Assembly: GCF_030464885.1 (NCBI RefSeq)
Contig: NZ_JALPRJ010000005.1
Coordinates: 124,001 to 188,000, forward strand
DNA length: 64,000 bases
Source of the DNA: Caballeronia sp. SEWSISQ10-4 2
Lineage (GTDB): Bacteria; Pseudomonadota; Gammaproteobacteria; Burkholderiales; Burkholderiaceae
Reading direction: 5' to 3'
The notes under the pieces were generated by a model, which did not search any database, was not told the DNA's origin, and saw only the letters and a program-made list of their open reading frames with translations. How positions within the stretch are numbered: position 1 is the stretch's first letter; every line of letters starts with the position of its first letter. Shown piece by piece: positions 1-64,000 of the stretch. A program made the position numbers and the translations under genes.

Positions 1-438
1 ACCTTCGCTGAGATCTTGCATGAACTCCCGCAGCCGCGTTTCGTACTGACGCAGTTGCTGTTTCAAGGTGTCCTCGGCGCTGATATCACGAAACTGGACC
101 ATTACAACGTCCCGCTCCGAAAGTGGCACGTAGGTTGCGATGGCTTCTGACAGCATGTCTATCCCGTCCCGCGACCGGTAGCACCACTCATACACCTGCG
201 GACCTTGAGTCATCGACCGGTCCATTGCGCTCACTCCAACCTCGCGCGGATATTTCCCTCCCGGCCGCGTCATGTCCTGCGCCTTGAGCGGCAAGAGGTC
301 CTCCAAGGAAAATCCAAGCGCGGTGCATGCCGCCCGGTTAGCCCAAACAATGGCTTTCGTTTGCGCATCGTGAAGTAAGACGCAGAGTGACATCGCCTCG
401 ATCAGACGTCTGAAATCGCTCTCGACTGGCGGATTCAT
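1..438 (-). CDS. PAS-domain sensor protein, 5' part only (probable histidine kinase)
   Basis: This reading frame is open from an ATG at 438 to the left edge, so only the first 146 residues are visible. They form one PAS domain: residues near 10-45 give a typical PAS start (EAMSLCVLLHD ... IVWANRAACTALGFS), and about residues 85-125 give the YEWCYRSRDG and VVMVQFRDIS strands that usually close the fold. No membrane segment is present, so a cytoplasmic sensor is likely. After the PAS domain a helical stretch rich in Gln, Arg and Glu starts, as in a linker to a kinase domain. Together with the FixJ-type response regulator about 3 kb away, a FixL-like histidine kinase is the best guess, but the kinase domain lies outside the window. 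The gene diverges from the oxygenase gene at 692, and a block shared with another promoter region lies between them. Confidence 0.75.
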   Translation of the reverse strand, partial: MNPPVESDFRRLIEAMSLCVLLHDAQTKAIVWANRAACTALGFSLEDLLPLKAQDMTRPGGKYPREVGVSAMDRSMTQGPQVYEWCYRSRDGIDMLSEAIATYVPLSERDVVMVQFRDISAEDTLKQQLRQYETRLREFMQDLSEG

Positions 439-473
439 AGCAGGGACCTCATGTAGATCTCTAAGCAATGCCT

Positions 474-511
474 TTACGATACTACGTGCGTCGGGGAAGA
501 CACCTAAAGTT
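474..511. promoter_or_regulatory. Shared two-part block, copy 1 (between sensor gene and iacA-like gene)
   Basis: TTACGATA (474-481) and ACCTAAAGTT (502-511) lie 28 bases apart, start to start. The same two words with the same 28-base offset recur at 3868-3905, in the other divergent intergenic region of this cluster. The second word also forms a perfect dyad here (CTAAAG-TTTT-CTTTAG, 504-519). I infer an operator or promoter element of the local two-component system. No experiment is visible. Confidence 0.45.
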
Positions 512-629
512 TTCTTTAGAGCAGTTGGGGAAAGCCTGAAGAAGTATGTGCCACCTCCCAATTGATCCGCGATTTTTAGCTTTCTAGACTCGGTTCAAGC
601 CTGCAGGAAGCTGCTTCGAACTCGCCGAC

Positions 630-653
630 AAGGCTGCAATGAAGGCTGCAATG
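630..653 (+). repeat. Tandem 12-bp duplication in the leader of the iacA-like gene
   Basis: AAGGCTGCAATG occurs twice head to tail (630-641 and 642-653), ending 38 bases before the GTG start at 692. It may be a simple slippage duplication; no function is implied. Confidence 0.8.
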
Positions 654-691
654 CATTTAAACCTGATTGCTTTGGAAAAGGAAACATCGCC

Positions 692-1867
692 GTGTCAATC
701 AACGCCCAGCCCACCGATTCGGTCTCCAAGATGGCCACATTAAATCCGCTCCCCCTCAACGAGGTCATTGCCGAGATCGCCAGCCGGCGCGAAGAGTTCG
801 AACGTGTTTCACACGTTCCACGCGATGTCATTGCGAAGCTTAAGCGTGCGGGCGTCTATCGGGCCGCGACCCCGCAGCGGTTTGGTGGCGACGCACGTCC
901 CCCTGGCGAATTTCTGCACATGATCGAGCGTATCGCTGTTGCTGACGGCTCCGCCGCCTGGGTGGCAAGCTTCGGCTCCGCGACGATTTACCTGGCTGCC
1001 CTGCCGCTCGCAACCCAAGCTCAGATTTACGCGGAGGGTCCAGACCAGGTCTTCGCCGGTGGCCTTTTCCCCTTGCAACCGGCGCAGCCCGTCGACGGTG
1101 GCTTCATGGTGAATGGGACCTGGAAATTCGCTAGCGGGTGCAAAGGCGCGGATTGGCTTGGCGTTGGCGTTGGCATTGGCATTGGTGCAGGAAGTGCGGG
1201 CGGCAAACCGCGGACCGCCGTATTTCGGCCACAGCAAGTCGAGATTGTGGAGAACTGGGACGTGGTCGGTATGCAGGGTACGGGCAGTCACGATCTGCGT
1301 GTCACAAATCAATTTTCACCCGATGAATGGACCTTCGTGCGAGGCGGCGAATCGCAAGTCGATGAACCGCTTTATCGTTATCCGAGTATCGCCTATGCCG
1401 CTCAGGTCCTGGCAGTAGTCAACCTTGGCCTGGCTCGCGCCGCGCTTAACGCCGTCAACCACATGTCCGGCGGCCGAAAAACCACGACCGGCGCCCCGCA
1501 GCTTGCGGATCGAGCGTACTTTCGAATTGAATTGTCAAAAGCCGAGGCTCAGTTGCGTTCAGCTCGTGCGTTCTTCTATGAGACCACGGACGATGTGTGG
1601 CAATCGATCCTGACCGGTAATCAAGTGACTTCCGAGCAAGTAAGCCTGCTGCGCCTTGCCGCCACGCAAATAGCCCGGGAAGGCGCCGACGTCGTGCACA
1701 GGGCTTATAGATTGGGCGGTACGGCTGCCATTTATAAATCGCATCCGCTGCAACGCCTTTTGCGCGATTCAATGGTCGTGACGCAGCACGCGTTCCTAGC
1801 CGAGGGCAACTATGACGGTGCTGGCGCGGTATTTGTGGGCGTCCCCCCGATTCCTGGTTATCTCTAA
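692..1867 (+). CDS. iacA: Acyl-CoA-dehydrogenase-fold flavin-dependent oxygenase of the IacA/IifC/IndA type
   Basis: The 391-residue protein has the acyl-CoA dehydrogenase fold used by reduced-flavin-dependent hydroxylases (HpaB/HsaA group D). It starts with a helical N-terminal domain, has the beta-domain motif WKFASGC near residue 147, and ends with the usual helical bundle. In the IacA/IifC/IndA group this enzyme attacks the indole ring of indole-3-acetate or indole using FADH2 from a partner reductase; such a reductase is encoded at 3912. The GTG start at 692 is chosen because AAAAGGAAA lies just upstream; an in-frame ATG at 731 is the alternative. A small Gly-Val/Gly-Ile run near residues 153-165 comes from a short DNA repeat. 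The gene heads an apparent operon with the next two genes. Family assignment is firm; the indole substrate is inferred from neighbours. Confidence 0.7.
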   Translation: MSINAQPTDSVSKMATLNPLPLNEVIAEIASRREEFERVSHVPRDVIAKLKRAGVYRAATPQRFGGDARPPGEFLHMIERIAVADGSAAWVASFGSATIYLAALPLATQAQIYAEGPDQVFAGGLFPLQPAQPVDGGFMVNGTWKFASGCKGADWLGVGVGIGIGAGSAGGKPRTAVFRPQQVEIVENWDVVGMQGTGSHDLRVTNQFSPDEWTFVRGGESQVDEPLYRYPSIAYAAQVLAVVNLGLARAALNAVNHMSGGRKTTTGAPQLADRAYFRIELSKAEAQLRSARAFFYETTDDVWQSILTGNQVTSEQVSLLRLAATQIAREGADVVHRAYRLGGTAAIYKSHPLQRLLRDSMVVTQHAFLAEGNYDGAGAVFVGVPPIPGYL

Positions 1868-1897
1868 CTTCACCTATCCAAACAGGAGCACCCGAGC

Positions 1898-2269
1898 ATG
1901 ACCGCCAATTCAACCTTACCGCTACGCGTGCTGTTTTGCTGCGGTGTTACGCAAAACTTCTTCGATCTTCCGCGTGAGGAAATCGGCAAAGTCTGGCAAG
2001 CCTATGGAGCGATGCTCAGCGCCGTAGAACACATGCCAGGCGTGAAAGTCCTAGGCGTTATGGATGATGACCGGCTTACCGTCGGCAGCGCAGACAACTC
2101 GCCATGGACCTTTTATATCATGGCTGACGTAGCGGATTTTGAGAAGGCAGTAGACGTTTGCAACTTGTATCGCACGACGCCCGTTGGCAATTACAACCTT
2201 TGGCGTTACGGAAAAATTGAAGCTCGTGTTGGACGTGCACTCGTGGTCCCGGCCGCCGAAACCGCCTGA
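1898..2269 (+). CDS. iacB: Small IacB/IifA-like protein of indole(-acetate) degradation
   Basis: A 123-residue cytoplasmic protein without signal peptide or membrane segments. The N-terminal strand RVLFCCGVTQNFFDLPREE and a length near 120 residues match my memory of the IacB/IifA/IndD group, small proteins encoded with the oxygenase and SDR in indole-acetate or indole clusters. IifA/IndD proteins have been described as cofactor-independent oxygenases acting after the first hydroxylation, giving anthranilate. It begins 30 bases after the oxygenase gene with AACAGGAG as ribosome binding site, so the two are co-transcribed. The functional assignment rests on family memory and position, not on a catalytic motif I can point to. 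Confidence 0.6.
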   Translation: MTANSTLPLRVLFCCGVTQNFFDLPREEIGKVWQAYGAMLSAVEHMPGVKVLGVMDDDRLTVGSADNSPWTFYIMADVADFEKAVDVCNLYRTTPVGNYNLWRYGKIEARVGRALVVPAAETA

Positions 2270-2358
2270 CCGGGAACGCTGTGATACGTCTGCGTGTGTG
2301 AGTCTGACCGCGCCAAACAGAGCGCGAGCAGTCTTCTTAAACAGTCGAGGAATCTTGT

Positions 2359-3102
2359 ATGCCAAGCAGAGTCGTTTTGATCACCGGAGCAGCGCGAGGA
2401 CTCGGCACAGTCATTGCCACTCGATTCCACGAAGCCGGCTATTGTGTCGCGATCGGCGACATTATGTTCGACGCCGCTCAATCACTCGCCAACAGCCTAA
2501 GCCCTGACGGCGGGACCGCCCTCGCGGTACGCCTGGACGTCACTTTAAAGGCGGATTTCGAGTCGGCACGCGACACGATCGCTTCCACCTGGGGACGTGT
2601 CGATGTACTCGTCAATAACGCCGGTGCGTCGAAAGTCGTTGCGTTAATGGACATCACCGGCGAGCAATTCGACCAGGTGATCAACGTGAACCTACGCAGC
2701 GTTCTGTTCGGATGCCAGGTTTTCGGCCAATACTTTGCAGACCTGGGCGTAGGACGCATTGTCAACATTGCGTCGCTCGCCGGGCAAAACGGCGGATCAG
2801 CCACCGGCGCTCACTATGCAGCCGCCAAGGGAGGCGTGATCACGCTGACCAAGGTGTTCGCTCGCGATCTCGCCGCAAAAGGGGTGACCGTCAATGCTAT
2901 CTCGCCAGGTCCGATGGATCTTCCTATCGTCCACGAAAGCGTTCCAAAAGACAAACTCACAGCGGTGATCGCTGGCATCCCGGTTGGCAAGTTGGGGTCT
3001 GCACAATATATAGCTGACGCCGCAGTACTGTTGTCGGCCGATAACGCCTACTTTGCAACCGGGGCTTGCTGGGACGTCAACGGCGGTCTGTTCATGCGAT
3101 GA
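2359..3102 (+). CDS. iacE: Short-chain dehydrogenase/reductase (IacE/IifB/IndC-like)
   Basis: A classical SDR of 247 residues: nucleotide-binding motif TGAARGLG near residue 10, NNAG near 90, catalytic YAAAK near 153-157 and the post-catalytic SPGP loop. In iac/iif/ind clusters an SDR oxidises the dihydrodiol or hydroxy-indole intermediate made by the oxygenase. GAGG lies upstream of the ATG at 2359. Its 3' end overlaps the convergent response-regulator gene by 11 bases, so the two transcripts run into each other. Confidence 0.7.
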   Translation: MPSRVVLITGAARGLGTVIATRFHEAGYCVAIGDIMFDAAQSLANSLSPDGGTALAVRLDVTLKADFESARDTIASTWGRVDVLVNNAGASKVVALMDITGEQFDQVINVNLRSVLFGCQVFGQYFADLGVGRIVNIASLAGQNGGSATGAHYAAAKGGVITLTKVFARDLAAKGVTVNAISPGPMDLPIVHESVPKDKLTAVIAGIPVGKLGSAQYIADAAVLLSADNAYFATGACWDVNGGLFMR

Positions 3103-3754
3103 AGTCGCTATCGGGCGTGGCCCCGTCGGAATGTTCACCCCACACGGCGACCACATCGCGCACGAGCGCCGCGATCGATGTTGCGCCAAGCTTTTCCTTG
3201 ATGCTGGCCCGGTGAACATCGACCGTCTTAACGCTGATCGAGAGTTCAGTTGCAATCCTTTTGCTGCCCTTTCCGTCGACCACGCCACGTAAAACTTCCC
3301 TTTCCCGCGGCGTCAGTGAATCGATTCGCTTGCGTAAGTCGCGACGCTTTTGGCTTGCCAAGCTACGTTGTATTGCGAGCTTTAACGCACGTTGCACCCG
3401 GTCGAGCATCTGCTGTGAGTTGTATGGTTTCTCGACGAAGTCTATCGCCCCATTCTGGAGCGCTCGAACAGACATTGGAATATCACCATGGCCTGACACG
3501 AAGATTATTGGCAAGGTTGCGCCCTTCTTGTTCAGTTCGGCTTGCACGTCAAAACCACTTAGTTGAGGCATGCGTACGTCCAGGACAAGGCAAGCCGGAG
3601 TGTCCACGTCGAACGCCGCAAAAAAGTCGGCTGCCGTCGGGAATCCCATGGACTTCACACCGACGGACTCAAGCAACCACGAAAGGGAGGTTCGCATCCC
3701 CGTGTCGTCATCGACGATATACACAAGAGGCGCACGCGTGTCAGTTGATGTCAT
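3092..3754 (-). CDS. FixJ-type two-component response regulator
   Basis: The 220-residue protein has an N-terminal receiver domain with the acidic pair VDDD (residues 15-17), phospho-acceptor Asp59 in LVLDVRMP, the Ser/Thr switch in FVSGHG and Lys109 in EKP. A LuxR/FixJ DNA-binding helix-turn-helix starts at LTPREREVL (about 147-155) and contains the KTVDVHR recognition helix. It probably pairs with the PAS sensor at the left edge and controls the indole-type genes around it. It diverges from the flavin reductase gene at 3912; the intervening DNA holds the second copy of the shared block. FixJ-type regulators next to aromatic oxygenase genes are common in Burkholderiaceae. Confidence 0.88.
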   Translation of the reverse strand: MTSTDTRAPLVYIVDDDTGMRTSLSWLLESVGVKSMGFPTAADFFAAFDVDTPACLVLDVRMPQLSGFDVQAELNKKGATLPIIFVSGHGDIPMSVRALQNGAIDFVEKPYNSQQMLDRVQRALKLAIQRSLASQKRRDLRKRIDSLTPREREVLRGVVDGKGSKRIATELSISVKTVDVHRASIKEKLGATSIAALVRDVVAVWGEHSDGATPDSDFIA

Positions 3755-3867
3755 TTGGTTCTCTCTTGCCGATTGATTTCAAGCGTGATCCTGAGTCTGC
3801 ATCACATTATGCAAGTTGCGCTACCGACAATCAAAATACCTCAAAAGCACTAACGTGTACCCATTTC

Positions 3868-3905
3868 TTACGATATTAGCCTGCATTTTTATCTAACCTA
3901 AAGTT
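3868..3905. promoter_or_regulatory. Shared two-part block, copy 2 (between response regulator and flavin reductase)
   Basis: TTACGATA at 3868-3875 and ACCTAAAGTT at 3896-3905, 28 bases apart start to start, exactly as at 474-511. The second word ends six bases before the ATG at 3912, where a ribosome binding site would normally lie, so the reductase may have an unusual leader. A regulatory role is inferred from conservation of sequence and spacing alone. Confidence 0.45.
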
Positions 3906-3911
3906 CCATCG

Positions 3912-4445
3912 ATGACTACCAATCTCACTCCCCCTTCCCGTCCCGACCCACGCGGCTTTCGTCAGGCGATGGCGCATCTGTCGGCGGCAGTGAATGTGAT
4001 AACGACAGACGGCCCGATGGGACGTTGTGGTATCACTGCAAGCGCTGTGTGCTCCGTCACCGACGATCCTCCGACGCTGCTGGTCTGCATCAATCGGTCG
4101 AGTGCCATGCACCGGATCTTCGAAAGCAATCGCGAACTTTGTATCAACGTCCTTCCAGGGGAGCACGAACAGCTTGCGCGAGATTTTGCAGGCATGACAC
4201 AAATGCCGATGAGCGACCGGTTCGAGACAGCCAGGTGGAACCTCGGCAATAAAGGTGTGCCGGTTTTGCACGATGCTCTCGCCAGTATCGAAGGAAAGAT
4301 TGTTGATCTAAAAGAAGTTGGTTCGCACTCCGTTATGTTTATCGAAGCCTCGCAAGTTCAGGTACGCAACGATGGCGACGGTTTAATTTACTTTGTCCGG
4401 AATTTTCATCGGATAAAGCGCCCCGATTTGGCGACAACGAGATAG
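3912..4445 (+). CDS. iacG: Flavin reductase of the HpaC/IacG type
   Basis: A 177-residue protein of the flavin reductase-like (HpaC, split-barrel FMN-binding) family. Typical elements are FRQAMAHLSAAVNVITTDGP near the N-terminus, GITASAVCSVTDDPPTLLVCI (flavin-binding strand and loop, about 40-60) and the conserved helix ELCINVL. These enzymes use NAD(P)H to make free FADH2/FMNH2 for a partner oxygenase, here most likely the one at 692. It stands alone on the plus strand, opposite the response-regulator gene. No good Shine-Dalgarno precedes the ATG, so translation efficiency or the exact start is uncertain. Confidence 0.75.
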   Translation: MTTNLTPPSRPDPRGFRQAMAHLSAAVNVITTDGPMGRCGITASAVCSVTDDPPTLLVCINRSSAMHRIFESNRELCINVLPGEHEQLARDFAGMTQMPMSDRFETARWNLGNKGVPVLHDALASIEGKIVDLKEVGSHSVMFIEASQVQVRNDGDGLIYFVRNFHRIKRPDLATTR

Positions 4446-4499
4446 GGCAAGGTTGTGAGATTCGTACGCGAGGCTCTGTCGCAGTAACGGTCCGCAGTC

Positions 4500-4790
4500 G
4501 AGCGAAAGCGTAAGTGTTACGTGGCCTAGCCGCTGAGCCTGCGGCACCTTGAAGACATGATGGCTGAGCGCGGCGTGTCGGTCGATCACACTCCGAAGGA
4601 AGTCCCCTTTGGGGATTCGACTGTGCACCGCTCGGCCATCAAGCTGTTGCCGGTGCTGGAGAAATCGTTTCGCCGCCGCAAGCGGCCGCTTGGTAAGAGT
4701 TGGCGAATGGCGGTATCTTTACCGGGCCGTCGGCAATCAAGATCCGCCAATCCAAACATCTCAACAACCTTGGTGTGGCGGGTAATTCCT
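4500..4790 (+). pseudogene. Decayed IS6-family transposase remnant
   Basis: Three scrambled pieces of an IS6/IS26-type transposase can be read. YVA-stop-PLSLRHLEDMMAERG with SVDHT is followed by STVHRSAIKLLPVLEKSF with GKSWRM, then WRYLYRAV and IKIRQSKHLNNL from further along the protein. An in-frame stop, frameshifts and internal deletions make it non-functional. No intact terminal repeats were found. It marks an old insertion between the indole-type cluster and the cell-wall genes. Confidence 0.75.
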
Positions 4791-5029
4791 CGCGCTGAAG
4801 ATTGGTGGCTTGTACAGGCATCGAATCCGCCGGTTTTGTAACGTCAGTAATGCCATCAATTGCGTGGCTTCCTCGGACGGCAATTCGGGTTTCGCCTTTG
4901 CCCCAATGGCGGGATTTCGCTACACTGCATGCCAAAATGTCCGCGGTATTCAGGCGCGATGTATTTTGGATATGCATCTCCGCGCTGCTTGATGACGTTC
5001 TATTCACCAACACCGTCGGCAAAAATACA

Positions 5030-5713
5030 ATGCTCAGAGTGCTGACCTCGAGAATTATCCCGTTTGCTTTCGTGTTGTGCGCCTCGCCTTGCCACGCAGA
5101 CTGGGTCATCGTCGATGCGGGTCACACACCTGCTCGTCCAGGCGCAACGGGGGCAAGCGGCAGGGTCGAGCATCTTTACAACCTGGATCTGAGCGCGGCA
5201 GTCGCGCGCGACCTTCAGGCCGACGGTGATCGCGTTACGCGCACAGGTGCCGACAATCGCGAAATCGCACTAGCCGACAGACCTAATGCCGAACCGGACG
5301 CGAAGCTGTTCGTTTCAATCCATCATGACTCGATACAGCAGGCGTGGATCGACGCGGGACGACGTCGTGAGTTCAAGGGCTACTCGATTTTCGTGTCCAT
5401 GCTGAATCCGCATTATCAACAAAGCCTTGCGTGTGCGAAGGCAATTGGCGAGAAGCTGCTAGCGGCTGGCGAAACGCCCTCTCTTTATCACGCGACACCG
5501 ATCAAAGGCGAAAACCGGCCGCTCATTGACCGGCGACTCGGTATTCACCGTTTCGACGATCTGATCGTGCTCAAGACGGCTCCGATGCCCGCTGTGCTCG
5601 TTGAAGCGGGTGTTATTGCCAATCCCGACGAGGAACCACGCCTGCAGAACCCCGCAACGATTGCGAAGATCGCAAATGCAATTTCGGAAGGGGTCGTGGC
5701 TTGTCAGCCGTGA
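5030..5713 (+). CDS. Periplasmic N-acetylmuramoyl-L-alanine amidase (Amidase_3 type)
   Basis: This Zn-dependent amidase would cleave the bond between MurNAc and L-alanine in peptidoglycan. The 227-residue product starts with a signal peptide (MLRVL...CASPCHA) and keeps the family signature: first Zn-ligand His in DAGH, Glu in GRVEH, His in SIHHDS and the catalytic Glu in VLVEAG near the C-terminus. The frame stays open upstream to 4802, but ATG 5030 is preferred because it places the signal sequence at the N-terminus. It is shorter than AmiA/AmiC and has no AMIN domain. The neighbouring gene is also a small secreted protein, suggesting a cell-envelope pair. Confidence 0.8.
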   Translation: MLRVLTSRIIPFAFVLCASPCHADWVIVDAGHTPARPGATGASGRVEHLYNLDLSAAVARDLQADGDRVTRTGADNREIALADRPNAEPDAKLFVSIHHDSIQQAWIDAGRRREFKGYSIFVSMLNPHYQQSLACAKAIGEKLLAAGETPSLYHATPIKGENRPLIDRRLGIHRFDDLIVLKTAPMPAVLVEAGVIANPDEEPRLQNPATIAKIANAISEGVVACQP

Positions 5714-5770
5714 CGCGCAGGAATGTCTCTGCTCGGCCAAGAATTTCAACCAAGAGAAGTGAGCGCGAAG

Positions 5771-6148
5771 ATGAAGAAAATTGCAATTGTCCTGATGGCA
5801 GTCGTTTTCCCCCTCGGCGCACACGCCGCGGGCTGTGCCAAACCCCGTAACGCGTTCGATCAGGTCTACTGTGCGGGCAACCTGTTCTCGCAGGCGGATC
5901 GCGATCTGAATCAGCAATACACGGGCCTGCGTAAGCATCTCAATCCAACGCAACAGAGCTCGCTGAAGAATGGCCAACTCGCCTGGATCAAGCAGCGCGA
6001 CGATCAATGCAGCGAAGAGAAGCCGACTGGCTACTTCGTCAATCTGGACTGCGCGGTCGACATGACCCAGAAACGCATGGCATTCCTGCAGGAACGCGAA
6101 CGCGAGTGCACCAGCACCGGCTGCGTCGATTCAAAGCTTGGAGAGTAA
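5771..6148 (+). CDS. Secreted LprI-like (DUF1311) protein
   Basis: A 125-residue protein with a clear signal peptide (MKKIAIVLMAVVFPLGAHA). The mature part has the Cys pattern and helices of the lysozyme-inhibitor LprI N-terminal family (C...FDQVYCAGNLFSQADRDLNQQY, then QLAWIKQRDDQC). Members are periplasmic, and some bind or inhibit lysozyme. ATG 5771 is chosen over the upstream frame start at 5723 because it begins the signal peptide. It lies 57 bases after the amidase gene and is probably co-transcribed. Confidence 0.75.
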   Translation: MKKIAIVLMAVVFPLGAHAAGCAKPRNAFDQVYCAGNLFSQADRDLNQQYTGLRKHLNPTQQSSLKNGQLAWIKQRDDQCSEEKPTGYFVNLDCAVDMTQKRMAFLQERERECTSTGCVDSKLGE

Positions 6149-6309
6149 GGCCGCGCGATGGGTGTCGCAACGTACGGGGCCCATTTCCCCACCGTTGCGG
6201 CGCCCGTAAGGTTTATGTCCAGCGTCGTGAAAATCGAGCAAACGTCCATATCGCGCGGTGGACCGCTTTGCCCAGTTTCCCCACAATCCGTCCGGCTTTT
6301 GAGAAAAGC

Positions 6310-7491
6310 TCAGTCCGTCGTGTAGGGAAAACTAAACCCCACAGAAGTGAGGTCTGGTGGAGATACAACAATTTGCCTGGATCCATTCTGGAATTGACCG
6401 GCCTCATGACCCTGTATTCCCTGAAATTGGACCTGCAGAACCCGTGGCTCCGCCCATTCGCCGTTTGCGCCAAACCTGACAGCGCCCATGACGGTGTGAA
6501 AGGTCGTGCTTCGCGTGTACGCCGACAGACTCACATCGTCGAAACCGCCCGTGGCTTCGACAGCCTGAGCAACCACCTGCATCTGGGCGTAGGCGAGCGG
6601 CGCCATGTAGTGCCCCAGGAGATCGACGCCGGCATCGCTGGCTCGTGCCCGGTAGGTATCCAGAAATTCCTGAACTCCGGGGAACATCATCTTGGGGACC
6701 GGCACCCAATACTCGTAGTTCACGAAGCCGTTGAGCAGCGGACCGAGCGTGGTTTTCACCGCAGTATTCTGCGGGCCGATCATGCCGGCACCGACCATCT
6801 TCGGGCGGAACGCGTGCGCATGGATGGCATGCACGAGTCCGATCGAATCCTCGAGGTAGGAGCAGAGAAACAGCAAGTCGCAACCGCTTTCGGCGACAGC
6901 GTCGATGACCGGGGCGAAGTCTTCGGTCGTCAGCGGATAGGTGGCCTCGTAGACGATCCGGAAACCGTACTTCGCGGCATTGGCTTTCGCGCCGAGAATC
7001 GGATTGCGTGAGAACTCCGCATCCGCCGAGACCAGCGCCACGCTCGATGGCCGAGGCGTCTGCGCTGCGGCGAGCTCGAAAAATCCCTCGGTGAGGGCCG
7101 CGTTCGGATCCGGCCCAGTTGGAATCATCGCGAAGTAGTTCGGATAGGCGAGCGTGTTGTTGACGCCCAGGCCCATCAAGCCGACGAAAAAGCGCTGTCG
7201 CTGCATGATCAGCGGCATCGCCGGCAATAGGCTGTTGGTGCCGTAACCGCCGATGACGAGATCGACCTTGTCTTCGTCCATCAGCCACTTGTAGATGCCT
7301 GGAACGAGTGAAGCATCCGCACGATCGTCGTAGCAGACGAATTCGACTGGGCGGCCGAGCAGGCCACCCCGGCTATTGACGTCTTCCCGCCAAATGTCGT
7401 GGGCAAGCCGAGCCGACTGACTGTTACCCGCGAGTGGACCGGTCAGCGACAGACAATACCCGATACGGATTGGCACGGGTGCATTGGACAT
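6310..7491 (-). CDS. ABC-type (UrtA/AmiC-like) ligand-binding protein without signal peptide
   Basis: A 393-residue type-1 periplasmic-binding fold protein of the urea/short-chain-amide branch (IRIGYCLSLTGPLAG at the N-terminus, YDDRADASLVPGIY, FVNYEYWVPVP). The ATG at 7491 follows two bases after the stop of the isochorismatase-like gene, so the three-gene run is an operon. From this start there is no signal peptide and no transporter genes are adjacent. It may therefore be a cytoplasmic ligand sensor, as AmiC is in amidase regulation, or the true start may be mis-set. The longer frame up to 7617 adds only low-complexity Arg-rich sequence that overlaps the upstream gene. Confidence 0.7.
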   Translation of the reverse strand: MSNAPVPIRIGYCLSLTGPLAGNSQSARLAHDIWREDVNSRGGLLGRPVEFVCYDDRADASLVPGIYKWLMDEDKVDLVIGGYGTNSLLPAMPLIMQRQRFFVGLMGLGVNNTLAYPNYFAMIPTGPDPNAALTEGFFELAAAQTPRPSSVALVSADAEFSRNPILGAKANAAKYGFRIVYEATYPLTTEDFAPVIDAVAESGCDLLFLCSYLEDSIGLVHAIHAHAFRPKMVGAGMIGPQNTAVKTTLGPLLNGFVNYEYWVPVPKMMFPGVQEFLDTYRARASDAGVDLLGHYMAPLAYAQMQVVAQAVEATGGFDDVSLSAYTRSTTFHTVMGAVRFGANGEWAEPRVLQVQFQGIQGHEAGQFQNGSRQIVVSPPDLTSVGFSFPYTTD

Positions 7492-7493
7492 GA

Positions 7494-8141
7494 TCACACG
7501 CCCGATCCAGCGCGCCCCGCGAGAAGCTGCAGTTCCCACGCCAGGGCGACACCACTGGCTCCGCCATGTTCGAGAACAACGCCCGCGACCCCGGCGGCTG
7601 TCTCCTCGCGCGCCCAATCACGCTGCCATTCGCCCAGCACGGCAAGCCAGGTGATTGGCACCGCCCCGGCCGCGACCATGCGGCGCACGGCCATGTCATG
7701 GGCCTCCGCCGTGACGCCACCGGAGGCATCCGTGACGATGAAAACGTCGTACCCCTCGGCGAGGGCCTGGATCGCCGGCATGGCGAGGCAGATCTCGGTG
7801 TACAGCGCGGCCAGCACGAGCTGCTTGCGCCCGCTCTTCTTCACGATGTCGACAACGTTCGGATCCTCCCAGGTGTTGATGAACGTGCGATCGATCGGTT
7901 TCTGCTCCGGGAAAACGTCCTGGAGCCCTTTGATCAAATAGCCGCCGCGCTCCTGGATCACCGTGGTCAGGATCGTCGGCACGTTAAAGGCTTTCGCCGT
8001 CTTGGCGAGGCCGATGACGTTGTTCACGATCATCGACGGCTCATGGCTGTGGAGGTTGGCAAACTGGTAGGGCTGATGGTCGATCAGCACCAGGATGCTG
8101 TCTTGCGGGCGAAGCAGTGCATCGAGGCCGGTCTTGGGCAT
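7494..8141 (-). CDS. Isochorismatase-like cysteine hydrolase (YcaC type)
   Basis: A 215-residue cytoplasmic hydrolase. The N-terminal strand ILVLIDHQPYQFAN supplies the catalytic Asp and the segment LYTEICLAMPA the nucleophilic Cys, as in YcaC-type isochorismatase-fold enzymes that act on amides or similar C-N bonds. ATG 8141 is chosen because upstream sequence reads as Arg/Trp-rich non-coding. It is the middle gene of a three-gene operon (SnoaL-like, this gene, binding protein). The substrate is unknown; the amide-type binding protein next door would fit an amide. Confidence 0.8.
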   Translation of the reverse strand: MPKTGLDALLRPQDSILVLIDHQPYQFANLHSHEPSMIVNNVIGLAKTAKAFNVPTILTTVIQERGGYLIKGLQDVFPEQKPIDRTFINTWEDPNVVDIVKKSGRKQLVLAALYTEICLAMPAIQALAEGYDVFIVTDASGGVTAEAHDMAVRRMVAAGAVPITWLAVLGEWQRDWAREETAAGVAGVVLEHGGASGVALAWELQLLAGRAGSGV

Positions 8142-8173
8142 GGGGAAATCCTTTAGTAAACAGGCCAGGCGCC

Positions 8174-8566
8174 TCAGGCGCCGGTGGGATCCAGAAAGAC
8201 ATATAGGGAGTGGATGAGACCGCCCTCGAAAAGGGCGACATCTGTGCCAGTGACGACGACTGGCCCATCGAGTGGACCACAGCGCCATTGCAGACGTCCG
8301 ATACCGTGATGACCGACAGCAGGACCCGCCGCGCGGAAGGCGAAGTTCGGCGGCAGGTTGGCAAGCAGCGCGGCTACCGCTTCGGAGATTGCGGCATGGC
8401 CGCTGGCAGAGACATCCGGCTCTTGCAGCACGGCATCTTCGGCATAAAGTTCGCGGATCGCTTCGATGCGCCGTCCGGCGTCGCGCTCGCCAAACACTCG
8501 AGCGAGGTTCGCCTGCATCAGGCCGTCATAGTCGACGGGCGCAGTGGACTTCGGTTGATCAGTCAT
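8174..8566 (-). CDS. SnoaL-like/NTF2-fold protein
   Basis: A 130-residue protein of the SnoaL-like NTF2 fold: helix LARVFGERDAGRRIEAIRELYAEDAVLQEP followed by a cone of beta strands ending in GGLIHSLYVFLDP. Such proteins may be isomerases, hydrolases or ligand carriers; the sequence alone does not decide. First gene of the run 8566 to 6310, 32 bases ahead of the isochorismatase-like gene. Confidence 0.7.
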   Translation of the reverse strand: MTDQPKSTAPVDYDGLMQANLARVFGERDAGRRIEAIRELYAEDAVLQEPDVSASGHAAISEAVAALLANLPPNFAFRAAGPAVGHHGIGRLQWRCGPLDGPVVVTGTDVALFEGGLIHSLYVFLDPTGA

Positions 8567-8723
8567 TCCGCCTTCCCGGATTAGAGTTCCGGGAGGGGAA
8601 CGTCATCACACGCTCAACGAGGTTTCGCTCCCCTGTCCGGTCGGGAGAATGATCTCAGGCAGCTTTGTGGAAGACACTGTTCGATTCTGCGATTTCCAGT
8701 CCGAATCTGCTACGGGATCGTCA

Positions 8724-9605
8724 TCAGCTTTTCCGGTCCTGCCGCCACGCCGCTGGGGTCGCTCCGGTGAGCTTGCGAAACGTGCGCCCGAAGTGCACCG
8801 CATCGGCGAAGCCGGTGGTCTCGGCCACCTGGTCCAACGAGGCTTCGGTGTCGAGCAATAGCGCCTGCGCGCGCCTGATGCGGGCGTCGAGCTGCCAGCG
8901 ATAAGGCGCCATTCCCGTCGATGCCTTGAATGCCCGGCTGAAGTGCGACTGTGACAGATCCACCAGCGCTGCCAATTGCGCGAGTTCGATGCGCTTAGGC
9001 AAGTGCGTGTCCAGATACTCGACGATACGTCGAAGCTGCCAGGGAGCCAGGCCCTTGTCATCTGCGCCGGCCTGCGGTTGATCGGCGAAGAGCCGGGCAA
9101 TGATCGCAGCGGTCAGCCCATCGCCATAGAGTTGTGTCGCCGGATCGGGGTCGTTCACGACCTCGGAGAGCAACCCGACCAGGGTCCAGATGCGGTCGTC
9201 GGCAAAGCGCAGCCGCGGCGTGGCGACCACATCGGCGTCGAATCCGGTGGCCAGCCGCCCGCTCACTACCGCGGGATCAAAGCTCAGAGTGGCGTCCTTC
9301 ACGAAGCGTGCGTCGGCGCTGTAGCCCCACATGTCCATGCCTGCCGGTGCGAAATGCATGTGCCTGGGTATATAGCCGATTGGGCAAGGCTGATTCTCGC
9401 GCAGGCGTGGCTCACAGTGGCTTCCTACCTCTTCCAGCAGAACGCTGAGGCGGGTTTCAGTCTCGTAGCACAGGTGATGAACCACTCGGCCCGCGCAATG
9501 GAATTCGGCTATGTCGACGCTCACGCCATTCCATGCGCGCCGCGACACCGAGAGGCTCAGCACGTTCTCAGGCAACTGGGCCAGTTTGTCGATACGGGTG
9601 GACAA
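8724..9605 (-). CDS. AraC-family transcriptional regulator
   Basis: The 293-residue protein has a variable N-terminal sensing domain and two C-terminal AraC helix-turn-helix units. The first is around LAQLAALVDLSQSHFSRAFKASTG and the second around LDQVAETTGFADAVHFGRTFRKLTG, ending with PAAWRQ. It lies upstream of the SnoaL/isochorismatase operon in the same direction and may control it; it diverges from the sigma-54 activator gene at 9768. Start at 9605 as MSTRIDKL. Confidence 0.85.
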   Translation of the reverse strand: MSTRIDKLAQLPENVLSLSVSRRAWNGVSVDIAEFHCAGRVVHHLCYETETRLSVLLEEVGSHCEPRLRENQPCPIGYIPRHMHFAPAGMDMWGYSADARFVKDATLSFDPAVVSGRLATGFDADVVATPRLRFADDRIWTLVGLLSEVVNDPDPATQLYGDGLTAAIIARLFADQPQAGADDKGLAPWQLRRIVEYLDTHLPKRIELAQLAALVDLSQSHFSRAFKASTGMAPYRWQLDARIRRAQALLLDTEASLDQVAETTGFADAVHFGRTFRKLTGATPAAWRQDRKS

Positions 9606-9767
9606 AGTTGATTTCTCCGGGCGTTAAGCGGTTGGATTATTACAGTCAGTTTGAGCTCAAAACTTATTCCCGCGACAGGACTTCAGGCATTCGGTGGTGT
9701 GCATTTTGCTTAACTGTTGCAGTTCAAGGGTTCCGGCATCGGATCGGATTCCAACAAGGAGGAGACA

Positions 9768-11747
9768 ATGCGCAATGACATCGGCCACGACGTTGCCGCG
9801 GTAGGAGGCGCCGTCTGGCTCACTCCGTTGATCTGCGATTCGCACGAGCGCTCGGAGGCCTTCGGGCTAACTACATCCAGCCGGCCCGACTATGACGTCT
9901 TGCCCCCGTCCGAACTGAATCTGAAACTGGAGCAAAGCCGGGTGCTGTACGCGCACGCCATGCCGGTGATGGCGACGCTGCGCGAACAGATTCTCAATAC
10001 CCAAAGCATGATCGTCCTCACCAATGCAGACGGGCTGGTGCTTCATTCGACCGGTGATGATGACTTCCTGAAGCGTGCGGAAAAGGTCGCCCTGCGGCCA
10101 GGAGCGAACTGGGCGGAGAATTGCCAGGGTACCAATGCAATCGGTACCGCGATAACCGAGCGCTGTCCCACTGTGGTCCATGGCGACCAGCATTACCTGG
10201 CGGCGAATCGCTTTCTGACCTGCTCCAGCGTCCCAATCCTCGATCCCTATGGTGAATTGATCGGTGTACTCGACGTGACCGGCGATCATCGCAGCTACCA
10301 TCAGCACACGATGGCCTTGGCGAAGATGTCGGTTCAAATGATTGAAAACCATCTGTTTGCCAGCATTTTCAGCGAAACGTTGCGAATCCGCTTTCACGGC
10401 CGCCCAGAATTCCTCGGCACACTGATGGAAGGAATGGTTGCATTTACGAGCGATGGCCGCTTTCTCTCCGCTAACCGCAGCGCCCAGTTTCAGTTAGGGC
10501 TTCCCCTGACGGCGCTGCGCGCACACACCCTCTCCTCGCTCTTCGGATTGCCCTGTTCGCAATTGATCGACCGCATGAGCAACAATCAGGGCCAGCCCAT
10601 ACCGCTTTGCCTCCACGACGGCGTCGTCGTTAGCGCCAACGTGGAATACCGCCGTCAAGCGGCGGCAAGCGGTTTTGCCGACCGGGAGACACGCGCCGCG
10701 CGGGGCGCGACAATGCGCGCCGCTTCGGGCTCGTTCGCGAGGTGTAGCGGACTATCAGGCCTGAATAGCCTCGACACCGGCGATCCCCAGGTCGCCGCGG
10801 TGATTGCGAAGATCCGTAGGGTTATCAACCGCGACATTCCCATTCTGATCAACGGCGAAACCGGAACGGGAAAGGAGCTGCTCGCGCAGGCCATCCATCA
10901 GGATTCACCGCGCGCGTCCGGCCCGTTCGTGGCGGTCAACTGCGCATCAATACCAGAAACGCTGATCGAATCCGAACTCTTCGGCTACGAGGAAGGAGCA
11001 TTCACCGGCGCACGGCGCAAGGGGGCCTCTGGCAAGCTTCTCCAAGCCAATGGCGGCACCTTGTTCCTGGATGAAATCGGTGACATGCCCTATGCGCTGC
11101 AAGCTCGTCTGCTGCGTGTGTTGCAGGAGCGCCTGGTCAATCCGCTCGGGTCGACCAAGTCGATTCCGGTAGACGTCGCGATCGTCTGCGCGACGCACCG
11201 CGATCTGCGGGAGATGATCGCGGAACACCGGTTTCGCGAGGATCTCTATTACCGCCTGAACGGCCTCGTCGTGAAGTTGCCGCCGCTGCGCGAGCGCTCC
11301 GATCTGCCCGCCGTTGCGCAGCAGATGCTTAGGCAGGAGGCGGGTTGCAACGCCCACGGCTTGAACCTTTCGATCGCCCCGGACGTGATGCGCCTGTTCG
11401 CGCAGTGCCGATGGCCGGGCAACTTCCGCCAGCTCGGAAATCTGCTACGCACGGCCGCTGCCATGGTGGGACCTGACGGGCAAATCACGACCGAGCATCT
11501 GCCTGACGATTTCTTCGACGACCTGCGTTGCTGCAGCAACACGCAGAGGACACCGGTCAAGGCAGCGCCGGCCACCGAACCTATCCTTCAAGAGGTTACT
11601 GCGATCGCGATTACACGGGCGCTCGAGCGTCATCGCGGTAACGTTTCGGCTGCGGCTCGCGCGCTCGGCATCTCGCGCAACACGATCTACCGCAAGGTAG
11701 TGGTCCCGCGAGCCGTTATCGACACTGTCGGTGAATCCGGATATTGA
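9768..11747 (+). CDS. AcoR-type sigma-54-dependent transcriptional activator
   Basis: A 659-residue enhancer-binding protein. A GAF-type sensor region spans about residues 60-200. The AAA+ domain starts with Walker A GETGTGKE near 363, has the sigma-54 contact loop GAFTGA near 410 and Walker B LFLDEIGDM. A Fis-type helix-turn-helix (GNVSAAARALGISRNTIYRK) lies near 625-645. ATG 9768 is fixed by a strong AAGGAGGAG seven bases upstream; the frame start at 9717 lacks one. Proteins of this layout (AcoR and relatives) activate genes for acetoin, glycerol or alcohol oxidation. Two strong -24/-12 promoters downstream, ahead of pqqA and ahead of the PQQ dehydrogenase, are the obvious targets, with a shared upstream motif as candidate binding site. 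Confidence 0.9.
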   Translation: MRNDIGHDVAAVGGAVWLTPLICDSHERSEAFGLTTSSRPDYDVLPPSELNLKLEQSRVLYAHAMPVMATLREQILNTQSMIVLTNADGLVLHSTGDDDFLKRAEKVALRPGANWAENCQGTNAIGTAITERCPTVVHGDQHYLAANRFLTCSSVPILDPYGELIGVLDVTGDHRSYHQHTMALAKMSVQMIENHLFASIFSETLRIRFHGRPEFLGTLMEGMVAFTSDGRFLSANRSAQFQLGLPLTALRAHTLSSLFGLPCSQLIDRMSNNQGQPIPLCLHDGVVVSANVEYRRQAAASGFADRETRAARGATMRAASGSFARCSGLSGLNSLDTGDPQVAAVIAKIRRVINRDIPILINGETGTGKELLAQAIHQDSPRASGPFVAVNCASIPETLIESELFGYEEGAFTGARRKGASGKLLQANGGTLFLDEIGDMPYALQARLLRVLQERLVNPLGSTKSIPVDVAIVCATHRDLREMIAEHRFREDLYYRLNGLVVKLPPLRERSDLPAVAQQMLRQEAGCNAHGLNLSIAPDVMRLFAQCRWPGNFRQLGNLLRTAAAMVGPDGQITTEHLPDDFFDDLRCCSNTQRTPVKAAPATEPILQEVTAIAITRALERHRGNVSAAARALGISRNTIYRKVVVPRAVIDTVGESGY

Positions 11748-11799
11748 TGCGCGACGCCGGCGCACCGGTTGTTCTGCGCTGCTCCGTTGCGGAACATCG

Positions 11800-11818
11800 C
11801 TGTACCAATTTGCAACAG
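11800..11818 (+). promoter_or_regulatory. Candidate upstream activator site ahead of pqqA
   Basis: CTGTACCAATTTGCAACAG lies about 70 bases upstream of the -24 element. The minus strand ahead of the PQQ dehydrogenase has the same motif, CTGTACC-N3-TTGCAACA (15305-15322). Around this copy a longer imperfect dyad (GTTGCGGAACA ... TGTACC ... GCAAC) can be drawn. The position fits an enhancer for the AcoR-type activator. Confidence 0.6.
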
Positions 11819-11888
11819 CATCGGCACGGATCACGCGAGACATGAAGCGTCTGCGAAACGCGCTGACGCGAACGGGCCAACGTTCTAC

Positions 11889-11903
11889 CGGCACGAAGCT
11901 TGC
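11889..11903 (+). promoter_or_regulatory. Sigma-54 (-24/-12) promoter of pqqA
   Basis: CGGCACGAAGCTTGC matches the sigma-54 consensus TGGCACG-N4-TTGC at every consensus position except the first T. Transcription would start near 11915, about 70 bases before the pqqA ATG. Confidence 0.75.
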
Positions 11904-11982
11904 GTAATAAGCTTGCGTAATTCGCGCTGACCGTTTCCATCGAACGGTTCGTTTGCTTATTACACACCCACAGGAGACGCAC

Positions 11983-12057
11983 ATGAACTGGACCACCCCC
12001 GCCTACACCGACCTGCGCTTCGGCTTCGAAATTACGATGTATATCGCTACCCGGTAG
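11983..12057 (+). CDS. pqqA: PqqA, ribosomal precursor peptide of the cofactor PQQ
   Basis: A 24-codon gene. The peptide [20 protein letters not shown] (last residues IATR) matches the PqqA pattern, with the Glu16 and Tyr20 that PqqE cross-links and that become the PQQ skeleton. CAGGAG lies seven bases ahead of the ATG. No pqqB-pqqE genes are in the window, so this is an extra or detached pqqA supplied from a sigma-54 promoter, probably to raise PQQ output when the neighbouring PQQ alcohol dehydrogenase is induced. A strong hairpin follows the stop codon. Confidence 0.92.
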
Positions 12058-12068
12058 TCTCTGGCCGC

Positions 12069-12105
12069 GCACCGGGCACGAGAAGCGCAATACAGTGCCC
12101 GGTGC
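12069..12105. terminator. Hairpin between pqqA and the convergent cytochrome fusion gene
   Basis: GCACCGGGCAC (12069-12079) and GTGCCCGGTGC (12095-12105) form a perfect 11-bp stem with a 15-base loop. It sits between two convergent genes and could stop transcription from both sides. No long T-run follows. Confidence 0.6.
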
Positions 12106-12107
12106 GA

Positions 12108-13307
12108 TCAATGCGACTTGCCTGCGTTCAGCGGCGTGGTCGAAGCGCGTGCGGCATCGGCAGTGAGCTTATTTGGACTCGCGCCGTAGCCATTGGAATA
12201 GAGCAGGAACGCCATGAGGTCGGCATAGTCCTGATCTCGCATCTTGCCTGGCCGGTCCGCAGGCATGTTGGTCGCCATGTACCCAAACACCCCCCCGATC
12301 GTCAGGTGAGAATTTGCCGCAGGCGCGAATGCGGGTCCACGCAATGCCGGCGCAGTGACTCCCTCGAGGACAGGTCCGTGGCACTTGGCACACGCGCTCG
12401 AATACAAGGTCTTGCCGTGAGCAACCTGCGCCTTGCTGAACGCCGGAGCGTCACCGGGCACGCTCACATCGACCTTGATAAATCTGCCTGCCTGACTAGA
12501 GTTGGCGAGGCGCTCAGGGCCGTCGAGGAACGCAGGCGGGACGATCTTCGCTTGCGTCGCTTTCATGCCATCCGGCAGACTCCATGCTTGCGTCAAGGCG
12601 GCAAGGCGGCCATCGGTGGTCATCTTGGCAAGCGCTGCATCGACGCGCTTCTTTAGCACCGTGTTTTTCGAATCGAACGCGAACACGAGCGCCCAGTCGG
12701 CATAGGGCGATGTCGTCGAGACGATATCGAAGCGCTGTGCCAGATGCTTGCCTTGGTACGCCACCACGGCGGGATACCAGACAATGGCCCGCCGGGCGCG
12801 CCCTCTCGCTACTGCATCCACCGTCAATTCCGGAGACTTCTCAATGTCGAGTTCGACATCTCGCTGCTGTACTGCGATGAGCTGTGCGGGGCTCGCATAG
12901 GTTGCCGCCACCACATCCGGCGCGGCGGCCTGCCCGCCTCCATTGCGCAAGCTCAAGCTGACGTAGCCCGATTTCAGATAGCCGCTGGAAAATAACAATT
13001 TGCTGCCCGATCCATCGGCCACTGTGGAGCGCGGGAAGCCAGCTATCACGTCGCATTGCTTCTTGAACGCCTTGTCGAGTTCTTTAAGCGAAATACCATC
13101 GTCGTCGCCATCGCCGATACCCCGGTTACCGAGCGATACGGTCAGGCCGGCCACATTGAAAACCTCACGCGCAACGGTCTGGTCGAGTGCCGTCGAGGGA
13201 CTGCCGGGAAACGTACATACGCGCACGTCGGCGTTGGAGACTGCCGGCGTCAAGGCTGCCGCAGCCAGGACGGCCGCGTTTGCAAGAGCTTGCAAATAGA
13301 TTTTCAT
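12108..13307 (-). CDS. Fusion of an MxaJ/XoxJ-like periplasmic binding domain with a c-type cytochrome
   Basis: A 399-residue secreted protein. After a signal peptide (to about residue 26) comes an SBP_bac_3-like domain (about 28-245) of the kind called MxaJ/XoxJ beside PQQ alcohol dehydrogenases. A cytochrome c domain (about 285-375) follows, with the heme motif CAKCH at 306-310 and an axial Met candidate in YMATNMPAD (343 or 348). In methanol-type systems XoxG (cytochrome) and XoxJ are separate proteins that take electrons from, or help activate, the dehydrogenase; here both roles sit in one chain, binding domain first. It lies 81 bases downstream of the dehydrogenase gene on the same strand and is presumably co-transcribed. 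Confidence 0.8.
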   Translation of the reverse strand: MKIYLQALANAAVLAAAALTPAVSNADVRVCTFPGSPSTALDQTVAREVFNVAGLTVSLGNRGIGDGDDDGISLKELDKAFKKQCDVIAGFPRSTVADGSGSKLLFSSGYLKSGYVSLSLRNGGGQAAAPDVVAATYASPAQLIAVQQRDVELDIEKSPELTVDAVARGRARRAIVWYPAVVAYQGKHLAQRFDIVSTTSPYADWALVFAFDSKNTVLKKRVDAALAKMTTDGRLAALTQAWSLPDGMKATQAKIVPPAFLDGPERLANSSQAGRFIKVDVSVPGDAPAFSKAQVAHGKTLYSSACAKCHGPVLEGVTAPALRGPAFAPAANSHLTIGGVFGYMATNMPADRPGKMRDQDYADLMAFLLYSNGYGASPNKLTADAARASTTPLNAGKSH

Positions 13308-13388
13308 GAAAGAGCTTCCGATGAGAGCTATGGCGTGCCGTGATCCTCGGCCTCAAGAGCCGGCCGGGATCTCGGCAGGGTTACGCGA

Positions 13389-15116
13389 TCAACCGCGCTT
13401 GAGCGCAAACACGTAGAGCGTTCCGCCGCGCGCGACCTTCTCCGCGGCTTTCGCCATCGGTCCACCCCAGATCGGATTTGCACCGCCGTAACCGGTCAGC
13501 ACAGCGACATATTCCTGTCCGTCGATTTCATAGACTGAAGGTTGAGCGATGATGCCGCTCGCGAGCTTCGGGCTTTGCCATAGGACCTTTCCTGTGGTTT
13601 CGTCGAAGGCGTACAGATGACCGTCGAGTGAACCGCTGAACGCCAGACCGCCGGCGGTCGTAGTAACGCCTCCGTTCCACGGAAGTTTTGTCCAATGGCT
13701 CCAGACCTTCTTGCCCGTGTTCACGTCGATGACCTGTAGCTCGCCATAGCCCTTGCTGCCCGGTTCCGGCTTGATCTCAAAACCTTCACCCAGGTAGGGC
13801 AGCCCTTCCATGAAGTTCACGGATTTGCCAGAGAGCGACATGCAGGCGTGCAGCGACGGCACAAAGGCAAGATGCTTGTCGGGATCGTAGGACATCGACC
13901 ACCAGTTCTTGCCGCCGAGGAAGCTCGGGCAAGTGTCGATAGTCGAGCCGACCTTCGGATACTTGGCATCGTCCTGAATCGGTGCGCCTTCCGGCGTATA
14001 TCCCTTCACCGACGTCGCCGTCACAAAGGGTTTCGCGTAAATAAGCTTGCCGGTGGTTCGATCGATCGCGTGGAAATAGCCGTTGCGATCTGCGTGGACG
14101 ATCGCGTCGTAGTCTTTATTCTCGTAAGTGATCTTGGCCAGAACGGGCGTGTTCACGCCGTCATAGTCCCAGGAATCGTGACGCGTGTACTGGTAATGCC
14201 ACTTGAGATCGCCGGTTTTCGGGTCCATCGCCAGCAGCGAGTCCGAATACAGATTGTCGCCCGGGCGCAGCTCTGCAAGCCATGGTCCCGGATTGCCGAC
14301 GCCCCAGTAAAGTGTCTTCGACACGGCGTCGTAAGTACCCGTCAGCCACGCAGGCGCTCCGCCATGCTCCTGCATGCCCTTCGGCCAGGTATCGCCGTTT
14401 TTTTCGCTTGCAGCAGGCACCGTAAAGCGCTTCCACAACACGGCACCGTCGTCGGGATTGAGCGCTGCGATAAAGCCGCGTGCTCCATATTCGCCCCCGG
14501 CACTGCCGACGACGATCGCGCCGTCGAGCGCGAGCGGAGCGAGCGAAAACGCATAACCGATACCCGGTTCGAACATCTGCTTTTTCCATGCGACCGCGCC
14601 GGTTTCTGCGTCAAGTGCTGCAATGTCGCCGCTAAGCATCGCGATATAAACCTTCTTGCCATAAAGTGCGACGCCCCTGTTGATTACGTCGCAGCAAGCC
14701 GTCTTGAACGATTCCGCACCTAGCTTCGGTTCGTACTTCCAGCGTTGCTTGCCGGTTGCCGCGTCGAACGCATACACATTGTCCTTTGGCGTGGTAACGA
14801 ACAGATATCGGCCGTTCACGATGGGCGTGGCCTCGAAACCCTGTTGAAGCTCGGCCGGAAACTTGTAACTCCAGACCTGCCTCAGATTCACAGCGTTCGA
14901 TGTGTCGATCTGCTTGAGTGGCGAGTGCGACTGTCCGTCATACGAGCGATAGTAAGTAAGCCAGCCCGGATCGTTCTGCGCCTTTGTGAGCCGTTCATAT
15001 GTCACGGGCGGATAAGGATCGGCTGCGACGGCAGTCCCTGCCGGGAGACCCACGATGACACCAATGCTCATTGCAAGCGGTCCGCATGTCAGCGCCAAAC
15101 TAGAATACCTTTTCAT
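13389..15116 (-). CDS. PQQ-dependent alcohol dehydrogenase with lanthanide-type DYD motif
   Basis: A 575-residue periplasmic quinoprotein with a Sec signal peptide ending ...AVAA. It shows the eight-bladed propeller repeats of the methanol/ethanol dehydrogenase family, the vicinal disulfide Cys141-Cys142, metal-ligand Glu209 (GGEYG) and Asn275 (GNPGP), and the catalytic segment HDSWDYDGVN. Asp317 should be the catalytic base. Asp319, two residues on, is the extra acid that marks lanthanide-dependent enzymes (XoxF, ExaF, PedH); calcium enzymes have Ala or Ser there. No C-terminal heme domain is present, so electrons probably go to the cytochrome fusion encoded next. A sigma-54 promoter (15201-15215) and an enhancer-like motif lie upstream. 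Substrate unknown; short alcohols are likely. Confidence 0.9.
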   Translation of the reverse strand: MKRYSSLALTCGPLAMSIGVIVGLPAGTAVAADPYPPVTYERLTKAQNDPGWLTYYRSYDGQSHSPLKQIDTSNAVNLRQVWSYKFPAELQQGFEATPIVNGRYLFVTTPKDNVYAFDAATGKQRWKYEPKLGAESFKTACCDVINRGVALYGKKVYIAMLSGDIAALDAETGAVAWKKQMFEPGIGYAFSLAPLALDGAIVVGSAGGEYGARGFIAALNPDDGAVLWKRFTVPAASEKNGDTWPKGMQEHGGAPAWLTGTYDAVSKTLYWGVGNPGPWLAELRPGDNLYSDSLLAMDPKTGDLKWHYQYTRHDSWDYDGVNTPVLAKITYENKDYDAIVHADRNGYFHAIDRTTGKLIYAKPFVTATSVKGYTPEGAPIQDDAKYPKVGSTIDTCPSFLGGKNWWSMSYDPDKHLAFVPSLHACMSLSGKSVNFMEGLPYLGEGFEIKPEPGSKGYGELQVIDVNTGKKVWSHWTKLPWNGGVTTTAGGLAFSGSLDGHLYAFDETTGKVLWQSPKLASGIIAQPSVYEIDGQEYVAVLTGYGGANPIWGGPMAKAAEKVARGGTLYVFALKRG

Positions 15117-15200
15117 ACCTGTCTCCTGGTGAGTATCAGCGCGAGTAAGGCGGCGACACCTTCGTCTTGTAGGTGAAAATCGGGCTACGAGATGTTCAAG

Positions 15201-15215
15201 GCAAGTCGCATGCCA
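15201..15215 (-). promoter_or_regulatory. Sigma-54 (-24/-12) promoter of the PQQ dehydrogenase
   Basis: On the minus strand TGGCATGCGACTTGC matches TGGCA[CT]G-N4-TTGC perfectly. Transcription would start near 15190, about 75 bases ahead of the ATG at 15116. Confidence 0.78.
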
Positions 15216-15304
15216 TTGACCGGGAAACGCGGTATTCCTAAGGGTTGGCGGTGTGCCGCGGGATCGGGCGCGAGTCGATGGTCCGCGTCGTTGCGGGCAT
15301 GAAG

Positions 15305-15350
15305 TGTTGCAACGGGGTACAGGGACCGGCGCGACCTGTTGCTAAACAGG
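15305..15350 (-). promoter_or_regulatory. Candidate upstream activator sites ahead of the PQQ dehydrogenase
   Basis: On the minus strand CTGTACC-N3-TTGCAACA (15305-15322) repeats the motif found ahead of pqqA. A second element next to it is the palindrome CCTGTT-GCTA-AACAGG (15335-15350). They lie about 90-135 bases upstream of the -24 box, a normal enhancer distance. Confidence 0.55.
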
Positions 15351-15411
15351 ACAATCGTTGCGAAGAGCTGGCGAACGGACGAGACCTGCATCCGGCCGCA
15401 ATTGCCGTTAT

Positions 15412-15957
15412 TTATTGCGGATAAACGCTCACCAGAAAATCTCCGAACGTATTGAAGACGGGGCTGTTTTCTTGCGTTGCGTCGACAGCAGGCAGTTCAG
15501 CATTTTCCTCTTCGACGACAATAAAGCAGAACGCGGGCGCCGACACTGAAAGTGCTGCCCGGGCGTCCGCAAGGGCCCTCTCCGCATCGCGAAGTAAGCT
15601 CGCCTGCTCCGCCACGAAGGGCCGCTCAAGCGACGGCGGGCCTTTGCAGATCATACGCACGGTCACCTTTGATTCGTTAAGCAACGCAGGGGGCACCAGG
15701 GAGAACTCGCAGAACGAGAGCGTCCCCGGTTTCTCTCCAACCTCCAGAAAAAATTGCATACCCTCATAGGTCGCTGCATATCGTCTTGCCTCGCCCACCA
15801 CAGTGAACCCGCCTTTCGTAAAGTGGTCTTTAAATTCGGCGATCGCTGTGCTTTTAGCCTGAGCGACGGCTGCATTCAACCGCTCGGCAAATTGCCTTTG
15901 CAGCGGCCCGACCTGTGCCTTCAATCTTGCAATTTCTTTAACGGTTCGAAGATCCAT
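15412..15957 (-). CDS. Hypothetical cytoplasmic protein, 181 residues
   Basis: I do not recognise this protein. It begins with a heptad-rich helix (about residues 5-45, KEIARLKAQVGPLQRQFAER), likely a coiled coil. A mixed alpha/beta part with strands such as FTVVGEARRYAATYEGMQFF and FCFIVVEEE follows, suggesting a small globular domain. No signal peptide or membrane segment. ATG 15957 is chosen over the GTG one codon upstream. It stands alone between the dehydrogenase promoter region and the glucan synthase gene. Confidence 0.6.
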   Translation of the reverse strand: MDLRTVKEIARLKAQVGPLQRQFAERLNAAVAQAKSTAIAEFKDHFTKGGFTVVGEARRYAATYEGMQFFLEVGEKPGTLSFCEFSLVPPALLNESKVTVRMICKGPPSLERPFVAEQASLLRDAERALADARAALSVSAPAFCFIVVEEENAELPAVDATQENSPVFNTFGDFLVSVYPQ

Positions 15958-16173
15958 CACTTTTCTCTATGGGTTGCCAAACATGGTGCGTCGTTCTGGC
16001 GAAAAAGCCATCCGCGCGAGGCGCGGTTGAACCCGTTGCGTCAGGCCTGAAGTTCAACGTATTAGATACGCAAAACAGACTCATCGCGAAATTTACTTTT
16101 GATCTCAAGGGCGACGGCCTTGAACCATTTGAGCGGCCAGGACCTCCTTTACACGAATTATCGGACAAGAGCA

Positions 16174-19100
16174 TCAGGCGACAGTCAGCGACACGGCACT
16201 CACAACCCGCGGCATCTCGATCTCGACGCTGTGCTCGCGCCCATCGTCGATTAGTTGCACCTCGCCGTTGGGTTGCGATACGCCATCGAGAAAGACACGC
16301 TGCAAGCCGTCGCCCGTGGACTGGTTGGCTGTCACGAGAAAGAGTGTATTGCCGAAGCAGTAGCTCAACTCAAACGAGTCCCAATTGGCCGGCAGGAGCG
16401 GTGCGACGCTCAAGCGATCGCCTCTGACCCGCAACCCAAGCAACGACTCAAGGAGCAGCCGGTACATCCAGGCCGCCGAACCCGTGTACCAGCTCCACCC
16501 GCCCCTTCCCGCGTGCGAGCCTACGCCGTAGACGTCGGCGGTCATGACATAAGGTTCAACCTTGTATTGTTCGATCGCGGGCCCGCCGCTGCCGTGAAGG
16601 ACAGGGTTGATCATCCGCAGCAGTTCCCAGGCGCGCTCGCGGTCGCCCAGCACGGCGAACGCCATCGTCGCCCATATCGCCGCATGCGTGTATTGACCTC
16701 CGTTTTCGCGCACGCCCGGCACGTAACCCTTGATATAGCCAGGATCGAGCGCTGAACGGTCGAAAGGGGGATCGAGGAGCTGGATCAGCCCGGCGTCACG
16801 CTTGACGAGATGGCGATCGAGCGAAGCCATCGCCTCGCGCTGCCGTTCATCGGAACCCGCTCCGGACAGCACCGACCAGCTTTGCGAGATCGAATCAATC
16901 CGGCATTCTTCATTGCTGGCGGATCCGAGCGGCGTGCCATCGTCGAAATACGCACGTCGATACCATTCGCCATCCCAGCCATGCGCCTCGAGATTGTTTT
17001 GCAGCACGACCGCGTGGCTCCGGCAACGGCTCGCGAAGGCGGTGTCATCGTAAGAGCGAGCCGTTTCGGCGAATTTGAGCAGTACGTCGTACATGAAGAA
17101 GCCGAGCCACACGCTTTCACCACGACCCTGTGCCCCCACGCGGTTCATGCCGTCATTCCAGTCGCCGCAACCGATCAGCGGCAGCCCATGCGCACCCTGT
17201 GTCAGGCCATGTTCGATGGCCCGCACGCAATGTTCGTAGAGTGTTTCGACCAGCGCCGAAGGTCCCGGCAGGCCGTAGTAAGAGTCCTCGCCCGGATTGA
17301 CCGGCCGCCCTTCGATATAACCGATGCGCTCATTAAGTACGCTGGTGTCGCCGGTGATGCTCACGTAGCGGCTGGTTGCCACGGCGAGCCACAGGTAGTC
17401 GTCGGAGCAATCGGTACGCACGCCGCGGCCGAGCGGCGGGTGCCACCAGTGCTGCACGTCGCCCTCTGGAAACTGATGGGCCGCGCACAGCAAGAGATGC
17501 TCGCGGGCAAGTTGAGGCGTGGCATGGATCATCGCCATGGAGTCCTGCAACTGGTCGCGAAAGCCAAATGCACCACCGGACTGGTAGTAGCCACTGCGCG
17601 CCCAGAACCGGCACGCTATCACCTGATACATCAGCCAGCCGTTCACCAGCACGTCAACAGCCGGTTCGGGCGTCCTGACCCGCACCCGGCCTAGCGTTGC
17701 CTGCCAGTGCTTGCGTACTGTATAGAGCGCGTTGGCCGCCGCACCCGCGCCACGAAACTCTTTCACGATGCCACCAGCGGACTGGGCGTCGGGCGCCGCA
17801 CCCATCCGGAAAACGATTTCGTGACTGTCGCCATCGGCCAGATCAAAGTCTGCCTTAAGCGCCGCGCACGGGTCGAGCCCGGCGCCCGCGCGTCCGGACA
17901 GCCGCGCCTGGCGCATTGCAGCGGGCGCACGAAGGCTGCCATTGCGACCGACAAATTCGCGGCGATCACAGGTGAAACCAGCGACAGCCTCGTCGAGCGC
18001 GAAGAACGCGACGCGGCCACCGAACTCCATCGAATAGTCGTTGCGGGCAAAGAGCGCCCCGGTAAGCGGATCGGCCTCAGTGACTATATGCATGGCGGAC
18101 TTCTCGCGTAAATCGCCAAGCGTCCACTCGACATAGCCGGTCGCGGAAAGGCGTCGCGCGCGTCCCGAAACGTTCCGGATCTTAAGCACCGAGAATTTGA
18201 TGGGTGCGTGCAGTGCGACGTACACCCACAGCTCGGAGCGGATGCCATCTTCTTCATGCTCGAACACGCTGTAGCCGAAGCCATGGCGAGTGGTGTACGT
18301 TCCGCTGCCGCGCCGGGGCAATGGACTAGGTGACCAGTAATGTCCGCTATCTTCGTCGCGCAGGTATAAGGCTTCGCCGCTCGTATCGCCGACTGGATCG
18401 TTAGCCCATGGCGTTAGTCTGAACTCGTGCGCGTTCTCGCTCCACGTATAGGCACCCCCGCTCTCCGAGACGACCGTGCCGAAGCCCGGGTTCGCAAGCA
18501 CATTGGCCCATGGCGCCGGGGTGGTGTCGCCAGGTTGCAGTTTGATGACGTACTCGGTGCCGTCCGCCGAAAAGCCGCCGTACGGGTTCTGCAGAATCAA
18601 CGCGGCCGCCGGCGCCAGTGCGTGCACCTCAGGCAACCGGTCAGCGACGTAGACGCTCGTCGACTCGAACGGCACTGCGTTCGTATCCGGGCGCCGCCGC
18701 TCGACTTGCTCGGCCAGGCTTCCACGCGTGTCCGCTACGATAATGCGCGCCACCGCCTGCATCAGGTCACGGTCCTCGCGTGACAATTGCTGCGCCGGCC
18801 GAACGAAAATTCCGCCGGGCCGGTCTATCAGATTCGCTTCCGTGCCGGAGGCGATCAGGCCCATGATCAGGTCCTGCAAGTTCTGCCGGTAACCCGCGTG
18901 GTCCTCGTTCCAGATCACCAGATCGACGGCCAGCCCTTTTTGCCGCCAGTATGCATGCGCCTGGACCATCTGCCGAACCAGTTCGATGTTGGCCATGTCG
19001 GTGATCTGCAGCAGCACGATAGGCAGGTCGCCCGAGATCGACTGGCCCCATAAGCCGGACTGGTTGCGCCGGTTCGCGGCCAATACGCCAGCCTCGGCGC

Positions 19101-22100
19101 GCAACGACGCGTTGGCGTAGATGATCGATGCCGCCATCTGCTCGTAGAGCCGCGCATCGGAAACCGTGGCGTTCATTTGCCGCAGCGACACCTGACTATG
19201 AGTCCAGGCGAGGTCGAAGACACGGTCGGCGAGTTGCCGATCGCGATATTTGTTGATCAGGTGCAAGCAGCCGTCACGGCTGTCGCTTAACCCTGTGACG
19301 AAGTCGATCGTCGCCGACTGCCCCGGGTTGAGCGTAATCCGGCAGCGAATTGAAACGATCGGATCAAGCACGGATCCAGCGCTATTCGAGAGTCGGCCCT
19401 GGGTGTCGGACCCGTCGTTCATCGCTGCGGGATGAACGACGCTGCGCCCCCGGCCGATAAACCGCGCCCGGTCGGTCTCGTAGGAAATCGCATCAATATC
19501 CACGCCGTGCGCCGCCAGCAGATGACACATCCACGGCGCGGCTTCCTTGCTCGAACGAGGCCGCCGCGTGCATAAAATGGCTTGCAACGGCTCCAGCAGT
19601 TCGGTCTGAACGAACAGATTACTGAAGGCGCGATGCGCGGCGTCAGCAGCTGCGGGCGCCAGCACGACCTCGCCATAGCTGGTCAGCTCGATCGTCCGCC
19701 GCACCCGTGCGCGATTGGTGATATGAAGGCGCCGCAACTCGATATCGTCTTCCGGCGACACCACGATCTCGGTATGCGAGTCGAAGTCGCGTTCGCGCAC
19801 GCGGAACTCGGCGCGCGCGTCGGAGAAAATGGCTTCGTAAAGATCGGGGCGCTTGAGCGTCGGCTGATGCGCGCTCGACCAGAACTCGCCACTCGCCACA
19901 TCGCGCAGGTAACAAAACATGCCCCAGTTGTCGAACGTGATGTCTTCGCGCCATCGCGTAACCGATAAATCACCGCAGCGGCTGTAGCCGCCGCCCGCGC
20001 TGCTGACCATCACGTGATACCGGCCGTTCGACAGCAGTTGCACTGAAGGTCTCGGCCGGTCGGGGTCGGTGAAAATACGCAGCTTGGTCTCCGCGATAAG
20101 TGCGGCTGCGTCGACAGCGGGCAGGCCCGGCGTCGGCAAATATTCGGTTGCGGTCTTCGGGATGCGCTCTTGCAACAACAAGGTGGTGGCCTTGAACTGC
20201 GGGTCGGATTCGAAGCGGCGCTGCATGGGTTGCCCAAGCAGGCAGCTCGCCATCGACAACAGGCTCATGCCCTGGTGGTGCGCCATGTACGAGTGGATAA
20301 CGACCGAGGTCTGACCGCGCGGCACACGTGCCTGCGTGTGATCGACGGCTTCGTAGAAACCATAGCGTCCGGCCACGCCCGTTGCCACAAGACGCTGCAA
20401 GTTACGGCAAGCCGCTTCGGGCGCCACCATCAAGGCTAGCGCCGTGGCGTACGGCGCAATGACAACATCGTCGCCGAGTCCACGCTTCAGGCCGAGACCT
20501 GGAACGCCGAAGGCGCGGTACTGGTAGTTCAACTGGGCGTCGAGCACGTTGTAGCCCGACTCGGACACGCCCCACGGCACGCCAAGCTGATGGCCGTACT
20601 CGATCTGCCGGGCGACTGCCGCGCGGCAGGTCTGGTCGAGCAAGGTACCTTCGTAGCTGGGCATGACCAGCATCGGCATCAGGTATTCGAACATCGAGCC
20701 GGTCCACGAGAGCAAGACCGGAACACCGCCGGTACTCGTCAGCAAACGTCCCAATGTGAACCAGCTTTCCTGCGGCAACTGGCCCTGCGCGATCGCCACG
20801 AAGTTCGTCAGCCGCGCCTCGGACGCGAGCAGATCGTAGAAGCCGGTATCGAGACGGCGTTCGTCCACGTTGTATCCAATGCTCAACAACTCACGGCTGC
20901 CGTCGTAGAGGAACTTGAAATCCATCGTCGCCAGGTCGGCGGAGAGTTCCGCCAGCCGGTTGACTTGCGCGATGCGATCGATTGCGACACTGCGTACTTC
21001 GATGGCGCGTGCCTTGGCCAAGTCGGGCCACAGATTCACGTCAAGCTGTGCAAGTTGCCGGAAGGTCGGCAAACCCGGATCTGTATCGATGGCTGGCGGC
21101 AGGTCGAAGCGGCCAAGCTCGTCGGCTATGTCACGGGATTGCGCCAACAGTGCTCGCGACCAGAAGAAAAGATCGCTATCCGCCGGACCTTTGATCTCGT
21201 GCGCGAGCGTCGCGGCCAAGGCCGACACCCGGTGCATGGCCGCGACTGCTTCGGCCACGGTGCGCGGCGGCGCTGCCGAAGCTGCGCTCAGTTGAGCCTC
21301 GAGCGGCGCAAATGCATCGAGGTCGAACTCTGCTGCGTGTGCCGCCGCGCGATAAGCGTCGAGGGTATCGGCGAGACCGGCGAACGTGCGCGGACTGAAC
21401 ACGGGTTCGTCCACCAGCTCCAGCAAGCCGCGGCTCAAGGTCATCAAATGGCCCGCGAGGTTGCCGCTATCGACTGTCGATACATAACGCGGCGCAAGCG
21501 TCTGCAATGTGCTCGTGTCGTACCAGTTGAAGAAGTGATTGCGATAACGCTCGAGGCTATCCATGGTCGCGAGCGTCTCGCCGATGCGTGCGAGCATTCT
21601 CCCGGCGCTCAGATAGCCAAAATCGAAAGCGGCCAGATGCGCGAGCAGGCTCATGCCCATGTTGGTCGGAGAAGTGCGGTGCGCAACGACCATGGCGCCT
21701 GTAATGGGCACCTCCTGAATATTATCGGGCGGCAGCCAATGGTCTTCTGCTCCGACATATTCGTCGAAAAAGGCCCAGGTCTTGCGGGCGAGTCCGCGCA
21801 GAAAACGCGTCTCGCTGGCAGCCAAAGCGCTCCCGGTCTGAACGGGAGGCCGACTGATCCACCAGGCGAGCAGCGGAGACAGGAGCCACAACAGCGCGAA
21901 CGGCGCGGCCGCCGCAAATGTCCCGGGCGTCGTGAGGAATGACAGGCTTAGCGCTGCACCGAGAAGCGGGCCGATCCACATGAGCCGGTACAGCGCCTTC
22001 GGGTCGTTGGGTGCGACCCGCTCGACTTCGCGAGAAGCGTTCCATTGCAGCAGCTTGTGCTTGCTGAACCCGATGCGCCAAAGTGTGCGCACGATGGCGT

Positions 22101-24858
22101 CCATGCTGTACAGCGCTTCGTGAGGCAGCCATGCAAGCGCCAGAAACGCGCGCGCCAGGCGACGGCCGGCCGATTGCGCGGTCAACGCCACGTGCCGGCG
22201 CAGCGGCATGTCGTGCGGCTTCTGAAGGAGTTCGATCAGGCTCGCGACCAGCGGCATGCTCAACGTCAACGCGACAACGCCGATGGTCCAGGCGAGAGGC
22301 TGCCATCCGCTGATCCACCCCATCAACAACATGGCCAGCACTGCGGCAGGCGAGGCGCTGCGGCGCAGGTTGTCGAACAACTTCCAGCGCGACAGCAATG
22401 AAAGCGGATTGCGCGCCAGACCGCCATGTTGAGTCGGCGCCCAGGGAAAGATCCACGGCAGCAGTTGCCAGTCACCACGGATCCATCGGTGCCGCCGGTT
22501 GACGTCGGCGCTGTAGCGGGCCGGATACTCCTCGTACAGATGCACGTCGCTCAGGAGGCCCGCTCGTGCGTAGCAGCCTTCTATCAGGTCATGGCTCAGG
22601 ATGCGGTTGTCAGGAAAACGCCCCTCCACTGCCTGCTCGAACGCATCGAGTTCGTAGATTCCCTTGCCGATGAACGACCCTTCGTGGAACAGATCCTGAT
22701 AGACGTCCGAAGCGGCTCTTGTGTAGGGATCGATACCGGCATCGCCGCCGAACAGCCGCGCATACGCCGATCTCGCCGTGCTCGGAAGACTGATGCCGAC
22801 GCGCGGCTGAAGAATCGCATGGCCGGAACTCACGCGCTGCTTGTCCGCGTCGTAGACGGCCGCATTCAGTGGATGCGCGATCGCGCCGATAAACTGGCTG
22901 GCTGCATCGCGTGGGAGCTGGGTGTCGGTATCGAGCGTAATCACATACCGCACGCGCGGCAACGCCGCGATGTCCCCCACGATCAACGAGAAACGATCGC
23001 TTCCCGTGCCGCGCAGCAGCGCATCGAGTTCGGCGATCTTGCCGCGCTTTCGCTCATGCCCCATCCAGACTTTTTCGATGGTGTTCCAGCGTCGCGGGCG
23101 ATGAAACAGGAAGAAACGGTCGCCCTGGGTATCGGGATATTTTTCGTTCAACGCTTCGATGCTCAGCCGCGCGAGCAGCATTAGCCCTGCATCTTCGTCG
23201 CGACTCTCGGAGGCTGAATCCATGAAGTCGGTCAGCAAGCTGAAATGCAGATGGGGATCGCGATTCGCGAGGAACCGTACTTCAAGCCCCTCCGTCAGAT
23301 CCTCCACGTCTTGCGCACTGCCGATCAGTGACGGGATCACGACAAGCGTGCGCATCTGCGCCGGGATACCCCTGGTGAAGTCCAGGCGCGGCAGCCAGTC
23401 GGGCACGACAGTCAGAGTGACGAACCAGTTGACGAAATCGATAGCAACGCGGCTGGTCATCAGCAGCACCGGTACGGCGAGCAAGGCCCACGAACCGCCC
23501 TGCCACCCGTGGTCGTGAGCCGCGTCGAGAAAAGGCCATGCAAACAGGACGGTGATCAGCGCCGCCAGGGCAAGATAAATGGGCAACGGTGCATGACGCA
23601 AGAGGCGGCTCCATGCCTCGAGTGCATTCACCCTCGCCTCGACGTGCCGTTCGAGTTCTCCAACGCCATCGCGCAACAGATAAAAACCAACGTGATGTTC
23701 GACACTGCGGCCCGTGCCCGATTCAACGGCATTCTTGGCCAGATCGATCGCCGCACGCGCCACCGCCTCCTCCGGCCGCTTACTTGCACGCGCGAGCCGT
23801 TCAACGCTGTGCCGGTACCGGTCCCGCGTCGCGAAATCCATCGCTCGATAGATATCAGCGGGATCTTCGCCCAGAACCTGTTCGACGATGCTCGTGCTTT
23901 CGACGAAATCGCGCCAGTCGGTGGCCGAGAGCAAGCGCAGGCTGCTGATGCTGTTGCTGATCGAAACCTGATCCGCGGCCTGCTGCTGCGCCTCCAGCTG
24001 CACCATCCGGTCGATGCTCAGGCCCGACTCCGACAACAGTTGCTCGATCCACGTCAGCGGCAGTGCCAGGGTTGCACTCTGTCCCTGCAGGCGTCGAGCC
24101 AGCTCGGCCACGAAGGAACTTGCCATCGGCGGGTTTGAGCGCGCCATGTCGGCAACGGTCAACACCACGCTTTTCGGGTCGTGCCCAGCCGTCTCGGTCA
24201 TCCGGTCGGCCCAATGCCCCGCGAGGTTGCGATCGTCGAGGTCGGTCGTCACGCGGCTTGCCACACGCCGCAGATTCTCGATCAATGCGAGCCGCAACAT
24301 GATGGGAATCGCCCAAAGTTCGCCCAGCGTGAGCGGCGTAACGGTCTGGTATGCCGTGATGAAGCGAGTGAGGCTTTCAGTATTTATACGGCCGTCGCCG
24401 TGCGAAATCGTCTCCAGCGCAATGCCATATACGCGCGGCAACTCGTTCGACGGCCCATCTCCGAGACGCGGCAATTCGCGGCTATAACCCTTCGGCAGAT
24501 GGTGCCGCGCGATGCGAATCTGCTCAGCAATCAGGTAATAATTATCGAGTAGCCACTCGGCGGCGGGCGTTACCCGGTAGCTGTTGAGCGTTGCTTTCGT
24601 GAGACGTTCGTATGCACTCAGCAGCGTAGCTTCGTTGTTCGTGAGCCGCGGCAGCAGATGGTCCAACCCTGAACCTGTACTTAACCGATGCTGCCCGGCG
24701 AGCCGCACCCCGTGTAGTTCCATCTGGTCCGCGCTGAACAGCTCGGCACGCAGGGCGGCCTCCTGAGGCAAGCGCCGGGACGGCATCTTCCATTGGGCGA
24801 ACGCCGTCAGGAGCGAGCTAAGTTTGAGCGGTACATAAGAACGGGAAAGGGCCATCAT
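16174..24858 (-). CDS. ndvB: Giant NdvB/ChvB-type cyclic beta-1,2-glucan synthase
   Basis: At about 2894 residues this membrane enzyme makes cyclic beta-1,2-glucan, a periplasmic osmolyte important for osmotic adaptation and plant contact in rhizobia. A GT84-type glycosyltransferase region with membrane helices comes first (ITLDTDTQLPRDAA near residue 641; RRHRWIRGDWQLLPW near 786, followed by further helices). Then come a long middle part and a C-terminal GH94-type phosphorylase region with CGDWNDGMNRVG near 2568, which in this family sets chain length. ATG 24858 (MMALSRSY) is preferred to the frame start at 25056, whose extra residues read as Arg/Pro-rich non-coding. The gene is monocistronic; no transporter ndvA is in view. 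Confidence 0.9.
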   Translation of the reverse strand: MMALSRSYVPLKLSSLLTAFAQWKMPSRRLPQEAALRAELFSADQMELHGVRLAGQHRLSTGSGLDHLLPRLTNNEATLLSAYERLTKATLNSYRVTPAAEWLLDNYYLIAEQIRIARHHLPKGYSRELPRLGDGPSNELPRVYGIALETISHGDGRINTESLTRFITAYQTVTPLTLGELWAIPIMLRLALIENLRRVASRVTTDLDDRNLAGHWADRMTETAGHDPKSVVLTVADMARSNPPMASSFVAELARRLQGQSATLALPLTWIEQLLSESGLSIDRMVQLEAQQQAADQVSISNSISSLRLLSATDWRDFVESTSIVEQVLGEDPADIYRAMDFATRDRYRHSVERLARASKRPEEAVARAAIDLAKNAVESGTGRSVEHHVGFYLLRDGVGELERHVEARVNALEAWSRLLRHAPLPIYLALAALITVLFAWPFLDAAHDHGWQGGSWALLAVPVLLMTSRVAIDFVNWFVTLTVVPDWLPRLDFTRGIPAQMRTLVVIPSLIGSAQDVEDLTEGLEVRFLANRDPHLHFSLLTDFMDSASESRDEDAGLMLLARLSIEALNEKYPDTQGDRFFLFHRPRRWNTIEKVWMGHERKRGKIAELDALLRGTGSDRFSLIVGDIAALPRVRYVITLDTDTQLPRDAASQFIGAIAHPLNAAVYDADKQRVSSGHAILQPRVGISLPSTARSAYARLFGGDAGIDPYTRAASDVYQDLFHEGSFIGKGIYELDAFEQAVEGRFPDNRILSHDLIEGCYARAGLLSDVHLYEEYPARYSADVNRRHRWIRGDWQLLPWIFPWAPTQHGGLARNPLSLLSRWKLFDNLRRSASPAAVLAMLLMGWISGWQPLAWTIGVVALTLSMPLVASLIELLQKPHDMPLRRHVALTAQSAGRRLARAFLALAWLPHEALYSMDAIVRTLWRIGFSKHKLLQWNASREVERVAPNDPKALYRLMWIGPLLGAALSLSFLTTPGTFAAAAPFALLWLLSPLLAWWISRPPVQTGSALAASETRFLRGLARKTWAFFDEYVGAEDHWLPPDNIQEVPITGAMVVAHRTSPTNMGMSLLAHLAAFDFGYLSAGRMLARIGETLATMDSLERYRNHFFNWYDTSTLQTLAPRYVSTVDSGNLAGHLMTLSRGLLELVDEPVFSPRTFAGLADTLDAYRAAAHAAEFDLDAFAPLEAQLSAASAAPPRTVAEAVAAMHRVSALAATLAHEIKGPADSDLFFWSRALLAQSRDIADELGRFDLPPAIDTDPGLPTFRQLAQLDVNLWPDLAKARAIEVRSVAIDRIAQVNRLAELSADLATMDFKFLYDGSRELLSIGYNVDERRLDTGFYDLLASEARLTNFVAIAQGQLPQESWFTLGRLLTSTGGVPVLLSWTGSMFEYLMPMLVMPSYEGTLLDQTCRAAVARQIEYGHQLGVPWGVSESGYNVLDAQLNYQYRAFGVPGLGLKRGLGDDVVIAPYATALALMVAPEAACRNLQRLVATGVAGRYGFYEAVDHTQARVPRGQTSVVIHSYMAHHQGMSLLSMASCLLGQPMQRRFESDPQFKATTLLLQERIPKTATEYLPTPGLPAVDAAALIAETKLRIFTDPDRPRPSVQLLSNGRYHVMVSSAGGGYSRCGDLSVTRWREDITFDNWGMFCYLRDVASGEFWSSAHQPTLKRPDLYEAIFSDARAEFRVRERDFDSHTEIVVSPEDDIELRRLHITNRARVRRTIELTSYGEVVLAPAAADAAHRAFSNLFVQTELLEPLQAILCTRRPRSSKEAAPWMCHLLAAHGVDIDAISYETDRARFIGRGRSVVHPAAMNDGSDTQGRLSNSAGSVLDPIVSIRCRITLNPGQSATIDFVTGLSDSRDGCLHLINKYRDRQLADRVFDLAWTHSQVSLRQMNATVSDARLYEQMAASIIYANASLRAEAGVLAANRRNQSGLWGQSISGDLPIVLLQITDMANIELVRQMVQAHAYWRQKGLAVDLVIWNEDHAGYRQNLQDLIMGLIASGTEANLIDRPGGIFVRPAQQLSREDRDLMQAVARIIVADTRGSLAEQVERRRPDTNAVPFESTSVYVADRLPEVHALAPAAALILQNPYGGFSADGTEYVIKLQPGDTTPAPWANVLANPGFGTVVSESGGAYTWSENAHEFRLTPWANDPVGDTSGEALYLRDEDSGHYWSPSPLPRRGSGTYTTRHGFGYSVFEHEEDGIRSELWVYVALHAPIKFSVLKIRNVSGRARRLSATGYVEWTLGDLREKSAMHIVTEADPLTGALFARNDYSMEFGGRVAFFALDEAVAGFTCDRREFVGRNGSLRAPAAMRQARLSGRAGAGLDPCAALKADFDLADGDSHEIVFRMGAAPDAQSAGGIVKEFRGAGAAANALYTVRKHWQATLGRVRVRTPEPAVDVLVNGWLMYQVIACRFWARSGYYQSGGAFGFRDQLQDSMAMIHATPQLAREHLLLCAAHQFPEGDVQHWWHPPLGRGVRTDCSDDYLWLAVATSRYVSITGDTSVLNERIGYIEGRPVNPGEDSYYGLPGPSALVETLYEHCVRAIEHGLTQGAHGLPLIGCGDWNDGMNRVGAQGRGESVWLGFFMYDVLLKFAETARSYDDTAFASRCRSHAVVLQNNLEAHGWDGEWYRRAYFDDGTPLGSASNEECRIDSISQSWSVLSGAGSDERQREAMASLDRHLVKRDAGLIQLLDPPFDRSALDPGYIKGYVPGVRENGGQYTHAAIWATMAFAVLGDRERAWELLRMINPVLHGSGGPAIEQYKVEPYVMTADVYGVGSHAGRGGWSWYTGSAAWMYRLLLESLLGLRVRGDRLSVAPLLPANWDSFELSYCFGNTLFLVTANQSTGDGLQRVFLDGVSQPNGEVQLIDDGREHSVEIEMPRVVSAVSLTVA

Positions 24859-25129
24859 TGTCCAAAATTGCAGACTGGCGAACTGTCGGCATGGTGCGCG
24901 AAGCTGCGTGGCTGGCGTGGGGAATGGATGCGGGGAAACGAAAGGCAAGCGCCAACGCGTCCCTCCCGCATCGCACGTCAAAGTCGACGCGAGCGTTTGA
25001 ACCTGGCGAAAATTACGACGCCCTGCGGCCGGCGTTCCCCGGCGCCCGGAGAACATCGATCACGGGGGGTGGCAGGAAACGGGGATTCGCCTCGTATGAA
25101 CGACGAACCCGACGAAACACGACCGCTCT

Positions 25130-25450
25130 TTAGTCGAATGGGCGGAAAAACACCCTCCGCCGGGTTGGATCGGTGACAAACTGAAACAACGATACGCCGG
25201 CAGGTTTGGCTAGCAGATCGCCTTCTATTGCCGCGTGTGCGGCTTTGAAGGCCTTCGCGGCGGCATCGCCAAGTCCGTCGGCGCCGGCGAGGATGGGCGC
25301 CCGGGCGCAATAGTCCCGCACGAACGTATTTCCCGACGATTGCAGCAATGAAACCATGACTTCGAAGTCCCTGCCGTGTATGCGATGGCTTAAAACGAAC
25401 TTCCCTTCTCCGTGTCCCGCTAGCAACTCTTTTACGATGCGGTGATTCAT
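25130..25450 (-). CDS. Hypothetical protein, 106 residues
   Basis: Not recognised. A small soluble protein with regular strands (GKFVLSHRIHGRDFEVMVSLL) and a helical Ala-rich part (GLGDAAAKAFKAAHAAIEGDLL), ending SLFQFVTDPTRRRVFFRPFD. The ATG at 25450 has GGAGA about ten bases upstream. It lies in an otherwise gene-poor stretch upstream of the glucan synthase gene. Confidence 0.5.
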   Translation of the reverse strand: MNHRIVKELLAGHGEGKFVLSHRIHGRDFEVMVSLLQSSGNTFVRDYCARAPILAGADGLGDAAAKAFKAAHAAIEGDLLAKPAGVSLFQFVTDPTRRRVFFRPFD

Positions 25451-25799
25451 TTCTACTGGATTCTCCTATGGCCGTCATACAGCGGCGCTGCAGGACCGGC
25501 ACCCGCGACTGATACCGGCGCAGTTGGTGCCTCCTTTAGGGGAACACAAATTTGGCGACCGAAGGCAATTCTTTTTAAAGACCTTATTTTTGCGTCAAAT
25601 CACGGAAGTGACGAAAAGCGCCCGTGCGCGTGTCTCGGGGGCACTTTGGGTAGGAAATGACGCCGCGAAACCTTCTGGCCGACATTCGACATTCGCTTCG
25701 CGAACGCTCGCACCCGCTTCGCCCGCTTGTTACCCGCTCTTGATAGAATTGATTCCGTCAATGGTTGTTTAACAATTGATCACACCATTGGAGTTCAAT
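25451..25799. other. Gene-free stretch of about 350 bases
   Basis: Between two divergent small genes. Apart from a locally AT-richer part near 25560-25610 I see no gene, repeat or clear promoter. Confidence 0.5.
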
Positions 25800-26036
25800 T
25801 TGGCAACGTATGAAGTCGATTTTTTCTATAGCTCGGCGGAAGCGCCGGATATTTACAACCAACAAATTACTCACCACGCGGTCTCCGGCGTGCCGGACTA
25901 TCTTCTCGGTGAAGCCGCAGTCGCGCATATCACAGCCCGCTTGCTGCATGACAATCCGTCGTTCAGGCGGATCCGGAATCTGAGAATCCGGAACGCTGGG
26001 GTTTCACCGAATTCAAGTAAGCCGGCCGGCGAGTAA
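25800..26036 (+). CDS. Hypothetical small protein, 78 residues
   Basis: Not recognised. TTG 25800 is chosen because TGGAG lies six bases upstream; the product begins MATYEVDFFYSSAEAPDIYNQ. It looks globular and soluble with no signal peptide; the basic segment FRRIRNLRIRN lies near the C-terminus. Codon use resembles neighbouring genes, but the short length keeps confidence modest. Confidence 0.45.
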   Translation: MATYEVDFFYSSAEAPDIYNQQITHHAVSGVPDYLLGEAAVAHITARLLHDNPSFRRIRNLRIRNAGVSPNSSKPAGE

Positions 26037-26294
26037 ACCGGCTTCAACCCTTAGGGCAAGCAAGGGTCGCAGCAAATTTTGGGTCCTCGCTGGAATCGAT
26101 GAATGGGCATTCCACTTCTGTCTAAGGCGCCAATCAAGTGTCAAGCCCCGGATTCTCGAACCCGCAGGCATCGACGATCGGCGCCTGGACGATTTGATCA
26201 AGTGATTCAGCGAGCACCGCGCGATCGAAGCCGACTGGACTTGCTCCATGTTTCGGGCGACCGTGAGGCTTGCAATCACCAAAGGCTCTGTTTG

Positions 26295-26804
26295 CTACTT
26301 GGACACGGCGCCCTCTCCTGGATCAGTACTGGCAACAAAGTGGCGAAACTCCTTTTCTGCTTGCGTGATTAGTTTGGCGCATGTGACATACATCCATGCG
26401 GGGGCTCCGTCGCTCGTGTACATCCCGCGACACAAGCCTTTTACACGAATCGTCGAACTGCCGATGCCATCGCCCGTGGCGGTGCGCGACGCCCATAAAT
26501 AAAGAACGCCGAATTCATGCGGCTCTCCTGTCTCAATGGTTATTTCGTTTGCGCGACGAATGTTCGTCACAGAATGCTGCGTTACGAATTCCCGCGTCCT
26601 TTGCCATGCCGCGTCGCAAGCTACGCGGCCCACGCAGCCTATCGACGCGTCGCCGCGAGCTTCGTCTAACGCGATTTCGTAATGCTGCCCGTCGATTGAT
26701 GATCTGCTGGTCGTGCAAGCAGCGAGACTCGCGACGGCGACCATCAATACGATTCGCTTCCAACGATTTGGCGTCGTGTTGACAAGCGCTTGAGCAGCAC
26801 TCAC
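26295..26804 (-). CDS. Putative outer-membrane or periplasmic lipoprotein
   Basis: A 169-residue protein with a lipoprotein signal: positively charged start (NRWKR), hydrophobic core and lipobox SLAAC, with the lipidated Cys near residue 30. The mature part has four further Cys that could form disulfides (GCVGRVAC; LCRG ... VTC). No known domain recognised. Its start overlaps the phasin stop by four bases (ATGA), so it is translationally coupled to the phasin gene, an odd pairing of a surface lipoprotein with a granule protein. Confidence 0.65.
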   Translation of the reverse strand: MSAAQALVNTTPNRWKRIVLMVAVASLAACTTSRSSIDGQHYEIALDEARGDASIGCVGRVACDAAWQRTREFVTQHSVTNIRRANEITIETGEPHEFGVLYLWASRTATGDGIGSSTIRVKGLCRGMYTSDGAPAWMYVTCAKLITQAEKEFRHFVASTDPGEGAVSK

Positions 26805-27217
26805 GTGCGTTGCAATAACGTCTTAGCCTCGTCGATGCTTTGCTCCGCACGCTTGGTGATCGCCGCCAACGCATCGGCCTGTGATTTTTGTGCCATCTCG
26901 GCGAGCTCCCGCATGTTGTCGACGGCCTTCTTTAGCGAGTGCTGGACGAATTCCCCCTGCTTCGCCATCACGTCCGTTGGGCTGCCACCGGTCATTTGCT
27001 GTGCGGTGGTCTGAATCTCCCGCACACTCGCACTCAACATTTCTGCCTGCTTTTGCACCACTGCCTGCATTCCTTCGAACGCTAGCCGATTAGCCTCCCC
27101 GAGCGCCTCGAGGTCTTTGCGTCGTGCTTCGATCAGCGAAGTCTTATCGACGCCGGGAAAGTTGAAGCCCTCCAACATCTTGCTGAAATCGGCGATCGGA
27201 TTAAAAGATGTTGCCAT
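26801..27217 (-). CDS. Phasin family protein (polyhydroxyalkanoate granule-associated)
   Basis: A 138-residue all-helical protein of the Phasin_2 kind: FNPIADFSKMLEGFNFPGVD at the N-terminus, then amphipathic helices with EANRLAFEGMQAVVQKQAEML and AKQGEFVQHSLKKAVDNMREL. Phasins coat polyhydroxyalkanoate granules and control their size. This is a shorter family member than the typical PhaP (about 180 residues). The next gene starts inside its stop codon. Confidence 0.85.
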   Translation of the reverse strand: MATSFNPIADFSKMLEGFNFPGVDKTSLIEARRKDLEALGEANRLAFEGMQAVVQKQAEMLSASVREIQTTAQQMTGGSPTDVMAKQGEFVQHSLKKAVDNMRELAEMAQKSQADALAAITKRAEQSIDEAKTLLQRT

Positions 27218-27303
27218 GATAAGTTTCCCTTGGATTATTGATTAAGCGATACAACGGACGGCGAGGTCCGCCGTGTTTCCTTACCCGCGTTCAGCACGAA
27301 CCG

Positions 27304-27903
27304 TCATAAGACAGCCGCGTGGTTCCTGAAGGCTTTGGCCTCGCCGATGGGCAATACGATCCGGTCGTAGACTTCGTTGATCAGGTCGGCCGCAGACAGG
27401 TAAAACGCGAACACCGCAGTCAGAAGGCCGCCGTAACCACCAGCAGCACGCAGCGCGGTCGAACCCGTCCACTCGCCGCCGGCAAGCAGGACGAACGTGA
27501 TCCAGAGCGTGAGGAAAATGAGCTGGAGTGCGCGCGGCGAACGAAACGTAGCGAGCCACATATAGAAGGTGAACACGCCCCATAAGAACAGATACCAGCC
27601 AACGAACGCGGCCGGTACCTTGCCATGGAGAAACAGGACGAACAGGGCAAATGACCACCAGAACGCTCCGTAGGCCAAAAACGCCGTCGCGCCGAACGTG
27701 TTGCCTCGCGGTAGTTCCATCACGCCCGCTATGGCTTGCGCTGTGCCGCCAAAGCAGAGTGCGCACGCGAGTACCAGTCCTGTTGAATCACTTGAAAACC
27801 AGCCTGCGTTGATCATGCTCAACAACCATGTCGTCAGCGCGAACCCGGCGAGACCCAGCGGCGCCGGATTCGCTAGTTTCCTTTGCGCTATTGCGTAGTT
27901 CAT
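27304..27903 (-). CDS. AceTr/SatP-type acetate-succinate transporter
   Basis: A 199-residue inner-membrane protein with six predicted helices and the GPR1/FUN34/YaaH signature NPAPLGLAGFALTT at residues 12-25. Homologues (SatP/YaaH) move acetate and succinate with protons. It is a single gene near the phasin operon, which may reflect a link between acetate supply and polyhydroxyalkanoate storage (inference). Confidence 0.88.
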   Translation of the reverse strand: MNYAIAQRKLANPAPLGLAGFALTTWLLSMINAGWFSSDSTGLVLACALCFGGTAQAIAGVMELPRGNTFGATAFLAYGAFWWSFALFVLFLHGKVPAAFVGWYLFLWGVFTFYMWLATFRSPRALQLIFLTLWITFVLLAGGEWTGSTALRAAGGYGGLLTAVFAFYLSAADLINEVYDRIVLPIGEAKAFRNHAAVL

Positions 27904-28249
27904 TGTCTGTCTCCTGAAGATATCCGTAAGCTGCGGGCAATCCGCAGCGAAACTCCGCGATCAAAAACTCGCGCCCGAAACGGGCTTAGCGGAGTTGATC
28001 GTGAATCGCCGGAGTCTCCAGCGTCGACACGTCCTGCTTGACTTGATCCTATGCCCCACGCGAACAGCATCTTTGACTTGCATCAACCGGAAGCCGCAGG
28101 GGCTTCGCAATGTACCTTAAAGGGGTGTTTTCGTTCCTGGGATTGCATGACGTCGCTGATATACGCGCGGAGGGACTATCCCCCTTCGACAACCCGGCGG
28201 CGGGAAGCGCGCGCGACGCCACGCTGACCACGGCAAGCGGTGGTGGACT
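27904..28249. other. Gene-free stretch of about 345 bases
   Basis: Upstream of the acetate transporter. Short open frames on both strands lack family resemblance and ribosome binding sites. It presumably holds the transporter promoter; nothing clear was found. Confidence 0.5.
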
Positions 28250-29260
28250 TTATTGCTGGAAGCCTTCCAGCACGGTTTTTCCAATCGCCCTGCCCGTTTC
28301 AACCCGCTCGTGGGCCCGGCGAAGATTCGCCGCCGTCAAGGGGCCGCCCACGTGCGTAAGTGTCGTCCGCAGCAAACCGGCGTCGACCAGATCCGATACC
28401 GACTTCAGCAGGCGGTGCTGCGCGTCCATGTCCGCTGTCTGGAACAGCGACCGGGTGAACATCATCTCCCACGAAACGGTGATGCTCTTCGGCTTGAACG
28501 GTGCGATGCTCTCGTCGAAGTTATCGATCAGCGTGATATGACCCTGGGGGTTCATCGCGCGGGCGAGGCTGGGTGCGCTACCGGGCGTCGTAGTAATCGC
28601 CCCGATATAGTCCACACCACTGAAGCCAATCGCGTGAAGTGCTTCGTCAATGGGCTTGCTATGGTCGGCAACGTACTTTGCGCCGAGCTTGCGTACCCAC
28701 TCGACACTTTCGGGCCGGGATGCCGTTGCGATGACGGTGAGACCCGTGAGACGATTCGCCAACTGGATCAGCATGGAGCCGACGCCACCCGCTCCGTTCA
28801 GGACAAGCAACGTACCGCAGGGTTTGAACAAGCCGTACGGTACTTTCATGCGATCGAAAAGCATCTCCCACGCAGTTATCGAAGTGAGCGGCAAAGCCGC
28901 CGCCTCGGCGAACGACAATGTGGTGGGCTTGGGCCCGACGATCCGCTCGTCGACGAGGTGGAACTCCGAGTTCGTCCCGGGCCGGTCCATCGCGCCCGCA
29001 TAGAAGACTTCGTCACCCGGCTTGAAGAAGGTAACCTCGCTTCCAATCGCTTCGACAACGCCCGCGGCGTCGTAGCCCAACACGCTCGGATGCGAACTCT
29101 CCGGAGGATCTTCCCAGCGACGCCGTTTCACATCGACGGGATTCACCGACACAGCCCTCACCGCGACCCGCAGATCGCGCGGACCGGGTTCCGGCATCGG
29201 GAGTTCAAGCTCGGTCAAGACCTCGACGCCCCCCTTGGCTGCATAACCAATCGCTTTCAT
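28250..29260 (-). CDS. Zinc-free medium-chain dehydrogenase (quinone-oxidoreductase-like, ZADH family)
   Basis: A 336-residue NADPH-dependent MDR protein. GroES-like N-terminal domain (VSVNPVDVKRR, LGYDAAGVVEAIG) and Rossmann domain with the motif VLNGAGGVGSMLIQLANRL are present. Zn-binding cysteines are lacking, as in quinone oxidoreductases. The protein would reduce quinones or enones. ATG 29260 (GGAGAATGTG upstream) is preferred to the GTG one codon earlier. Last gene of a minus-strand run with an aldo/keto reductase, pirins and DoxX, which together look like a response to electrophiles or quinones. Confidence 0.85.
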   Translation of the reverse strand: MKAIGYAAKGGVEVLTELELPMPEPGPRDLRVAVRAVSVNPVDVKRRRWEDPPESSHPSVLGYDAAGVVEAIGSEVTFFKPGDEVFYAGAMDRPGTNSEFHLVDERIVGPKPTTLSFAEAAALPLTSITAWEMLFDRMKVPYGLFKPCGTLLVLNGAGGVGSMLIQLANRLTGLTVIATASRPESVEWVRKLGAKYVADHSKPIDEALHAIGFSGVDYIGAITTTPGSAPSLARAMNPQGHITLIDNFDESIAPFKPKSITVSWEMMFTRSLFQTADMDAQHRLLKSVSDLVDAGLLRTTLTHVGGPLTAANLRRAHERVETGRAIGKTVLEGFQQ

Positions 29261-29335
29261 CACATTCTCCGATTCCGTCTACGCCAAAGCTTCGAGGCCT
29301 GGCCATTCACGGGTGCAAATCCAAAGCACATGTAG

Positions 29336-30172
29336 TCAAGCGCTCGTGCTGTCCCACAGCGGGGCGAGTCCGGGCGGACTGACAATTCGGCTGTCTGCCG
29401 TCGCCAACGAGTGTATTGCCGCCATATCCGCGCCATCCAACTCGAAGTCGAATACCGCTATGTTCTGCGCCAGCCGGTCGATCCGGGTGGTCCTCGAAAG
29501 CGCAACGATCCCGTCCTGTTGAACAAGCCACCGCAAGACGATCTGCGCGATAGTTTTGTCATGGCGGGCCGCGATCTCTTTGAGCGTTGGGTCCGAGAAG
29601 ACACGGCCAATCGCCATGCCGCAGTATCCGGTCACGGCAAGCCCCGCCTGCAGCGTGCTTTCAATGAGCAAGGACTGGTTCAGATACGGATGGTATTCGA
29701 ACTGATTCGTCACAAGAGGAACCGCAGAGAGCCGGATAGATTCCGTCATCAGTGCGCGGTTGAAATTGCTGACGCCGATGTGCTTAACCTTGCCAGCGCG
29801 TGCGACTGCGTTGAGTCCCGCAATCTGTTCGGCCAGCAGCACGTCCGATCCCGGCCAATGCAGCAAGAGCAGGTCGATATAGTCCGTCTTGAGCTTTCGG
29901 AGGCTCTCGTTGACTGATGCTTCGAAAGATCTCTCCGAGTAGTTGCTAACCCAGACCTTGGTTGTCAGAAAGATTTCGCTTCTTGGAATGCCGGACGCGG
30001 CGACGCACTCGCCGATTTCGCCCTCGTTACCGTAGATTTGCGCGGTGTCGATATGACGGAAGCCGGCGCCAAGGGCTGCGGGAATCAGTCGATAGACGTC
30101 GGCGGCACTCATTCCGTACGTGCCAAAGCCGATGGCCGGAATGGCCGCGTTACCGATGTGGACGTTTGGCAT
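29336..30172 (-). CDS. Aldo/keto reductase (DkgB-like)
   Basis: A 278-residue AKR barrel enzyme. The catalytic tetrad is visible: Asp in DTAQIYGNE, Tyr in the same segment, Lys in LTTKVWVSN and His in LLLLHWPG. The C-terminal NADPH-binding part contains SRTTRIDRLAQN. Reduces aldehydes or 2,5-diketo sugars with NADPH in related proteins. Lies 75 bases upstream of the MDR gene and 51 bases downstream of a pirin gene, in one probable operon. Confidence 0.85.
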   Translation of the reverse strand: MPNVHIGNAAIPAIGFGTYGMSAADVYRLIPAALGAGFRHIDTAQIYGNEGEIGECVAASGIPRSEIFLTTKVWVSNYSERSFEASVNESLRKLKTDYIDLLLLHWPGSDVLLAEQIAGLNAVARAGKVKHIGVSNFNRALMTESIRLSAVPLVTNQFEYHPYLNQSLLIESTLQAGLAVTGYCGMAIGRVFSDPTLKEIAARHDKTIAQIVLRWLVQQDGIVALSRTTRIDRLAQNIAVFDFELDGADMAAIHSLATADSRIVSPPGLAPLWDSTSA

Positions 30173-30223
30173 GAGGTATTCCCGATAGAGTATTCGTGTC
30201 CTGCCGAAACCGCTTTTGGCGGA

Positions 30224-31075
30224 TCACCCGATGCGGCCGCGGCGACGGAGCTGCGCCCCAATCTCCTTGATCCTGGCTTCCCCCGCACGCAACGCCTCTG
30301 ATGACGTGTGAACCGAGTAATAGCCAAGCACGAGATTGTGCGGATGTGGGACCGCAGAGCCGATGACGAACTCCGAATCTTCGTCGGCTGTGAATGTCAA
30401 AACGTCTTCGGACTCGCCAAACACGACAAGCTCGTTGAAGATGGTTTCGTCGGCGATGCGTAGTGCGCCACGTTGAATACTTAGCCATGCGACGTTGTGG
30501 CCGGCCGGCCGCGTGTACTGCCACTGTTCTCCAGCGGAAAGCCGCACGAGCAAATAGTTGATGCCTGGGGGCGCGGGTACCGGGCTTTCTACGCTTCCAT
30601 AACGACCCAGGATGACGCGGACCGGACCGATACGAGTTATTTCGCCCGCGGATAAATACTGGCTACGGGGCGCGCCCAATTCGAGCTCAGGTGGCAACGC
30701 GACCCACAACTGATAGCCGCGCACCGGCCCATCGCCTCTGGCACGGCCATCGTGCCACACGCCCCTACCCGCATTCATCCACTCGACGCCGCCGGCTGGC
30801 ATGATCCCTGATGCGCCTGTCGTGTCTTCATATTCAACTTCACCTTCCAGCAGCACGGTTGTCGTGGCGAGACCGGAATGGGGATGCATGGAAAACCGCA
30901 TTTCGGCTTCCACCGAGCTATCGAAATAGTCGAGAAAAACAAAAGGTTTCAGCGTCTCTCCAAGCTCGGCCGGGCTGACCAGCCGCTTGACGGGACCGTG
31001 CTGCCGGCCCGCCGTCCGCGTGACTATCGCTTTTTCGCCCCGCAGTGGAGCGGATGTATGGGCAGTAGTTTGCAT
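30224..31075 (-). CDS. Pirin-family protein (first copy)
   Basis: A 283-residue double-cupin pirin. The N-terminal cupin has the metal-site region FSMHPHSGLATTTVLLEGEVEYEDTTG and the conserved GGVEWMNAGRGVWHDG; the C-terminal pirin domain includes GEQWQYTRPAGHNVAW. Bacterial pirins may act as quercetinases or redox sensors. ATG 31075 is favoured over a TTG three codons earlier, which would lie only two bases from GGAG. One of two pirins in this operon. Confidence 0.83.
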   Translation of the reverse strand: MQTTAHTSAPLRGEKAIVTRTAGRQHGPVKRLVSPAELGETLKPFVFLDYFDSSVEAEMRFSMHPHSGLATTTVLLEGEVEYEDTTGASGIMPAGGVEWMNAGRGVWHDGRARGDGPVRGYQLWVALPPELELGAPRSQYLSAGEITRIGPVRVILGRYGSVESPVPAPPGINYLLVRLSAGEQWQYTRPAGHNVAWLSIQRGALRIADETIFNELVVFGESEDVLTFTADEDSEFVIGSAVPHPHNLVLGYYSVHTSSEALRAGEARIKEIGAQLRRRGRIG

Positions 31076-31218
31076 ATCGAACAATGCTCCATTTTCTGCA
31101 GAACTTCGTCAGAAGCCATACATGCCAGACGAAATTTGTTATGTTAAACAGAGAGACATCACGACAAGACGATCGCGCACCGGATCAGGCAAGCGATCGC
31201 CTCGACGAGTCCGTCTTC

Positions 31219-31641
31219 TTAGCTCGCCTTCAGAGACGAAGCACGCAAAACTATCCGCCCGGAGCGTGCGTCCAGGCTGAACGCGCCGGCACCGAACCAG
31301 GTGATCTGCAGGAGGCCACCGGCCATCATCACGTTCTTGAGAAAGTGAATCATCTGGTTTTGATCCGCGAAGTTGTGGTGAAAGAAAATCGCAGTGACCA
31401 CACAGAACACCGCCATCGCCAAAGACACGGTGCGAGCCCTGTAGCCCGAGAGCAGCAGCAGGCCACCGCCCAGCTCGGTCAGCACGGCAACAACGAACGC
31501 GAGCGGCGGCACGGGCAGACCCATGGCAGCAATATAGCCAACCGTCGCACCGTACGTAGCGAGTTTGCCCAGCCCGCTCATGACAAACGGCGCACCGATC
31601 AAGATGCGACCCAACAGCGGAAGAAATTTGAAACGTTCCAT
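31219..31641 (-). CDS. DoxX-family membrane protein
   Basis: A 140-residue protein with four membrane helices (LLGRILIGAPFVMSGLGK; GYIAAMGLPVPPLAFVVAVL; ARTVSLAMAVFCVVTAIFFH; NVMMAGGLLQITWFG), the DoxX/YphA pattern. ATG 31641 is fixed by AGGAGAT seven bases upstream. DoxX proteins are often found with pirins and oxidoreductases in Burkholderiaceae stress operons; their exact role is unsettled. Confidence 0.82.
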   Translation of the reverse strand: MERFKFLPLLGRILIGAPFVMSGLGKLATYGATVGYIAAMGLPVPPLAFVVAVLTELGGGLLLLSGYRARTVSLAMAVFCVVTAIFFHHNFADQNQMIHFLKNVMMAGGLLQITWFGAGAFSLDARSGRIVLRASSLKAS

Positions 31642-31688
31642 GACGATCTCCTGAAATGAGTTTGCGTAGGTGGAGTACAAAAAGGGAA

Positions 31689-32387
31689 TTAGCCGGCGTC
31701 CACCATCACCAGCTCGGAATCTTCGAGGGCGGAAATCTGCACCGCGGCGACATTCGTGATCGCCACGCCATCTAGCGGCCCAACGGGCTCGCCGTTCACT
31801 TCGATGCGTCCCGAGGCAACGACGAGATAGGCACGGCGCGCTGGATCCAACTCGTGTCGAACGCTTTCACCAGCCTTTAGCATCGCGCCAAGCACACGCG
31901 CATCGGCGCGAACAGGAAGCGCACCTTCATCGCTGGCGAACCCGCTGGCAAGGACTACGAATCGTCCGGACCGGTCGCCTTTGGGAAACGGCTTGGTGCC
32001 CCACGCGGGTTCACCACCAGCTTCACGAGGTAGCAGCCAGATCTGGTAGAGCTTGAGCGGTACTTCGCCCCGGTTGAACTCGGCGTGACGTATGCCCCTG
32101 CCGGCGCTCATGACCTGCACATCGCCCGCGGGGATCGTTCCCTCGGATCCCAAGGTGTCACGATGCCCGAGCAGGCCCTGGCGCACATAGGTGATGATCT
32201 CCATATCACGATGCCCGTGCATGGGGAAACCACTGCCAACGGCGATCTCATCGTCGTTCCAGACAATCAGGGGACCCACGGCGGCGTGCGCGGGATTGCC
32301 GTCGGCGTTCACCACGAAATGGTGTTTCGCGCGCAGCCAGCCGAGTTCTGCCCTGTCCAATGATTCCCAACGCCTGTGTGTGAGCAT
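31689..32387 (-). CDS. Pirin-family protein (YhaK-like, second copy)
   Basis: A 232-residue pirin of the shorter YhaK type, with the N-terminal cupin segment GFPMHGHRDMEIITYVRQG (two His and a Glu suited to metal binding) and DVQVMSAGRGIRHAEFN. ATG 32387 is chosen for the GGAGG seven bases upstream. First gene of the pirin/DoxX/pirin/AKR/MDR run and divergent from the LysR regulator at 32568, the usual layout for LysR control. Confidence 0.85.
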   Translation of the reverse strand: MLTHRRWESLDRAELGWLRAKHHFVVNADGNPAHAAVGPLIVWNDDEIAVGSGFPMHGHRDMEIITYVRQGLLGHRDTLGSEGTIPAGDVQVMSAGRGIRHAEFNRGEVPLKLYQIWLLPREAGGEPAWGTKPFPKGDRSGRFVVLASGFASDEGALPVRADARVLGAMLKAGESVRHELDPARRAYLVVASGRIEVNGEPVGPLDGVAITNVAAVQISALEDSELVMVDAG

Positions 32388-32567
32388 GTCCGCCTCCGTT
32401 TCCCGCCATCGCGAATGCAACGCTTGTCACCTGCGCCGCCCGTCGAATTCGGTGCCGGTGCAAGTGATGAGACGAATGCTATATTTGCAACGAACTCACG
32501 CATAGATGCTGAATTGGAACGCATCGTTGCCACGGATAGAACAATCTGAAGGAGTTGAAGACTGCCC

Positions 32568-33485
32568 ATGAACGCAATTACTGACCTCAATGACCTTCGG
32601 CTCTTCTCAGAGGTGGTCGAGCATGGAAGCTACACGGCGGCCGCGCGCAGCCTCGGACTGCAGACGTCGAAACTTAGCCGGCGCATTCGCGCCCTGGAAG
32701 AAGAACTTGGCGTGCGCCTGCTCAATCGCACTAGCCGGAGCCTGTCGTTGACAGAAACCGGGAGGCAGTTCCACCAGCATTGCCTTGCGTTGGTGGCGGA
32801 AGCAAAGGCCGCCAAAGATATCGTGGACCGCACGCGCTCCAGGCCGCAGGGCACGGTCCGCATCGCGTGTCCCGTGGCCTTGCTGGAGTCCGGCATCTCC
32901 ACGATCATCGCGCGATACGTAGCGGACAACCCTGATGTCCAGGTCCTGCTGGATGCAACCAACCGCCGCGTGGATGTGGTCGAGGAAGGCTTAGACTTCG
33001 CCATCCGGGTCAGGCTTCCGCCGTTGGAGAACACAGATCTCGCCGTCCGCCAGCTGGGCTTGTCGATCCACATTCTGGTTGCCAGTCCCGAATTGGCGGC
33101 GCGCCATCCGGCGCCCAGCTCGATCGAATCCGTGAAGGCATGGCCCACTCTCTCCATGGCCAGCAGCAGCGAGCGATTTGCTTGGAACCTGGTCGACGTT
33201 GAGGGGCGCGTGACATCGTGGGCGCATCAACCGCGCCTCGCGACCGACGACCTGGCCAGCCTTCGGGTTGCGGCGATAGCTGGCGTCGGCGTGGCAATGC
33301 TGCCCAAGGAGCTGGTTGAGGCCGATATTCAGGCCGGCCGCCTGCAGCACCTGCTGCCAGGTCTGGCTAGCACGCCGGGGCTTGTACATGCGATTTTCCC
33401 GACGCGCCGAGGCATGGTTCCGGCTGTGCGTCACTTGCTCGATGCACTCGTTGCAGGATGCGAAGGTCTGAACCGGCAGCGCTAG
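32568..33485 (+). CDS. LysR-family regulator divergent from the pirin operon
   Basis: A 305-residue LTTR. The winged helix-turn-helix is at residues about 5-65 (LRLFSEVVEHGSYTAAARSLG, KLSRRIRALEEELG), followed by the type-2 periplasmic-binding-like effector domain. It resembles the DsdC/CrgA-like group that often controls quinone or aldehyde stress genes. The divergent position makes the pirin/DoxX/AKR/MDR operon its likely target. Confidence 0.88.
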   Translation: MNAITDLNDLRLFSEVVEHGSYTAAARSLGLQTSKLSRRIRALEEELGVRLLNRTSRSLSLTETGRQFHQHCLALVAEAKAAKDIVDRTRSRPQGTVRIACPVALLESGISTIIARYVADNPDVQVLLDATNRRVDVVEEGLDFAIRVRLPPLENTDLAVRQLGLSIHILVASPELAARHPAPSSIESVKAWPTLSMASSSERFAWNLVDVEGRVTSWAHQPRLATDDLASLRVAAIAGVGVAMLPKELVEADIQAGRLQHLLPGLASTPGLVHAIFPTRRGMVPAVRHLLDALVAGCEGLNRQR

Positions 33486-33606
33486 AGCAGCCGGGCGCGG
33501 CCCCGGCATACAGACATCACAGCTCAATCATCGCATCCATGCGACGCGACGCCACGCCACGCCACGCCCGCAATTCGGTAGGAATCCAAATAAGCCTTTA
33601 GACTCG

Positions 33607-33836
33607 TTATGTTGCGAGAAAACCGCTGTCCACCGCCAGTTCAGCGCCCGTAACGATGGAGAACTGATCCGACAGGAGCTATACGGCAGCGGCGGCAATT
33701 TCCTCTGGTAAGCCGATACGTCCAACGGGACCACTACGCGCGCTCCTGCTGCAGCGCAGGCGACGGCCACCGCCCGCCCGATACCCGAACCACCGCCCGT
33801 GACGATAATCGTATTCACTTCAGGAGCTCGGTTCAT
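33607..33836 (-). pseudogene. SDR remnant with large internal deletion
   Basis: The N-terminus (MNRAPEVNTIIVTGGGSGIG, then RAVAVACAAAGARVVVP) joins directly, in another frame, to an SDR C-terminus (VGRIGLPEEIAAAAV-stop-LLSDQFSIVTGAELAVD, then SGFLAT). About 150 central residues including the catalytic Tyr-Lys are missing, and a stop interrupts the tail. It is the last, broken member of the minus-strand catabolic operon that begins near 39.9 kb. Confidence 0.85.
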
Positions 33837-33857
33837 GCGCTTACGCTCCCTTTGCAA

Positions 33858-34238
33858 TCAATGCTGGAACAGCGGCGCAACATCGATGTAGATACGGTAG
33901 TCGTCGATTTGCCTATCGCGCACCCGCCAAATCGTCACGGCCGGGACAGTCAGTGTCGAGCCGTCCTTGCGCGTGTAGGTCACTTCGAGGCGCGAGACGA
34001 TTACGTCGTCGAATGCCCAGACATCAAGCAGTTAGTGCTTGATGCCGGCAATCAATGCCATGAACTTCTTCGAAGACTCGGCGACATTTGCGCGTCCGAC
34101 GACAGGGTTGCTATTGGCATAAACAAACGTGCAGTTTTCCGTCAAGAAGTGCGCTAACCGCTGCTCGTCCTTCGAATCAACCGCCTCGTACACTTCTGAT
34201 ACATAGTCGAATGCTGCAGTGGGCGCTTCAGTGAACAT
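33858..34238 (-). pseudogene. NTF2/SnoaL-like gene with an in-frame nonsense codon
   Basis: From ATG 34238 (AGGAAA upstream) the frame encodes 68 residues ending ...KKFMALIAGIKH, then a TAA at 34032-34034. The same frame then continues for 57 more codons with clean family sequence (LLDVWAFDDVIVSRLEV, TYTRKDG, VTIWRVRDRQIDDYRIYID) to TGA at 33858. A single base change, for example GAA to TAA, would explain it. The full length, 126 residues, is normal for the NTF2-like family. The damage is recent-looking, since no frameshift has accumulated. Lies directly after the MFS gene. Confidence 0.8.
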
Positions 34239-34322
34239 GTCGAGTTTCCTCCTCAAATGGTGATTGAGTACGACGTTATAGATAGCTTGGAGCACCACTC
34301 GCACGGTGCCCCGCTGTGCCGC

Positions 34323-35681
34323 TCAATGACTCAGCGATCCGACTTCGTCGGGCGCGGTTCTGAAGACCTGTGGCGGTGCAAGCTGCTTGACTAGCAAAGC
34401 AATACATGAAAGGACTCCGGCAACGGCGATCGTCGCGAAGACACCCACAAACGTAAAATGCCAGCGTACGAGTTCGGCTACGAGAAACGAGCCTGCGATG
34501 CCGCCAAAGCGGCCCATGCCGAGCATCCACGCGACACCGGTGCCACGCCCTTCAGTCGGATAAAAGGCCGCCGCAAGAGCATTCATTGAAGCTTGTGCGG
34601 TGTTCATCAGCACGCCGGACACAAGTACGATTGGCACGAGCAGGCCTACGTTCCCCGCCGTCTCTCCAATACAAAAGAGGCTGATCGCAGCGAGCGCGTA
34701 GCACGCGGCAATCACGAGATTTGCATTGAAGCGATCCATCAGCGCGCCGCACAATACCGCGCCAACACCACCAAGCGGGAACAGTGCCGAGATCAGCGTT
34801 GCGCTCTTCAGGCTCAGGCCTGCATCCTTCAGCAGAATTGGCATCCAGTTGATTAACGCGTAGATAATCAAGAGGCCCATGAAGGCCGCGAGCCATAGCA
34901 TCAATGAACCGACGATGTATGAACGCGACAGCACAAGGCCGAGCCCGTTGTCGCCTGTTCCCGGCGTGCTCTCGGTCAGTGTGAAGCCGCGAGCATTGAT
35001 TGCTTCATCGGAGATGCGCGCGAGAATTGCGCGAATGCGCGCTACGGGCTTGCCATTTGCAACCATGAAGCGTACCGATTCTGGCATCTTGAGCAATAGC
35101 AGGACACTGTGAAGTATCGGTGCGACCCCGCCCAGCATCAGAACGCTTCGCCAGCCAGCGTGGGGAACCAGCCACGCCGCAAGCAATCCGCCCAAAGCCG
35201 CGCCGAGGGGAAATCCGCAGCACATCAGACTGGTCACGGTTGCGCGGCGTCGGGTTGGGCAGAACTCGTCCATCATGGTCACCGCGTTTGCCATTGCGGC
35301 GCCGAGGCCGATGCCTGTCGTAAAGCGCAACACAGTCAATTGACCCATGTTCGTCGAGAATGCGGAGGCGACACAGGCAACACCGAAGAGGAACACGGCC
35401 CCGACCATCAGGGACCGTCGTCCGACACGGTCGGACAAAGGGCCGGACACGAGCGCACCGAACGCGAGGCCGAACAGCGCGGCACTCAGGACTGGTCCGA
35501 GGTCGGCTTTTGCGAGATGCCACTCAGTAAGTAACGATGGCGCAATGAAACCAATTGCCGCGGTGTCGAAGCCATCCAGCAGGACAATCACGAAGCACAT
35601 GAAAAAAATGAGTCGTTGAAAGCGGCCGAACGGGTGCTCATTGATGAACCCCTGGACGTCAACGAGCGAAGCACGTTTCAT
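34323..35681 (-). CDS. MFS transporter, aromatic-acid:H+ symporter (AAHS) type
   Basis: A 452-residue 12-helix permease. The helix-1 motif LLDGFDTAAIGFIAPSL is typical for the AAHS group (PcaK, BenK, MhpT), and the loop 2-3 motif GPLSDRVGRRSLM is present. It would import an aromatic or related acid with protons. ATG 35681 is chosen because the upstream 31 codons fall in a conserved hairpin leader (35701-35737). Part of the minus-strand operon with the Gal80-like, NTF2-like, cupin and BKACE genes. Confidence 0.87.
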   Translation of the reverse strand: MKRASLVDVQGFINEHPFGRFQRLIFFMCFVIVLLDGFDTAAIGFIAPSLLTEWHLAKADLGPVLSAALFGLAFGALVSGPLSDRVGRRSLMVGAVFLFGVACVASAFSTNMGQLTVLRFTTGIGLGAAMANAVTMMDEFCPTRRRATVTSLMCCGFPLGAALGGLLAAWLVPHAGWRSVLMLGGVAPILHSVLLLLKMPESVRFMVANGKPVARIRAILARISDEAINARGFTLTESTPGTGDNGLGLVLSRSYIVGSLMLWLAAFMGLLIIYALINWMPILLKDAGLSLKSATLISALFPLGGVGAVLCGALMDRFNANLVIAACYALAAISLFCIGETAGNVGLLVPIVLVSGVLMNTAQASMNALAAAFYPTEGRGTGVAWMLGMGRFGGIAGSFLVAELVRWHFTFVGVFATIAVAGVLSCIALLVKQLAPPQVFRTAPDEVGSLSH

Positions 35682-35700
35682 CGTTTGTCTCGAGTGTGTC

Positions 35701-35737
35701 GACCAGAGTTGGCGCTTTAGCGCCTTACTCTGGTCCC
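35701..35737 (-). promoter_or_regulatory. Hairpin leader element, copy 1 (upstream of MFS gene)
   Basis: Read on the minus strand: GGGACCAGAGTAAGGCGC, then TAAA, then GCGCCAACTCTGGTC, followed by GACA. The two arms pair as an outer stem (GACCAGAGT with ACTCTGGTC) and an inner stem (GGCGC with GCGCC). It ends 19 bases before the ATG. Copies 2 (37603-37638) and 3 (53027-53063) have the same orientation and place relative to their genes. Confidence 0.7.
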
Positions 35738-35901
35738 ATGCAAGATGGTTGGTGTCAATTACGAAGGGGCGCACTGGCCGCGCATATCACGCTTGTTGAC
35801 ATTCGGAACCGATGCACGGCACCTGCACCGCATGGCAAGATGCGGCGCGTGACGCAGGTGACGCCTGGAAGCCGTCGCCGAAGAAGCGGCCGGTGCACCG
35901 A

Positions 35902-37011
35902 TCATCCGACTCGTACCCGTCGACCTGTCTGATCAGACTGCTCGATCGCGGATAGAACCTTGTGAAGCACGAGCGCGTCATCAAAAGTGGGAGCCGCGTG
36001 GGTTCCGAGGCGTAGATCGCCAGCCATTAACCGGTATATTCCTGCCACGTTTCGGGCAGCTACGGCATCCTCAAGACCGAAGTAGTACGTTTTCGGTATC
36101 TCAAGCTCGATGTAGCCGTCCTGGCCTTTACGACCCGCTTCCACGCGCAGCGGCGAGATGTTCGCCACAGGAGCCTGTTCGATCGCTGCGGTGATGCGCA
36201 GATCCCCTTCGGTTCCATTGATCTCCCATAGCAACTTGGTTCCGCGCGGCAAACCACCACGAAGCTGCAAAGACAGGGGCGCGCCGGACTGAAGCACTGC
36301 GCTAATCATCACATGATCGGGCGTCTTCATCGGGATGCTCTCTCCCGTTTCGACGATGCTCACGGTTTGCCGACGCCGCGACAATACGGCATCAATCTCG
36401 CGGATAGGCCCCAGTACATTTTGCACCGCCGCAATGGCATGTCCACCAATGACCGAAAGCAGGGTCGCGCCGTTTTTGGAGTCCATGGCATAAGCGTCAC
36501 CGCGCGATATGTGTTCGCCCCAGCTGACCCCGGCACTGACATATGTCGATGACAACACGTCTCCGATGTACCCCTCGGCAACGAGCTTGCGAATGAATTC
36601 CACTTCCGGCGACGCTATCGCTTGAGTTCCAATAACGGCTAGCGCCTTCGTTTCATTCGCGAGCCGAGCGAGCTCGGTGGCTTCGGCAAGTCCATTTCCA
36701 AGCGGCCATTCACAGTAGACATTTTTTCCAGCCGCAAGCGCCGCCGCGACCACTTCCCTATGGTATGGGACCTTTACCGTTACAACCACGACATCAATGT
36801 CTGGAGAAGCGACGAGTTCCGCCACGTTCTCGAAAGCGCGCGGAATGTCAAAAGCGGCGGCGGCGGCCTGCGCACTCGCCACACTGGTGTTTGCCACACC
36901 GGCGATTTCAAACACATCCGACAGGGCGCGCAGTGCTGGAATATGAGCAGTAGTGGCCCAACCGCGCTCGGCGCTCAGACCGACGATCCCCACACGAAAA
37001 CGTTTTTCCAT
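35902..37011 (-). CDS. Gfo/Idh/MocA-family protein of the Gal80-like type (EWP instead of EKP)
   Basis: A 369-residue protein with an N-terminal Rossmann fold (VGIVGLSAERGW, residues 7-18) and a C-terminal alpha/beta dimerisation domain. Dehydrogenases of this family use a Lys in an EKP motif for catalysis; here the place reads CEWPLG (Glu101-Trp-Pro), as in the Gal80 regulators and some related proteins. It may therefore bind NAD(P) and a sugar-like ligand without normal dehydrogenase chemistry, or use another residue. Fifth-from-last member of the minus-strand operon; 65 bases downstream of the NTF2-like gene. Confidence 0.82.
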   Translation of the reverse strand: MEKRFRVGIVGLSAERGWATTAHIPALRALSDVFEIAGVANTSVASAQAAAAAFDIPRAFENVAELVASPDIDVVVVTVKVPYHREVVAAALAAGKNVYCEWPLGNGLAEATELARLANETKALAVIGTQAIASPEVEFIRKLVAEGYIGDVLSSTYVSAGVSWGEHISRGDAYAMDSKNGATLLSVIGGHAIAAVQNVLGPIREIDAVLSRRRQTVSIVETGESIPMKTPDHVMISAVLQSGAPLSLQLRGGLPRGTKLLWEINGTEGDLRITAAIEQAPVANISPLRVEAGRKGQDGYIELEIPKTYYFGLEDAVAARNVAGIYRLMAGDLRLGTHAAPTFDDALVLHKVLSAIEQSDQTGRRVRVG

Positions 37012-37076
37012 TGCTTCCTCAAAACCATAAAGTAACTTTCATTCAGATAGGCAGAGTCGAGCTGACCGTCAGGACT

Positions 37077-37586
37077 TCAGACGAACCCGTACTTGTACGA
37101 CGGATCATCCTTATCGCGCCGCCCAACGTTGGAGTTATCAAGTGGCGCCAGGTCGGCGGGGACTGGGTCCGAACGCTGGGAATCAAGCACCACAACCCGG
37201 TCGGCGATACGCCACTCACCATTTCGCCGGTCCATCCGGTCGACGTACCGGACGTTCACGACCCAGTCCATGGGGGGCTTGTCGCCGTCAGGCTTAGTTC
37301 GGTGGAATGCCTGCGCATAGTGCTCCGCGTACGCCACATCGCCATGGACCTCCACGTACTGGTTGCCGGTAAAGTGTTGTGTGCATTCAAAGGCAGGCAA
37401 CAACTCCGCAGCCCATTCAATGAACCCTTCCACTCCGCCGTTATAAGCCCCGTGACGATCAATCGCATCCGGGTGATAACACGAGCGCACGAGATCCCAG
37501 TCCATCCGGTCAATACCCCGGCAGTAACGGATATGAACTCGCTTGATCTCTGCCTCGTCGAGAAACTGTTGAAGTCGCGATTCCAA
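37077..37586 (-). CDS. NTF2/SnoaL_4-like protein, TTG start
   Basis: A 169-residue NTF2-fold protein of the SnoaL_4 group (AEIKRVHIRYCRGIDRMDWDL, then SCYHPDAIDRHG; FTGNQYVEVHGDVAYAEHYAQAFHR). Members include ring-hydroxylating-dioxygenase-like small subunits, dehydratases and isomerases; Tyr, Asp and His in the cone may form an active site. The start is TTG 37586, fixed by AAAGGAG six bases upstream; no better ATG exists. The start codon lies directly after hairpin leader copy 2. Member of the minus-strand catabolic operon. Confidence 0.78.
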   Translation of the reverse strand: MESRLQQFLDEAEIKRVHIRYCRGIDRMDWDLVRSCYHPDAIDRHGAYNGGVEGFIEWAAELLPAFECTQHFTGNQYVEVHGDVAYAEHYAQAFHRTKPDGDKPPMDWVVNVRYVDRMDRRNGEWRIADRVVVLDSQRSDPVPADLAPLDNSNVGRRDKDDPSYKYGFV

Positions 37587-37602
37587 GTTAGTCTCCTTTG
37601 TC

Positions 37603-37638
37603 GATCGGAGTTAGCGCTTTAGCGCCTACTCCGATCCC
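37603..37638 (-). promoter_or_regulatory. Hairpin leader element, copy 2 (upstream of NTF2-like gene)
   Basis: On the minus strand: GGGATCGGAGTAGGCGC, TAAA, GCGCTAACTCCGATC, followed by GACAAAGGAG and the TTG start 16 bases on. Outer stem GATCGGAGT/ACTCCGATC is perfect. The ribosome binding site lies just 3' of the hairpin, a place where folding could affect translation or mRNA stability. Confidence 0.72.
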
Positions 37639-37711
37639 ATGCAACAGAGTTGCTAGATGTTTCTTGAGAATCCACGCCGCGCGCCACCTTCAAGGCACAC
37701 AAGCGCCAGAG

Positions 37712-38755
37712 TCACTTGCTCACGCTCGGATGCGGTCCGTATTCGCCTGTTTCCATCAACTGCGAGGCCGCAATCGCCTTGGGCGTCCAGCGAAGCGTCG
37801 CACGCGTTTCCAGCAACCACGCCTGATAGGTCTCGGGAACGTTCTCAGAAGGTCCGTGGTGAATGACACCCTTTGGCACCCAGGTCAAAGTGCCAGGCTC
37901 CGAGCACCCTCCCCAGACACCAGGTCCTCGCACATAACAGATCACCTCATCAAAGTCCGCATTGATATGAATGGGTGGTCGACTCGAGATGCGCGAACTG
38001 AGGTTGAACATCAGCACGTCTCCCGTGCTGGACGACAGGAACTGACTCGGCGGCCCTCCATCGGGCAAATAGGTGAGAACCTGAATATTGTTCAGATTCA
38101 GCTTCCACACGGGAACCGACTCCGACAGTTGCAGACCTAGGGAGAGCGGGTCGTGCGGCATTGTGAACACCGTATTCTCACCGTCGGAGGTCTTCAATAT
38201 CAGTTTCGTCGGTCCGCCCACGGGAGTCTCGGGATCAACCTTGGCATACCCGACGTCCCGCGCAACGTTGACCATTCCTGTAGGCGCCGGAGGCGAAAGT
38301 TTCAAGGCCGACGGACTCTCGACGATGATGCTGCGCATGGCGTCGCCGGTCGGTGCGTATCGATACGCTATCGCACGTGGGATACAGACAAAGTCACCTT
38401 CCTCGGCCGTAAGACAACCAACGTCGGTTTCGAATTTGACATTTCCCGACTGAATGAAATGAATTTCGTCTGCTTCGACATTTCGGACCACATACGGCAT
38501 TGGCTTGCGGCGACCGGACACAAGCAACTTAACACCCAGCCTGGAGGTAGCCACCGTTGTCGGAAGAGCTTGCGCATCGTCCTGATCGTCAGGGATCAGT
38601 CGATCAAGGACTGCCCGTCGCGGCGCATGCGGACCTTCCACAGAAAGGTAGTCTGGCGCGTATGTCGATCGGGTAACGACAGAAATTGCGCCCATGAACC
38701 CATCTCGAGTCCACAGTTGCACAGGAGGCTCTCCGCCATTTGTCTGATCACTCAT
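37712..38755 (-). CDS. Homogentisate-1,2-dioxygenase-like double cupin protein
   Basis: A 347-residue cytoplasmic cupin. The first cupin reads RNVEADEIHFIQSGNVKFET ... GDFVCIPRAIAYRY, the HgmA pattern. The second has the probable iron ligands His and Glu in HINADFDEVICYVRG and His in PKGVIHHG, matching the HgmA C-terminal active site. True HgmA proteins are about 430 residues and sit with fahA/maiA; this one is shorter and has different neighbours (BKACE, NTF2-like), so a different ring-cleaving or ring-opening substrate is likely. It lies 193 bases downstream of the BKACE gene in the same direction. Confidence 0.72.
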   Translation of the reverse strand: MSDQTNGGEPPVQLWTRDGFMGAISVVTRSTYAPDYLSVEGPHAPRRAVLDRLIPDDQDDAQALPTTVATSRLGVKLLVSGRRKPMPYVVRNVEADEIHFIQSGNVKFETDVGCLTAEEGDFVCIPRAIAYRYAPTGDAMRSIIVESPSALKLSPPAPTGMVNVARDVGYAKVDPETPVGGPTKLILKTSDGENTVFTMPHDPLSLGLQLSESVPVWKLNLNNIQVLTYLPDGGPPSQFLSSSTGDVLMFNLSSRISSRPPIHINADFDEVICYVRGPGVWGGCSEPGTLTWVPKGVIHHGPSENVPETYQAWLLETRATLRWTPKAIAASQLMETGEYGPHPSVSK

Positions 38756-38948
38756 TTGTCAATCTCCTTCATTGTCAAACACACACAACAGGCGTGCCTC
38801 CCCGGAGCGTCTACGCATGCGTTGTCGCCGAACTGGAGGCACTGCTCACCCTGCCTACAAACGAGTCTAGTCCTCCCCTGCGAGCCATCTTCTGCAAAAG
38901 CCAGACGAACAGCAGCGTGTGCAAGTGGCGGCACCCACTTAGGTGTTG

Positions 38949-39893
38949 TTAGCGGGTCGGCTTTCCAACCAGCGCCCGATACTCATTCGCGGTTGCCGGA
39001 GTGCGTCCGAGCAAGCCGGCGATGTCACGCGCCATATTGAACATTTCAAGGTTGTCCTTGAGCTTCTCGTCGCTGTTCGGGTACTTCCAGGGCGTGTCTT
39101 CCGTACCGATCCGGATGTGTAACCCCATCATCGTGGCAAGCGTCGTCATGTATAGACTTGCGCGCCCCGCCGCACAAACACTGATTACGGAGGTTGGGTC
39201 GATCTGGCGAATCTGGTCGACCATCAGGAACATGTGACGGGTCATGTCCTGAGCATTGCTGACCCAGGTGCCCGAAACCAGGGTGCGGCCAACGTTGAAC
39301 GGCAACCCGTACAGAAGCAACCAGTTGTACGGTTTCTTGAGAATGCCTGTATCAATGAGCTTTCGCTTCGCAAGTTCGATCTCTCCGGAGCTATGGATGG
39401 CGAGTTCCGGCTTGACACCAGCGGCCTCAAGCGCCTCAATTGCCGGCACCATGAAGGCTTCCGGGTGACCTGGAGCGCACGGCGCTACCTCAGTCAATCC
39501 CGCACGCGCTGGACTCATGCACATATCGAAGGTCGTTCCGTGGAGCACATTCAGGTTCGGGACAAAGTCGTTGCCAAAGCGCGCCTTGAGCGGCTCCAGA
39601 ACAGCAGAATAGGCTTCTACCGGCGGAATGTCCCGGTCGAGCCGTCGACCCTGTGCGTCGGTCATCCATGAAAAGTCGATGTGAACGCCACATGCACCGG
39701 CCTCGATCACGCTGGACGCTGCGTCCACGTATTCCTCAAATGACGTGCTCGTTTCAAAGCGCCCAGACACAGCCGCGTTGATCGCGATCTTTTCTGAAAC
39801 GTCCCATTTGGGCTGCAGTTCGGGTCCAGCAAGGAACTGATACTCCTCCATTTCGCGCTTGGCGGCTTCCCAAAGTGGCAGTTTTTCGATCAT
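38949..39893 (-). CDS. BKACE-family (3-keto acid cleavage, DUF849) enzyme with HxD metal motif
   Basis: A 314-residue TIM-barrel protein of the beta-keto acid cleavage enzyme family, which splits a 3-keto acid with acetyl-CoA into acetoacetate and a CoA thioester, or does related aldol-type cleavages. Family hallmarks are the C-terminal region GLHIRIGTEDTPW and the final GRTPATANEYRALVG. In well-studied members the Zn site is His-x-His plus Glu; here the first part is VHIDFSW (His71, Asp73), so the second His is replaced by Asp. The N-terminus is about 30 residues longer than usual. ATG 39893 has GAGGAT seven bases upstream. First gene of the operon driven by the promoter module at 40306-40334. 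Confidence 0.78.
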   Translation of the reverse strand: MIEKLPLWEAAKREMEEYQFLAGPELQPKWDVSEKIAINAAVSGRFETSTSFEEYVDAASSVIEAGACGVHIDFSWMTDAQGRRLDRDIPPVEAYSAVLEPLKARFGNDFVPNLNVLHGTTFDMCMSPARAGLTEVAPCAPGHPEAFMVPAIEALEAAGVKPELAIHSSGEIELAKRKLIDTGILKKPYNWLLLYGLPFNVGRTLVSGTWVSNAQDMTRHMFLMVDQIRQIDPTSVISVCAAGRASLYMTTLATMMGLHIRIGTEDTPWKYPNSDEKLKDNLEMFNMARDIAGLLGRTPATANEYRALVGKPTR

Positions 39894-40274
39894 GATAATC
39901 CTCGACGTAGGTAGTGAAGTAAGGGTTCGAACTGTTCCGAACCAACGGGCAACAGACAGGCAATAAGCATCCCGACAGGGTTGGTACCTCATGGAGCAGT
40001 TGTGCATCGCTGACGATTCGATTTGTTATTCGACGCGTGGGCGAGCGCAACACCGATCCGCGCCCGTCACGCTGGAACCGTGCGGCAGACATGGCAGGCA
40101 GTGGCCTGTCGCGGCCATTGCTTGGCGTTGTCACTTGCACACTATTTTCAGCACCATCCATTGGTTAGTATTCCTACTAAAATACAAAACGACGCAGATG
40201 CTGCCCCCAGCCTAGGATCATAGTCATAACACGCGACAGGTCTACCGTTCCCGCAAGCAGATCATTTGTGTTAC

Positions 40275-40334
40275 GATGATTCTAAGCAACATCGCTTTAT
40301 ATCGAATGATGTGTCTTGGAATGAATAAAGTCAA
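40275..40334 (-). promoter_or_regulatory. Regulon promoter module A (drives the BKACE operon)
   Basis: On the minus strand: -35 TTGACT (40334-40329), 17-bp spacer, -10 CATCAT (40311-40306), directly followed by TCGATATAAA. A 37-bp dyad (GATGATTC at 40275-40282; GAATGATG at 40304-40311) spans the -10 and start region. A second palindrome, TAGGGAATTCCCTA (40341-40354), sits six bases upstream of the -35. The DNA from 39894 to 40274 is a leader of about 400 bases without a recognisable gene. The same module occurs at four other places in the window. Confidence 0.75.
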
Positions 40335-40443
40335 GTGCAGTAGGGAATTCCCTAGGAGAAACGCTTTGACTGCGCCCCTTGTTTGGTCGCCCCGGCGACC
40401 CGGCTAACCGCCGAGTCGCATCTACTTGTCGAGGAATGAGCGA

Positions 40444-40986
40444 ATGGCTAAGCCCTACTCCACCGCAATCGATACGACCCTGGATACCATCGAGCCGTGT
40501 TGCGGCTCAGCGGGAAAGGAAGCGCCCGAGATCTTCGACGATCGGGGCAGAACAGTTCCGTGGATGACCCGAACCTTGAATCGGCTCTATGACGTACAAG
40601 CGCAGAGGATCCTCGACCGGGAAAAAGTATCCATCGCGCATTGGTACTACCTGCGGGTGCTGGCTCAACGCGGCGAACTGAATCAACTGGAACTCAGCAA
40701 GCGTGTTGGCATCGCCTCGACAACCGCTGTGCCCGCTTTGGACAGCATGGAAAAGCGCGGTCTATTGAAGAGGACTCGCGATCCGAAGGACCGGCGCAAG
40801 TACTACGTTAGCCTCACTGACGATGGCAAACGTCTGGTGGATAAGATGATGCCGGAGATCATCCGCATGATCTCCGGCTCTTTCGATGGCGTGGACCCTG
40901 ACGAGATGCTCATCTTCTGGAAGGTCTTGCATCAGATCGCGCAAAACCTCTCAGAGAAGTCCAGCGAAGACTCGGTCGTCGATTAG
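40444..40986 (+). CDS. MarR-family transcriptional regulator 1
   Basis: A 180-residue MarR protein with the winged helix WYYLRVLAQRGELNQLELSK followed by RVGIASTTAVPALDSMEKRG and the wing RDPKDRRKYYVSL. A variable N-terminal tail of about 40 residues leads to FDDRGRTVPWM, which is nearly identical in the paralogue at 54038-54583. ATG 40444 is preferred because GAGGA lies eight bases upstream; a TTG 18 bases earlier would put that ribosome binding site inside the coding region. It diverges from the BKACE operon, with promoter module A between them, so it is the best candidate for the regulon repressor. Confidence 0.88.
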   Translation: MAKPYSTAIDTTLDTIEPCCGSAGKEAPEIFDDRGRTVPWMTRTLNRLYDVQAQRILDREKVSIAHWYYLRVLAQRGELNQLELSKRVGIASTTAVPALDSMEKRGLLKRTRDPKDRRKYYVSLTDDGKRLVDKMMPEIIRMISGSFDGVDPDEMLIFWKVLHQIAQNLSEKSSEDSVVD

Positions 40987-41108
40987 CAGGCTAACGTCTG
41001 TGCTGGACGCACATATAACAAAACGGCCGAGGCTTCCTACCGATACAGGCGGGAAAGACTCAGCCGCAGATCATGCGCTTTTCGAAAATGGCGCCTTAAC
41101 GCCCAATA

Positions 41109-41393
41109 CTACAGACCGCTTGCTGTGCCAGAACGAGACGCTCCGTCAGCCGCACCGCCGTATCCCGAAACGGCGGCTTGGGCTGTGGCGTTCTGTGCCG
41201 CGACCTTTGCTTCAGCGGCCTGGATGTTTTCGGGGTAGTGAACATAGTCGCGCGGGTCGTAACCGGCTTTCTCGACTTGCGCCAGTTCCGCATGCACCTG
41301 CGCGCGACTCAGCGGCTGACTGGACTGTGCGAACGACGCAGCGGGTGCTGCAATAAGGCCCGCAATAAGGACCATCCTAGTAAATGACTTCAT
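41109..41393 (-). CDS. DUF4148 secreted protein
   Basis: A 94-residue protein with signal peptide (MKSFTRMVLIAGLIAAPAASFAQ) and the DUF4148 core (LSRAQVHAELAQVEKAGYDP). This family is abundant in Burkholderia and relatives; its function is unknown. ATG 41393 begins the signal peptide. It sits alone between MarR1 and the ABC transporter, on the opposite strand to both. Confidence 0.85.
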   Translation of the reverse strand: MKSFTRMVLIAGLIAAPAASFAQSSQPLSRAQVHAELAQVEKAGYDPRDYVHYPENIQAAEAKVAAQNATAQAAVSGYGGAADGASRSGTASGL

Positions 41394-42001
41394 GATGACG
41401 TACCTCAACGATTGTCGTTAGTGGCGCTACAAAGGAGCTTCTCCGCCACGGTTGAATGAAGTCTAAAGGACACAAATCACTAGGGTAAGTACTAGTTTTT
41501 CCAACTCTCCGTTGCAGGTGCGTCAACAATTGGCCAACACGGGTTCGACCGCGTCTCTTGCAGAATGTGGTCGCCCGAGAAGACCGTTCCTTGTGACGTG
41601 CTAGCCGCCGTTTGCTCCGATTCAGCAAGGCGCTTGATAAACCTTGCAGACGCATTCCTGCCAAGACTCAAGCAGGAACGGTTCAACTGCGCTTTTCGCC
41701 TCCCTCACGGCTGTCCCCAACACGGCGCTCCTTCTCATCGCTAGGGAGATTCCCTAGGATTCTTGACTTTGGTCGTCCCGAAACACATTATTCGATATAA
41801 ATCTATCTGTAATAGCATGATTTTATGTCAACTTAATTGTGGACATACGGATCGAAGCGATCTTACCCATCCCGTATACGACGAGTTCGAATGACCTGAT
41901 TGGACCATTTAAATAACTAAGGAATACGTAATTAATACAGCAATCGTTATCCGTCTCAACCAACATTTAATCCAAATTCATCACCCAATTCGAGGATCGT
42001 C
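41394..42001. other. 600-base intergenic region with promoter module B
   Basis: No gene is supported here. The only clear features are the promoter module at 41763-41822 and the palindrome CTAGGGAGATTCCCTAG (41741-41757) next to its -35. The part nearest the transporter gene (41822-42001) is AT-rich leader. Confidence 0.6.
41763..41822 (+). promoter_or_regulatory. Regulon promoter module B (drives the ABC transporter)
   Basis: -35 TTGACT (41763-41768), 17-bp spacer, -10 CATTAT (41786-41791), then TCGATATAAA; dyad CATTATTC (41786-41793) and GCATGATT (41815-41822) with 21 bases between. Transcription would start near 41798, about 200 bases before the binding-protein gene. Confidence 0.78.
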
Positions 42002-43225
42002 ATGTTCGATAAGTTCCGAGTCTGGCAAGCTGCAGCGTCAAGAATGCAGACCCAGTTTGTTGTGAAAGACGGGTTGCTTACCAAGCAAGACGGCTCCAAA
42101 GACCTCATTGTCGTGCCGGCTGGCGGAATCCGCCCGCGCAAGAAAGTGCTCAAGGATTTTCTTCGCACGATCGGCCTGCTTGTTTCGGCAGGTCTTATCT
42201 GCACTGCGGCACATGCGGCAGAAGACTCCCTCACGAACCGCCAAGGCGACATCACCCCGCTCTGCGGTACCAAGCCGATGATTGTTGGCGTGTCCGACGG
42301 ATACGGTGGCAATACCTGGCGCAAGACAGGCCTTGCCGAGGTCAAAGATGAGCTAAGCCGCTGCAAGAACGTCAAGCGGGTCATCTACAGCAATGCCAAC
42401 GGTGACCCGCAGAAGGCGAACTCGGACATCAACAGCATGGTCGCGCAAGGGATCAACGTCCTTGTCATGCTCCCGGATTTCGGTGCCGTGCAACTCCCGG
42501 CCATGCGAGCGGCCATGAAAGCTGGCGTGGCGGTTGTACCGTATTCGGCGCAGATATCGGGAGTCGCTGGACGCGACTATGTCGTCAACGTCGTTGGGGA
42601 CACAAAGCAGATCGGTGTTCTTTGGGCTGATTGGCTCGGAACAACCCTCAAAAAAGGCAACGTAGTGTTCCTGGGCGGCTCGCCTGGTGCCGCCGGGTCG
42701 CAGAATTTCATGGACGGCCTGAGGGGCGGTCTCAAGAAGTACCCGGACCTGAAGCTGTTAAACGAACAGTTCGTTGTTACAAACTGGAGCCCGGTGGACG
42801 CGCAAAAGGCCACGGCGGGCCTCATTGCGCAGTACCCGCAGATTAACGCCATTGTTACTGACTACGGAGTGACTGCACTCGCAGCAGCGAAAGCGTTCGA
42901 ACAGGCACATCTTCCGGTACCGGCCATCGTAACGATCGCAAGCGACAACGAGCTGAACTGTCATTACCTGTCGGCCAAGAAGTCTGGAACCGCCTTTCAA
43001 TACTACACGCTTGACGGCACGACGACATACGTGCGCTTTGCAGTGCGACATGGGGTAGCGGCCTATCAGGGCATGAAAGACAACGAGTCGCCCGCAGTCC
43101 TTCCTTCCGGATACGCCGACAGCGCCAAGGGCCTCGATCCCAAGTGCGACCCGGCCGCGCCGCCTGATGCCGACCTTTCCTCAGCGCTCCCTCCAGAAAA
43201 ACTCAAGGCCGTGTTTGAGCAGTAA
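42002..43225 (+). CDS. Sugar-type ABC transporter substrate-binding protein (RbsB family) with long N-terminus
   Basis: A 407-residue type-1 periplasmic-binding protein of the ribose/galactose branch (PMIVGVSDGYGGNTWRKTG; GINVLVMLPDFGAVQLPAM; IVTIASDNELNC). The signal peptide core (FLRTIGLLVSAGLICTAAHA) starts only at about residue 53. The first 48 residues are a basic extension without known homology. ATG 42002 has GAGGATC seven bases upstream, so it may be genuine; GTG 42146 would give a normal signal peptide but has a weak ribosome binding site. Seventeen bases separate it from the ATPase-permease gene. Confidence 0.83.
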   Translation: MFDKFRVWQAAASRMQTQFVVKDGLLTKQDGSKDLIVVPAGGIRPRKKVLKDFLRTIGLLVSAGLICTAAHAAEDSLTNRQGDITPLCGTKPMIVGVSDGYGGNTWRKTGLAEVKDELSRCKNVKRVIYSNANGDPQKANSDINSMVAQGINVLVMLPDFGAVQLPAMRAAMKAGVAVVPYSAQISGVAGRDYVVNVVGDTKQIGVLWADWLGTTLKKGNVVFLGGSPGAAGSQNFMDGLRGGLKKYPDLKLLNEQFVVTNWSPVDAQKATAGLIAQYPQINAIVTDYGVTALAAAKAFEQAHLPVPAIVTIASDNELNCHYLSAKKSGTAFQYYTLDGTTTYVRFAVRHGVAAYQGMKDNESPAVLPSGYADSAKGLDPKCDPAAPPDADLSSALPPEKLKAVFEQ

Positions 43226-43241
43226 TAGCTCGGGATAAATC

Positions 43242-45719
43242 ATGAACGACCAGAACACATTGCTTCAGATTGACGGCGTCACCAAAATCTTCCCAGGTGT
43301 GCGCGCACTCGATAACGTCACGTTTTCAGTGCTCGCGGGAGAAGTACACGGTCTCGTCGGCGAGAACGGCGCTGGTAAGTCCACGCTCATGGCTGTGGCG
43401 TCCGGCGCTCTCGTCCCCGAACAGGGGCGCGTCGTTATCAATGGCGTGGAAACCAAGGGCGACACTGACGAGGCGCGGCGGCTGGGGTTGGCGATCGTGC
43501 GACAGGAACCGGCTCTCATGCCCGATCTGAGCGTCGCAGAGAATCTTTACCTCGGTGTACCTGAGGAACAACGCCCGTCTCTCATGCGAACAAGCGAATG
43601 GGCACAGCAACTCCTTCGGCAGTGGAGTGACGACGTCGCGATTGACGCGAACGAGCGCGTCTTGAGCTTAAACCCTGAACAACGCTTCATTGTCGAGATC
43701 GTAAAGGCACTTGCCGCCAAACCTAAGGTTCTGGTCCTGGATGAACCGACCGAACATCTGCTGACCGAGGACGTCGATCGTCTCTTTGAACGCATTCGTA
43801 AAGTCACTGCGTCGGGCTGTTCAGTCGTCTATATCTCGCACCGCATTCGCGAAGTACAAAAAATCGCCAATCGTCTTACCGTGCTCCGCGATGGACAAGG
43901 GCAAGGGACCTACGACGCGGCTGGCCTCAGCGAGCAGCAGATTGTCGAACTTATCGTTGGCGGGGCGCTCGACCGGGAGTTTCCCGCCAAAGCTGGAAAT
44001 GGTCGCACCGGCATGGTCCTCGATGTAGCGTCGCTACGCGGTGCAGGCTTCACCGATGTATCGCTTCAGGTCCGCAAGGGTGAAATCGTGGGCCTCGCCG
44101 GCATAGACGGCAATGGACAGCGCGAGTTCATGCGCGCCCTTGGCGGTCTGGCCCGAAGCCGCGGTAGCGTCAACGTGAACGGGAAGTCGGCGAAACTCCG
44201 GAATTCCCAGGCTGCCGCCGCTTCAGGTATTCGCTGCCTCCCTGGAGACCGGCACAGGGAGGGCATCTTCGGTGACCTATCGGTGCGCGAGAACTTCTCG
44301 ATCCGCAGTCTTCCGTTCGATTCCATCAAAGGCTGGATCAGCCAGCGAAGTGAAGCCAAGCGCACCAAATCGGCAGTGGAAAGTTTCGCAGTCAAGACGC
44401 CGTCCGTTGAGACACCAATCCGCTCCCTATCGGGAGGCAATCAGCAAAAGCTCGTCCTGGCGAGCGTCCTCGCAAGCAAACCCGAGGTGCTCCTCGTCGA
44501 CGAACCGACGCAAGGCGTAGACGTTGGTGCCCGGATGGAAATTTACAAAGTGCTTCGTGAAGCCGCCGCAACAGGCACCGCTGTTATCGTCGTCTCCTCG
44601 GACGCGATGGAAGTGGCGGGTCTGTGCGACCGAGTGTTGATTTTCTCTCGCGGGCACATCGTAAGGGAACTGCGCGATGCGGCCGTCAGCGAGAACAACA
44701 TCACGTCTGCGGTGCTTACCGCGACCACCGAGCGTGAGAGGGGTTCGGCAAGCATTCCCGGATTCTGGAAGTGGGCTTCTGGAGACTGGGCCCCTCTCGT
44801 CATGCTTGCACTGGCAGTCTGCGCTCTGGGTATGTATGCAGCCCATGTCAACGAAACCTATCTGTCTACGCGAAACCTGAGTGGGATGTTGGCACTGGTG
44901 GCGACGCTGGCCATCGTCGCATATGGGCAACAGGCGCTTATGCTGGTTGGAGGTATCGACCTGTCTGTCGGTCCTCTGATGGGCTTGATGGTCGTTATAC
45001 AGTCCTTCTTCCTGAACGACGGATCCACTTTAGGGCATCAGCTCTCGGGATGGGTCATTGTGTTTCTCGTCGCTATAGCAGTCGGGCTGGTGAACTGGGT
45101 ACTGGTCGGCCCCTTCCGGCTGCATCCAATGGTTGCAACGCTGGCGACTTACATGGCTTTGCAGGCGGTTTCCCTTCTTTTACGCCCGGTTCCGGGCGGG
45201 CTGATCGCTGATTCGGTGGTCGAGACAATTGGTATGCAGGCTGGATTCATACCGATTATCGCGATCGTTGCTGTCATTCTCGCCGTCACACTTGAGTTTG
45301 CCCTCTTCAAGACCAGGCTTGGTCTCGTGTTTCGTGGCGTGGGCTCACGGATCGAAGCTGCTCGTATGGCGGGGGTACGCTCACATCTAACGCTGCTGAC
45401 CGCGTATGTGGGCTGCTCGCTCCTTGCTGGCGTCGCCGCCGTGCCGATGATGGCGCAGGTAGGGTCCGGCGACCCGAGTGCAGGCATCAACTACACGCTG
45501 GCCAGCATCGCAGCCGTCGTCATCGGCGGGGCGAGCCTGTTTGGCGGACGCGGGTCGTTTGTCGGCTCCCTGCTTGGTGCCCTTCTCATCATCCAGGTCA
45601 ATGTGGTCACGTCATTTCTGGACATTGGAGATTCTTGGCAATCCTATCTGTTGGGCGGAATGATTCTGGCTTCGGTCGCCCTATATTCCAAGAGCCGCGA
45701 AATGGCGGTGGCAAAATGA
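43242..45719 (+). CDS. Fused ABC ATPase (RbsA-like, two cassettes) and permease (RbsC-like)
   Basis: An 825-residue fusion. Residues about 5-240 form the first ABC cassette (Walker A GENGAGKST near 40, Walker B VLVLDEPTEHL near 165; its signature region LNPEQRFIVEI is degenerate). Residues about 255-500 form the second cassette (degenerate Walker A GIDGNGQREF, intact signature LSGGNQQKLVLAS). Residues about 515-825 are a BPD_transp_2 permease with membrane helices. In ribose-type transporters RbsA and RbsC are separate chains. The stop codon overlaps the start of a second permease (ATGA), so the complete importer would be one binding protein, a double-ATPase/permease fusion and a free permease. 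Confidence 0.87.
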   Translation: MNDQNTLLQIDGVTKIFPGVRALDNVTFSVLAGEVHGLVGENGAGKSTLMAVASGALVPEQGRVVINGVETKGDTDEARRLGLAIVRQEPALMPDLSVAENLYLGVPEEQRPSLMRTSEWAQQLLRQWSDDVAIDANERVLSLNPEQRFIVEIVKALAAKPKVLVLDEPTEHLLTEDVDRLFERIRKVTASGCSVVYISHRIREVQKIANRLTVLRDGQGQGTYDAAGLSEQQIVELIVGGALDREFPAKAGNGRTGMVLDVASLRGAGFTDVSLQVRKGEIVGLAGIDGNGQREFMRALGGLARSRGSVNVNGKSAKLRNSQAAAASGIRCLPGDRHREGIFGDLSVRENFSIRSLPFDSIKGWISQRSEAKRTKSAVESFAVKTPSVETPIRSLSGGNQQKLVLASVLASKPEVLLVDEPTQGVDVGARMEIYKVLREAAATGTAVIVVSSDAMEVAGLCDRVLIFSRGHIVRELRDAAVSENNITSAVLTATTERERGSASIPGFWKWASGDWAPLVMLALAVCALGMYAAHVNETYLSTRNLSGMLALVATLAIVAYGQQALMLVGGIDLSVGPLMGLMVVIQSFFLNDGSTLGHQLSGWVIVFLVAIAVGLVNWVLVGPFRLHPMVATLATYMALQAVSLLLRPVPGGLIADSVVETIGMQAGFIPIIAIVAVILAVTLEFALFKTRLGLVFRGVGSRIEAARMAGVRSHLTLLTAYVGCSLLAGVAAVPMMAQVGSGDPSAGINYTLASIAAVVIGGASLFGGRGSFVGSLLGALLIIQVNVVTSFLDIGDSWQSYLLGGMILASVALYSKSREMAVAK

Positions 45720-46738
45720 GAAAGATCATGAGCAATCAGGCAGACGTGGTATCGAATCTCTCGGAGTCATCCTCCCCGAATTCACGGTCCATTCGGGTTC
45801 CAGCATTCAGTGAGTTCGGGTGGATCTGGGTCGGATTGATACTTCTCTTCTCCGTCAGCTCAACGGTCGCGCCAGGCACCATGACTCGTGGTTCGATTCT
45901 GGCCATGCTTCCGTTCGCAGGCATCCTCGCAATTGTCGCAACAGGACAGACCCTGGTTATCCAGCAGCGCGGGCTCGACATGTCGGCAATTGGAATGGTC
46001 TCGCTTGCCGGCGTGGTGATGGCCCGCACCGGATTCGGCCTCGATTCCATCATCCTTGCTGTGATCCTCACCGTGTGCGTGGGTGCGATTGTTGGAATCG
46101 TCAATGGAATATTGGTCTCGCAGTTTGCGATTACACCATTGGTTGCAACGTTGGCAGTCAACGCGCTTCTCATCGGTGGTGTCCGCTCGTTGACCGGCAA
46201 TGTTCCCGTCAACGTCCCGACCATCATGCAGACGATCTCGCACGCCCAGTTCATTGGTTTGCCTGCCAACGTACTGTTCGCCTTCGCGTTCGTGGTAACG
46301 GCGTGGTTCATCACCCGGAAAACCACGATCGGACGCAGGTTTGTCGCTGTGGGCGTAAATCCGCGCGCGGCAGAAGCCGCTGGGGTGAGAGTCCTGCAGT
46401 ACAAGATTGGTGCTTACGTTGCCTCTGCAGTGTGCTTCTCTGCCGCCGGAATGCTCCTCGCCGGGTTCATCGGTAGCGCGTCGCAGACGTCGGGCAACGA
46501 CTATCTGCTTCCCGCCATCGCGGCTGTAGTTGTCGGCGGCACGCCATTCACCGGCGGAAAAGGCAGCGTTATCGCTAGCGCGGTCGCGGCGCTGTTCATG
46601 GCGCAGCTCAGCCAACTTGTGCTGGCACTTGGTGCGGGGCCCGCAGTTCAGTTGCTGGTGCAGGCGTGCGCGATTCTGCTCGCCACTACCGTTCGCCATC
46701 TGCCAGCAGCTATAAGAACGTTTCGCAAAAGCGCGTAG
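45716..46738 (+). CDS. Sugar-type ABC transporter permease (RbsC-like)
   Basis: A 340-residue inner-membrane permease of the BPD_transp_2 family (LAIVATGQTLVIQQRGLDMSAI ... AGVRVLQYKIGAYVASAVCF ... GTPFTGGKGSVIASAVAALFM). ATG 45716 overlaps the previous stop by four bases, so the frame start at 45635 inside the fusion gene is rejected. It partners with the fused permease to form the channel. The transported molecule is unknown; co-regulation with aromatic-type genes hints at a sugar-like or cyclic polyol compound. Confidence 0.87.
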   Translation: MRKIMSNQADVVSNLSESSSPNSRSIRVPAFSEFGWIWVGLILLFSVSSTVAPGTMTRGSILAMLPFAGILAIVATGQTLVIQQRGLDMSAIGMVSLAGVVMARTGFGLDSIILAVILTVCVGAIVGIVNGILVSQFAITPLVATLAVNALLIGGVRSLTGNVPVNVPTIMQTISHAQFIGLPANVLFAFAFVVTAWFITRKTTIGRRFVAVGVNPRAAEAAGVRVLQYKIGAYVASAVCFSAAGMLLAGFIGSASQTSGNDYLLPAIAAVVVGGTPFTGGKGSVIASAVAALFMAQLSQLVLALGAGPAVQLLVQACAILLATTVRHLPAAIRTFRKSA

Positions 46739-47053
46739 TGGAAAGTAGTAGCTGAGGTCTGCGCCATTATCTTCCGGGCACGCGTTGTATTGGCTCGAAA
46801 GGCGGGCGTTTTGGGCTGGGTACCTGGGAGCGAGGAGCCGGTTGGTCGCTTCGTTGAACTGCATCGCCAGCACTTGGATGACGTTACCTTTTTCCGATTG
46901 GCGGTAGACGACCGGAAGCTGATCCCCGGAGCCAATCGTCCGACTGGTTCAACGTTGTCCGAACGGCGGACCTGACTTTGCGAGCCGATTGCACCGACCC
47001 GGCAGAGGTCGACAAGCAATCTCCGGAGACTTTTTTATAGTGAGGATAACGAA
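46739..47053. other. Intergenic region of about 315 bases before the porin
   Basis: Open frames on both strands here have no family resemblance. The last 20 bases carry TGAGGATAACGA, the porin ribosome binding site. No regulon promoter module is present, so the porin may be read through from the transporter operon. Confidence 0.5.
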
Positions 47054-48124
47054 ATGAGAAAGATCATTTTTTGCGCATCGTTGATGGCTTTCAGTGCCTG
47101 CAACACCCACGCGCAGAGCACTGTGACCCTGTACGGACGCGTCTCATCGGGTCTCGATTTTGTCACGAACGTTGCAACGCCAAACGGCCAGTCGAAGAAC
47201 AATTACAGGTTCGGCAGTAACCAGTACGGATACAGCTGGTTTGGCCTGACAGGCAATGAAGACCTCGGAGGAGGCTTGCACGCTGTCTTTAAACTCGAAA
47301 GCCTTTTCACCTCTGGAACGGGTCAGACTCCACCTAACACGATCTTTACCCGCGACGCGTATGTGGGTTTGTCCGATGATAAATATGGAAGTATCTGGTT
47401 CGGCGAGGCCATGAGCCTGACCGACGAAACCGGTTGGTACATTGACCCGCTGGGGGAGCAGGTAGGGATAGGTGTTGGCAACTTCGCATTCGGGCGGGCG
47501 TGGGGTCCCCGGTCAAATGTCGTCACTTACAACTCACCCAATTGGGCCGGCTTCTCCTTCCGCGTGCAGGACGGATTTGGCAACGAGGCTGGAAACTTCC
47601 GCGGCGGACGCCAGTTCAGTGTGAGCGCACAGTACACACTCCCCAGCTTCGCCGCGTACGGAGTTTATGAAGAAATCCACGATGCCAACGGAAAGTTTTC
47701 AAGCCTGTACGCCGCGTCACGAGAATACATGGCCGGTGCCACATACACGTTGGGCGGACTCAAGTTCTACACCGGCTATCAGCAACTTGTCTCATCCGGA
47801 CAGGACACAGTCGCCGATACGTTTAATCCTAACGCCGCCACACGCAGTCAGCAGGAGTGGATCGGGGCCTCGTATCGGGTTACCCCTGCCCTCGCCTTCC
47901 AGGCCGCCTGGTATCACGGTAACGTAAATCATGGCGGTGGCACGGGAAATCTCGGTGCCATCGGCACCACCTACAACCTGTCAAAACGGACATTCCTCTA
48001 CCTGACCGTCGGAGCGATGTTCAACGGCAAGAGTGCCGCGTTCCCGGTTGAGACGGCCGACTCTCAACCGCTGCCTGGCCACAACCAGCAAGGTGGCTAC
48101 TTCGGCATCATGCACTACTTCTAA
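47054..48124 (+). CDS. Outer-membrane porin (Burkholderia OmpC-like, Porin_4)
   Basis: A 356-residue trimeric-porin protein. Signal peptide MRKIIFCASLMAFSACNTHAQ, then the Burkholderia/Neisseria porin start STVTLYGRVSSGLDF and motifs YSWFGLTGNEDLGGGLHAVFKLES and TYNLSKRTFLYLTVG. It ends in GIMHYF with the C-terminal Phe needed for outer-membrane assembly. Placed directly after the ABC importer genes, it probably supplies the outer-membrane path for the same substrate. A strong hairpin follows. Confidence 0.92.
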   Translation: MRKIIFCASLMAFSACNTHAQSTVTLYGRVSSGLDFVTNVATPNGQSKNNYRFGSNQYGYSWFGLTGNEDLGGGLHAVFKLESLFTSGTGQTPPNTIFTRDAYVGLSDDKYGSIWFGEAMSLTDETGWYIDPLGEQVGIGVGNFAFGRAWGPRSNVVTYNSPNWAGFSFRVQDGFGNEAGNFRGGRQFSVSAQYTLPSFAAYGVYEEIHDANGKFSSLYAASREYMAGATYTLGGLKFYTGYQQLVSSGQDTVADTFNPNAATRSQQEWIGASYRVTPALAFQAAWYHGNVNHGGGTGNLGAIGTTYNLSKRTFLYLTVGAMFNGKSAAFPVETADSQPLPGHNQQGGYFGIMHYF

Positions 48125-48134
48125 CCGATGGCTT

Positions 48135-48162
48135 GATGGCGTACAGGCACCTGTACGCCATC
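48135..48162 (+). terminator. Hairpin after the porin gene
   Basis: GATGGCGTACAG (48135-48146) and CTGTACGCCATC (48151-48162) make a perfect 12-bp stem with the loop GCAC, ten bases after the porin stop. The 3' side is only weakly T-rich, so it may act as a stabilising hairpin as much as a terminator. Confidence 0.65.
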
Positions 48163-48304
48163 GCTTATTGGCGCGCGCAAGCGCGCTTCCAGCGTCGGAA
48201 CACCACCTCTCCCGCAATCCGGGCAAGGTTCGCCTGCCCGTCCTACACGACGTTGCATCACATCGGGTAAGGCGGGCACAGCCGCGTTAACAAGTGGTTC
48301 GTGG

Positions 48305-49070
48305 CTATACCAGCGGCGTAACCGTGTTTTCCACACCTAGCAAGGCTTTCCCGTAGAGCTCGGCACCAATAGCAGGGAGGACAATTGCATGACGGGCCGC
48401 AGTGTTCGAATCACGCCACCAGCGTTGCATCGGACTCGCTTCGGCGAAGCTTCCTGCGCCGTGAGCAAATATCAGTGTGTTCAAAGCGTCGGTGATGTCA
48501 GACGCTACGACACCGGTATCAGCGCGAACCCGCGCCCGTGTGATGTAGTCCGGCAATGCATTGCGGCGGGCCAAGTCGTCGATCTCATCCGCAGCACGGA
48601 ATGCGCGCAAATGTGCACTATCGATCTTCAGCGCAGCTTCCGCTACTTGCACCTGAAATACGGTCGAATCGGTTTGCTTGGTGAACGAGGTGTACGCGAT
48701 TGCTCGTTGAGGTGCCTTCTCGATCACATCTTCAACGCTGCGCGGCCCATGCCCAGCTGAGGACCGATGAGGAGGATAGACGATACCGGTCCGAATGCGG
48801 CGCGATACGCTTCTTCCTCCTTGAACGGAGTCGAATACTCGCCACGGACTGCCGCCATGATGTCCAACAGCCGGTAGTCCGGGACGAATACGTCCTTTCC
48901 CACGATACAGTTGCTACCGGATCCACGCATACCAGTGGTGAACCAGGTGTCCTCAATTGCAAGTTCGCTCATTGGGACAAGCGCGAGATATTGAGTCTTG
49001 AACGCTCCGTTCTCGTCGTGCTCTACGCAACCGAGCATCGCCCATTGAGCGTGCAGCGAACCTAGCCTTA
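48305..49070 (-). pseudogene. Broken acyl-CoA-dehydrogenase-type flavin monooxygenase (HsaA/IacA-like fold)
   Basis: Two frames together give the C-terminal two-thirds of a reduced-flavin-dependent hydroxylase. The first (49070-48724) reads GSLHAQWAMLGCVEHDENGA ... VFVPDYRLLDIM ... PQLGMGRAALKM, then a frameshift. The second continues IEKAPQRAIAYTSFTKQTDS ... AADEIDDLARRNAL to a stop at 48305. The N-terminal domain is missing. It lies 38 bases after the 3-hydroxybenzoate hydroxylase gene and is a relic of a once larger aromatic operon. Confidence 0.82.
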
Positions 49071-49107
49071 CCCGGCTGCACCTGCTGCCTGGCACCCCCG
49101 TTGCGCC

Positions 49108-50316
49108 TCAGATAACGCCTTTCAGGCACTCCTCCGCGCGCCAGCCGTGCAGCCATTGCAGTGCGTCGTAGAACTGCTCCTGCGTACGGCCGACCCAAAG
49201 GGAATTCCGAACTTGTCGCTCGACGCCCTTCGCGTGATAGATACGGCCCATCTCACGCGCCGAATACAGCACGCGCGCAGTGCGCGGAATACGTGCGGTC
49301 TCGTACAGCTTGAACGCGGCTTCGAAATCGCCATCTGTCGCAGCGACGGCGGCGCCAAGCGTGACGGCATCTTCGAGGGCCTGGCAGGCGCCTTGCGCCA
49401 GGTATTGCGTCATCGGATGCGCGGCGTCACCGAGCACCGTCGCGCGTCCATAGCTCCAGCGCTCGACGGGGTCCCGGTCCGCCGTGGCCCAGCGTTTCCA
49501 TGAAGTCGGCCGGTCGAGCATCTGATGCGGCAACGGATGAATGCCTTCGAAGTAGGACAGCACTTCCTGCTTGCTGCCTTCGCGCACGCCCCATTCCTCC
49601 TTCTCGCGACTGTGGAACGTGACGACGAGGTTATATTGGCGGCCGCCGCGCAGCGGATAGTGCACGAGGTGGCAATGTGGACCGGCCCACACCACAGGCG
49701 CATTGATCTGCAAATCCTCCGGCATGTTTTTGACCTCAACGACGGCGCGATACACGACATGCCCTGTCACGCGATGTTCGTCGCCGATCAACGCCTTGCG
49801 TATCGCCGACTTCACGCCGTCGCAGCCGATCACGGCATCTGCGTGGTACCGCTCGCCGTTCTGATCAATGACAGTCACGCCGTCGGCATTCTGGTCGAGC
49901 TCACAGACCTGCGTGTTGGTGCGGAACTGGATCAACGGATGATCCTTCACAGCTTCGAGAATCGAGAGGTGAATGTCGGCACGATGAATCACGGCATACG
50001 GATTGCCAAAGCGCGCACGATACGGGGCACCGACGTCGACTCGTACCACTTCCCTCGCGTCAAGCGCATCCATCAATTTCAGGTAGTCCGTGAATACGGC
50101 GCGATTGCGCGCTGCCTCACCGACGCCCAGCGCATCGAGTGCGTTAAACGCGTTTGCGGCCAACTGGATTCCTGCGCCGATTTCCTGGATCTCAGGGGCC
50201 TGCTCGAGCAGTTGCACGCGAATGCCTTGACGCGCGAGCGCCAGCGCGGCGGCCAGGCCGCCAATGCCGCCGCCGATCACGAGTACGTGTCGGCCTTTGT
50301 TGTTTGTCTCACTCAT
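49108..50316 (-). CDS. 3-hydroxybenzoate 6-hydroxylase-like FAD monooxygenase
   Basis: A 402-residue class A flavoprotein hydroxylase: FAD-binding VIGGGIGGLAAALALARQG near residue 12, the DG motif near GCDGVKSAIRKAL and the GD motif GDAAHPMTQYLAQGACQALED near 295. Its neighbours (gentisate dioxygenase, maleylpyruvate isomerase, fumarylpyruvate hydrolase) point to conversion of 3-hydroxybenzoate to gentisate with NADH and O2; salicylate 5-hydroxylation is normally done by a different enzyme type. ATG 50316 is preferred to GTG 50328 because GGAGACAG lies directly upstream. Confidence 0.85.
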   Translation of the reverse strand: MSETNNKGRHVLVIGGGIGGLAAALALARQGIRVQLLEQAPEIQEIGAGIQLAANAFNALDALGVGEAARNRAVFTDYLKLMDALDAREVVRVDVGAPYRARFGNPYAVIHRADIHLSILEAVKDHPLIQFRTNTQVCELDQNADGVTVIDQNGERYHADAVIGCDGVKSAIRKALIGDEHRVTGHVVYRAVVEVKNMPEDLQINAPVVWAGPHCHLVHYPLRGGRQYNLVVTFHSREKEEWGVREGSKQEVLSYFEGIHPLPHQMLDRPTSWKRWATADRDPVERWSYGRATVLGDAAHPMTQYLAQGACQALEDAVTLGAAVAATDGDFEAAFKLYETARIPRTARVLYSAREMGRIYHAKGVERQVRNSLWVGRTQEQFYDALQWLHGWRAEECLKGVI

Positions 50317-50342
50317 GACTGTCTCCACTCTCCATACTGCAA

Positions 50343-50984
50343 TCAGGCAATGTAATCGGGCTGGTGCTGCGGCTGCGCGGCGTCGAATGCCGGGTGTTTC
50401 GACGCGTGTTCATATACGGCGAGACTGCGCGGATACGGACTCAGATCGCAGTCCATGCGCAGCGCGTTGGCGATCTGCGGCGCGAGACATACGTCGGCGA
50501 GCGTCGGTTGCGCGCCAAAGCACCACGGACCTGCGTTGCTGCGTTCGAGCAGACGCTCGACGCCTGCCATGCCCTCCGCGATCCAGTGCCGATACCACGC
50601 GCTCTTCTGCTGCGGCGTGACCTTGAATTCCGTTTCCAGATATCGCAACACCCGCAGGTTATTGACGGGATGGATGTCGCACGAGATCAGCGAAGCGAAC
50701 TCGAGCACGCGCGCGCGTAGTACCGGTTCGGTCGGAATCAGGCGTGGCTCGGGGTACTTCTGGTCGAGGTAATCGATAATCGCGAGCGACTGGCCAAGTT
50801 TGAAATCGCCATCGATCAGCGCCGGCACCGACGCCGACGGATTCACGTTCGCCACATAGTCCGCTGCGCGATGTTCGCCGACTCGGATATTGACGGGCAA
50901 CGTCTCATACGCGAGTCCCTTGAGCGCGAGCGCAATGCGCACGCGGTACGACGTCGAGCTGTTGAAGAAGCTATGGAGTTGCAC
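50343..50984 (-). CDS. Glutathione-dependent maleylpyruvate isomerase (zeta-class GST)
   Basis: A 213-residue zeta-type glutathione transferase with the active-site motif SSTSYRVRIALALKG and thioredoxin-fold segment NPSASVPALIDGDFKLGQSLAIIDYLD. In gentisate pathways (NagL type) it isomerises maleylpyruvate to fumarylpyruvate. GTG 50984 is chosen because GGAGG lies eight bases upstream; the longer frame start at 51002 leaves no room for it. Same operon as the hydroxylase 26 bases downstream and the hydrolase 43 bases upstream. Confidence 0.85.
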   Translation of the reverse strand: MQLHSFFNSSTSYRVRIALALKGLAYETLPVNIRVGEHRAADYVANVNPSASVPALIDGDFKLGQSLAIIDYLDQKYPEPRLIPTEPVLRARVLEFASLISCDIHPVNNLRVLRYLETEFKVTPQQKSAWYRHWIAEGMAGVERLLERSNAGPWCFGAQPTLADVCLAPQIANALRMDCDLSPYPRSLAVYEHASKHPAFDAAQPQHQPDYIA

Positions 50985-51027
50985 GAGTAGACCTCCGATC
51001 AATGCAGGTTACGTATCTCAGGTCAGA

Positions 51028-51726
51028 TCAGGCCACGCGCACCGTTACCTCTCCAAGACGCTCGACGCCGACCTTCATCGTGTCGCCCTTCTTCACCGCT
51101 CCGACGCCTTCGGGCGTGCCCGTAAAAATCACGTCACCCGGTTCGAGGCGGAAGAACTTCGACAGATACGCAACCGTCTCCGCCACCGACCAGATCAGAT
51201 GCGACACGTCGCTCTTCTGTTTGATCTCGCCGTTGACCGTCAGCCACAGGCCGGCGTTCTCGAAGTGACCGACCTCGCTTGCTGGATGAATCGGCCCGAT
51301 CGGCGCCGAGTGGTCGAACGCCTTGCCAATCTCCCACGGACGGCCCATCTCGCGCATCTTCATCTGCAGATCGCGGCGCGTCATGTCGAGGCCGACCGCG
51401 TAGCCCCATACGTGATCGAGCGCCCGTTCGACCGGGATATCCGAGCCGCTCTTGCCGATCACAGCGACGAGTTCGGCTTCGTAATGGTAGTTCTGCGTCT
51501 GCGACGGGTAAGCCTGTTCAAGCGTTTCGCCGTAAGCGACGGGCACGACGGCATCGGTCGGTTTGCAGAAGAAGAACGGCGGCTCGCGATCGGGATCGAA
51601 GCCCATTTCGCGCGCATGCGCCGCGTAGTTGCGGCCCACGCAATAGACGCGGCGCACCGCGAATTGAGCGTCGCTACCGGCGACGGGAACAGCGACGGGC
51701 GCTTCGGGCGGGAAAACAAAAGCCAT
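51028..51726 (-). CDS. Fumarylpyruvate hydrolase (FAH family)
   Basis: A 232-residue FAH-fold hydrolase (YCVGRNYAAHAREMG; FCKPTDAVVP; YEAELVAVIGKSG; PGDVIFTGTPEGVG), with the acidic metal ligands of the family. It would split fumarylpyruvate into fumarate and pyruvate, the last step of the gentisate route, in line with its neighbours. ATG 51726. Confidence 0.88.
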   Translation of the reverse strand: MAFVFPPEAPVAVPVAGSDAQFAVRRVYCVGRNYAAHAREMGFDPDREPPFFFCKPTDAVVPVAYGETLEQAYPSQTQNYHYEAELVAVIGKSGSDIPVERALDHVWGYAVGLDMTRRDLQMKMREMGRPWEIGKAFDHSAPIGPIHPASEVGHFENAGLWLTVNGEIKQKSDVSHLIWSVAETVAYLSKFFRLEPGDVIFTGTPEGVGAVKKGDTMKVGVERLGEVTVRVA

Positions 51727-51800
51727 GATGAGTTCGACTCGATAGATAAGGGATTAATCAAGCGCCACCCATGCAGCGCGTAGAAAGAAAAGGCATGCGT

Positions 51801-52847
51801 CTAGCTGCGCTCTTCGCGCAGCAGGTTCAGAGCGGCGAGCACGGGACGATCCGAATAGCTGAACAGCACGCTTTCCGACGATGCCGCGAGTTGCACGGGC
51901 GCCCACGACGGCGCAACGAACACGTCGTGCGGCTCGAACGTGAATTCGTGGTTGCCGATCTTGGCCGTGCCCTTGCCAACGACCACGCAGTACACGGTGG
52001 CATCGGTACTGCGATACGCGCGGCCCTTGAAGCCCGCAGGCAGGTATTGCATGAAGGTCGCAATGGTCGGCATCGGCCAGCCGCCCGTGGCCGGATTTAC
52101 GTAGCGCAGCTTCACGCCGTCCCATTCGTCGAGTTCGCCGTTGCGGTACAGCGCGTCGAGCGCTTCGCGGCTGCGTTCGTATGGATAGCTGAAAATCGGT
52201 GAAGTGGGATCGGACACGCGATGCCGCACGGGCACCATGTTGTGGCCGAAGCGCGCGAGGCTATCGCCCTCGGGGCGCGACACCGGCTGCGTCATCTCGG
52301 GGTAGTTCTCGGCGAAACCGGCGTCCATCTGCGCGACAAGCGGAATATCGAGACCATCGAGCCATACGACAGGCTCTCCGCCCTCTTCCACGGAAGGATT
52401 GCCGTGGTCGTGCCATGTCCACGACGGCGTAATGATGAAGTCGCCCGGATGCATCGTCGTACGTTCGCCGTTGACGGCCGTCCACGCGCCCTTGCCTTCG
52501 ACAATGAAGCGAAGCGCCGACTGCGTATGCCGGTGGCTGGGCGCGATTTCACCAGGCAGGATCAACTGGAGTCCGGCGTACAGGTTCGGCGTCATGCTCG
52601 ACTTACCGGGCAGGCCTGGGTTTTCGAGCACCAGCACGCGGCGCACGGCTTCTTCCGCGCTGATCACGGAACCCGCCTGCATCACCAGGTCGCGCACCTG
52701 CGCGTACTTCCAGATGGCGGGCTGGACTTTCGGTTGCGGCGCTTTCGGCACGAGGTTGTGCAGCGACTCCCACAGCGGGGCCATACGCTGCTGGGCGATT
52801 TGTTCGTAGTAGGCCGCGCGCGATGCGCCCGGGTTGTTGTTTGTCAT
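51801..52847 (-). CDS. Gentisate 1,2-dioxygenase
   Basis: A 348-residue bicupin dioxygenase. The N-terminal cupin contains the iron site [20 protein letters not shown], typical for gentisate dioxygenases; [10 protein letters not shown] supplies the third His. A second cupin ([20 protein letters not shown] ... [12 protein letters not shown]) lacks a complete metal site, as usual. Opens gentisate to maleylpyruvate with O2. ATG 52847 has AAGGAG six to seven bases upstream. First gene of the gentisate operon and divergent from the LysR gene at 53080. Confidence 0.92.
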
Positions 52848-53026
52848 TCGCGTCTCCTTTCCGTGCCACTTGGGTCGGGCGTGTCGGCTGATCACGCGTC
52901 GGTCTCGTAGGCCCTATGCATGATTTATATGCGACAAAGCTATACCCAGTAAAATGGCGAAAACATCTAGCCCATATGGTTTCGGATATAGCTTCGCAGC
53001 CGTAGCGGGAATCTGCGCTTTTGCGC

Positions 53027-53063
53027 GGGACCGGAGTAAGTGCTGAAGCACTAACTCCGGATC
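53027..53063 (+). promoter_or_regulatory. Hairpin leader element, copy 3 (upstream of LysR gene)
   Basis: GGGACCGGAGTAAGTGC, TGAA, GCACTAACTCCGGATC, followed by GACAGAGGA and the ATG at 53080. Inner stem AGTGC/GCACT and outer stem CCGGAGT/ACTCCGG pair fully. Compared with copies 1 and 2 the stem bases change in pairs (GGCGC/GCGCC to AGTGC/GCACT), which supports a functional RNA fold. Confidence 0.72.
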
Positions 53064-53079
53064 GACAGAGGACTGGGCA

Positions 53080-54015
53080 ATGGACTGGACTTACCGCCTC
53101 CGGCTAAGGCATCTGCAGGTACTGTTGAGCCTCGCGAGCACGGGCAACCTCAGCCAATCGGCAGCGGCGCTCAACACGACGCAGCCGGCTCTGTCGAAAT
53201 GGCTGAAGGAACTTGAGGAAGACGTCGGCCTGCCCCTCTTCGAGAGGCATGCGCGCGGTCTGCGGCCCACCTCGTACGGCGAGGCGCTGATCGAGCACGC
53301 GCGCCGGATCGAAGCGCATCTCGACATTGCGCGTGACGATATGCAGGCGCTGCGCGCGGGCGGCAGCGGCCTCGTCAGTATTGGGACGTCGGGTGTGTCG
53401 GCGGCGGACACGGTGCCGCTCGCCGTGTCGCGGCTTCTCGAACGCATGCCGCGCGCGCAGGTGCGGCTCGTCGAAAGCACGATGAACCAGCTAATGCCGC
53501 AGCTTGCACGAGGGGAACTGGATATCGTCGTCGGCCGCTCGGGTCAGCAGTACGACGATCCGCGGCTGCAGACCGAGACGCTCTATACGGAGCCGATCAA
53601 CTTCGTCGCACGGCCTGATCATCCGATAACGGAAAAGGCAAAGCTCGGCTGGGACGATGTGCTCGCGTATTCGTGGATCGTCTGGCCGCAGGGCACGCCC
53701 GTGCGCAACGCGCTGGAGACGGCGCTGGCGGCAGCGGGACGCACGCTGCCCGATCACTGCGTCGAATCGAACTCGTCGATTCTCAATCTCACACTGCTTA
53801 ACAACACCGATCTGGTGGGCGTCGCCTCGCATCGGGCTGCGCTTCGCTTCGAGCAGCTGAACGCGCTTCGTATTCTGCCCATTCAACTCGAAGGCTTCGG
53901 CTCAGTGTCGGTCTACTGGCACGCCGAGAACGTCAATCGCGCGGCGGTGGCCATGGCATTGGAAAGTCTCCGCGCTTTCGCGGACCCGCACATGAAAGAA
54001 TGGCACACTGCTTAA
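53080..54015 (+). CDS. LysR-family regulator of the gentisate operon
   Basis: A 311-residue LTTR with N-terminal HTH (HLQVLLSLASTGNLSQSAAAL, TQPALSKWLKELEEDVGLPL) and effector-binding domain; the HTH resembles the CbbR/GbpR-like group that carries KWLKELEEDVG. It is divergent from gentisate dioxygenase, its likely target. The 230-base intergenic region holds an 8-bp inverted repeat, AAGCTATA (52937-52944) and TATAGCTT (52987-52994), which could be a regulator contact. Translation starts directly after hairpin leader copy 3. Confidence 0.87.
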   Translation: MDWTYRLRLRHLQVLLSLASTGNLSQSAAALNTTQPALSKWLKELEEDVGLPLFERHARGLRPTSYGEALIEHARRIEAHLDIARDDMQALRAGGSGLVSIGTSGVSAADTVPLAVSRLLERMPRAQVRLVESTMNQLMPQLARGELDIVVGRSGQQYDDPRLQTETLYTEPINFVARPDHPITEKAKLGWDDVLAYSWIVWPQGTPVRNALETALAAAGRTLPDHCVESNSSILNLTLLNNTDLVGVASHRAALRFEQLNALRILPIQLEGFGSVSVYWHAENVNRAAVAMALESLRAFADPHMKEWHTA

Positions 54016-54037
54016 CGCCTCGGACGCTACCGCCAGC

Positions 54038-54583
54038 TCAATCCACGACCGTGTCGCTTTGGGACGCTTGGGTCAGGTTCCTTTCGATCTGATGCATCAC
54101 TTTCCAAAAAGTACGCATATCCTTCTGAGTGATCCCGTCAAGTGACCCCGAAATCATGTCGGTTAGTTCGGGCAGCAATTCATCTACCAGCCGCTTGCCC
54201 TCAGGCTTCAGATTGACAAAGTACTTTCGTCTGTCGTTTGGATCTCGGGTTCGCTGTACGAGGCCGCGCTTTTCGAGGTTATCCAGCGCAGGTACCGCAG
54301 TGGTGGATGCAATGCCTACACGCTTGCTGAGTTCCAGCTGGTTCAGTTCACCGCGCTCTGCCAGCACACGAAGGTAGTACCAGTACGCGATAACGATGTT
54401 CTCCCTGTCCAGAATCTTCTGCGCTTGTGCGTCGTAGAGCCTGTGCACCGTTCGCGCCATCCACGGCACAGTCCTGCCGCGATCATCAAATACGTCAGAA
54501 GATTCTTTCGCTCCCGGTGCGGGTCCCGGTCGTACAGCAACGTTCATAGTTGCTTTCGCCGCAGTGGAGTTTGCCTTGGGCAT
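54038..54583 (-). CDS. MarR-family transcriptional regulator 2 (paralogue of MarR 1)
   Basis: A 181-residue MarR protein, nearly identical to MarR 1 over the DNA-binding core (RGELNQLELSKRVGIASTTA is shared in full) but different in the N-terminal tail and the C-terminal dimer helices. ATG 54583 is preferred over the ATG at 54601 because AAGGA lies eight bases upstream of it, as in MarR 1. It diverges from the transhydroxylase genes, with promoter module D between them. Convergent with the LysR gene, 22 bases apart. The same DNA-binding core suggests both MarR proteins see the same operator but sense different ligands. Confidence 0.88.
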   Translation of the reverse strand: MPKANSTAAKATMNVAVRPGPAPGAKESSDVFDDRGRTVPWMARTVHRLYDAQAQKILDRENIVIAYWYYLRVLAERGELNQLELSKRVGIASTTAVPALDNLEKRGLVQRTRDPNDRRKYFVNLKPEGKRLVDELLPELTDMISGSLDGITQKDMRTFWKVMHQIERNLTQASQSDTVVD

Positions 54584-54683
54584 TCGCTCGTTCCTTGACA
54601 TAAGGGTGGCCAATCGAACGCGGAGCCGATTGGCAAAAAATATGACGATTACATGCGTCTTGCTAGGAGATTCCCTAGGGTCC

Positions 54684-54743
54684 TTGACTTTATTCGCCCC
54701 AAACAACATCATTCGATATAAATCGATCTGATATAGAATCATC
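54684..54743 (+). promoter_or_regulatory. Regulon promoter module D (drives the transhydroxylase genes)
   Basis: -35 TTGACT (54684-54689), 17-bp spacer, -10 CATCAT (54707-54712), then TCGATATAAATCGA, which is itself a perfect 14-bp palindrome. Larger dyad: CATCATTC (54707-54714) and GAATCATC (54736-54743). A CTAGG-N6-CCTAG palindrome (54663-54678) ends five bases before the -35. The remaining intergenic DNA to 54897 is leader without other features. Confidence 0.8.
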
Positions 54744-54897
54744 TTTGTGCAAATAATCCGTCGCAAGGAAGATCATACAACAGGTGCCGATGTATTCGTC
54801 TGAATCTGCGGAGCCTCTTATGGTGCGGTACCGCAAAACTGACGTGTAACGGGCAAGTGAGACGGCACGAGCGCATTTCAGCTCAGGAAGGATTCAT

Positions 54898-57855
54898 ATG
54901 CAAAGACACATCCTGGTACTCATACTCTGGCTAATGCCGACCGCTCTACGGATGGCGGCACGCATGTTTCCTTCCGTGCGTGAACATCTCGGCGCGGGGA
55001 ACTGGCTGATCCAGCTCCGGCTTCGGGACAATAGCCTCGCGAGGCAGCTTCATTTCAGAAACGGCACCGTGTCGGCACGCTGGGGTGTGACTCCTCGGCC
55101 CGACGCCGAACTTGTCTTCATGGATGCGGCCACAGCACGCCAGATGCTGGCGCCAACAACCGATCATGCGTTCCTGATTGATGCGCTCAAGAACTTCAAG
55201 ATCACGCAAGGCGGCAGTGATCAGGCACTCGTCTGGTTCGGTCAACTGGTGAACACGATGAAGACGGCCTCCTGGCGCAGGGGCACCCGGATGAAAGATG
55301 GGACCACCCGTTATGTCACGCTCACCAATGGGGGGCCCGTCTTTGTCTTCGTCAAGGACGGCAAGATCATCCGGACAACGCCCATTGATCTCGCGGAGGA
55401 GGACGGACCAAGCTGGACCATCACCGCACGGGGTCGCCGGTTTTCGCCTGCACGACGTGCAACCGTCAGCCCGCACGCGCTCTCACTCAAATCCCTCGTT
55501 TATTCCGACAAGCGGATTCTTTATCCAATGAAGCGGGTCGATTTCGACCCGAAGGGTGAACGCAATCCTCAGAACCGGGGGATTTCGGGCTACGAGCGTA
55601 TCAGTTGGGATGAAGCGCTCGACGTGGTCGCAGGCGAAATCCGCCGTATGAAGCAGGAGCACGGCCCCGGTGCTATCGCGATGGCCACGGGTGCGCATCA
55701 TCAGTGGGGAAACGTCAACTACTACCTGAGCGCCATGCAGCGCTTCGGTAACCTGATTGGATACACCCGCGTCGAAATGAGCCCGATTAGCTGGGAGGGC
55801 TGGTACTGGGGTGCCATGCATCACTACGGCAACAGTCTACGTCTGGGCACGCCGAGCTTTTACGGCACGACAGAGGACTGTCTTGAACACGCGCAGGTGA
55901 TCGTCTTCTGGTCGAGCGACCCGGAGTCGACCAATGGGGTGTACGCCGGGTTCGAGGGCACTGAGCGCCGCTTGTGGGCCAAGCAGCTCGGGATGCAGTT
56001 CGTTCACATCGACCCCTACCTGACGCAGTCCGCCCAGTTGCTCGGTGGAAAATGGCTACCGATCAAGCCCGGCACCGATTCGGCGCTCGCGATCGCCATC
56101 ATGTATGAATGGATGATCAGCGGTAGTTACGATAAGGAATACGTAGCCTCGAAATCGACGGGCTTCGACGAATGGCGCGCCTATGTTCTCGGTGAAGAGG
56201 ACGGCATGCCGAAGACGCCGGAGTGGCAAGAAGCTGAGACCGGTATTCCCGCGAAAGACGTCCGCAGTCTCGCGACGTTGTGGGCGTCGAAGAAGACGTA
56301 CCTCGCTGCAGGAGGCCTCGGCGCAGGCTTTGGCGGAGCATGCCGCACGGAGGCGGGGGCCCAATGGACGCGAAGCCTCGTCATGATGATGGCCATGCAG
56401 GGATGGGGGAAGCCTGGGATCAACTTTGGCAATCTGCAGATTGGCGCTCCTCAGGACCTGAATTTCTACTTTCCCGGCTATGCCGAGGGCGGAATCTCGG
56501 GTGACCTGAATTACACCGCGAGCGCGGCCAACAACTATTGCCGCATGCCTCACATCATCACGATCAATCCGGTGAAGCAGTCTATCCCTCGCCAACGGTT
56601 TGCCGAGGCGATCACGCAGGGAAGCGCGGAAGGCTACTTGTGGGACGGCTTCTCGGCTGAAGGGCAATTTGGTCAATACTCGTATCCCAAGCTAGGCCAT
56701 TCGCGGGTTCACATGCTGTACCGCTACGGCTCTTCTTCTTTTGGCACGGTCCCGGGCTCGAACAGACTCATCGAAGCGTATCGTCATTCATCCCTTGAGT
56801 TTGTCGTCAATCAATCGATATGGATGGAGAACGAAGCGCAGTTTGCAGACATCATCCTGCCAGCGTGTACCGCCCTCGAGCGTGACGATATATCCGAATG
56901 GGCAAACTGCGGCGGCTACATCCAGCATGCGCAGAGCCAGCTCAATCACCGCATGATGATCATGCAGCACAAATGCATCGAGCCTCTTGGCGAATCCAAA
57001 TCAGACTATCAAATTTTCCTGGAGATCCTGACAAAACTCGGCTACGGCGGCATGTACTCGGAAGGCGGTGGATCGGAACTGACCTGGTGCGAACGGATAT
57101 TCAACTCCACGGACCTACCCAGGCGGACCACCTGGAAGAAATTCCTGCAGAAGGGCTATCACGTCGTGCCGCCTCCCAAGGACGATGACAAGCAGCCGGT
57201 GGACATGCGCTGGTTCGCAGAGGGCCGCACCAAGGACTTACCGGAAGCGAATCCCCTTCCCGGCGTGTATTCGATTGGATTCGGCCAGGGACTTTCAACG
57301 CAATCGGGCAAGTTCGAGTTTGTCCCGTCCAGCCTACGCCGTATCGAGCAGATCGATCCTGCGCGGCCGGCGGTCAACCGATATATCAACAGTCAGAGCG
57401 GTGTGAAGCAACGGTTCCCGCTACAACTCGTGACCAATCACCCGGTCTACAGCTTCCATACCCAGGCTGATGGGAAGAATAGCCACATCAGCACGATCAA
57501 TGAGCACCGGATGAACGTTGGAGGCTACCGATACTGGGTCCTGCGAATGAGCCCCAAAGATGCTTCGGCGCGCGGCCTGCGCTCGGGCGATCTGGTCCGG
57601 GTCTATAACGGCCAGGCGTCGGTCATCTGCGCAATAGACGTGTCGCAACTCATCAAGGATGGCGTTGCGCGCGGAAACGAATCATGCGGCGAACTCGATC
57701 TGATCCACACTTCGGTAGGTATCGTTGATCGTGGAGGTTGTCTCAACCTCCTGACTCCAGGGCGAAAGATGAGCCTGACCGCAGACGGGATTGTTCCGAA
57801 CAGTTGCTGGGTGGAGGTAGAGAAATGGAACGCGACAATGGAAAAGGCAGCATGA
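54898..57855 (+). CDS. Molybdopterin transhydroxylase-like large subunit with SCP2-like N-terminal extension
   Basis: A 985-residue protein. From about residue 140 it is a DMSO-reductase-family molybdopterin enzyme closest in pattern to pyrogallol-phloroglucinol transhydroxylase and resorcinol hydroxylase large subunits. It has no N-terminal Cys cluster, starts YVTLTNGGPVFVFVKDGKI, and has the active-site-like region WYWGAMHHYG (302-311) and FWSSDPEST (337-345). Residues about 30-120 are an extra domain (WLIQLRLRDN ... FRNGTVSARWG ... DALKNFKITQGGSDQALVWF) with the look of an SCP2 sterol-carrier fold. This is absent from the classical enzyme of about 875 residues. No Tat signal, so cytoplasmic. 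Its partner is the ferredoxin-like subunit next door, overlapping by 31 bases. The subgroup, not the exact reaction, is supported. Confidence 0.8.
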   Translation: MQRHILVLILWLMPTALRMAARMFPSVREHLGAGNWLIQLRLRDNSLARQLHFRNGTVSARWGVTPRPDAELVFMDAATARQMLAPTTDHAFLIDALKNFKITQGGSDQALVWFGQLVNTMKTASWRRGTRMKDGTTRYVTLTNGGPVFVFVKDGKIIRTTPIDLAEEDGPSWTITARGRRFSPARRATVSPHALSLKSLVYSDKRILYPMKRVDFDPKGERNPQNRGISGYERISWDEALDVVAGEIRRMKQEHGPGAIAMATGAHHQWGNVNYYLSAMQRFGNLIGYTRVEMSPISWEGWYWGAMHHYGNSLRLGTPSFYGTTEDCLEHAQVIVFWSSDPESTNGVYAGFEGTERRLWAKQLGMQFVHIDPYLTQSAQLLGGKWLPIKPGTDSALAIAIMYEWMISGSYDKEYVASKSTGFDEWRAYVLGEEDGMPKTPEWQEAETGIPAKDVRSLATLWASKKTYLAAGGLGAGFGGACRTEAGAQWTRSLVMMMAMQGWGKPGINFGNLQIGAPQDLNFYFPGYAEGGISGDLNYTASAANNYCRMPHIITINPVKQSIPRQRFAEAITQGSAEGYLWDGFSAEGQFGQYSYPKLGHSRVHMLYRYGSSSFGTVPGSNRLIEAYRHSSLEFVVNQSIWMENEAQFADIILPACTALERDDISEWANCGGYIQHAQSQLNHRMMIMQHKCIEPLGESKSDYQIFLEILTKLGYGGMYSEGGGSELTWCERIFNSTDLPRRTTWKKFLQKGYHVVPPPKDDDKQPVDMRWFAEGRTKDLPEANPLPGVYSIGFGQGLSTQSGKFEFVPSSLRRIEQIDPARPAVNRYINSQSGVKQRFPLQLVTNHPVYSFHTQADGKNSHISTINEHRMNVGGYRYWVLRMSPKDASARGLRSGDLVRVYNGQASVICAIDVSQLIKDGVARGNESCGELDLIHTSVGIVDRGGCLNLLTPGRKMSLTADGIVPNSCWVEVEKWNATMEKAA

Positions 57856-58697
57856 CCGGCTGGGCGCTCGTAGTGGACGTTTCCCTCTGCATCAATTGCA
57901 GAAACTGTGTGATCTCGACAAAAGACGAGTACACCGGCAACGAGTTCCCGGGCTATTCGGCACCGCACCCTCCGGAGGGCCTCGATACGATTCGTATCGA
58001 ACGCCACGTTCGAGGCGAGGGGTCGCTGGTGGACGTGACTTATATACCGAAGATGTGCAATCACTGCGACAACGCGCCATGCGTTAAGGCGGCGACCGAT
58101 GGGGCAATCTATAAGCGCCCGGACGGCGTCGTGATCATTGACCCGGAGAAGTCACGAGGCCGACGGGATCTGGTGACGACGTGCCCCTACGGCATGATTG
58201 AATGGAACGAACAGGAACAGGTGCCGCAGAACTGGAATTTTGACGCGCACTTGCTTGACGCCGGATGGAAAGAACCGCGTTGCGCACAAGCCTGCCCGAC
58301 AAAGGCGCTACGTGCGCTAAACATGCCAGACAGAGAACTGGAAGAAATGGTAAAGAAGGAACACCTGTCGGTCATTAACCCCGAGTACGGCACAGGGCCT
58401 CGCGTCTTCTACCGCAATCTGGATGACGCGCTAAGCCATCTGGTAGCAGGCAACGTCTGCGAAACCACTGGCGACGGTCGACTCCGAAACCTGGAAGGTG
58501 TTGAGGTTGTGCTGCACGACTCCGCCGGCGGTGGCGAACGCACGACAACGACTGACCATTTCGGGGATTTCCGGTTCTCAGGTTTAACTGAGCAGACTTC
58601 GACAATCGAACTGCGGATCCGAAAGGACGGTAACGAAAAAATCATCGCGACAAGAGCGCGCATAGGGAGCGTCAACCTCGGCACGCTGTTGTGTTGA
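57825..58697 (+). CDS. Transhydroxylase-like small subunit: ferredoxin with C-terminal Cna-B-like domain
   Basis: A 290-residue electron-transfer subunit. Iron-sulfur ligands are Cys22, 25 and 28; 78, 81 and 86; 120; 153 and 157, plus further Cys in the DMSO-reductase beta-subunit pattern. After about residue 210 comes a beta-sandwich (LEGVEVVLHDSAGGGERTTT, then GDFRFSGL and TSTIELRIRKDG) like the Cna-B/carboxypeptidase-regulatory fold. That extra C-terminal domain is known from the small subunit of pyrogallol transhydroxylase and strongly supports this subfamily. ATG 57825 is chosen for the GGAGG seven bases upstream; ATG 57852, overlapping the large-subunit stop as ATGA, is the alternative. 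Confidence 0.82.
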   Translation: MERDNGKGSMTGWALVVDVSLCINCRNCVISTKDEYTGNEFPGYSAPHPPEGLDTIRIERHVRGEGSLVDVTYIPKMCNHCDNAPCVKAATDGAIYKRPDGVVIIDPEKSRGRRDLVTTCPYGMIEWNEQEQVPQNWNFDAHLLDAGWKEPRCAQACPTKALRALNMPDRELEEMVKKEHLSVINPEYGTGPRVFYRNLDDALSHLVAGNVCETTGDGRLRNLEGVEVVLHDSAGGGERTTTTDHFGDFRFSGLTEQTSTIELRIRKDGNEKIIATRARIGSVNLGTLLC

Positions 58698-58767
58698 TGT
58701 CTTATGTGATAGCGCCGAAGCGCGTTAAAGCATTTTCCGTATTATGACATTCGTAGGAGACTTAAGC

Positions 58768-59541
58768 ATGGAGCTGAACGACAAGGTGGCGGTTATCACG
58801 GGCGGAGACAGTGGAATCGGATTCGCTTCGGCACGCCTGTTCCTCGAAGCGGGTGCGGATGTCGCCATCATGAGCAACAATCCGGAAACGCTTAACGTCG
58901 CTCGCAGTCAGCTTGGCGCCAAGGTCGTGACGATTGAGGCTGATGTCACGGATACCAAGGCTCTCGGCGCCGCCTTCGCAGAAGTTGGTCGCCAGTTTGG
59001 TCATATCGATGTCTTGTTTGCAAGTGCTGGCGTAGCATCCCCCACCCCTTTGGAAGACGCATCCAGTGAGCTCTTTGAACGCATACTCAGGATTAACATC
59101 GGCGGAAGCTTTTATACGGTACAGGCCGCGCTTCCATACCTTCGTTCCGGATCATCCGTTATCCTTATCGGATCCGTCGTAGCAACAATGGGAATTGCAG
59201 GATTCGGGGCGTACGCTGCGAGCAAAGCTGGACTATCGGGCATGGCACGCGCGCTGGCCTCAGAGCTCACGCCCAAAGGCATTCGTGTGAACACGCTGGT
59301 TCCTGGTCCCACTCGAACTCCAATCTGGGGCACCATCGCTCATACGGAGAGGGAATTGCAGGAGCTCGAGAAAAGCCTGATCAGAAGTATTCCCATTGGC
59401 CGTCTCAACGATGCCGAGGAGGTAGCCCAAGCCGCGCTTTTCCTCGCTTCGGATTACTCAAGTAGCATGCAGGCGGCGGAAATCGTTATCGATGGTGGAG
59501 CATCCCGTGCCCCACAGGGCGCACCCGCATATCGCGTCTGA
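58768..59541 (+). CDS. Short-chain dehydrogenase/reductase downstream of the transhydroxylase
   Basis: A 257-residue classical SDR: cofactor motif ITGGDSGIGFASARL near residue 10, SAGVASP at the NNAG position, catalytic Ser in LIGSVVATMG and YAASK near 152-156. ATG 58768 has AGGAG eight bases upstream. Placed 70 bases after the transhydroxylase small subunit in the same direction, it may reduce or oxidise a hydroxylated ring product; phloroglucinol reductase is also an SDR, which makes that an attractive but untested idea. The spacer has a weak hairpin (AGCGC-CGAA-GCGC) resembling the core of the leader element. Confidence 0.82.
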   Translation: MELNDKVAVITGGDSGIGFASARLFLEAGADVAIMSNNPETLNVARSQLGAKVVTIEADVTDTKALGAAFAEVGRQFGHIDVLFASAGVASPTPLEDASSELFERILRINIGGSFYTVQAALPYLRSGSSVILIGSVVATMGIAGFGAYAASKAGLSGMARALASELTPKGIRVNTLVPGPTRTPIWGTIAHTERELQELEKSLIRSIPIGRLNDAEEVAQAALFLASDYSSSMQAAEIVIDGGASRAPQGAPAYRV

Positions 59542-59755
59542 TTGATTGTCCACGAAAGATTCAGGAGGGGCCGTAGACCGTATTTTCGGCCAGCAGCTCG
59601 TGCCGTAACCTCATTCCTGACTCGATGAAGGAACACAAGGCAGACACCGGTGCGTCGAAATCGGGCACGCCGGTGTCGTCTCGGTCAAATGCCATCCTCG
59701 CTTCAGGATCCCTCAGTAATACGAATTTATAACGGTATATTCTTGCTACTCTCCT

Positions 59756-60748
59756 TCAAATTGCAAAGCTTTCGAGGCTTGCCGGATGGAACAGCTCGCG
59801 CGGTTCAAGCCGGCGACTTGACAGCCCCTCTGCAAAATGGCGGGCGAGAAAGCGGTCAATAGGATGCTCATTGTCCGAGAAGCCGTATGACCAGAAGTCC
59901 GTACCCATCAGTTTGCGAGCGGCACGTAGCTGGTCCTCAACGAACGGCAGTGTGACTTTGGTGGCCGCCGTATCGCTCAGCCGTGCCAACGCGAGGGCTT
60001 TAGACTTCTCAAATGCCTTCATCAATGCGCCCGGCAGCCAGGGATGACTCTCTGCCAGCGTCTTCCTGACTCCAAGCGTGTGCATGATCGGAAACAGCTT
60101 CGTACGCGCGTACCAGTCTGTTGCGGCTTTGTGCGGATCGTCGAACAGATACTTGACCTGGGGATGCCCACGGTCAAAGCATGAAGGCGCTCGCGGTCCA
60201 ATGACGGCATCTATTTCCCCGTCCGCCAGCAGGCTCGATATCGTCTTGCCTTCCGGCGCGTTCTCCAGCTTGACATCCGAAGGCAAGTTCAGCGTTATTT
60301 TCTCCACCCTTGTCGGATCTTCGTATCCACCGCGCACCCAGGTCACATCAGAGGGCTTTACGCCGTACTCCTCCTCGAGAAAAAGACGGACCCAGACGTT
60401 TGCCGTCAACTGATATTCCGGCACGCCGATGCGCTTGCCCTTCAGATCTTCCGGGCTGTCAATGCCCCTATCCGTGCGCACATAAATCGACGTGTGTCGA
60501 AAGGCTCTCGACGGAAAGACCGGCACGGCGATGTAGGGTGAGGTTCCTGCAGCGGTCTTCACTGAGTAGCTGCTGAGCGAGAGTTCGCAAATATCGAAGT
60601 CCGCGTGTCTGAAAGCGCGAAAGAAGATCTCCTCGGGATCCTGCAACATGAAGACCGGGTCCACGCCCTCGATTTGAACCTCACCATCGACCAATGGCCT
60701 GATCCGATCGTAGTTGCCTACGGCAACGGACAACTGAAGCTTGCTCAT
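59756..60748 (-). CDS. 4,5-dihydroxyphthalate-decarboxylase-like protein (NMT1/binding-protein fold, cytoplasmic)
   Basis: A 330-residue protein (LQLSVAVGNYDRIRPLVDGE at the start; ELSLSSYSVKTAAG; AFRHTSIYVRTDRGIDSPED; RIGVPEYQLTANVWVRLFL) matching the Pht5/4,5-dihydroxyphthalate decarboxylase group. This group has the type-2 periplasmic-binding fold but works as a cytoplasmic enzyme. ATG 60748 has AGGAG six bases upstream and there is no signal peptide, which argues against a transporter binding protein. In this regulon it could decarboxylate a hydroxylated aromatic acid, for example gallate to pyrogallol, feeding the transhydroxylase (inference). Driven by promoter module E. Confidence 0.75.
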   Translation of the reverse strand: MSKLQLSVAVGNYDRIRPLVDGEVQIEGVDPVFMLQDPEEIFFRAFRHADFDICELSLSSYSVKTAAGTSPYIAVPVFPSRAFRHTSIYVRTDRGIDSPEDLKGKRIGVPEYQLTANVWVRLFLEEEYGVKPSDVTWVRGGYEDPTRVEKITLNLPSDVKLENAPEGKTISSLLADGEIDAVIGPRAPSCFDRGHPQVKYLFDDPHKAATDWYARTKLFPIMHTLGVRKTLAESHPWLPGALMKAFEKSKALALARLSDTAATKVTLPFVEDQLRAARKLMGTDFWSYGFSDNEHPIDRFLARHFAEGLSSRRLEPRELFHPASLESFAI

Positions 60749-60858
60749 TGTTTCTCCTCTTGCTGAAAATACAACCTTTGCGAGGTTGAGGCTTTGCCTG
60801 TGCCCATGGACGTTCCAGACGAACGGGCAACGTTGATCTCGATCTGCAATCATCAATA

Positions 60859-60902
60859 TTAGATTTATATCGAATCATCTTTTATGGAACGATTTCTGTC
60901 AA
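60859..60902 (-). promoter_or_regulatory. Regulon promoter module E (drives the decarboxylase-like gene)
   Basis: On the minus strand: -35 TTGACA (60902-60897), 17-bp spacer, -10 GATGAT (60879-60874), then TCGATATAAAT. The second arm of the 37-bp dyad seen in the other modules is missing here. Expected transcript start near 60867, about 120 bases ahead of the ATG at 60748. Confidence 0.72.
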
Positions 60903-61038
60903 GAAATTCTGAGACCGTCATGTGCCGAGATGTTCGCAAGAAAACGCAAGGGTCACGCATCAAGGCTGGATGGGAAGCATGTGCGCCTGCAGCAAGAAGA
61001 ACCGAGACAAGACTTGCCCGGAGATCCCCTTGAATTCC

Positions 61039-61098
61039 TTGACATTATCCATCCCGAAACGCATCATTCGATATAAATTTATTACTTAAAGCATCATG
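61039..61098 (+). promoter_or_regulatory. Regulon promoter module F (drives the flavoprotein gene)
   Basis: -35 TTGACA (61039-61044), 17-bp spacer, -10 CATCAT (61062-61067), then TCGATATAAAT; dyad partner GCATCATG at 61091-61098. An eroded copy of the upstream palindrome (GGAGATCCCCTTG, 61020-61032) precedes the -35. Modules E and F are divergent, about 140 bases apart. Confidence 0.77.
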
Positions 61099-61227
61099 CT
61101 ATATCGTATGATTTGACTAAGACGCGATGCGCACTACGCTCTAGTGATGAGACCGCTTTTCAGCGGCGCGCGTGCACACCGATTTCCGAACAGATCTGAC
61201 AGAAACTCTTAAGACAGGACAAACGCC

Positions 61228-62979
61228 ATGGGTACCGCAACGACGGAGAATTGGGACCGCGAGGTCGACGTCATCATCATGGGTGCAGGCGCCGCCGGCA
61301 TGACGGCGGCGATTGTGTCGAAGAACGAGGGGCTTGTACCGCTCGTTCTCGAGAAGACCGATCAGGTCGGCGGAACTTCGGCGTGGTCGGTGGGAATGAT
61401 GTGGTTCGTCGACAGCGCACCAATGCAGGCCGCTGGTTTCAAAGATTCATTTGATAAAGCGCGGAAATACTTTGCCAGGACTGTCGGTACGAGTGTCGAC
61501 CGCTCATTGCAGGAAGCCTACATCCTCGAAGGCCGAGCCGCCCTCGACTATATGTTGCGCAACTCCGCGCTGGAGGTAGTGGCAGTCGACTACCCGGACT
61601 ACCACCCCGAACTGGAGGGAGGCATGTTCGGTCGCGCTCATGCCCCGCTGGAATTCGACGCTCGCAAGCTTGGGCCGCACTTCAAGAATCTACGTGCTCC
61701 GCTACCGGCGTTTGCTCCATTCGGTGGAATGATGCTTGACCTTGTCGACTTGCTCCACTTCCTTTCCTTCACGAAGTCAGCCCGGTCGTTCTTCCACGTG
61801 ATGAAACGCTTTTTGCGCTATGGCGTGGATCGGCTGAGCTATCACCGTGGCACCCGACTCGTTGGCGGAAACGCTCTCATCGCTCGCCTGTACAAGACCA
61901 TACTGGATCGGCAAATCGAAATCTGGCTGAGATCGTCCGCCACCAAACTGATCATCGATGACGGTACCGTCACAGGCGCAGAAGTGGTTCGGGACGGCCG
62001 CACGATTCGAATCCGCGCTCGCCAGGGCGTGGTCATTGCGACCGGGGGCTACCCCGGCAGCCAGGAAATGCGCCAGGAACACTCACGCAAGCCCACAGTC
62101 GACCTGACACTCGGACTGCCTGGCAACGTTGGCGAAGGTATTCGTCTAGGTCTATCGGCCGGGGGGCGACTTGACCACAACTCCGAGGACACGGGTTTCT
62201 ATGTGCCAATGTCAGTGCTTTCGAAGGAGACGGGCGATAAGGTGTTGTGGGGGCACTTCATGCTTGACCGTCCCAAGCCCGGCTTCATTGCAGTGGGCAA
62301 GGACGGGAACCGCTTCACCAACGAGGCGGCGTCGTACCACGCTTTCACCCTCGGGATGTTCAATGCTGGCGCCATCCCTGCCTATCTTATTGCCGACGCG
62401 GCGGCAGTAAAAAAGTACGGCATTGGCGTCATCCTACCCGGCAGTTTGTCGCTGCGGCGCTATGAGAAGGCGGGATACCTCTTCAGCGGCCAGACGCTGG
62501 CTGAACTTGCCGGCAAGATCGGCGTCGACCCGAGCGGACTGGAACGCAGCGTCGCGCGCAACAACGAATTTGCAGCCACTGGCGTAGACGCAGATTTCGG
62601 GAAGGGATCGTCCGCCTACAACATTTACAAGGGTGACCCTGCACACTCACCGAACCCCTGCCTTGGGCCCATTGAGCGAGGGCCCTTTTACGCTGTCAAG
62701 CTGATGCCGGGAGACTTCGGTACAAGCCGTGGTCTCGTGACCGGAAGTCACGGCGAAGTTCTTGATCGTGATAACCGTCCAATTCCTGGACTTTACGCTT
62801 GCGGTAACGATATGAACTCGCCGGTGGGCGGACACTACATTGGTGCCGGGATTACACTCGGGCCCGCGTTGACGTTCGGATATCTGGCCGCCATGTCCAT
62901 TGCTGGAAGTGGGCGGGCGTTGGTCGGCAGCAATGCGAACACTGCCTCCTCTGCCACCGCTAAAGTTCGCATCGCTTAG
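61228..62979 (+). CDS. FAD-dependent dehydrogenase (KstD / fumarate-reductase flavoprotein family)
   Basis: A 583-residue flavoprotein: FAD-binding VDVIIMGAGAAGMTAAIVSK at residues 13-32, the ATGGYPG segment near 270 and the C-terminal GLYACGNDMNSPVGGHYIGAG typical of 3-ketosteroid delta-1-dehydrogenases and fumarate-reductase-like flavoproteins. These enzymes insert or reduce C=C bonds next to a carbonyl. In this regulon a cyclic enone or dihydroxy-cyclohexenone substrate would make sense, with either oxidation or reduction possible. No heme or Fe-S domain. AGGAC lies about eight bases before the ATG. Confidence 0.86.
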   Translation: MGTATTENWDREVDVIIMGAGAAGMTAAIVSKNEGLVPLVLEKTDQVGGTSAWSVGMMWFVDSAPMQAAGFKDSFDKARKYFARTVGTSVDRSLQEAYILEGRAALDYMLRNSALEVVAVDYPDYHPELEGGMFGRAHAPLEFDARKLGPHFKNLRAPLPAFAPFGGMMLDLVDLLHFLSFTKSARSFFHVMKRFLRYGVDRLSYHRGTRLVGGNALIARLYKTILDRQIEIWLRSSATKLIIDDGTVTGAEVVRDGRTIRIRARQGVVIATGGYPGSQEMRQEHSRKPTVDLTLGLPGNVGEGIRLGLSAGGRLDHNSEDTGFYVPMSVLSKETGDKVLWGHFMLDRPKPGFIAVGKDGNRFTNEAASYHAFTLGMFNAGAIPAYLIADAAAVKKYGIGVILPGSLSLRRYEKAGYLFSGQTLAELAGKIGVDPSGLERSVARNNEFAATGVDADFGKGSSAYNIYKGDPAHSPNPCLGPIERGPFYAVKLMPGDFGTSRGLVTGSHGEVLDRDNRPIPGLYACGNDMNSPVGGHYIGAGITLGPALTFGYLAAMSIAGSGRALVGSNANTASSATAKVRIA

Positions 62980-63423
62980 TAGTGCCCTTGTAGGATCGGA
63001 TAGCGCGAATGAGTTGCCCCGATGCCTCCGGCTCCGTAGTCGCGGCGTGGTGCCTGCTTGGGGCTTGGCTTTCACAATCGCGTCTGGAAAGCTTATGCAA
63101 TAAGGCCTTGGGCATTTTTTGCGGGATACGCGATGTCGCGAGTACGCGAAAACCCCAAGATACCTTTTAGCCGTGCGGCGAAACGCACCACGGACTTCTC
63201 CCCGAGCGAGTTCGCACAACGCTTTATGGAGGACGAGTCGTTTTGGATGTATCGACTATGGGTATGACCTGGGCAGACGCGTCGTGGCAGGTTCCAACTG
63301 TATTCGGGTACCCCCACAGGGCGATACACCTGCCGCCGGGCCGCAATTTCTCCCCGTACGAGTTGAATGGCCGCTTCGGAGAAGCGGGTTCGAGCGACTG
63401 CTTCTGTGGCCGGTCTTTGCCCT
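62980..63423. other. Gene-free stretch of about 440 bases
   Basis: Open frames exist on both strands (for example 63132-63266, plus) but show no family resemblance and no ribosome binding site. Possibly the remains of a lost gene between the flavoprotein and the porin. Confidence 0.5.
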
Positions 63424-63461
63424 AAAAAAACGGTGCGCTCTCCCATAAGAAGAACGCACCG
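63424..63461 (-). terminator. Rho-independent terminator of the right-end porin gene
   Basis: On the minus strand a CGGTGCG...CGCACCG stem (63461-63455 and 63437-63431) is followed directly by seven T (63430-63424). It lies about 75 bases after the porin stop codon. Confidence 0.85.
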
Positions 63462-63536
63462 GCACATGCCTCTCGCAGCAGCGTGAAATTTTCTAAAACA
63501 AAGGAATTCTACGAAACTATCGTATTAGATAGCAGT

Positions 63537-64000
63537 TCAGAATGAATGTTGCATCCCCACATAGACGCCTGACTGGCTATGACCATAAAGCGGGTTTTCG
63601 TTGTATCCCGAAGAGGTCGTTCCGCCATTGCCTGCGGAGTTTGCATCAAGCCCGAAGTTTGCACCTTTGCTATTGCGTACCGTTGCAATTTGCATATCGA
63701 CCAAGGTGCGCTTGGACAAATTGTATGAACCACCGATCGAGTAAATGGTGGCGTTGCCCCCGCCGTTATTCGCATTGACGTGGTACACAGCTCCCATGAG
63801 CGCTGCTGCGGGAGTGGCCTGCCAGGTAACGCCGGCCCATTCCTGATCAGTCGTCGTCGGTGTACCTGACGAAGTACCCGTCATACCGGACGTCCGCGAC
63901 GCTTGATACACGGCCTGAAGCTTGACTTGGCCAAGGAACACGTTGAGTCCAGCAAAGTACTCGCGCGATGCCGAGAACGGATTGTTCAACAGACCATTCA
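63537..64000 (-). CDS. Outer-membrane porin, C-terminal part (cut by the right edge)
   Basis: The last 153 residues or so of a Burkholderia-type porin: SREYFAGLNVFLGQVKLQAV, NNGGGNATIYSIGGSYNLSK (followed by RTLVDMQIATVRN) and the final YVGMQHSF with terminal Phe. The frame stays open to the right edge, so the N-terminus and promoter are outside the window. It is a different gene from the porin at 47054, with a different C-terminal loop set. It may belong to the same regulon, but its promoter is not visible. Confidence 0.9.
   Translation of the reverse strand, partial: NGLLNNPFSASREYFAGLNVFLGQVKLQAVYQASRTSGMTGTSSGTPTTTDQEWAGVTWQATPAAALMGAVYHVNANNGGGNATIYSIGGSYNLSKRTLVDMQIATVRNSKGANFGLDANSAGNGGTTSSGYNENPLYGHSQSGVYVGMQHSF

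Follow-up and report, generated by a model that had tools for sequence, protein, structure and literature searches.

We identify five copies of one promoter-like module in the window, the whole 64-kb stretch of DNA analysed here. Each matches TTGACW-N17-SATBATTCGATATAAA inside a block of roughly 100 conserved positions, whose limits of -23 to +76 were derived from 80 distinct modules of 19 genomes. Module 1 (block 40258..40357, minus strand; exact pattern 40296-40334) lies ahead of a BKACE unit and is divergent from marR1. Module 2 (41740..41839, plus strand) precedes a sugar-type ABC transporter unit, and module 3 (54661..54760, plus strand) precedes a Mo hydroxytransferase unit and is divergent from marR2. 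Module 4 (60826..60925, minus strand) stands before a decarboxylase-type gene and module 5 (61016..61115, plus strand) before an FAD dehydrogenase gene; the blocks of modules 2 to 5 were placed from the pattern match and the block limits. The five sites marked in the initial annotation proved to be exact pattern matches, correct in position and strand. Its claims that each module points at a catabolic or transport gene and that MarR genes lie beside two of them are likewise upheld by the annotated genes, both MarR genes being divergent from a module.

The genes downstream encode transporters and putative enzymes of aromatic catabolism. By annotation, the unit behind module 1 (34323..40007, minus strand), presumably co-transcribed, comprises the BKACE gene (38949-40007) and, on the same strand, genes for a homogentisate-dioxygenase-like cupin (37712-38755), a MocA-type oxidoreductase (35902-37011) and an MFS transporter (34323-35774). 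Module 2 leads a unit, also presumed to be co-transcribed, for a sugar-type binding protein, a fused ATPase-permease, a permease and a porin (42002..48124, plus strand). The module 3 unit (54898..59541, plus strand) encodes the large subunit of the Mo hydroxytransferase, an Fe-S subunit and an SDR, the type of enzyme to which phloroglucinol reductase belongs. The large subunit matches PF21423 (103 bits versus 27) and PDB 4v4c (E 5e-271), and the Fe-S protein (PF13247) adjoins it as in the pyrogallol hydroxytransferase / resorcinol hydroxylase family. The module 4 gene (59756..60748, minus strand; start placed at ATG 60748) has the look of a transport-binding protein, yet its product is more likely a 4,5-dihydroxyphthalate-decarboxylase-type enzyme. 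Module 5 faces a gene for an FAD dehydrogenase of ketosteroid / oxocyclohexene type (61228..62979, plus strand).

The module is confined to this cluster. The strict pattern occurs exactly five times in the window and never in 100 dinucleotide shuffles; a scan of the whole genome (9.44 Mb) returned the same number of matches, all within this cluster, and none with reversed-pattern controls. A looser pattern allowing 3 mismatches found no copies in the genome beyond the five. Together with the distribution among family genomes, these results led us to reject a chance or genome-wide motif: in this genome and in 398 family genomes, the refuting outcome named in the initial annotation (a motif scattered at random or ahead of housekeeping genes) was not seen.

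Both regulator genes beside the modules encode MarR-family proteins: they match PF01047 at 52.6 bits and 52.7 bits, above the cut-off of 24.6. marR1 occupies 40444..40986 on the plus strand and marR2 54038..54583 on the minus strand, where we placed the start at 54583, the listed ORF (54038-54766) running further upstream. The two proteins are 64% identical overall; around the predicted recognition helix 25/25 residues are identical, against 91/155 elsewhere, and the motif ASTTAVPALD is present in all 38 rows of the close MarR group. MarR1 and MarR2 are thus, by comparison of their sequences, paralogues sharing one predicted DNA-reading segment. Each gene in the window (2/2) shows the arrangement of a local MarR catabolic regulon, divergent from a target promoter with a shared site. 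The best NCBIfam match of MarR1 is HpaR (TIGR02337, E 1.4e-13), the MarR repressor of homoprotocatechuate degradation, but its score of 50.8 bits falls below the cut-off of 121.2, so MarR1 is not an HpaR.

Comparative genomics links the module to this type of MarR. The module is present in 15/15 loci with a close relative of the hydroxytransferase (83-94%) and in 0/65 with a more distant one; at locus L016 the hydroxytransferase itself is preceded by a diverged module only, a point against the MarR reading. Among 398 sampled family genomes, all 13 with an intact close MarR homologue carry 2-5 strict-pattern copies each, and one of the remaining 385 carries a single, dissimilar match. These co-occurrence counts are not independent, because the genomes are related and the module is genetically linked to the MarR gene in them. 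The strict pattern was absent from 38 genomes that have the decarboxylase-type orthologue (at least 79% identity) without such a MarR. Across 19 Burkholderiaceae genomes, 76/80 distinct modules stand ahead of the same few genes, and for 31/37 close MarR genes a module lies divergently at a distance of up to 172 bp. The other six have no module in front, which likewise counts against the MarR reading. Two genomes of one genus, probably Cupriavidus (L086 and L087), encode distant MarRs (45-47%); the module is absent there, and a search for a shared operator gave only loose TCGA-like matches. A search of 60 genomes of that genus returned the same two, and a sample of the order (399 genomes) returned the window's own genome alone. 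A partial survey of the other regulators in the relatives' clusters recorded, for one genome, two genes of the IclR type and one of the TetR type.

These distributions also bear on which protein reads the module. It might be a regulator, such as an activator, whose gene lies outside the cluster; the MarRs would then control only their own genes or something else. The module does hold more conserved elements than one repressor needs, and our comparison of regulators was confined to the fetched stretches. We nevertheless find this reading unlikely, as the module tracks the MarR across the family sample and most close MarR genes are divergent from one. Among the regulators of the window cluster, the MarR type alone was found in all 15 close loci. 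The LysR gene at 53080-54015, which adjoins marR2, is a highly improbable regulator of the modules: it goes with gentisate genes and occurs in 3/15 close loci against 15/15 for the module. For the stretches compared, which reach about 10 kb to each side, these counts largely refute it, and we rejected it there.

That the five copies are recently duplicated, functionless DNA would fit their close likeness in the core, but across the 19 genomes the block is conserved from -23 to +76. We regard duplication as extremely improbable and rejected it because the flanks past these limits show almost no conservation; nor was long identity through the flanks seen in any of the 80 modules. A sigma-70 promoter has a -35 element TTGACA, a 16-18 bp spacer and a -10 element TATAAT. 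TTGACW and the 17-bp spacer of the module fit this pattern, and CATCAT, which matches TATAAT at 4/6 positions, would be a weak predicted -10. Conserved elements extend well downstream of it, to about +76. No Rfam RNA element was matched between positions 34000 and 64000; compared with mononucleotide shuffles, folding of the stretch from +48 to +79 is slightly more favourable (mean -5.2 versus -3.63).

Two symmetries lead over the 80 modules: a compact dyad, TCGATATAAATCGA, centred at +35.5, and a long dyad centred at +33.5. The compact dyad scores 4.17, whereas none of 150 shuffles exceeded 4.0, and it lies at the predicted start. It forms the predicted MarR operator at 40292..40305 (minus strand, TCGATATAAAGCGA) in module 1, at 41792..41805 (plus strand, TCGATATAAATCTA) in module 2, at 54713..54726 (plus strand) in module 3, at 60860..60873 (minus strand, again TCGATATAAATCTA) in module 4 and at 61068..61081 (plus strand, TCGATATAAATTTA) in module 5. 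Two observations count against this assignment: the long dyad scores equally well against its own null, and the compact dyad is complete in only one of the window modules (module 3) and in 41/80 overall.

The initial annotation had instead described a 37-bp dyad in four of the five sites. Its degenerate form fits two of these fully and the other two only with mismatches; the 8-base arms are complementary at 6, 6, 6 and 5 of 8 positions, and at 2/8 in the fifth site. Both arms do fall within segments that are conserved (+24 to +30, +52 to +58). However, the centre at +41 ranks below the leading dyads, and the arms can also be read as a direct repeat of ATCAT, 30 bp apart. We consider it quite improbable that this dyad is the MarR operator, and the compact TCGATATAAATCGA dyad is the likely one.

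An upstream palindrome, CTAGGGA-n-TTCCCTAG, directly precedes TTGAC in 3/5 window modules at up to 2 mismatches: module 1 (40340..40355, minus strand, CTAGGGAATTCCCTAC), module 2 (41741..41757, plus strand, CTAGGGAGATTCCCTAG) and module 3 (54663..54678, plus strand, CTAGGAGATTCCCTAG). The module 2 copy, inside this cluster, is the sole exact match to the searched form in the genome. Such a site raises the possibility that the MarRs bind CyAGGGA-n-TTCCCTrG as activators or repressors, the TCGATATAAATCGA region being mainly promoter DNA or another protein's site. The palindrome is near-perfect in transporter (17/18), BKACE (12/13) and HGD-type (7/7) modules, in classes that were assigned by hand, with two modules labelled otherwise standing ahead of the MFS gene and some of the transporter class matched through the fused ATPase gene instead of the binding protein. 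By contrast, few hydroxytransferase (6/16), FAD (3/10) and decarboxylase (1/9) modules carry it at up to 2 mismatches, whereas the core is in all modules by construction of the set. We think this arrangement unlikely.

Our data show a module that is specific to the cluster, stands before the same few genes and tracks this MarR type, and whose conservation spans about 100 bp across 19 genomes. We consider it fairly probable that the five modules are one conserved promoter-operator marking a small catabolic regulon, and that the paralogous MarR1 and MarR2 keep all five units repressed by occupying TCGATATAAATCGA, which overlaps the predicted start. The shared regulon and MarR regulator of the initial annotation thus gain strong support from comparative genomics, and the compact dyad replaces its 37-bp dyad as the favoured operator. 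If RNA polymerase uses TTGACW-17-CATCAT, the predicted start falls inside the compact dyad. Sharing the DNA-reading segment, MarR1 and MarR2 would share the predicted operator and, having diverged elsewhere, may each respond to a different compound of the pathway. They would leave the module on binding a phenolic intermediate. Between them, the five units would take up a hydroxylated (carboxy)aromatic and break it down through decarboxylation, Mo-dependent hydroxyl transfer, opening of the ring by the HGD-like cupin, and BKACE cleavage. Individual promoters are probably tuned by accessory sites, namely the upstream palindrome and the elements at +51 to +76.

Two features weigh against the favoured reading: a conserved block that greatly exceeds the length required by a single MarR dimer, and the upstream palindrome, for which that reading does not account. 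The additional conserved elements point to binding by two or more dimers, or by another protein as well. We offer, as a tentative elaboration that we hold with considerable doubt, a two-input switch: as both MarRs carry the same DNA-reading segment but have diverged in the rest, each promoter would open only once two different pathway compounds release both, the module holding several MarR dimers as one cooperative complex.

These findings connect an unnamed MarR subfamily with one particular DNA module and gene set. The cluster concerned combines a Mo hydroxytransferase of the anaerobic pyrogallol/resorcinol type with a cupin resembling ring-cleavage dioxygenases. If the proposed regulon is real, it would be a convenient system in which to study how duplicated repressors of a single DNA specificity share out their sensing, and the module would help to locate the remaining parts of an undescribed phenolic pathway in Burkholderiaceae. 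A literature search, which covered subscription journals thinly, recognised no publication on this module or cluster.

Known systems offer partial parallels. The Variovorax iad auxin-degradation locus has two MarRs, IadR (MarR_73) and IadR2 (MarR_50), one of which represses via a site between itself and a divergent catabolic operon until substrate releases it; a 24-bp binding sequence is reported for one MarR, and neither ligand nor DNA site for the second (PMC9613470). Our locus likewise pairs two MarR genes with aromatic-catabolic genes, predicted ones here, and differs in having one long module repeated up to five times and MarRs whose predicted DNA-reading segments are identical. Pyrogallol-phloroglucinol transhydroxylase and resorcinol hydroxylase belong to the same Mo-enzyme family as the module 3 protein (PF21423; PDB 4v4c), which is 61% identical to a protein on a plasmid of Aromatoleum anaerobium LuFRes1. 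Both enzymes act in anaerobic phenol pathways, and in Clostridium the cluster further includes phloroglucinol reductase and an enzyme of keto-acid cleavage (PMC10470551, PMC10100899). Unlike those systems, the cluster reported here accompanies its Mo enzyme with an HGD-like cupin, a decarboxylase-type protein, an FAD dehydrogenase and a sugar-type transporter.

All five promoter-operator modules claimed by the initial annotation were recovered in place (40306-40334, minus strand; 41763-41791; 54684-54712; 60874-60902, minus strand; 61039-61067), with exactly five matches to TTGACW-N17-SATBATTCGATATAAA in the window and none in 100 shuffles. The complete-genome scan it had called for (9.44 Mb, 212 contigs) returned the same five sites and no more, and a looser module pattern allowing up to three mismatches genome-wide added none, so that all copies lie in the window cluster. 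Searched at up to one mismatch, the 16-bp core TTCGATATAAATCGAT matches three of the five sites and nothing elsewhere; two mismatches bring in the remaining two sites, along with three matches at other places and one in the reversed control.

We extended the scan to related genomes with a matrix built from the five window sites, using as query the Mo enzyme encoded downstream of module 3 (985 aa); 264 loci were confirmed, of which the best 80 were retained. The module was found in all 15 loci with a close Mo-enzyme relative (83-94% identity; L006-L019 and L021), and in none of the 65 whose relative is more distant (≤61%). It directly precedes the Mo-enzyme gene in 14 of the 15; at L016 this promoter has diverged and modules precede neighbouring genes. 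Paraburkholderia elongata, P. atlantica, and Paraburkholderia sp. BL9I2N2 each carry one close and one distant enzyme locus, with modules at the close one only. From 19 genomes, including three added from the family search, we collected 80 non-identical modules with at most four substitutions, leaving out two further modules at locus edges. Numbered from the first T of TTGAC, their conserved block spans -23 to +76 and comprises, in order, an upstream palindrome, CTTGACTT, TTCATTCC, CACATCATTCGATATAAATCGAT, GGnATCATC, and AAATGATCCG. Conservation outside these limits is almost nil, which argues for a module kept by selection rather than recently copied.

That the five modules define one regulon, as first proposed, is well supported. 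A relative of a window cluster gene lies within 1.6 kb downstream of 74 of the 80 modules, and the MFS transporter lies behind two more, such that 76 precede the same few cluster genes: the sugar-type transporter, Mo hydroxytransferase, FAD dehydrogenase, decarboxylase-type protein, BKACE, homogentisate dioxygenase (HGD)-like cupin (first gene after the module in seven cases), SDR, and MFS. Four modules are exceptions: L012 19359, which precedes a gene for an NMT1-like binding protein; L019 18042; and L014 22660 and L018 373, both <400 bp from the end of the fetched DNA. Family matches cover the large and small hydroxytransferase subunits, FAD dehydrogenase, BKACE, a sugar-type ABC transporter with porin, and the MocA and MFS proteins. 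The decarboxylase-type, NMT1-like gene (59756-60748, minus strand) matches proteins named 4,5-dihydroxyphthalate decarboxylase, a family labelled ABC transporter substrate-binding protein by other sources. Databases name the HGD-like cupin (37712-38755, minus strand) homogentisate 1,2-dioxygenase; it matches the solved structure of that enzyme weakly (E 0.00021) and gave no match in Pfam.

Several neighbouring features were also noted. A gentisate pathway set within the cluster (49108-54015; 3-hydroxybenzoate-hydroxylase-type FAD protein, GST-type isomerase, FAA hydrolase, and gentisate 1,2-dioxygenase) has its own divergent LysR and no module; three of the 15 close loci share LysR and gentisate 1,2-dioxygenase at ≥91%. 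Two pirin-type genes (30224-32420), one with a quercetinase-type C-terminal domain, adjoin an aldo/keto reductase, and a similar pirin gene occurs in the L012 cluster. A single open reading frame of 2960 aa occupies 16174-25056 (minus strand).

A MarR 66-90% identical to MarR2 (54038-54583, minus strand) is present in each of the 15 close loci, and 2 of the 65 distant loci have a weak match (31-32%). A divergent module sits 25-172 bp upstream of 31 of the 37 non-identical close MarR genes; three of the remaining six have a module that is visibly diverged. The strict pattern occurs in 14 of 398 Burkholderiaceae genomes, with two to five copies in 13; the single match in G317 is dissimilar to the module, and G300 has one additional match off the cluster. 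MarR2 homologues (E 1e-20 or better, up to eight candidates scored per genome) occur in 16 of the 398. Thirteen of these are the multi-copy genomes, where the homologues are intact (58-100% identity). The other three lack the module: G374 has one homologue broken by an internal stop, and G336 and G375 each have a distant one (46-47%). The decarboxylase-type gene has homologues (E 1e-130 or better) in 66 genomes, 51 of them at ≥79%. Of these 51, 13 carry a close MarR together with the module and 38 carry neither, module absence being judged by the strict pattern, which misses diverged modules. The module thus tracks MarR rather than the decarboxylase-type gene; the counts are strong, although the genomes are related and the genes linked, and hence not independent.

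No other regulator was found in the 8 ORFs examined of L012's 20 or the 2 of L009's 17; the cluster region of one genome has two IclR genes and one TetR gene. Aldehyde dehydrogenase and SDR genes are found close to two IclR genes at L091 13241-15229, in the cluster region of a relative. At L088 (G374) the stop-broken MarR stands alone, with neither the module nor any other tested cluster gene found there, as though it were the remnant of a lost cluster. Two genomes that are probably Cupriavidus (L086, L087) carry a sister cluster with a MarR (45-47%), HGD-like cupin (57-58%), BKACE (67-74%), and decarboxylase-type gene (62%), but no module.

Across the 80 modules, short-arm symmetry is strongest at +35.5, in TCGATATAAATCGA (4.17 versus a maximum of 4.0 in 150 column shuffles), and long-arm symmetry at +33.5 (6.21 versus 5.62). 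The 37-bp dyad initially put forward, centred at +41, scores below both; of that observation the five modules stand and the exact dyad does not. The compact dyad's TCGA is complete on both sides in 41 of the 80 modules and, within the window, in one of five, that adjoining marR2. A TTGACW-17-CATCAT promoter would place the predicted start near +35, within this dyad. We consider predicted MarR repression over the predicted start site the most likely mode of control. The upstream palindrome (≤2 mismatches) accompanies 17/18 transporter, 12/13 BKACE, and 7/7 HGD-type modules, but 6/16 hydroxytransferase, 3/10 FAD, 1/9 decarboxylase, and 2/7 remaining modules; given this uneven spread, it looks like an accessory element. 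A AGATCATACAAC-like sequence lies downstream of many hydroxytransferase modules (window about 54776-54789) and persists ahead of a MarR gene without its former module (L011 about 600-640).

MarR1 (40444-40986, plus strand) and MarR2 share 64% identity, with 25/25 residues identical around the predicted recognition helix and 91/155 elsewhere. ASTTAVPALD is present in all 38 close-group MarR rows, the broken copy among them; the two distant proteins have AATTSVPALD instead. The simplest reading of these sequences is that both paralogues share one predicted DNA site, and we infer that they may sense different compounds. A Clostridium phloroglucinol cluster includes a keto-acid cleavage enzyme, as does the window cluster (PMC10470551), and the nearest published case is the Variovorax auxin locus, which likewise has two MarRs (PMC9613470).
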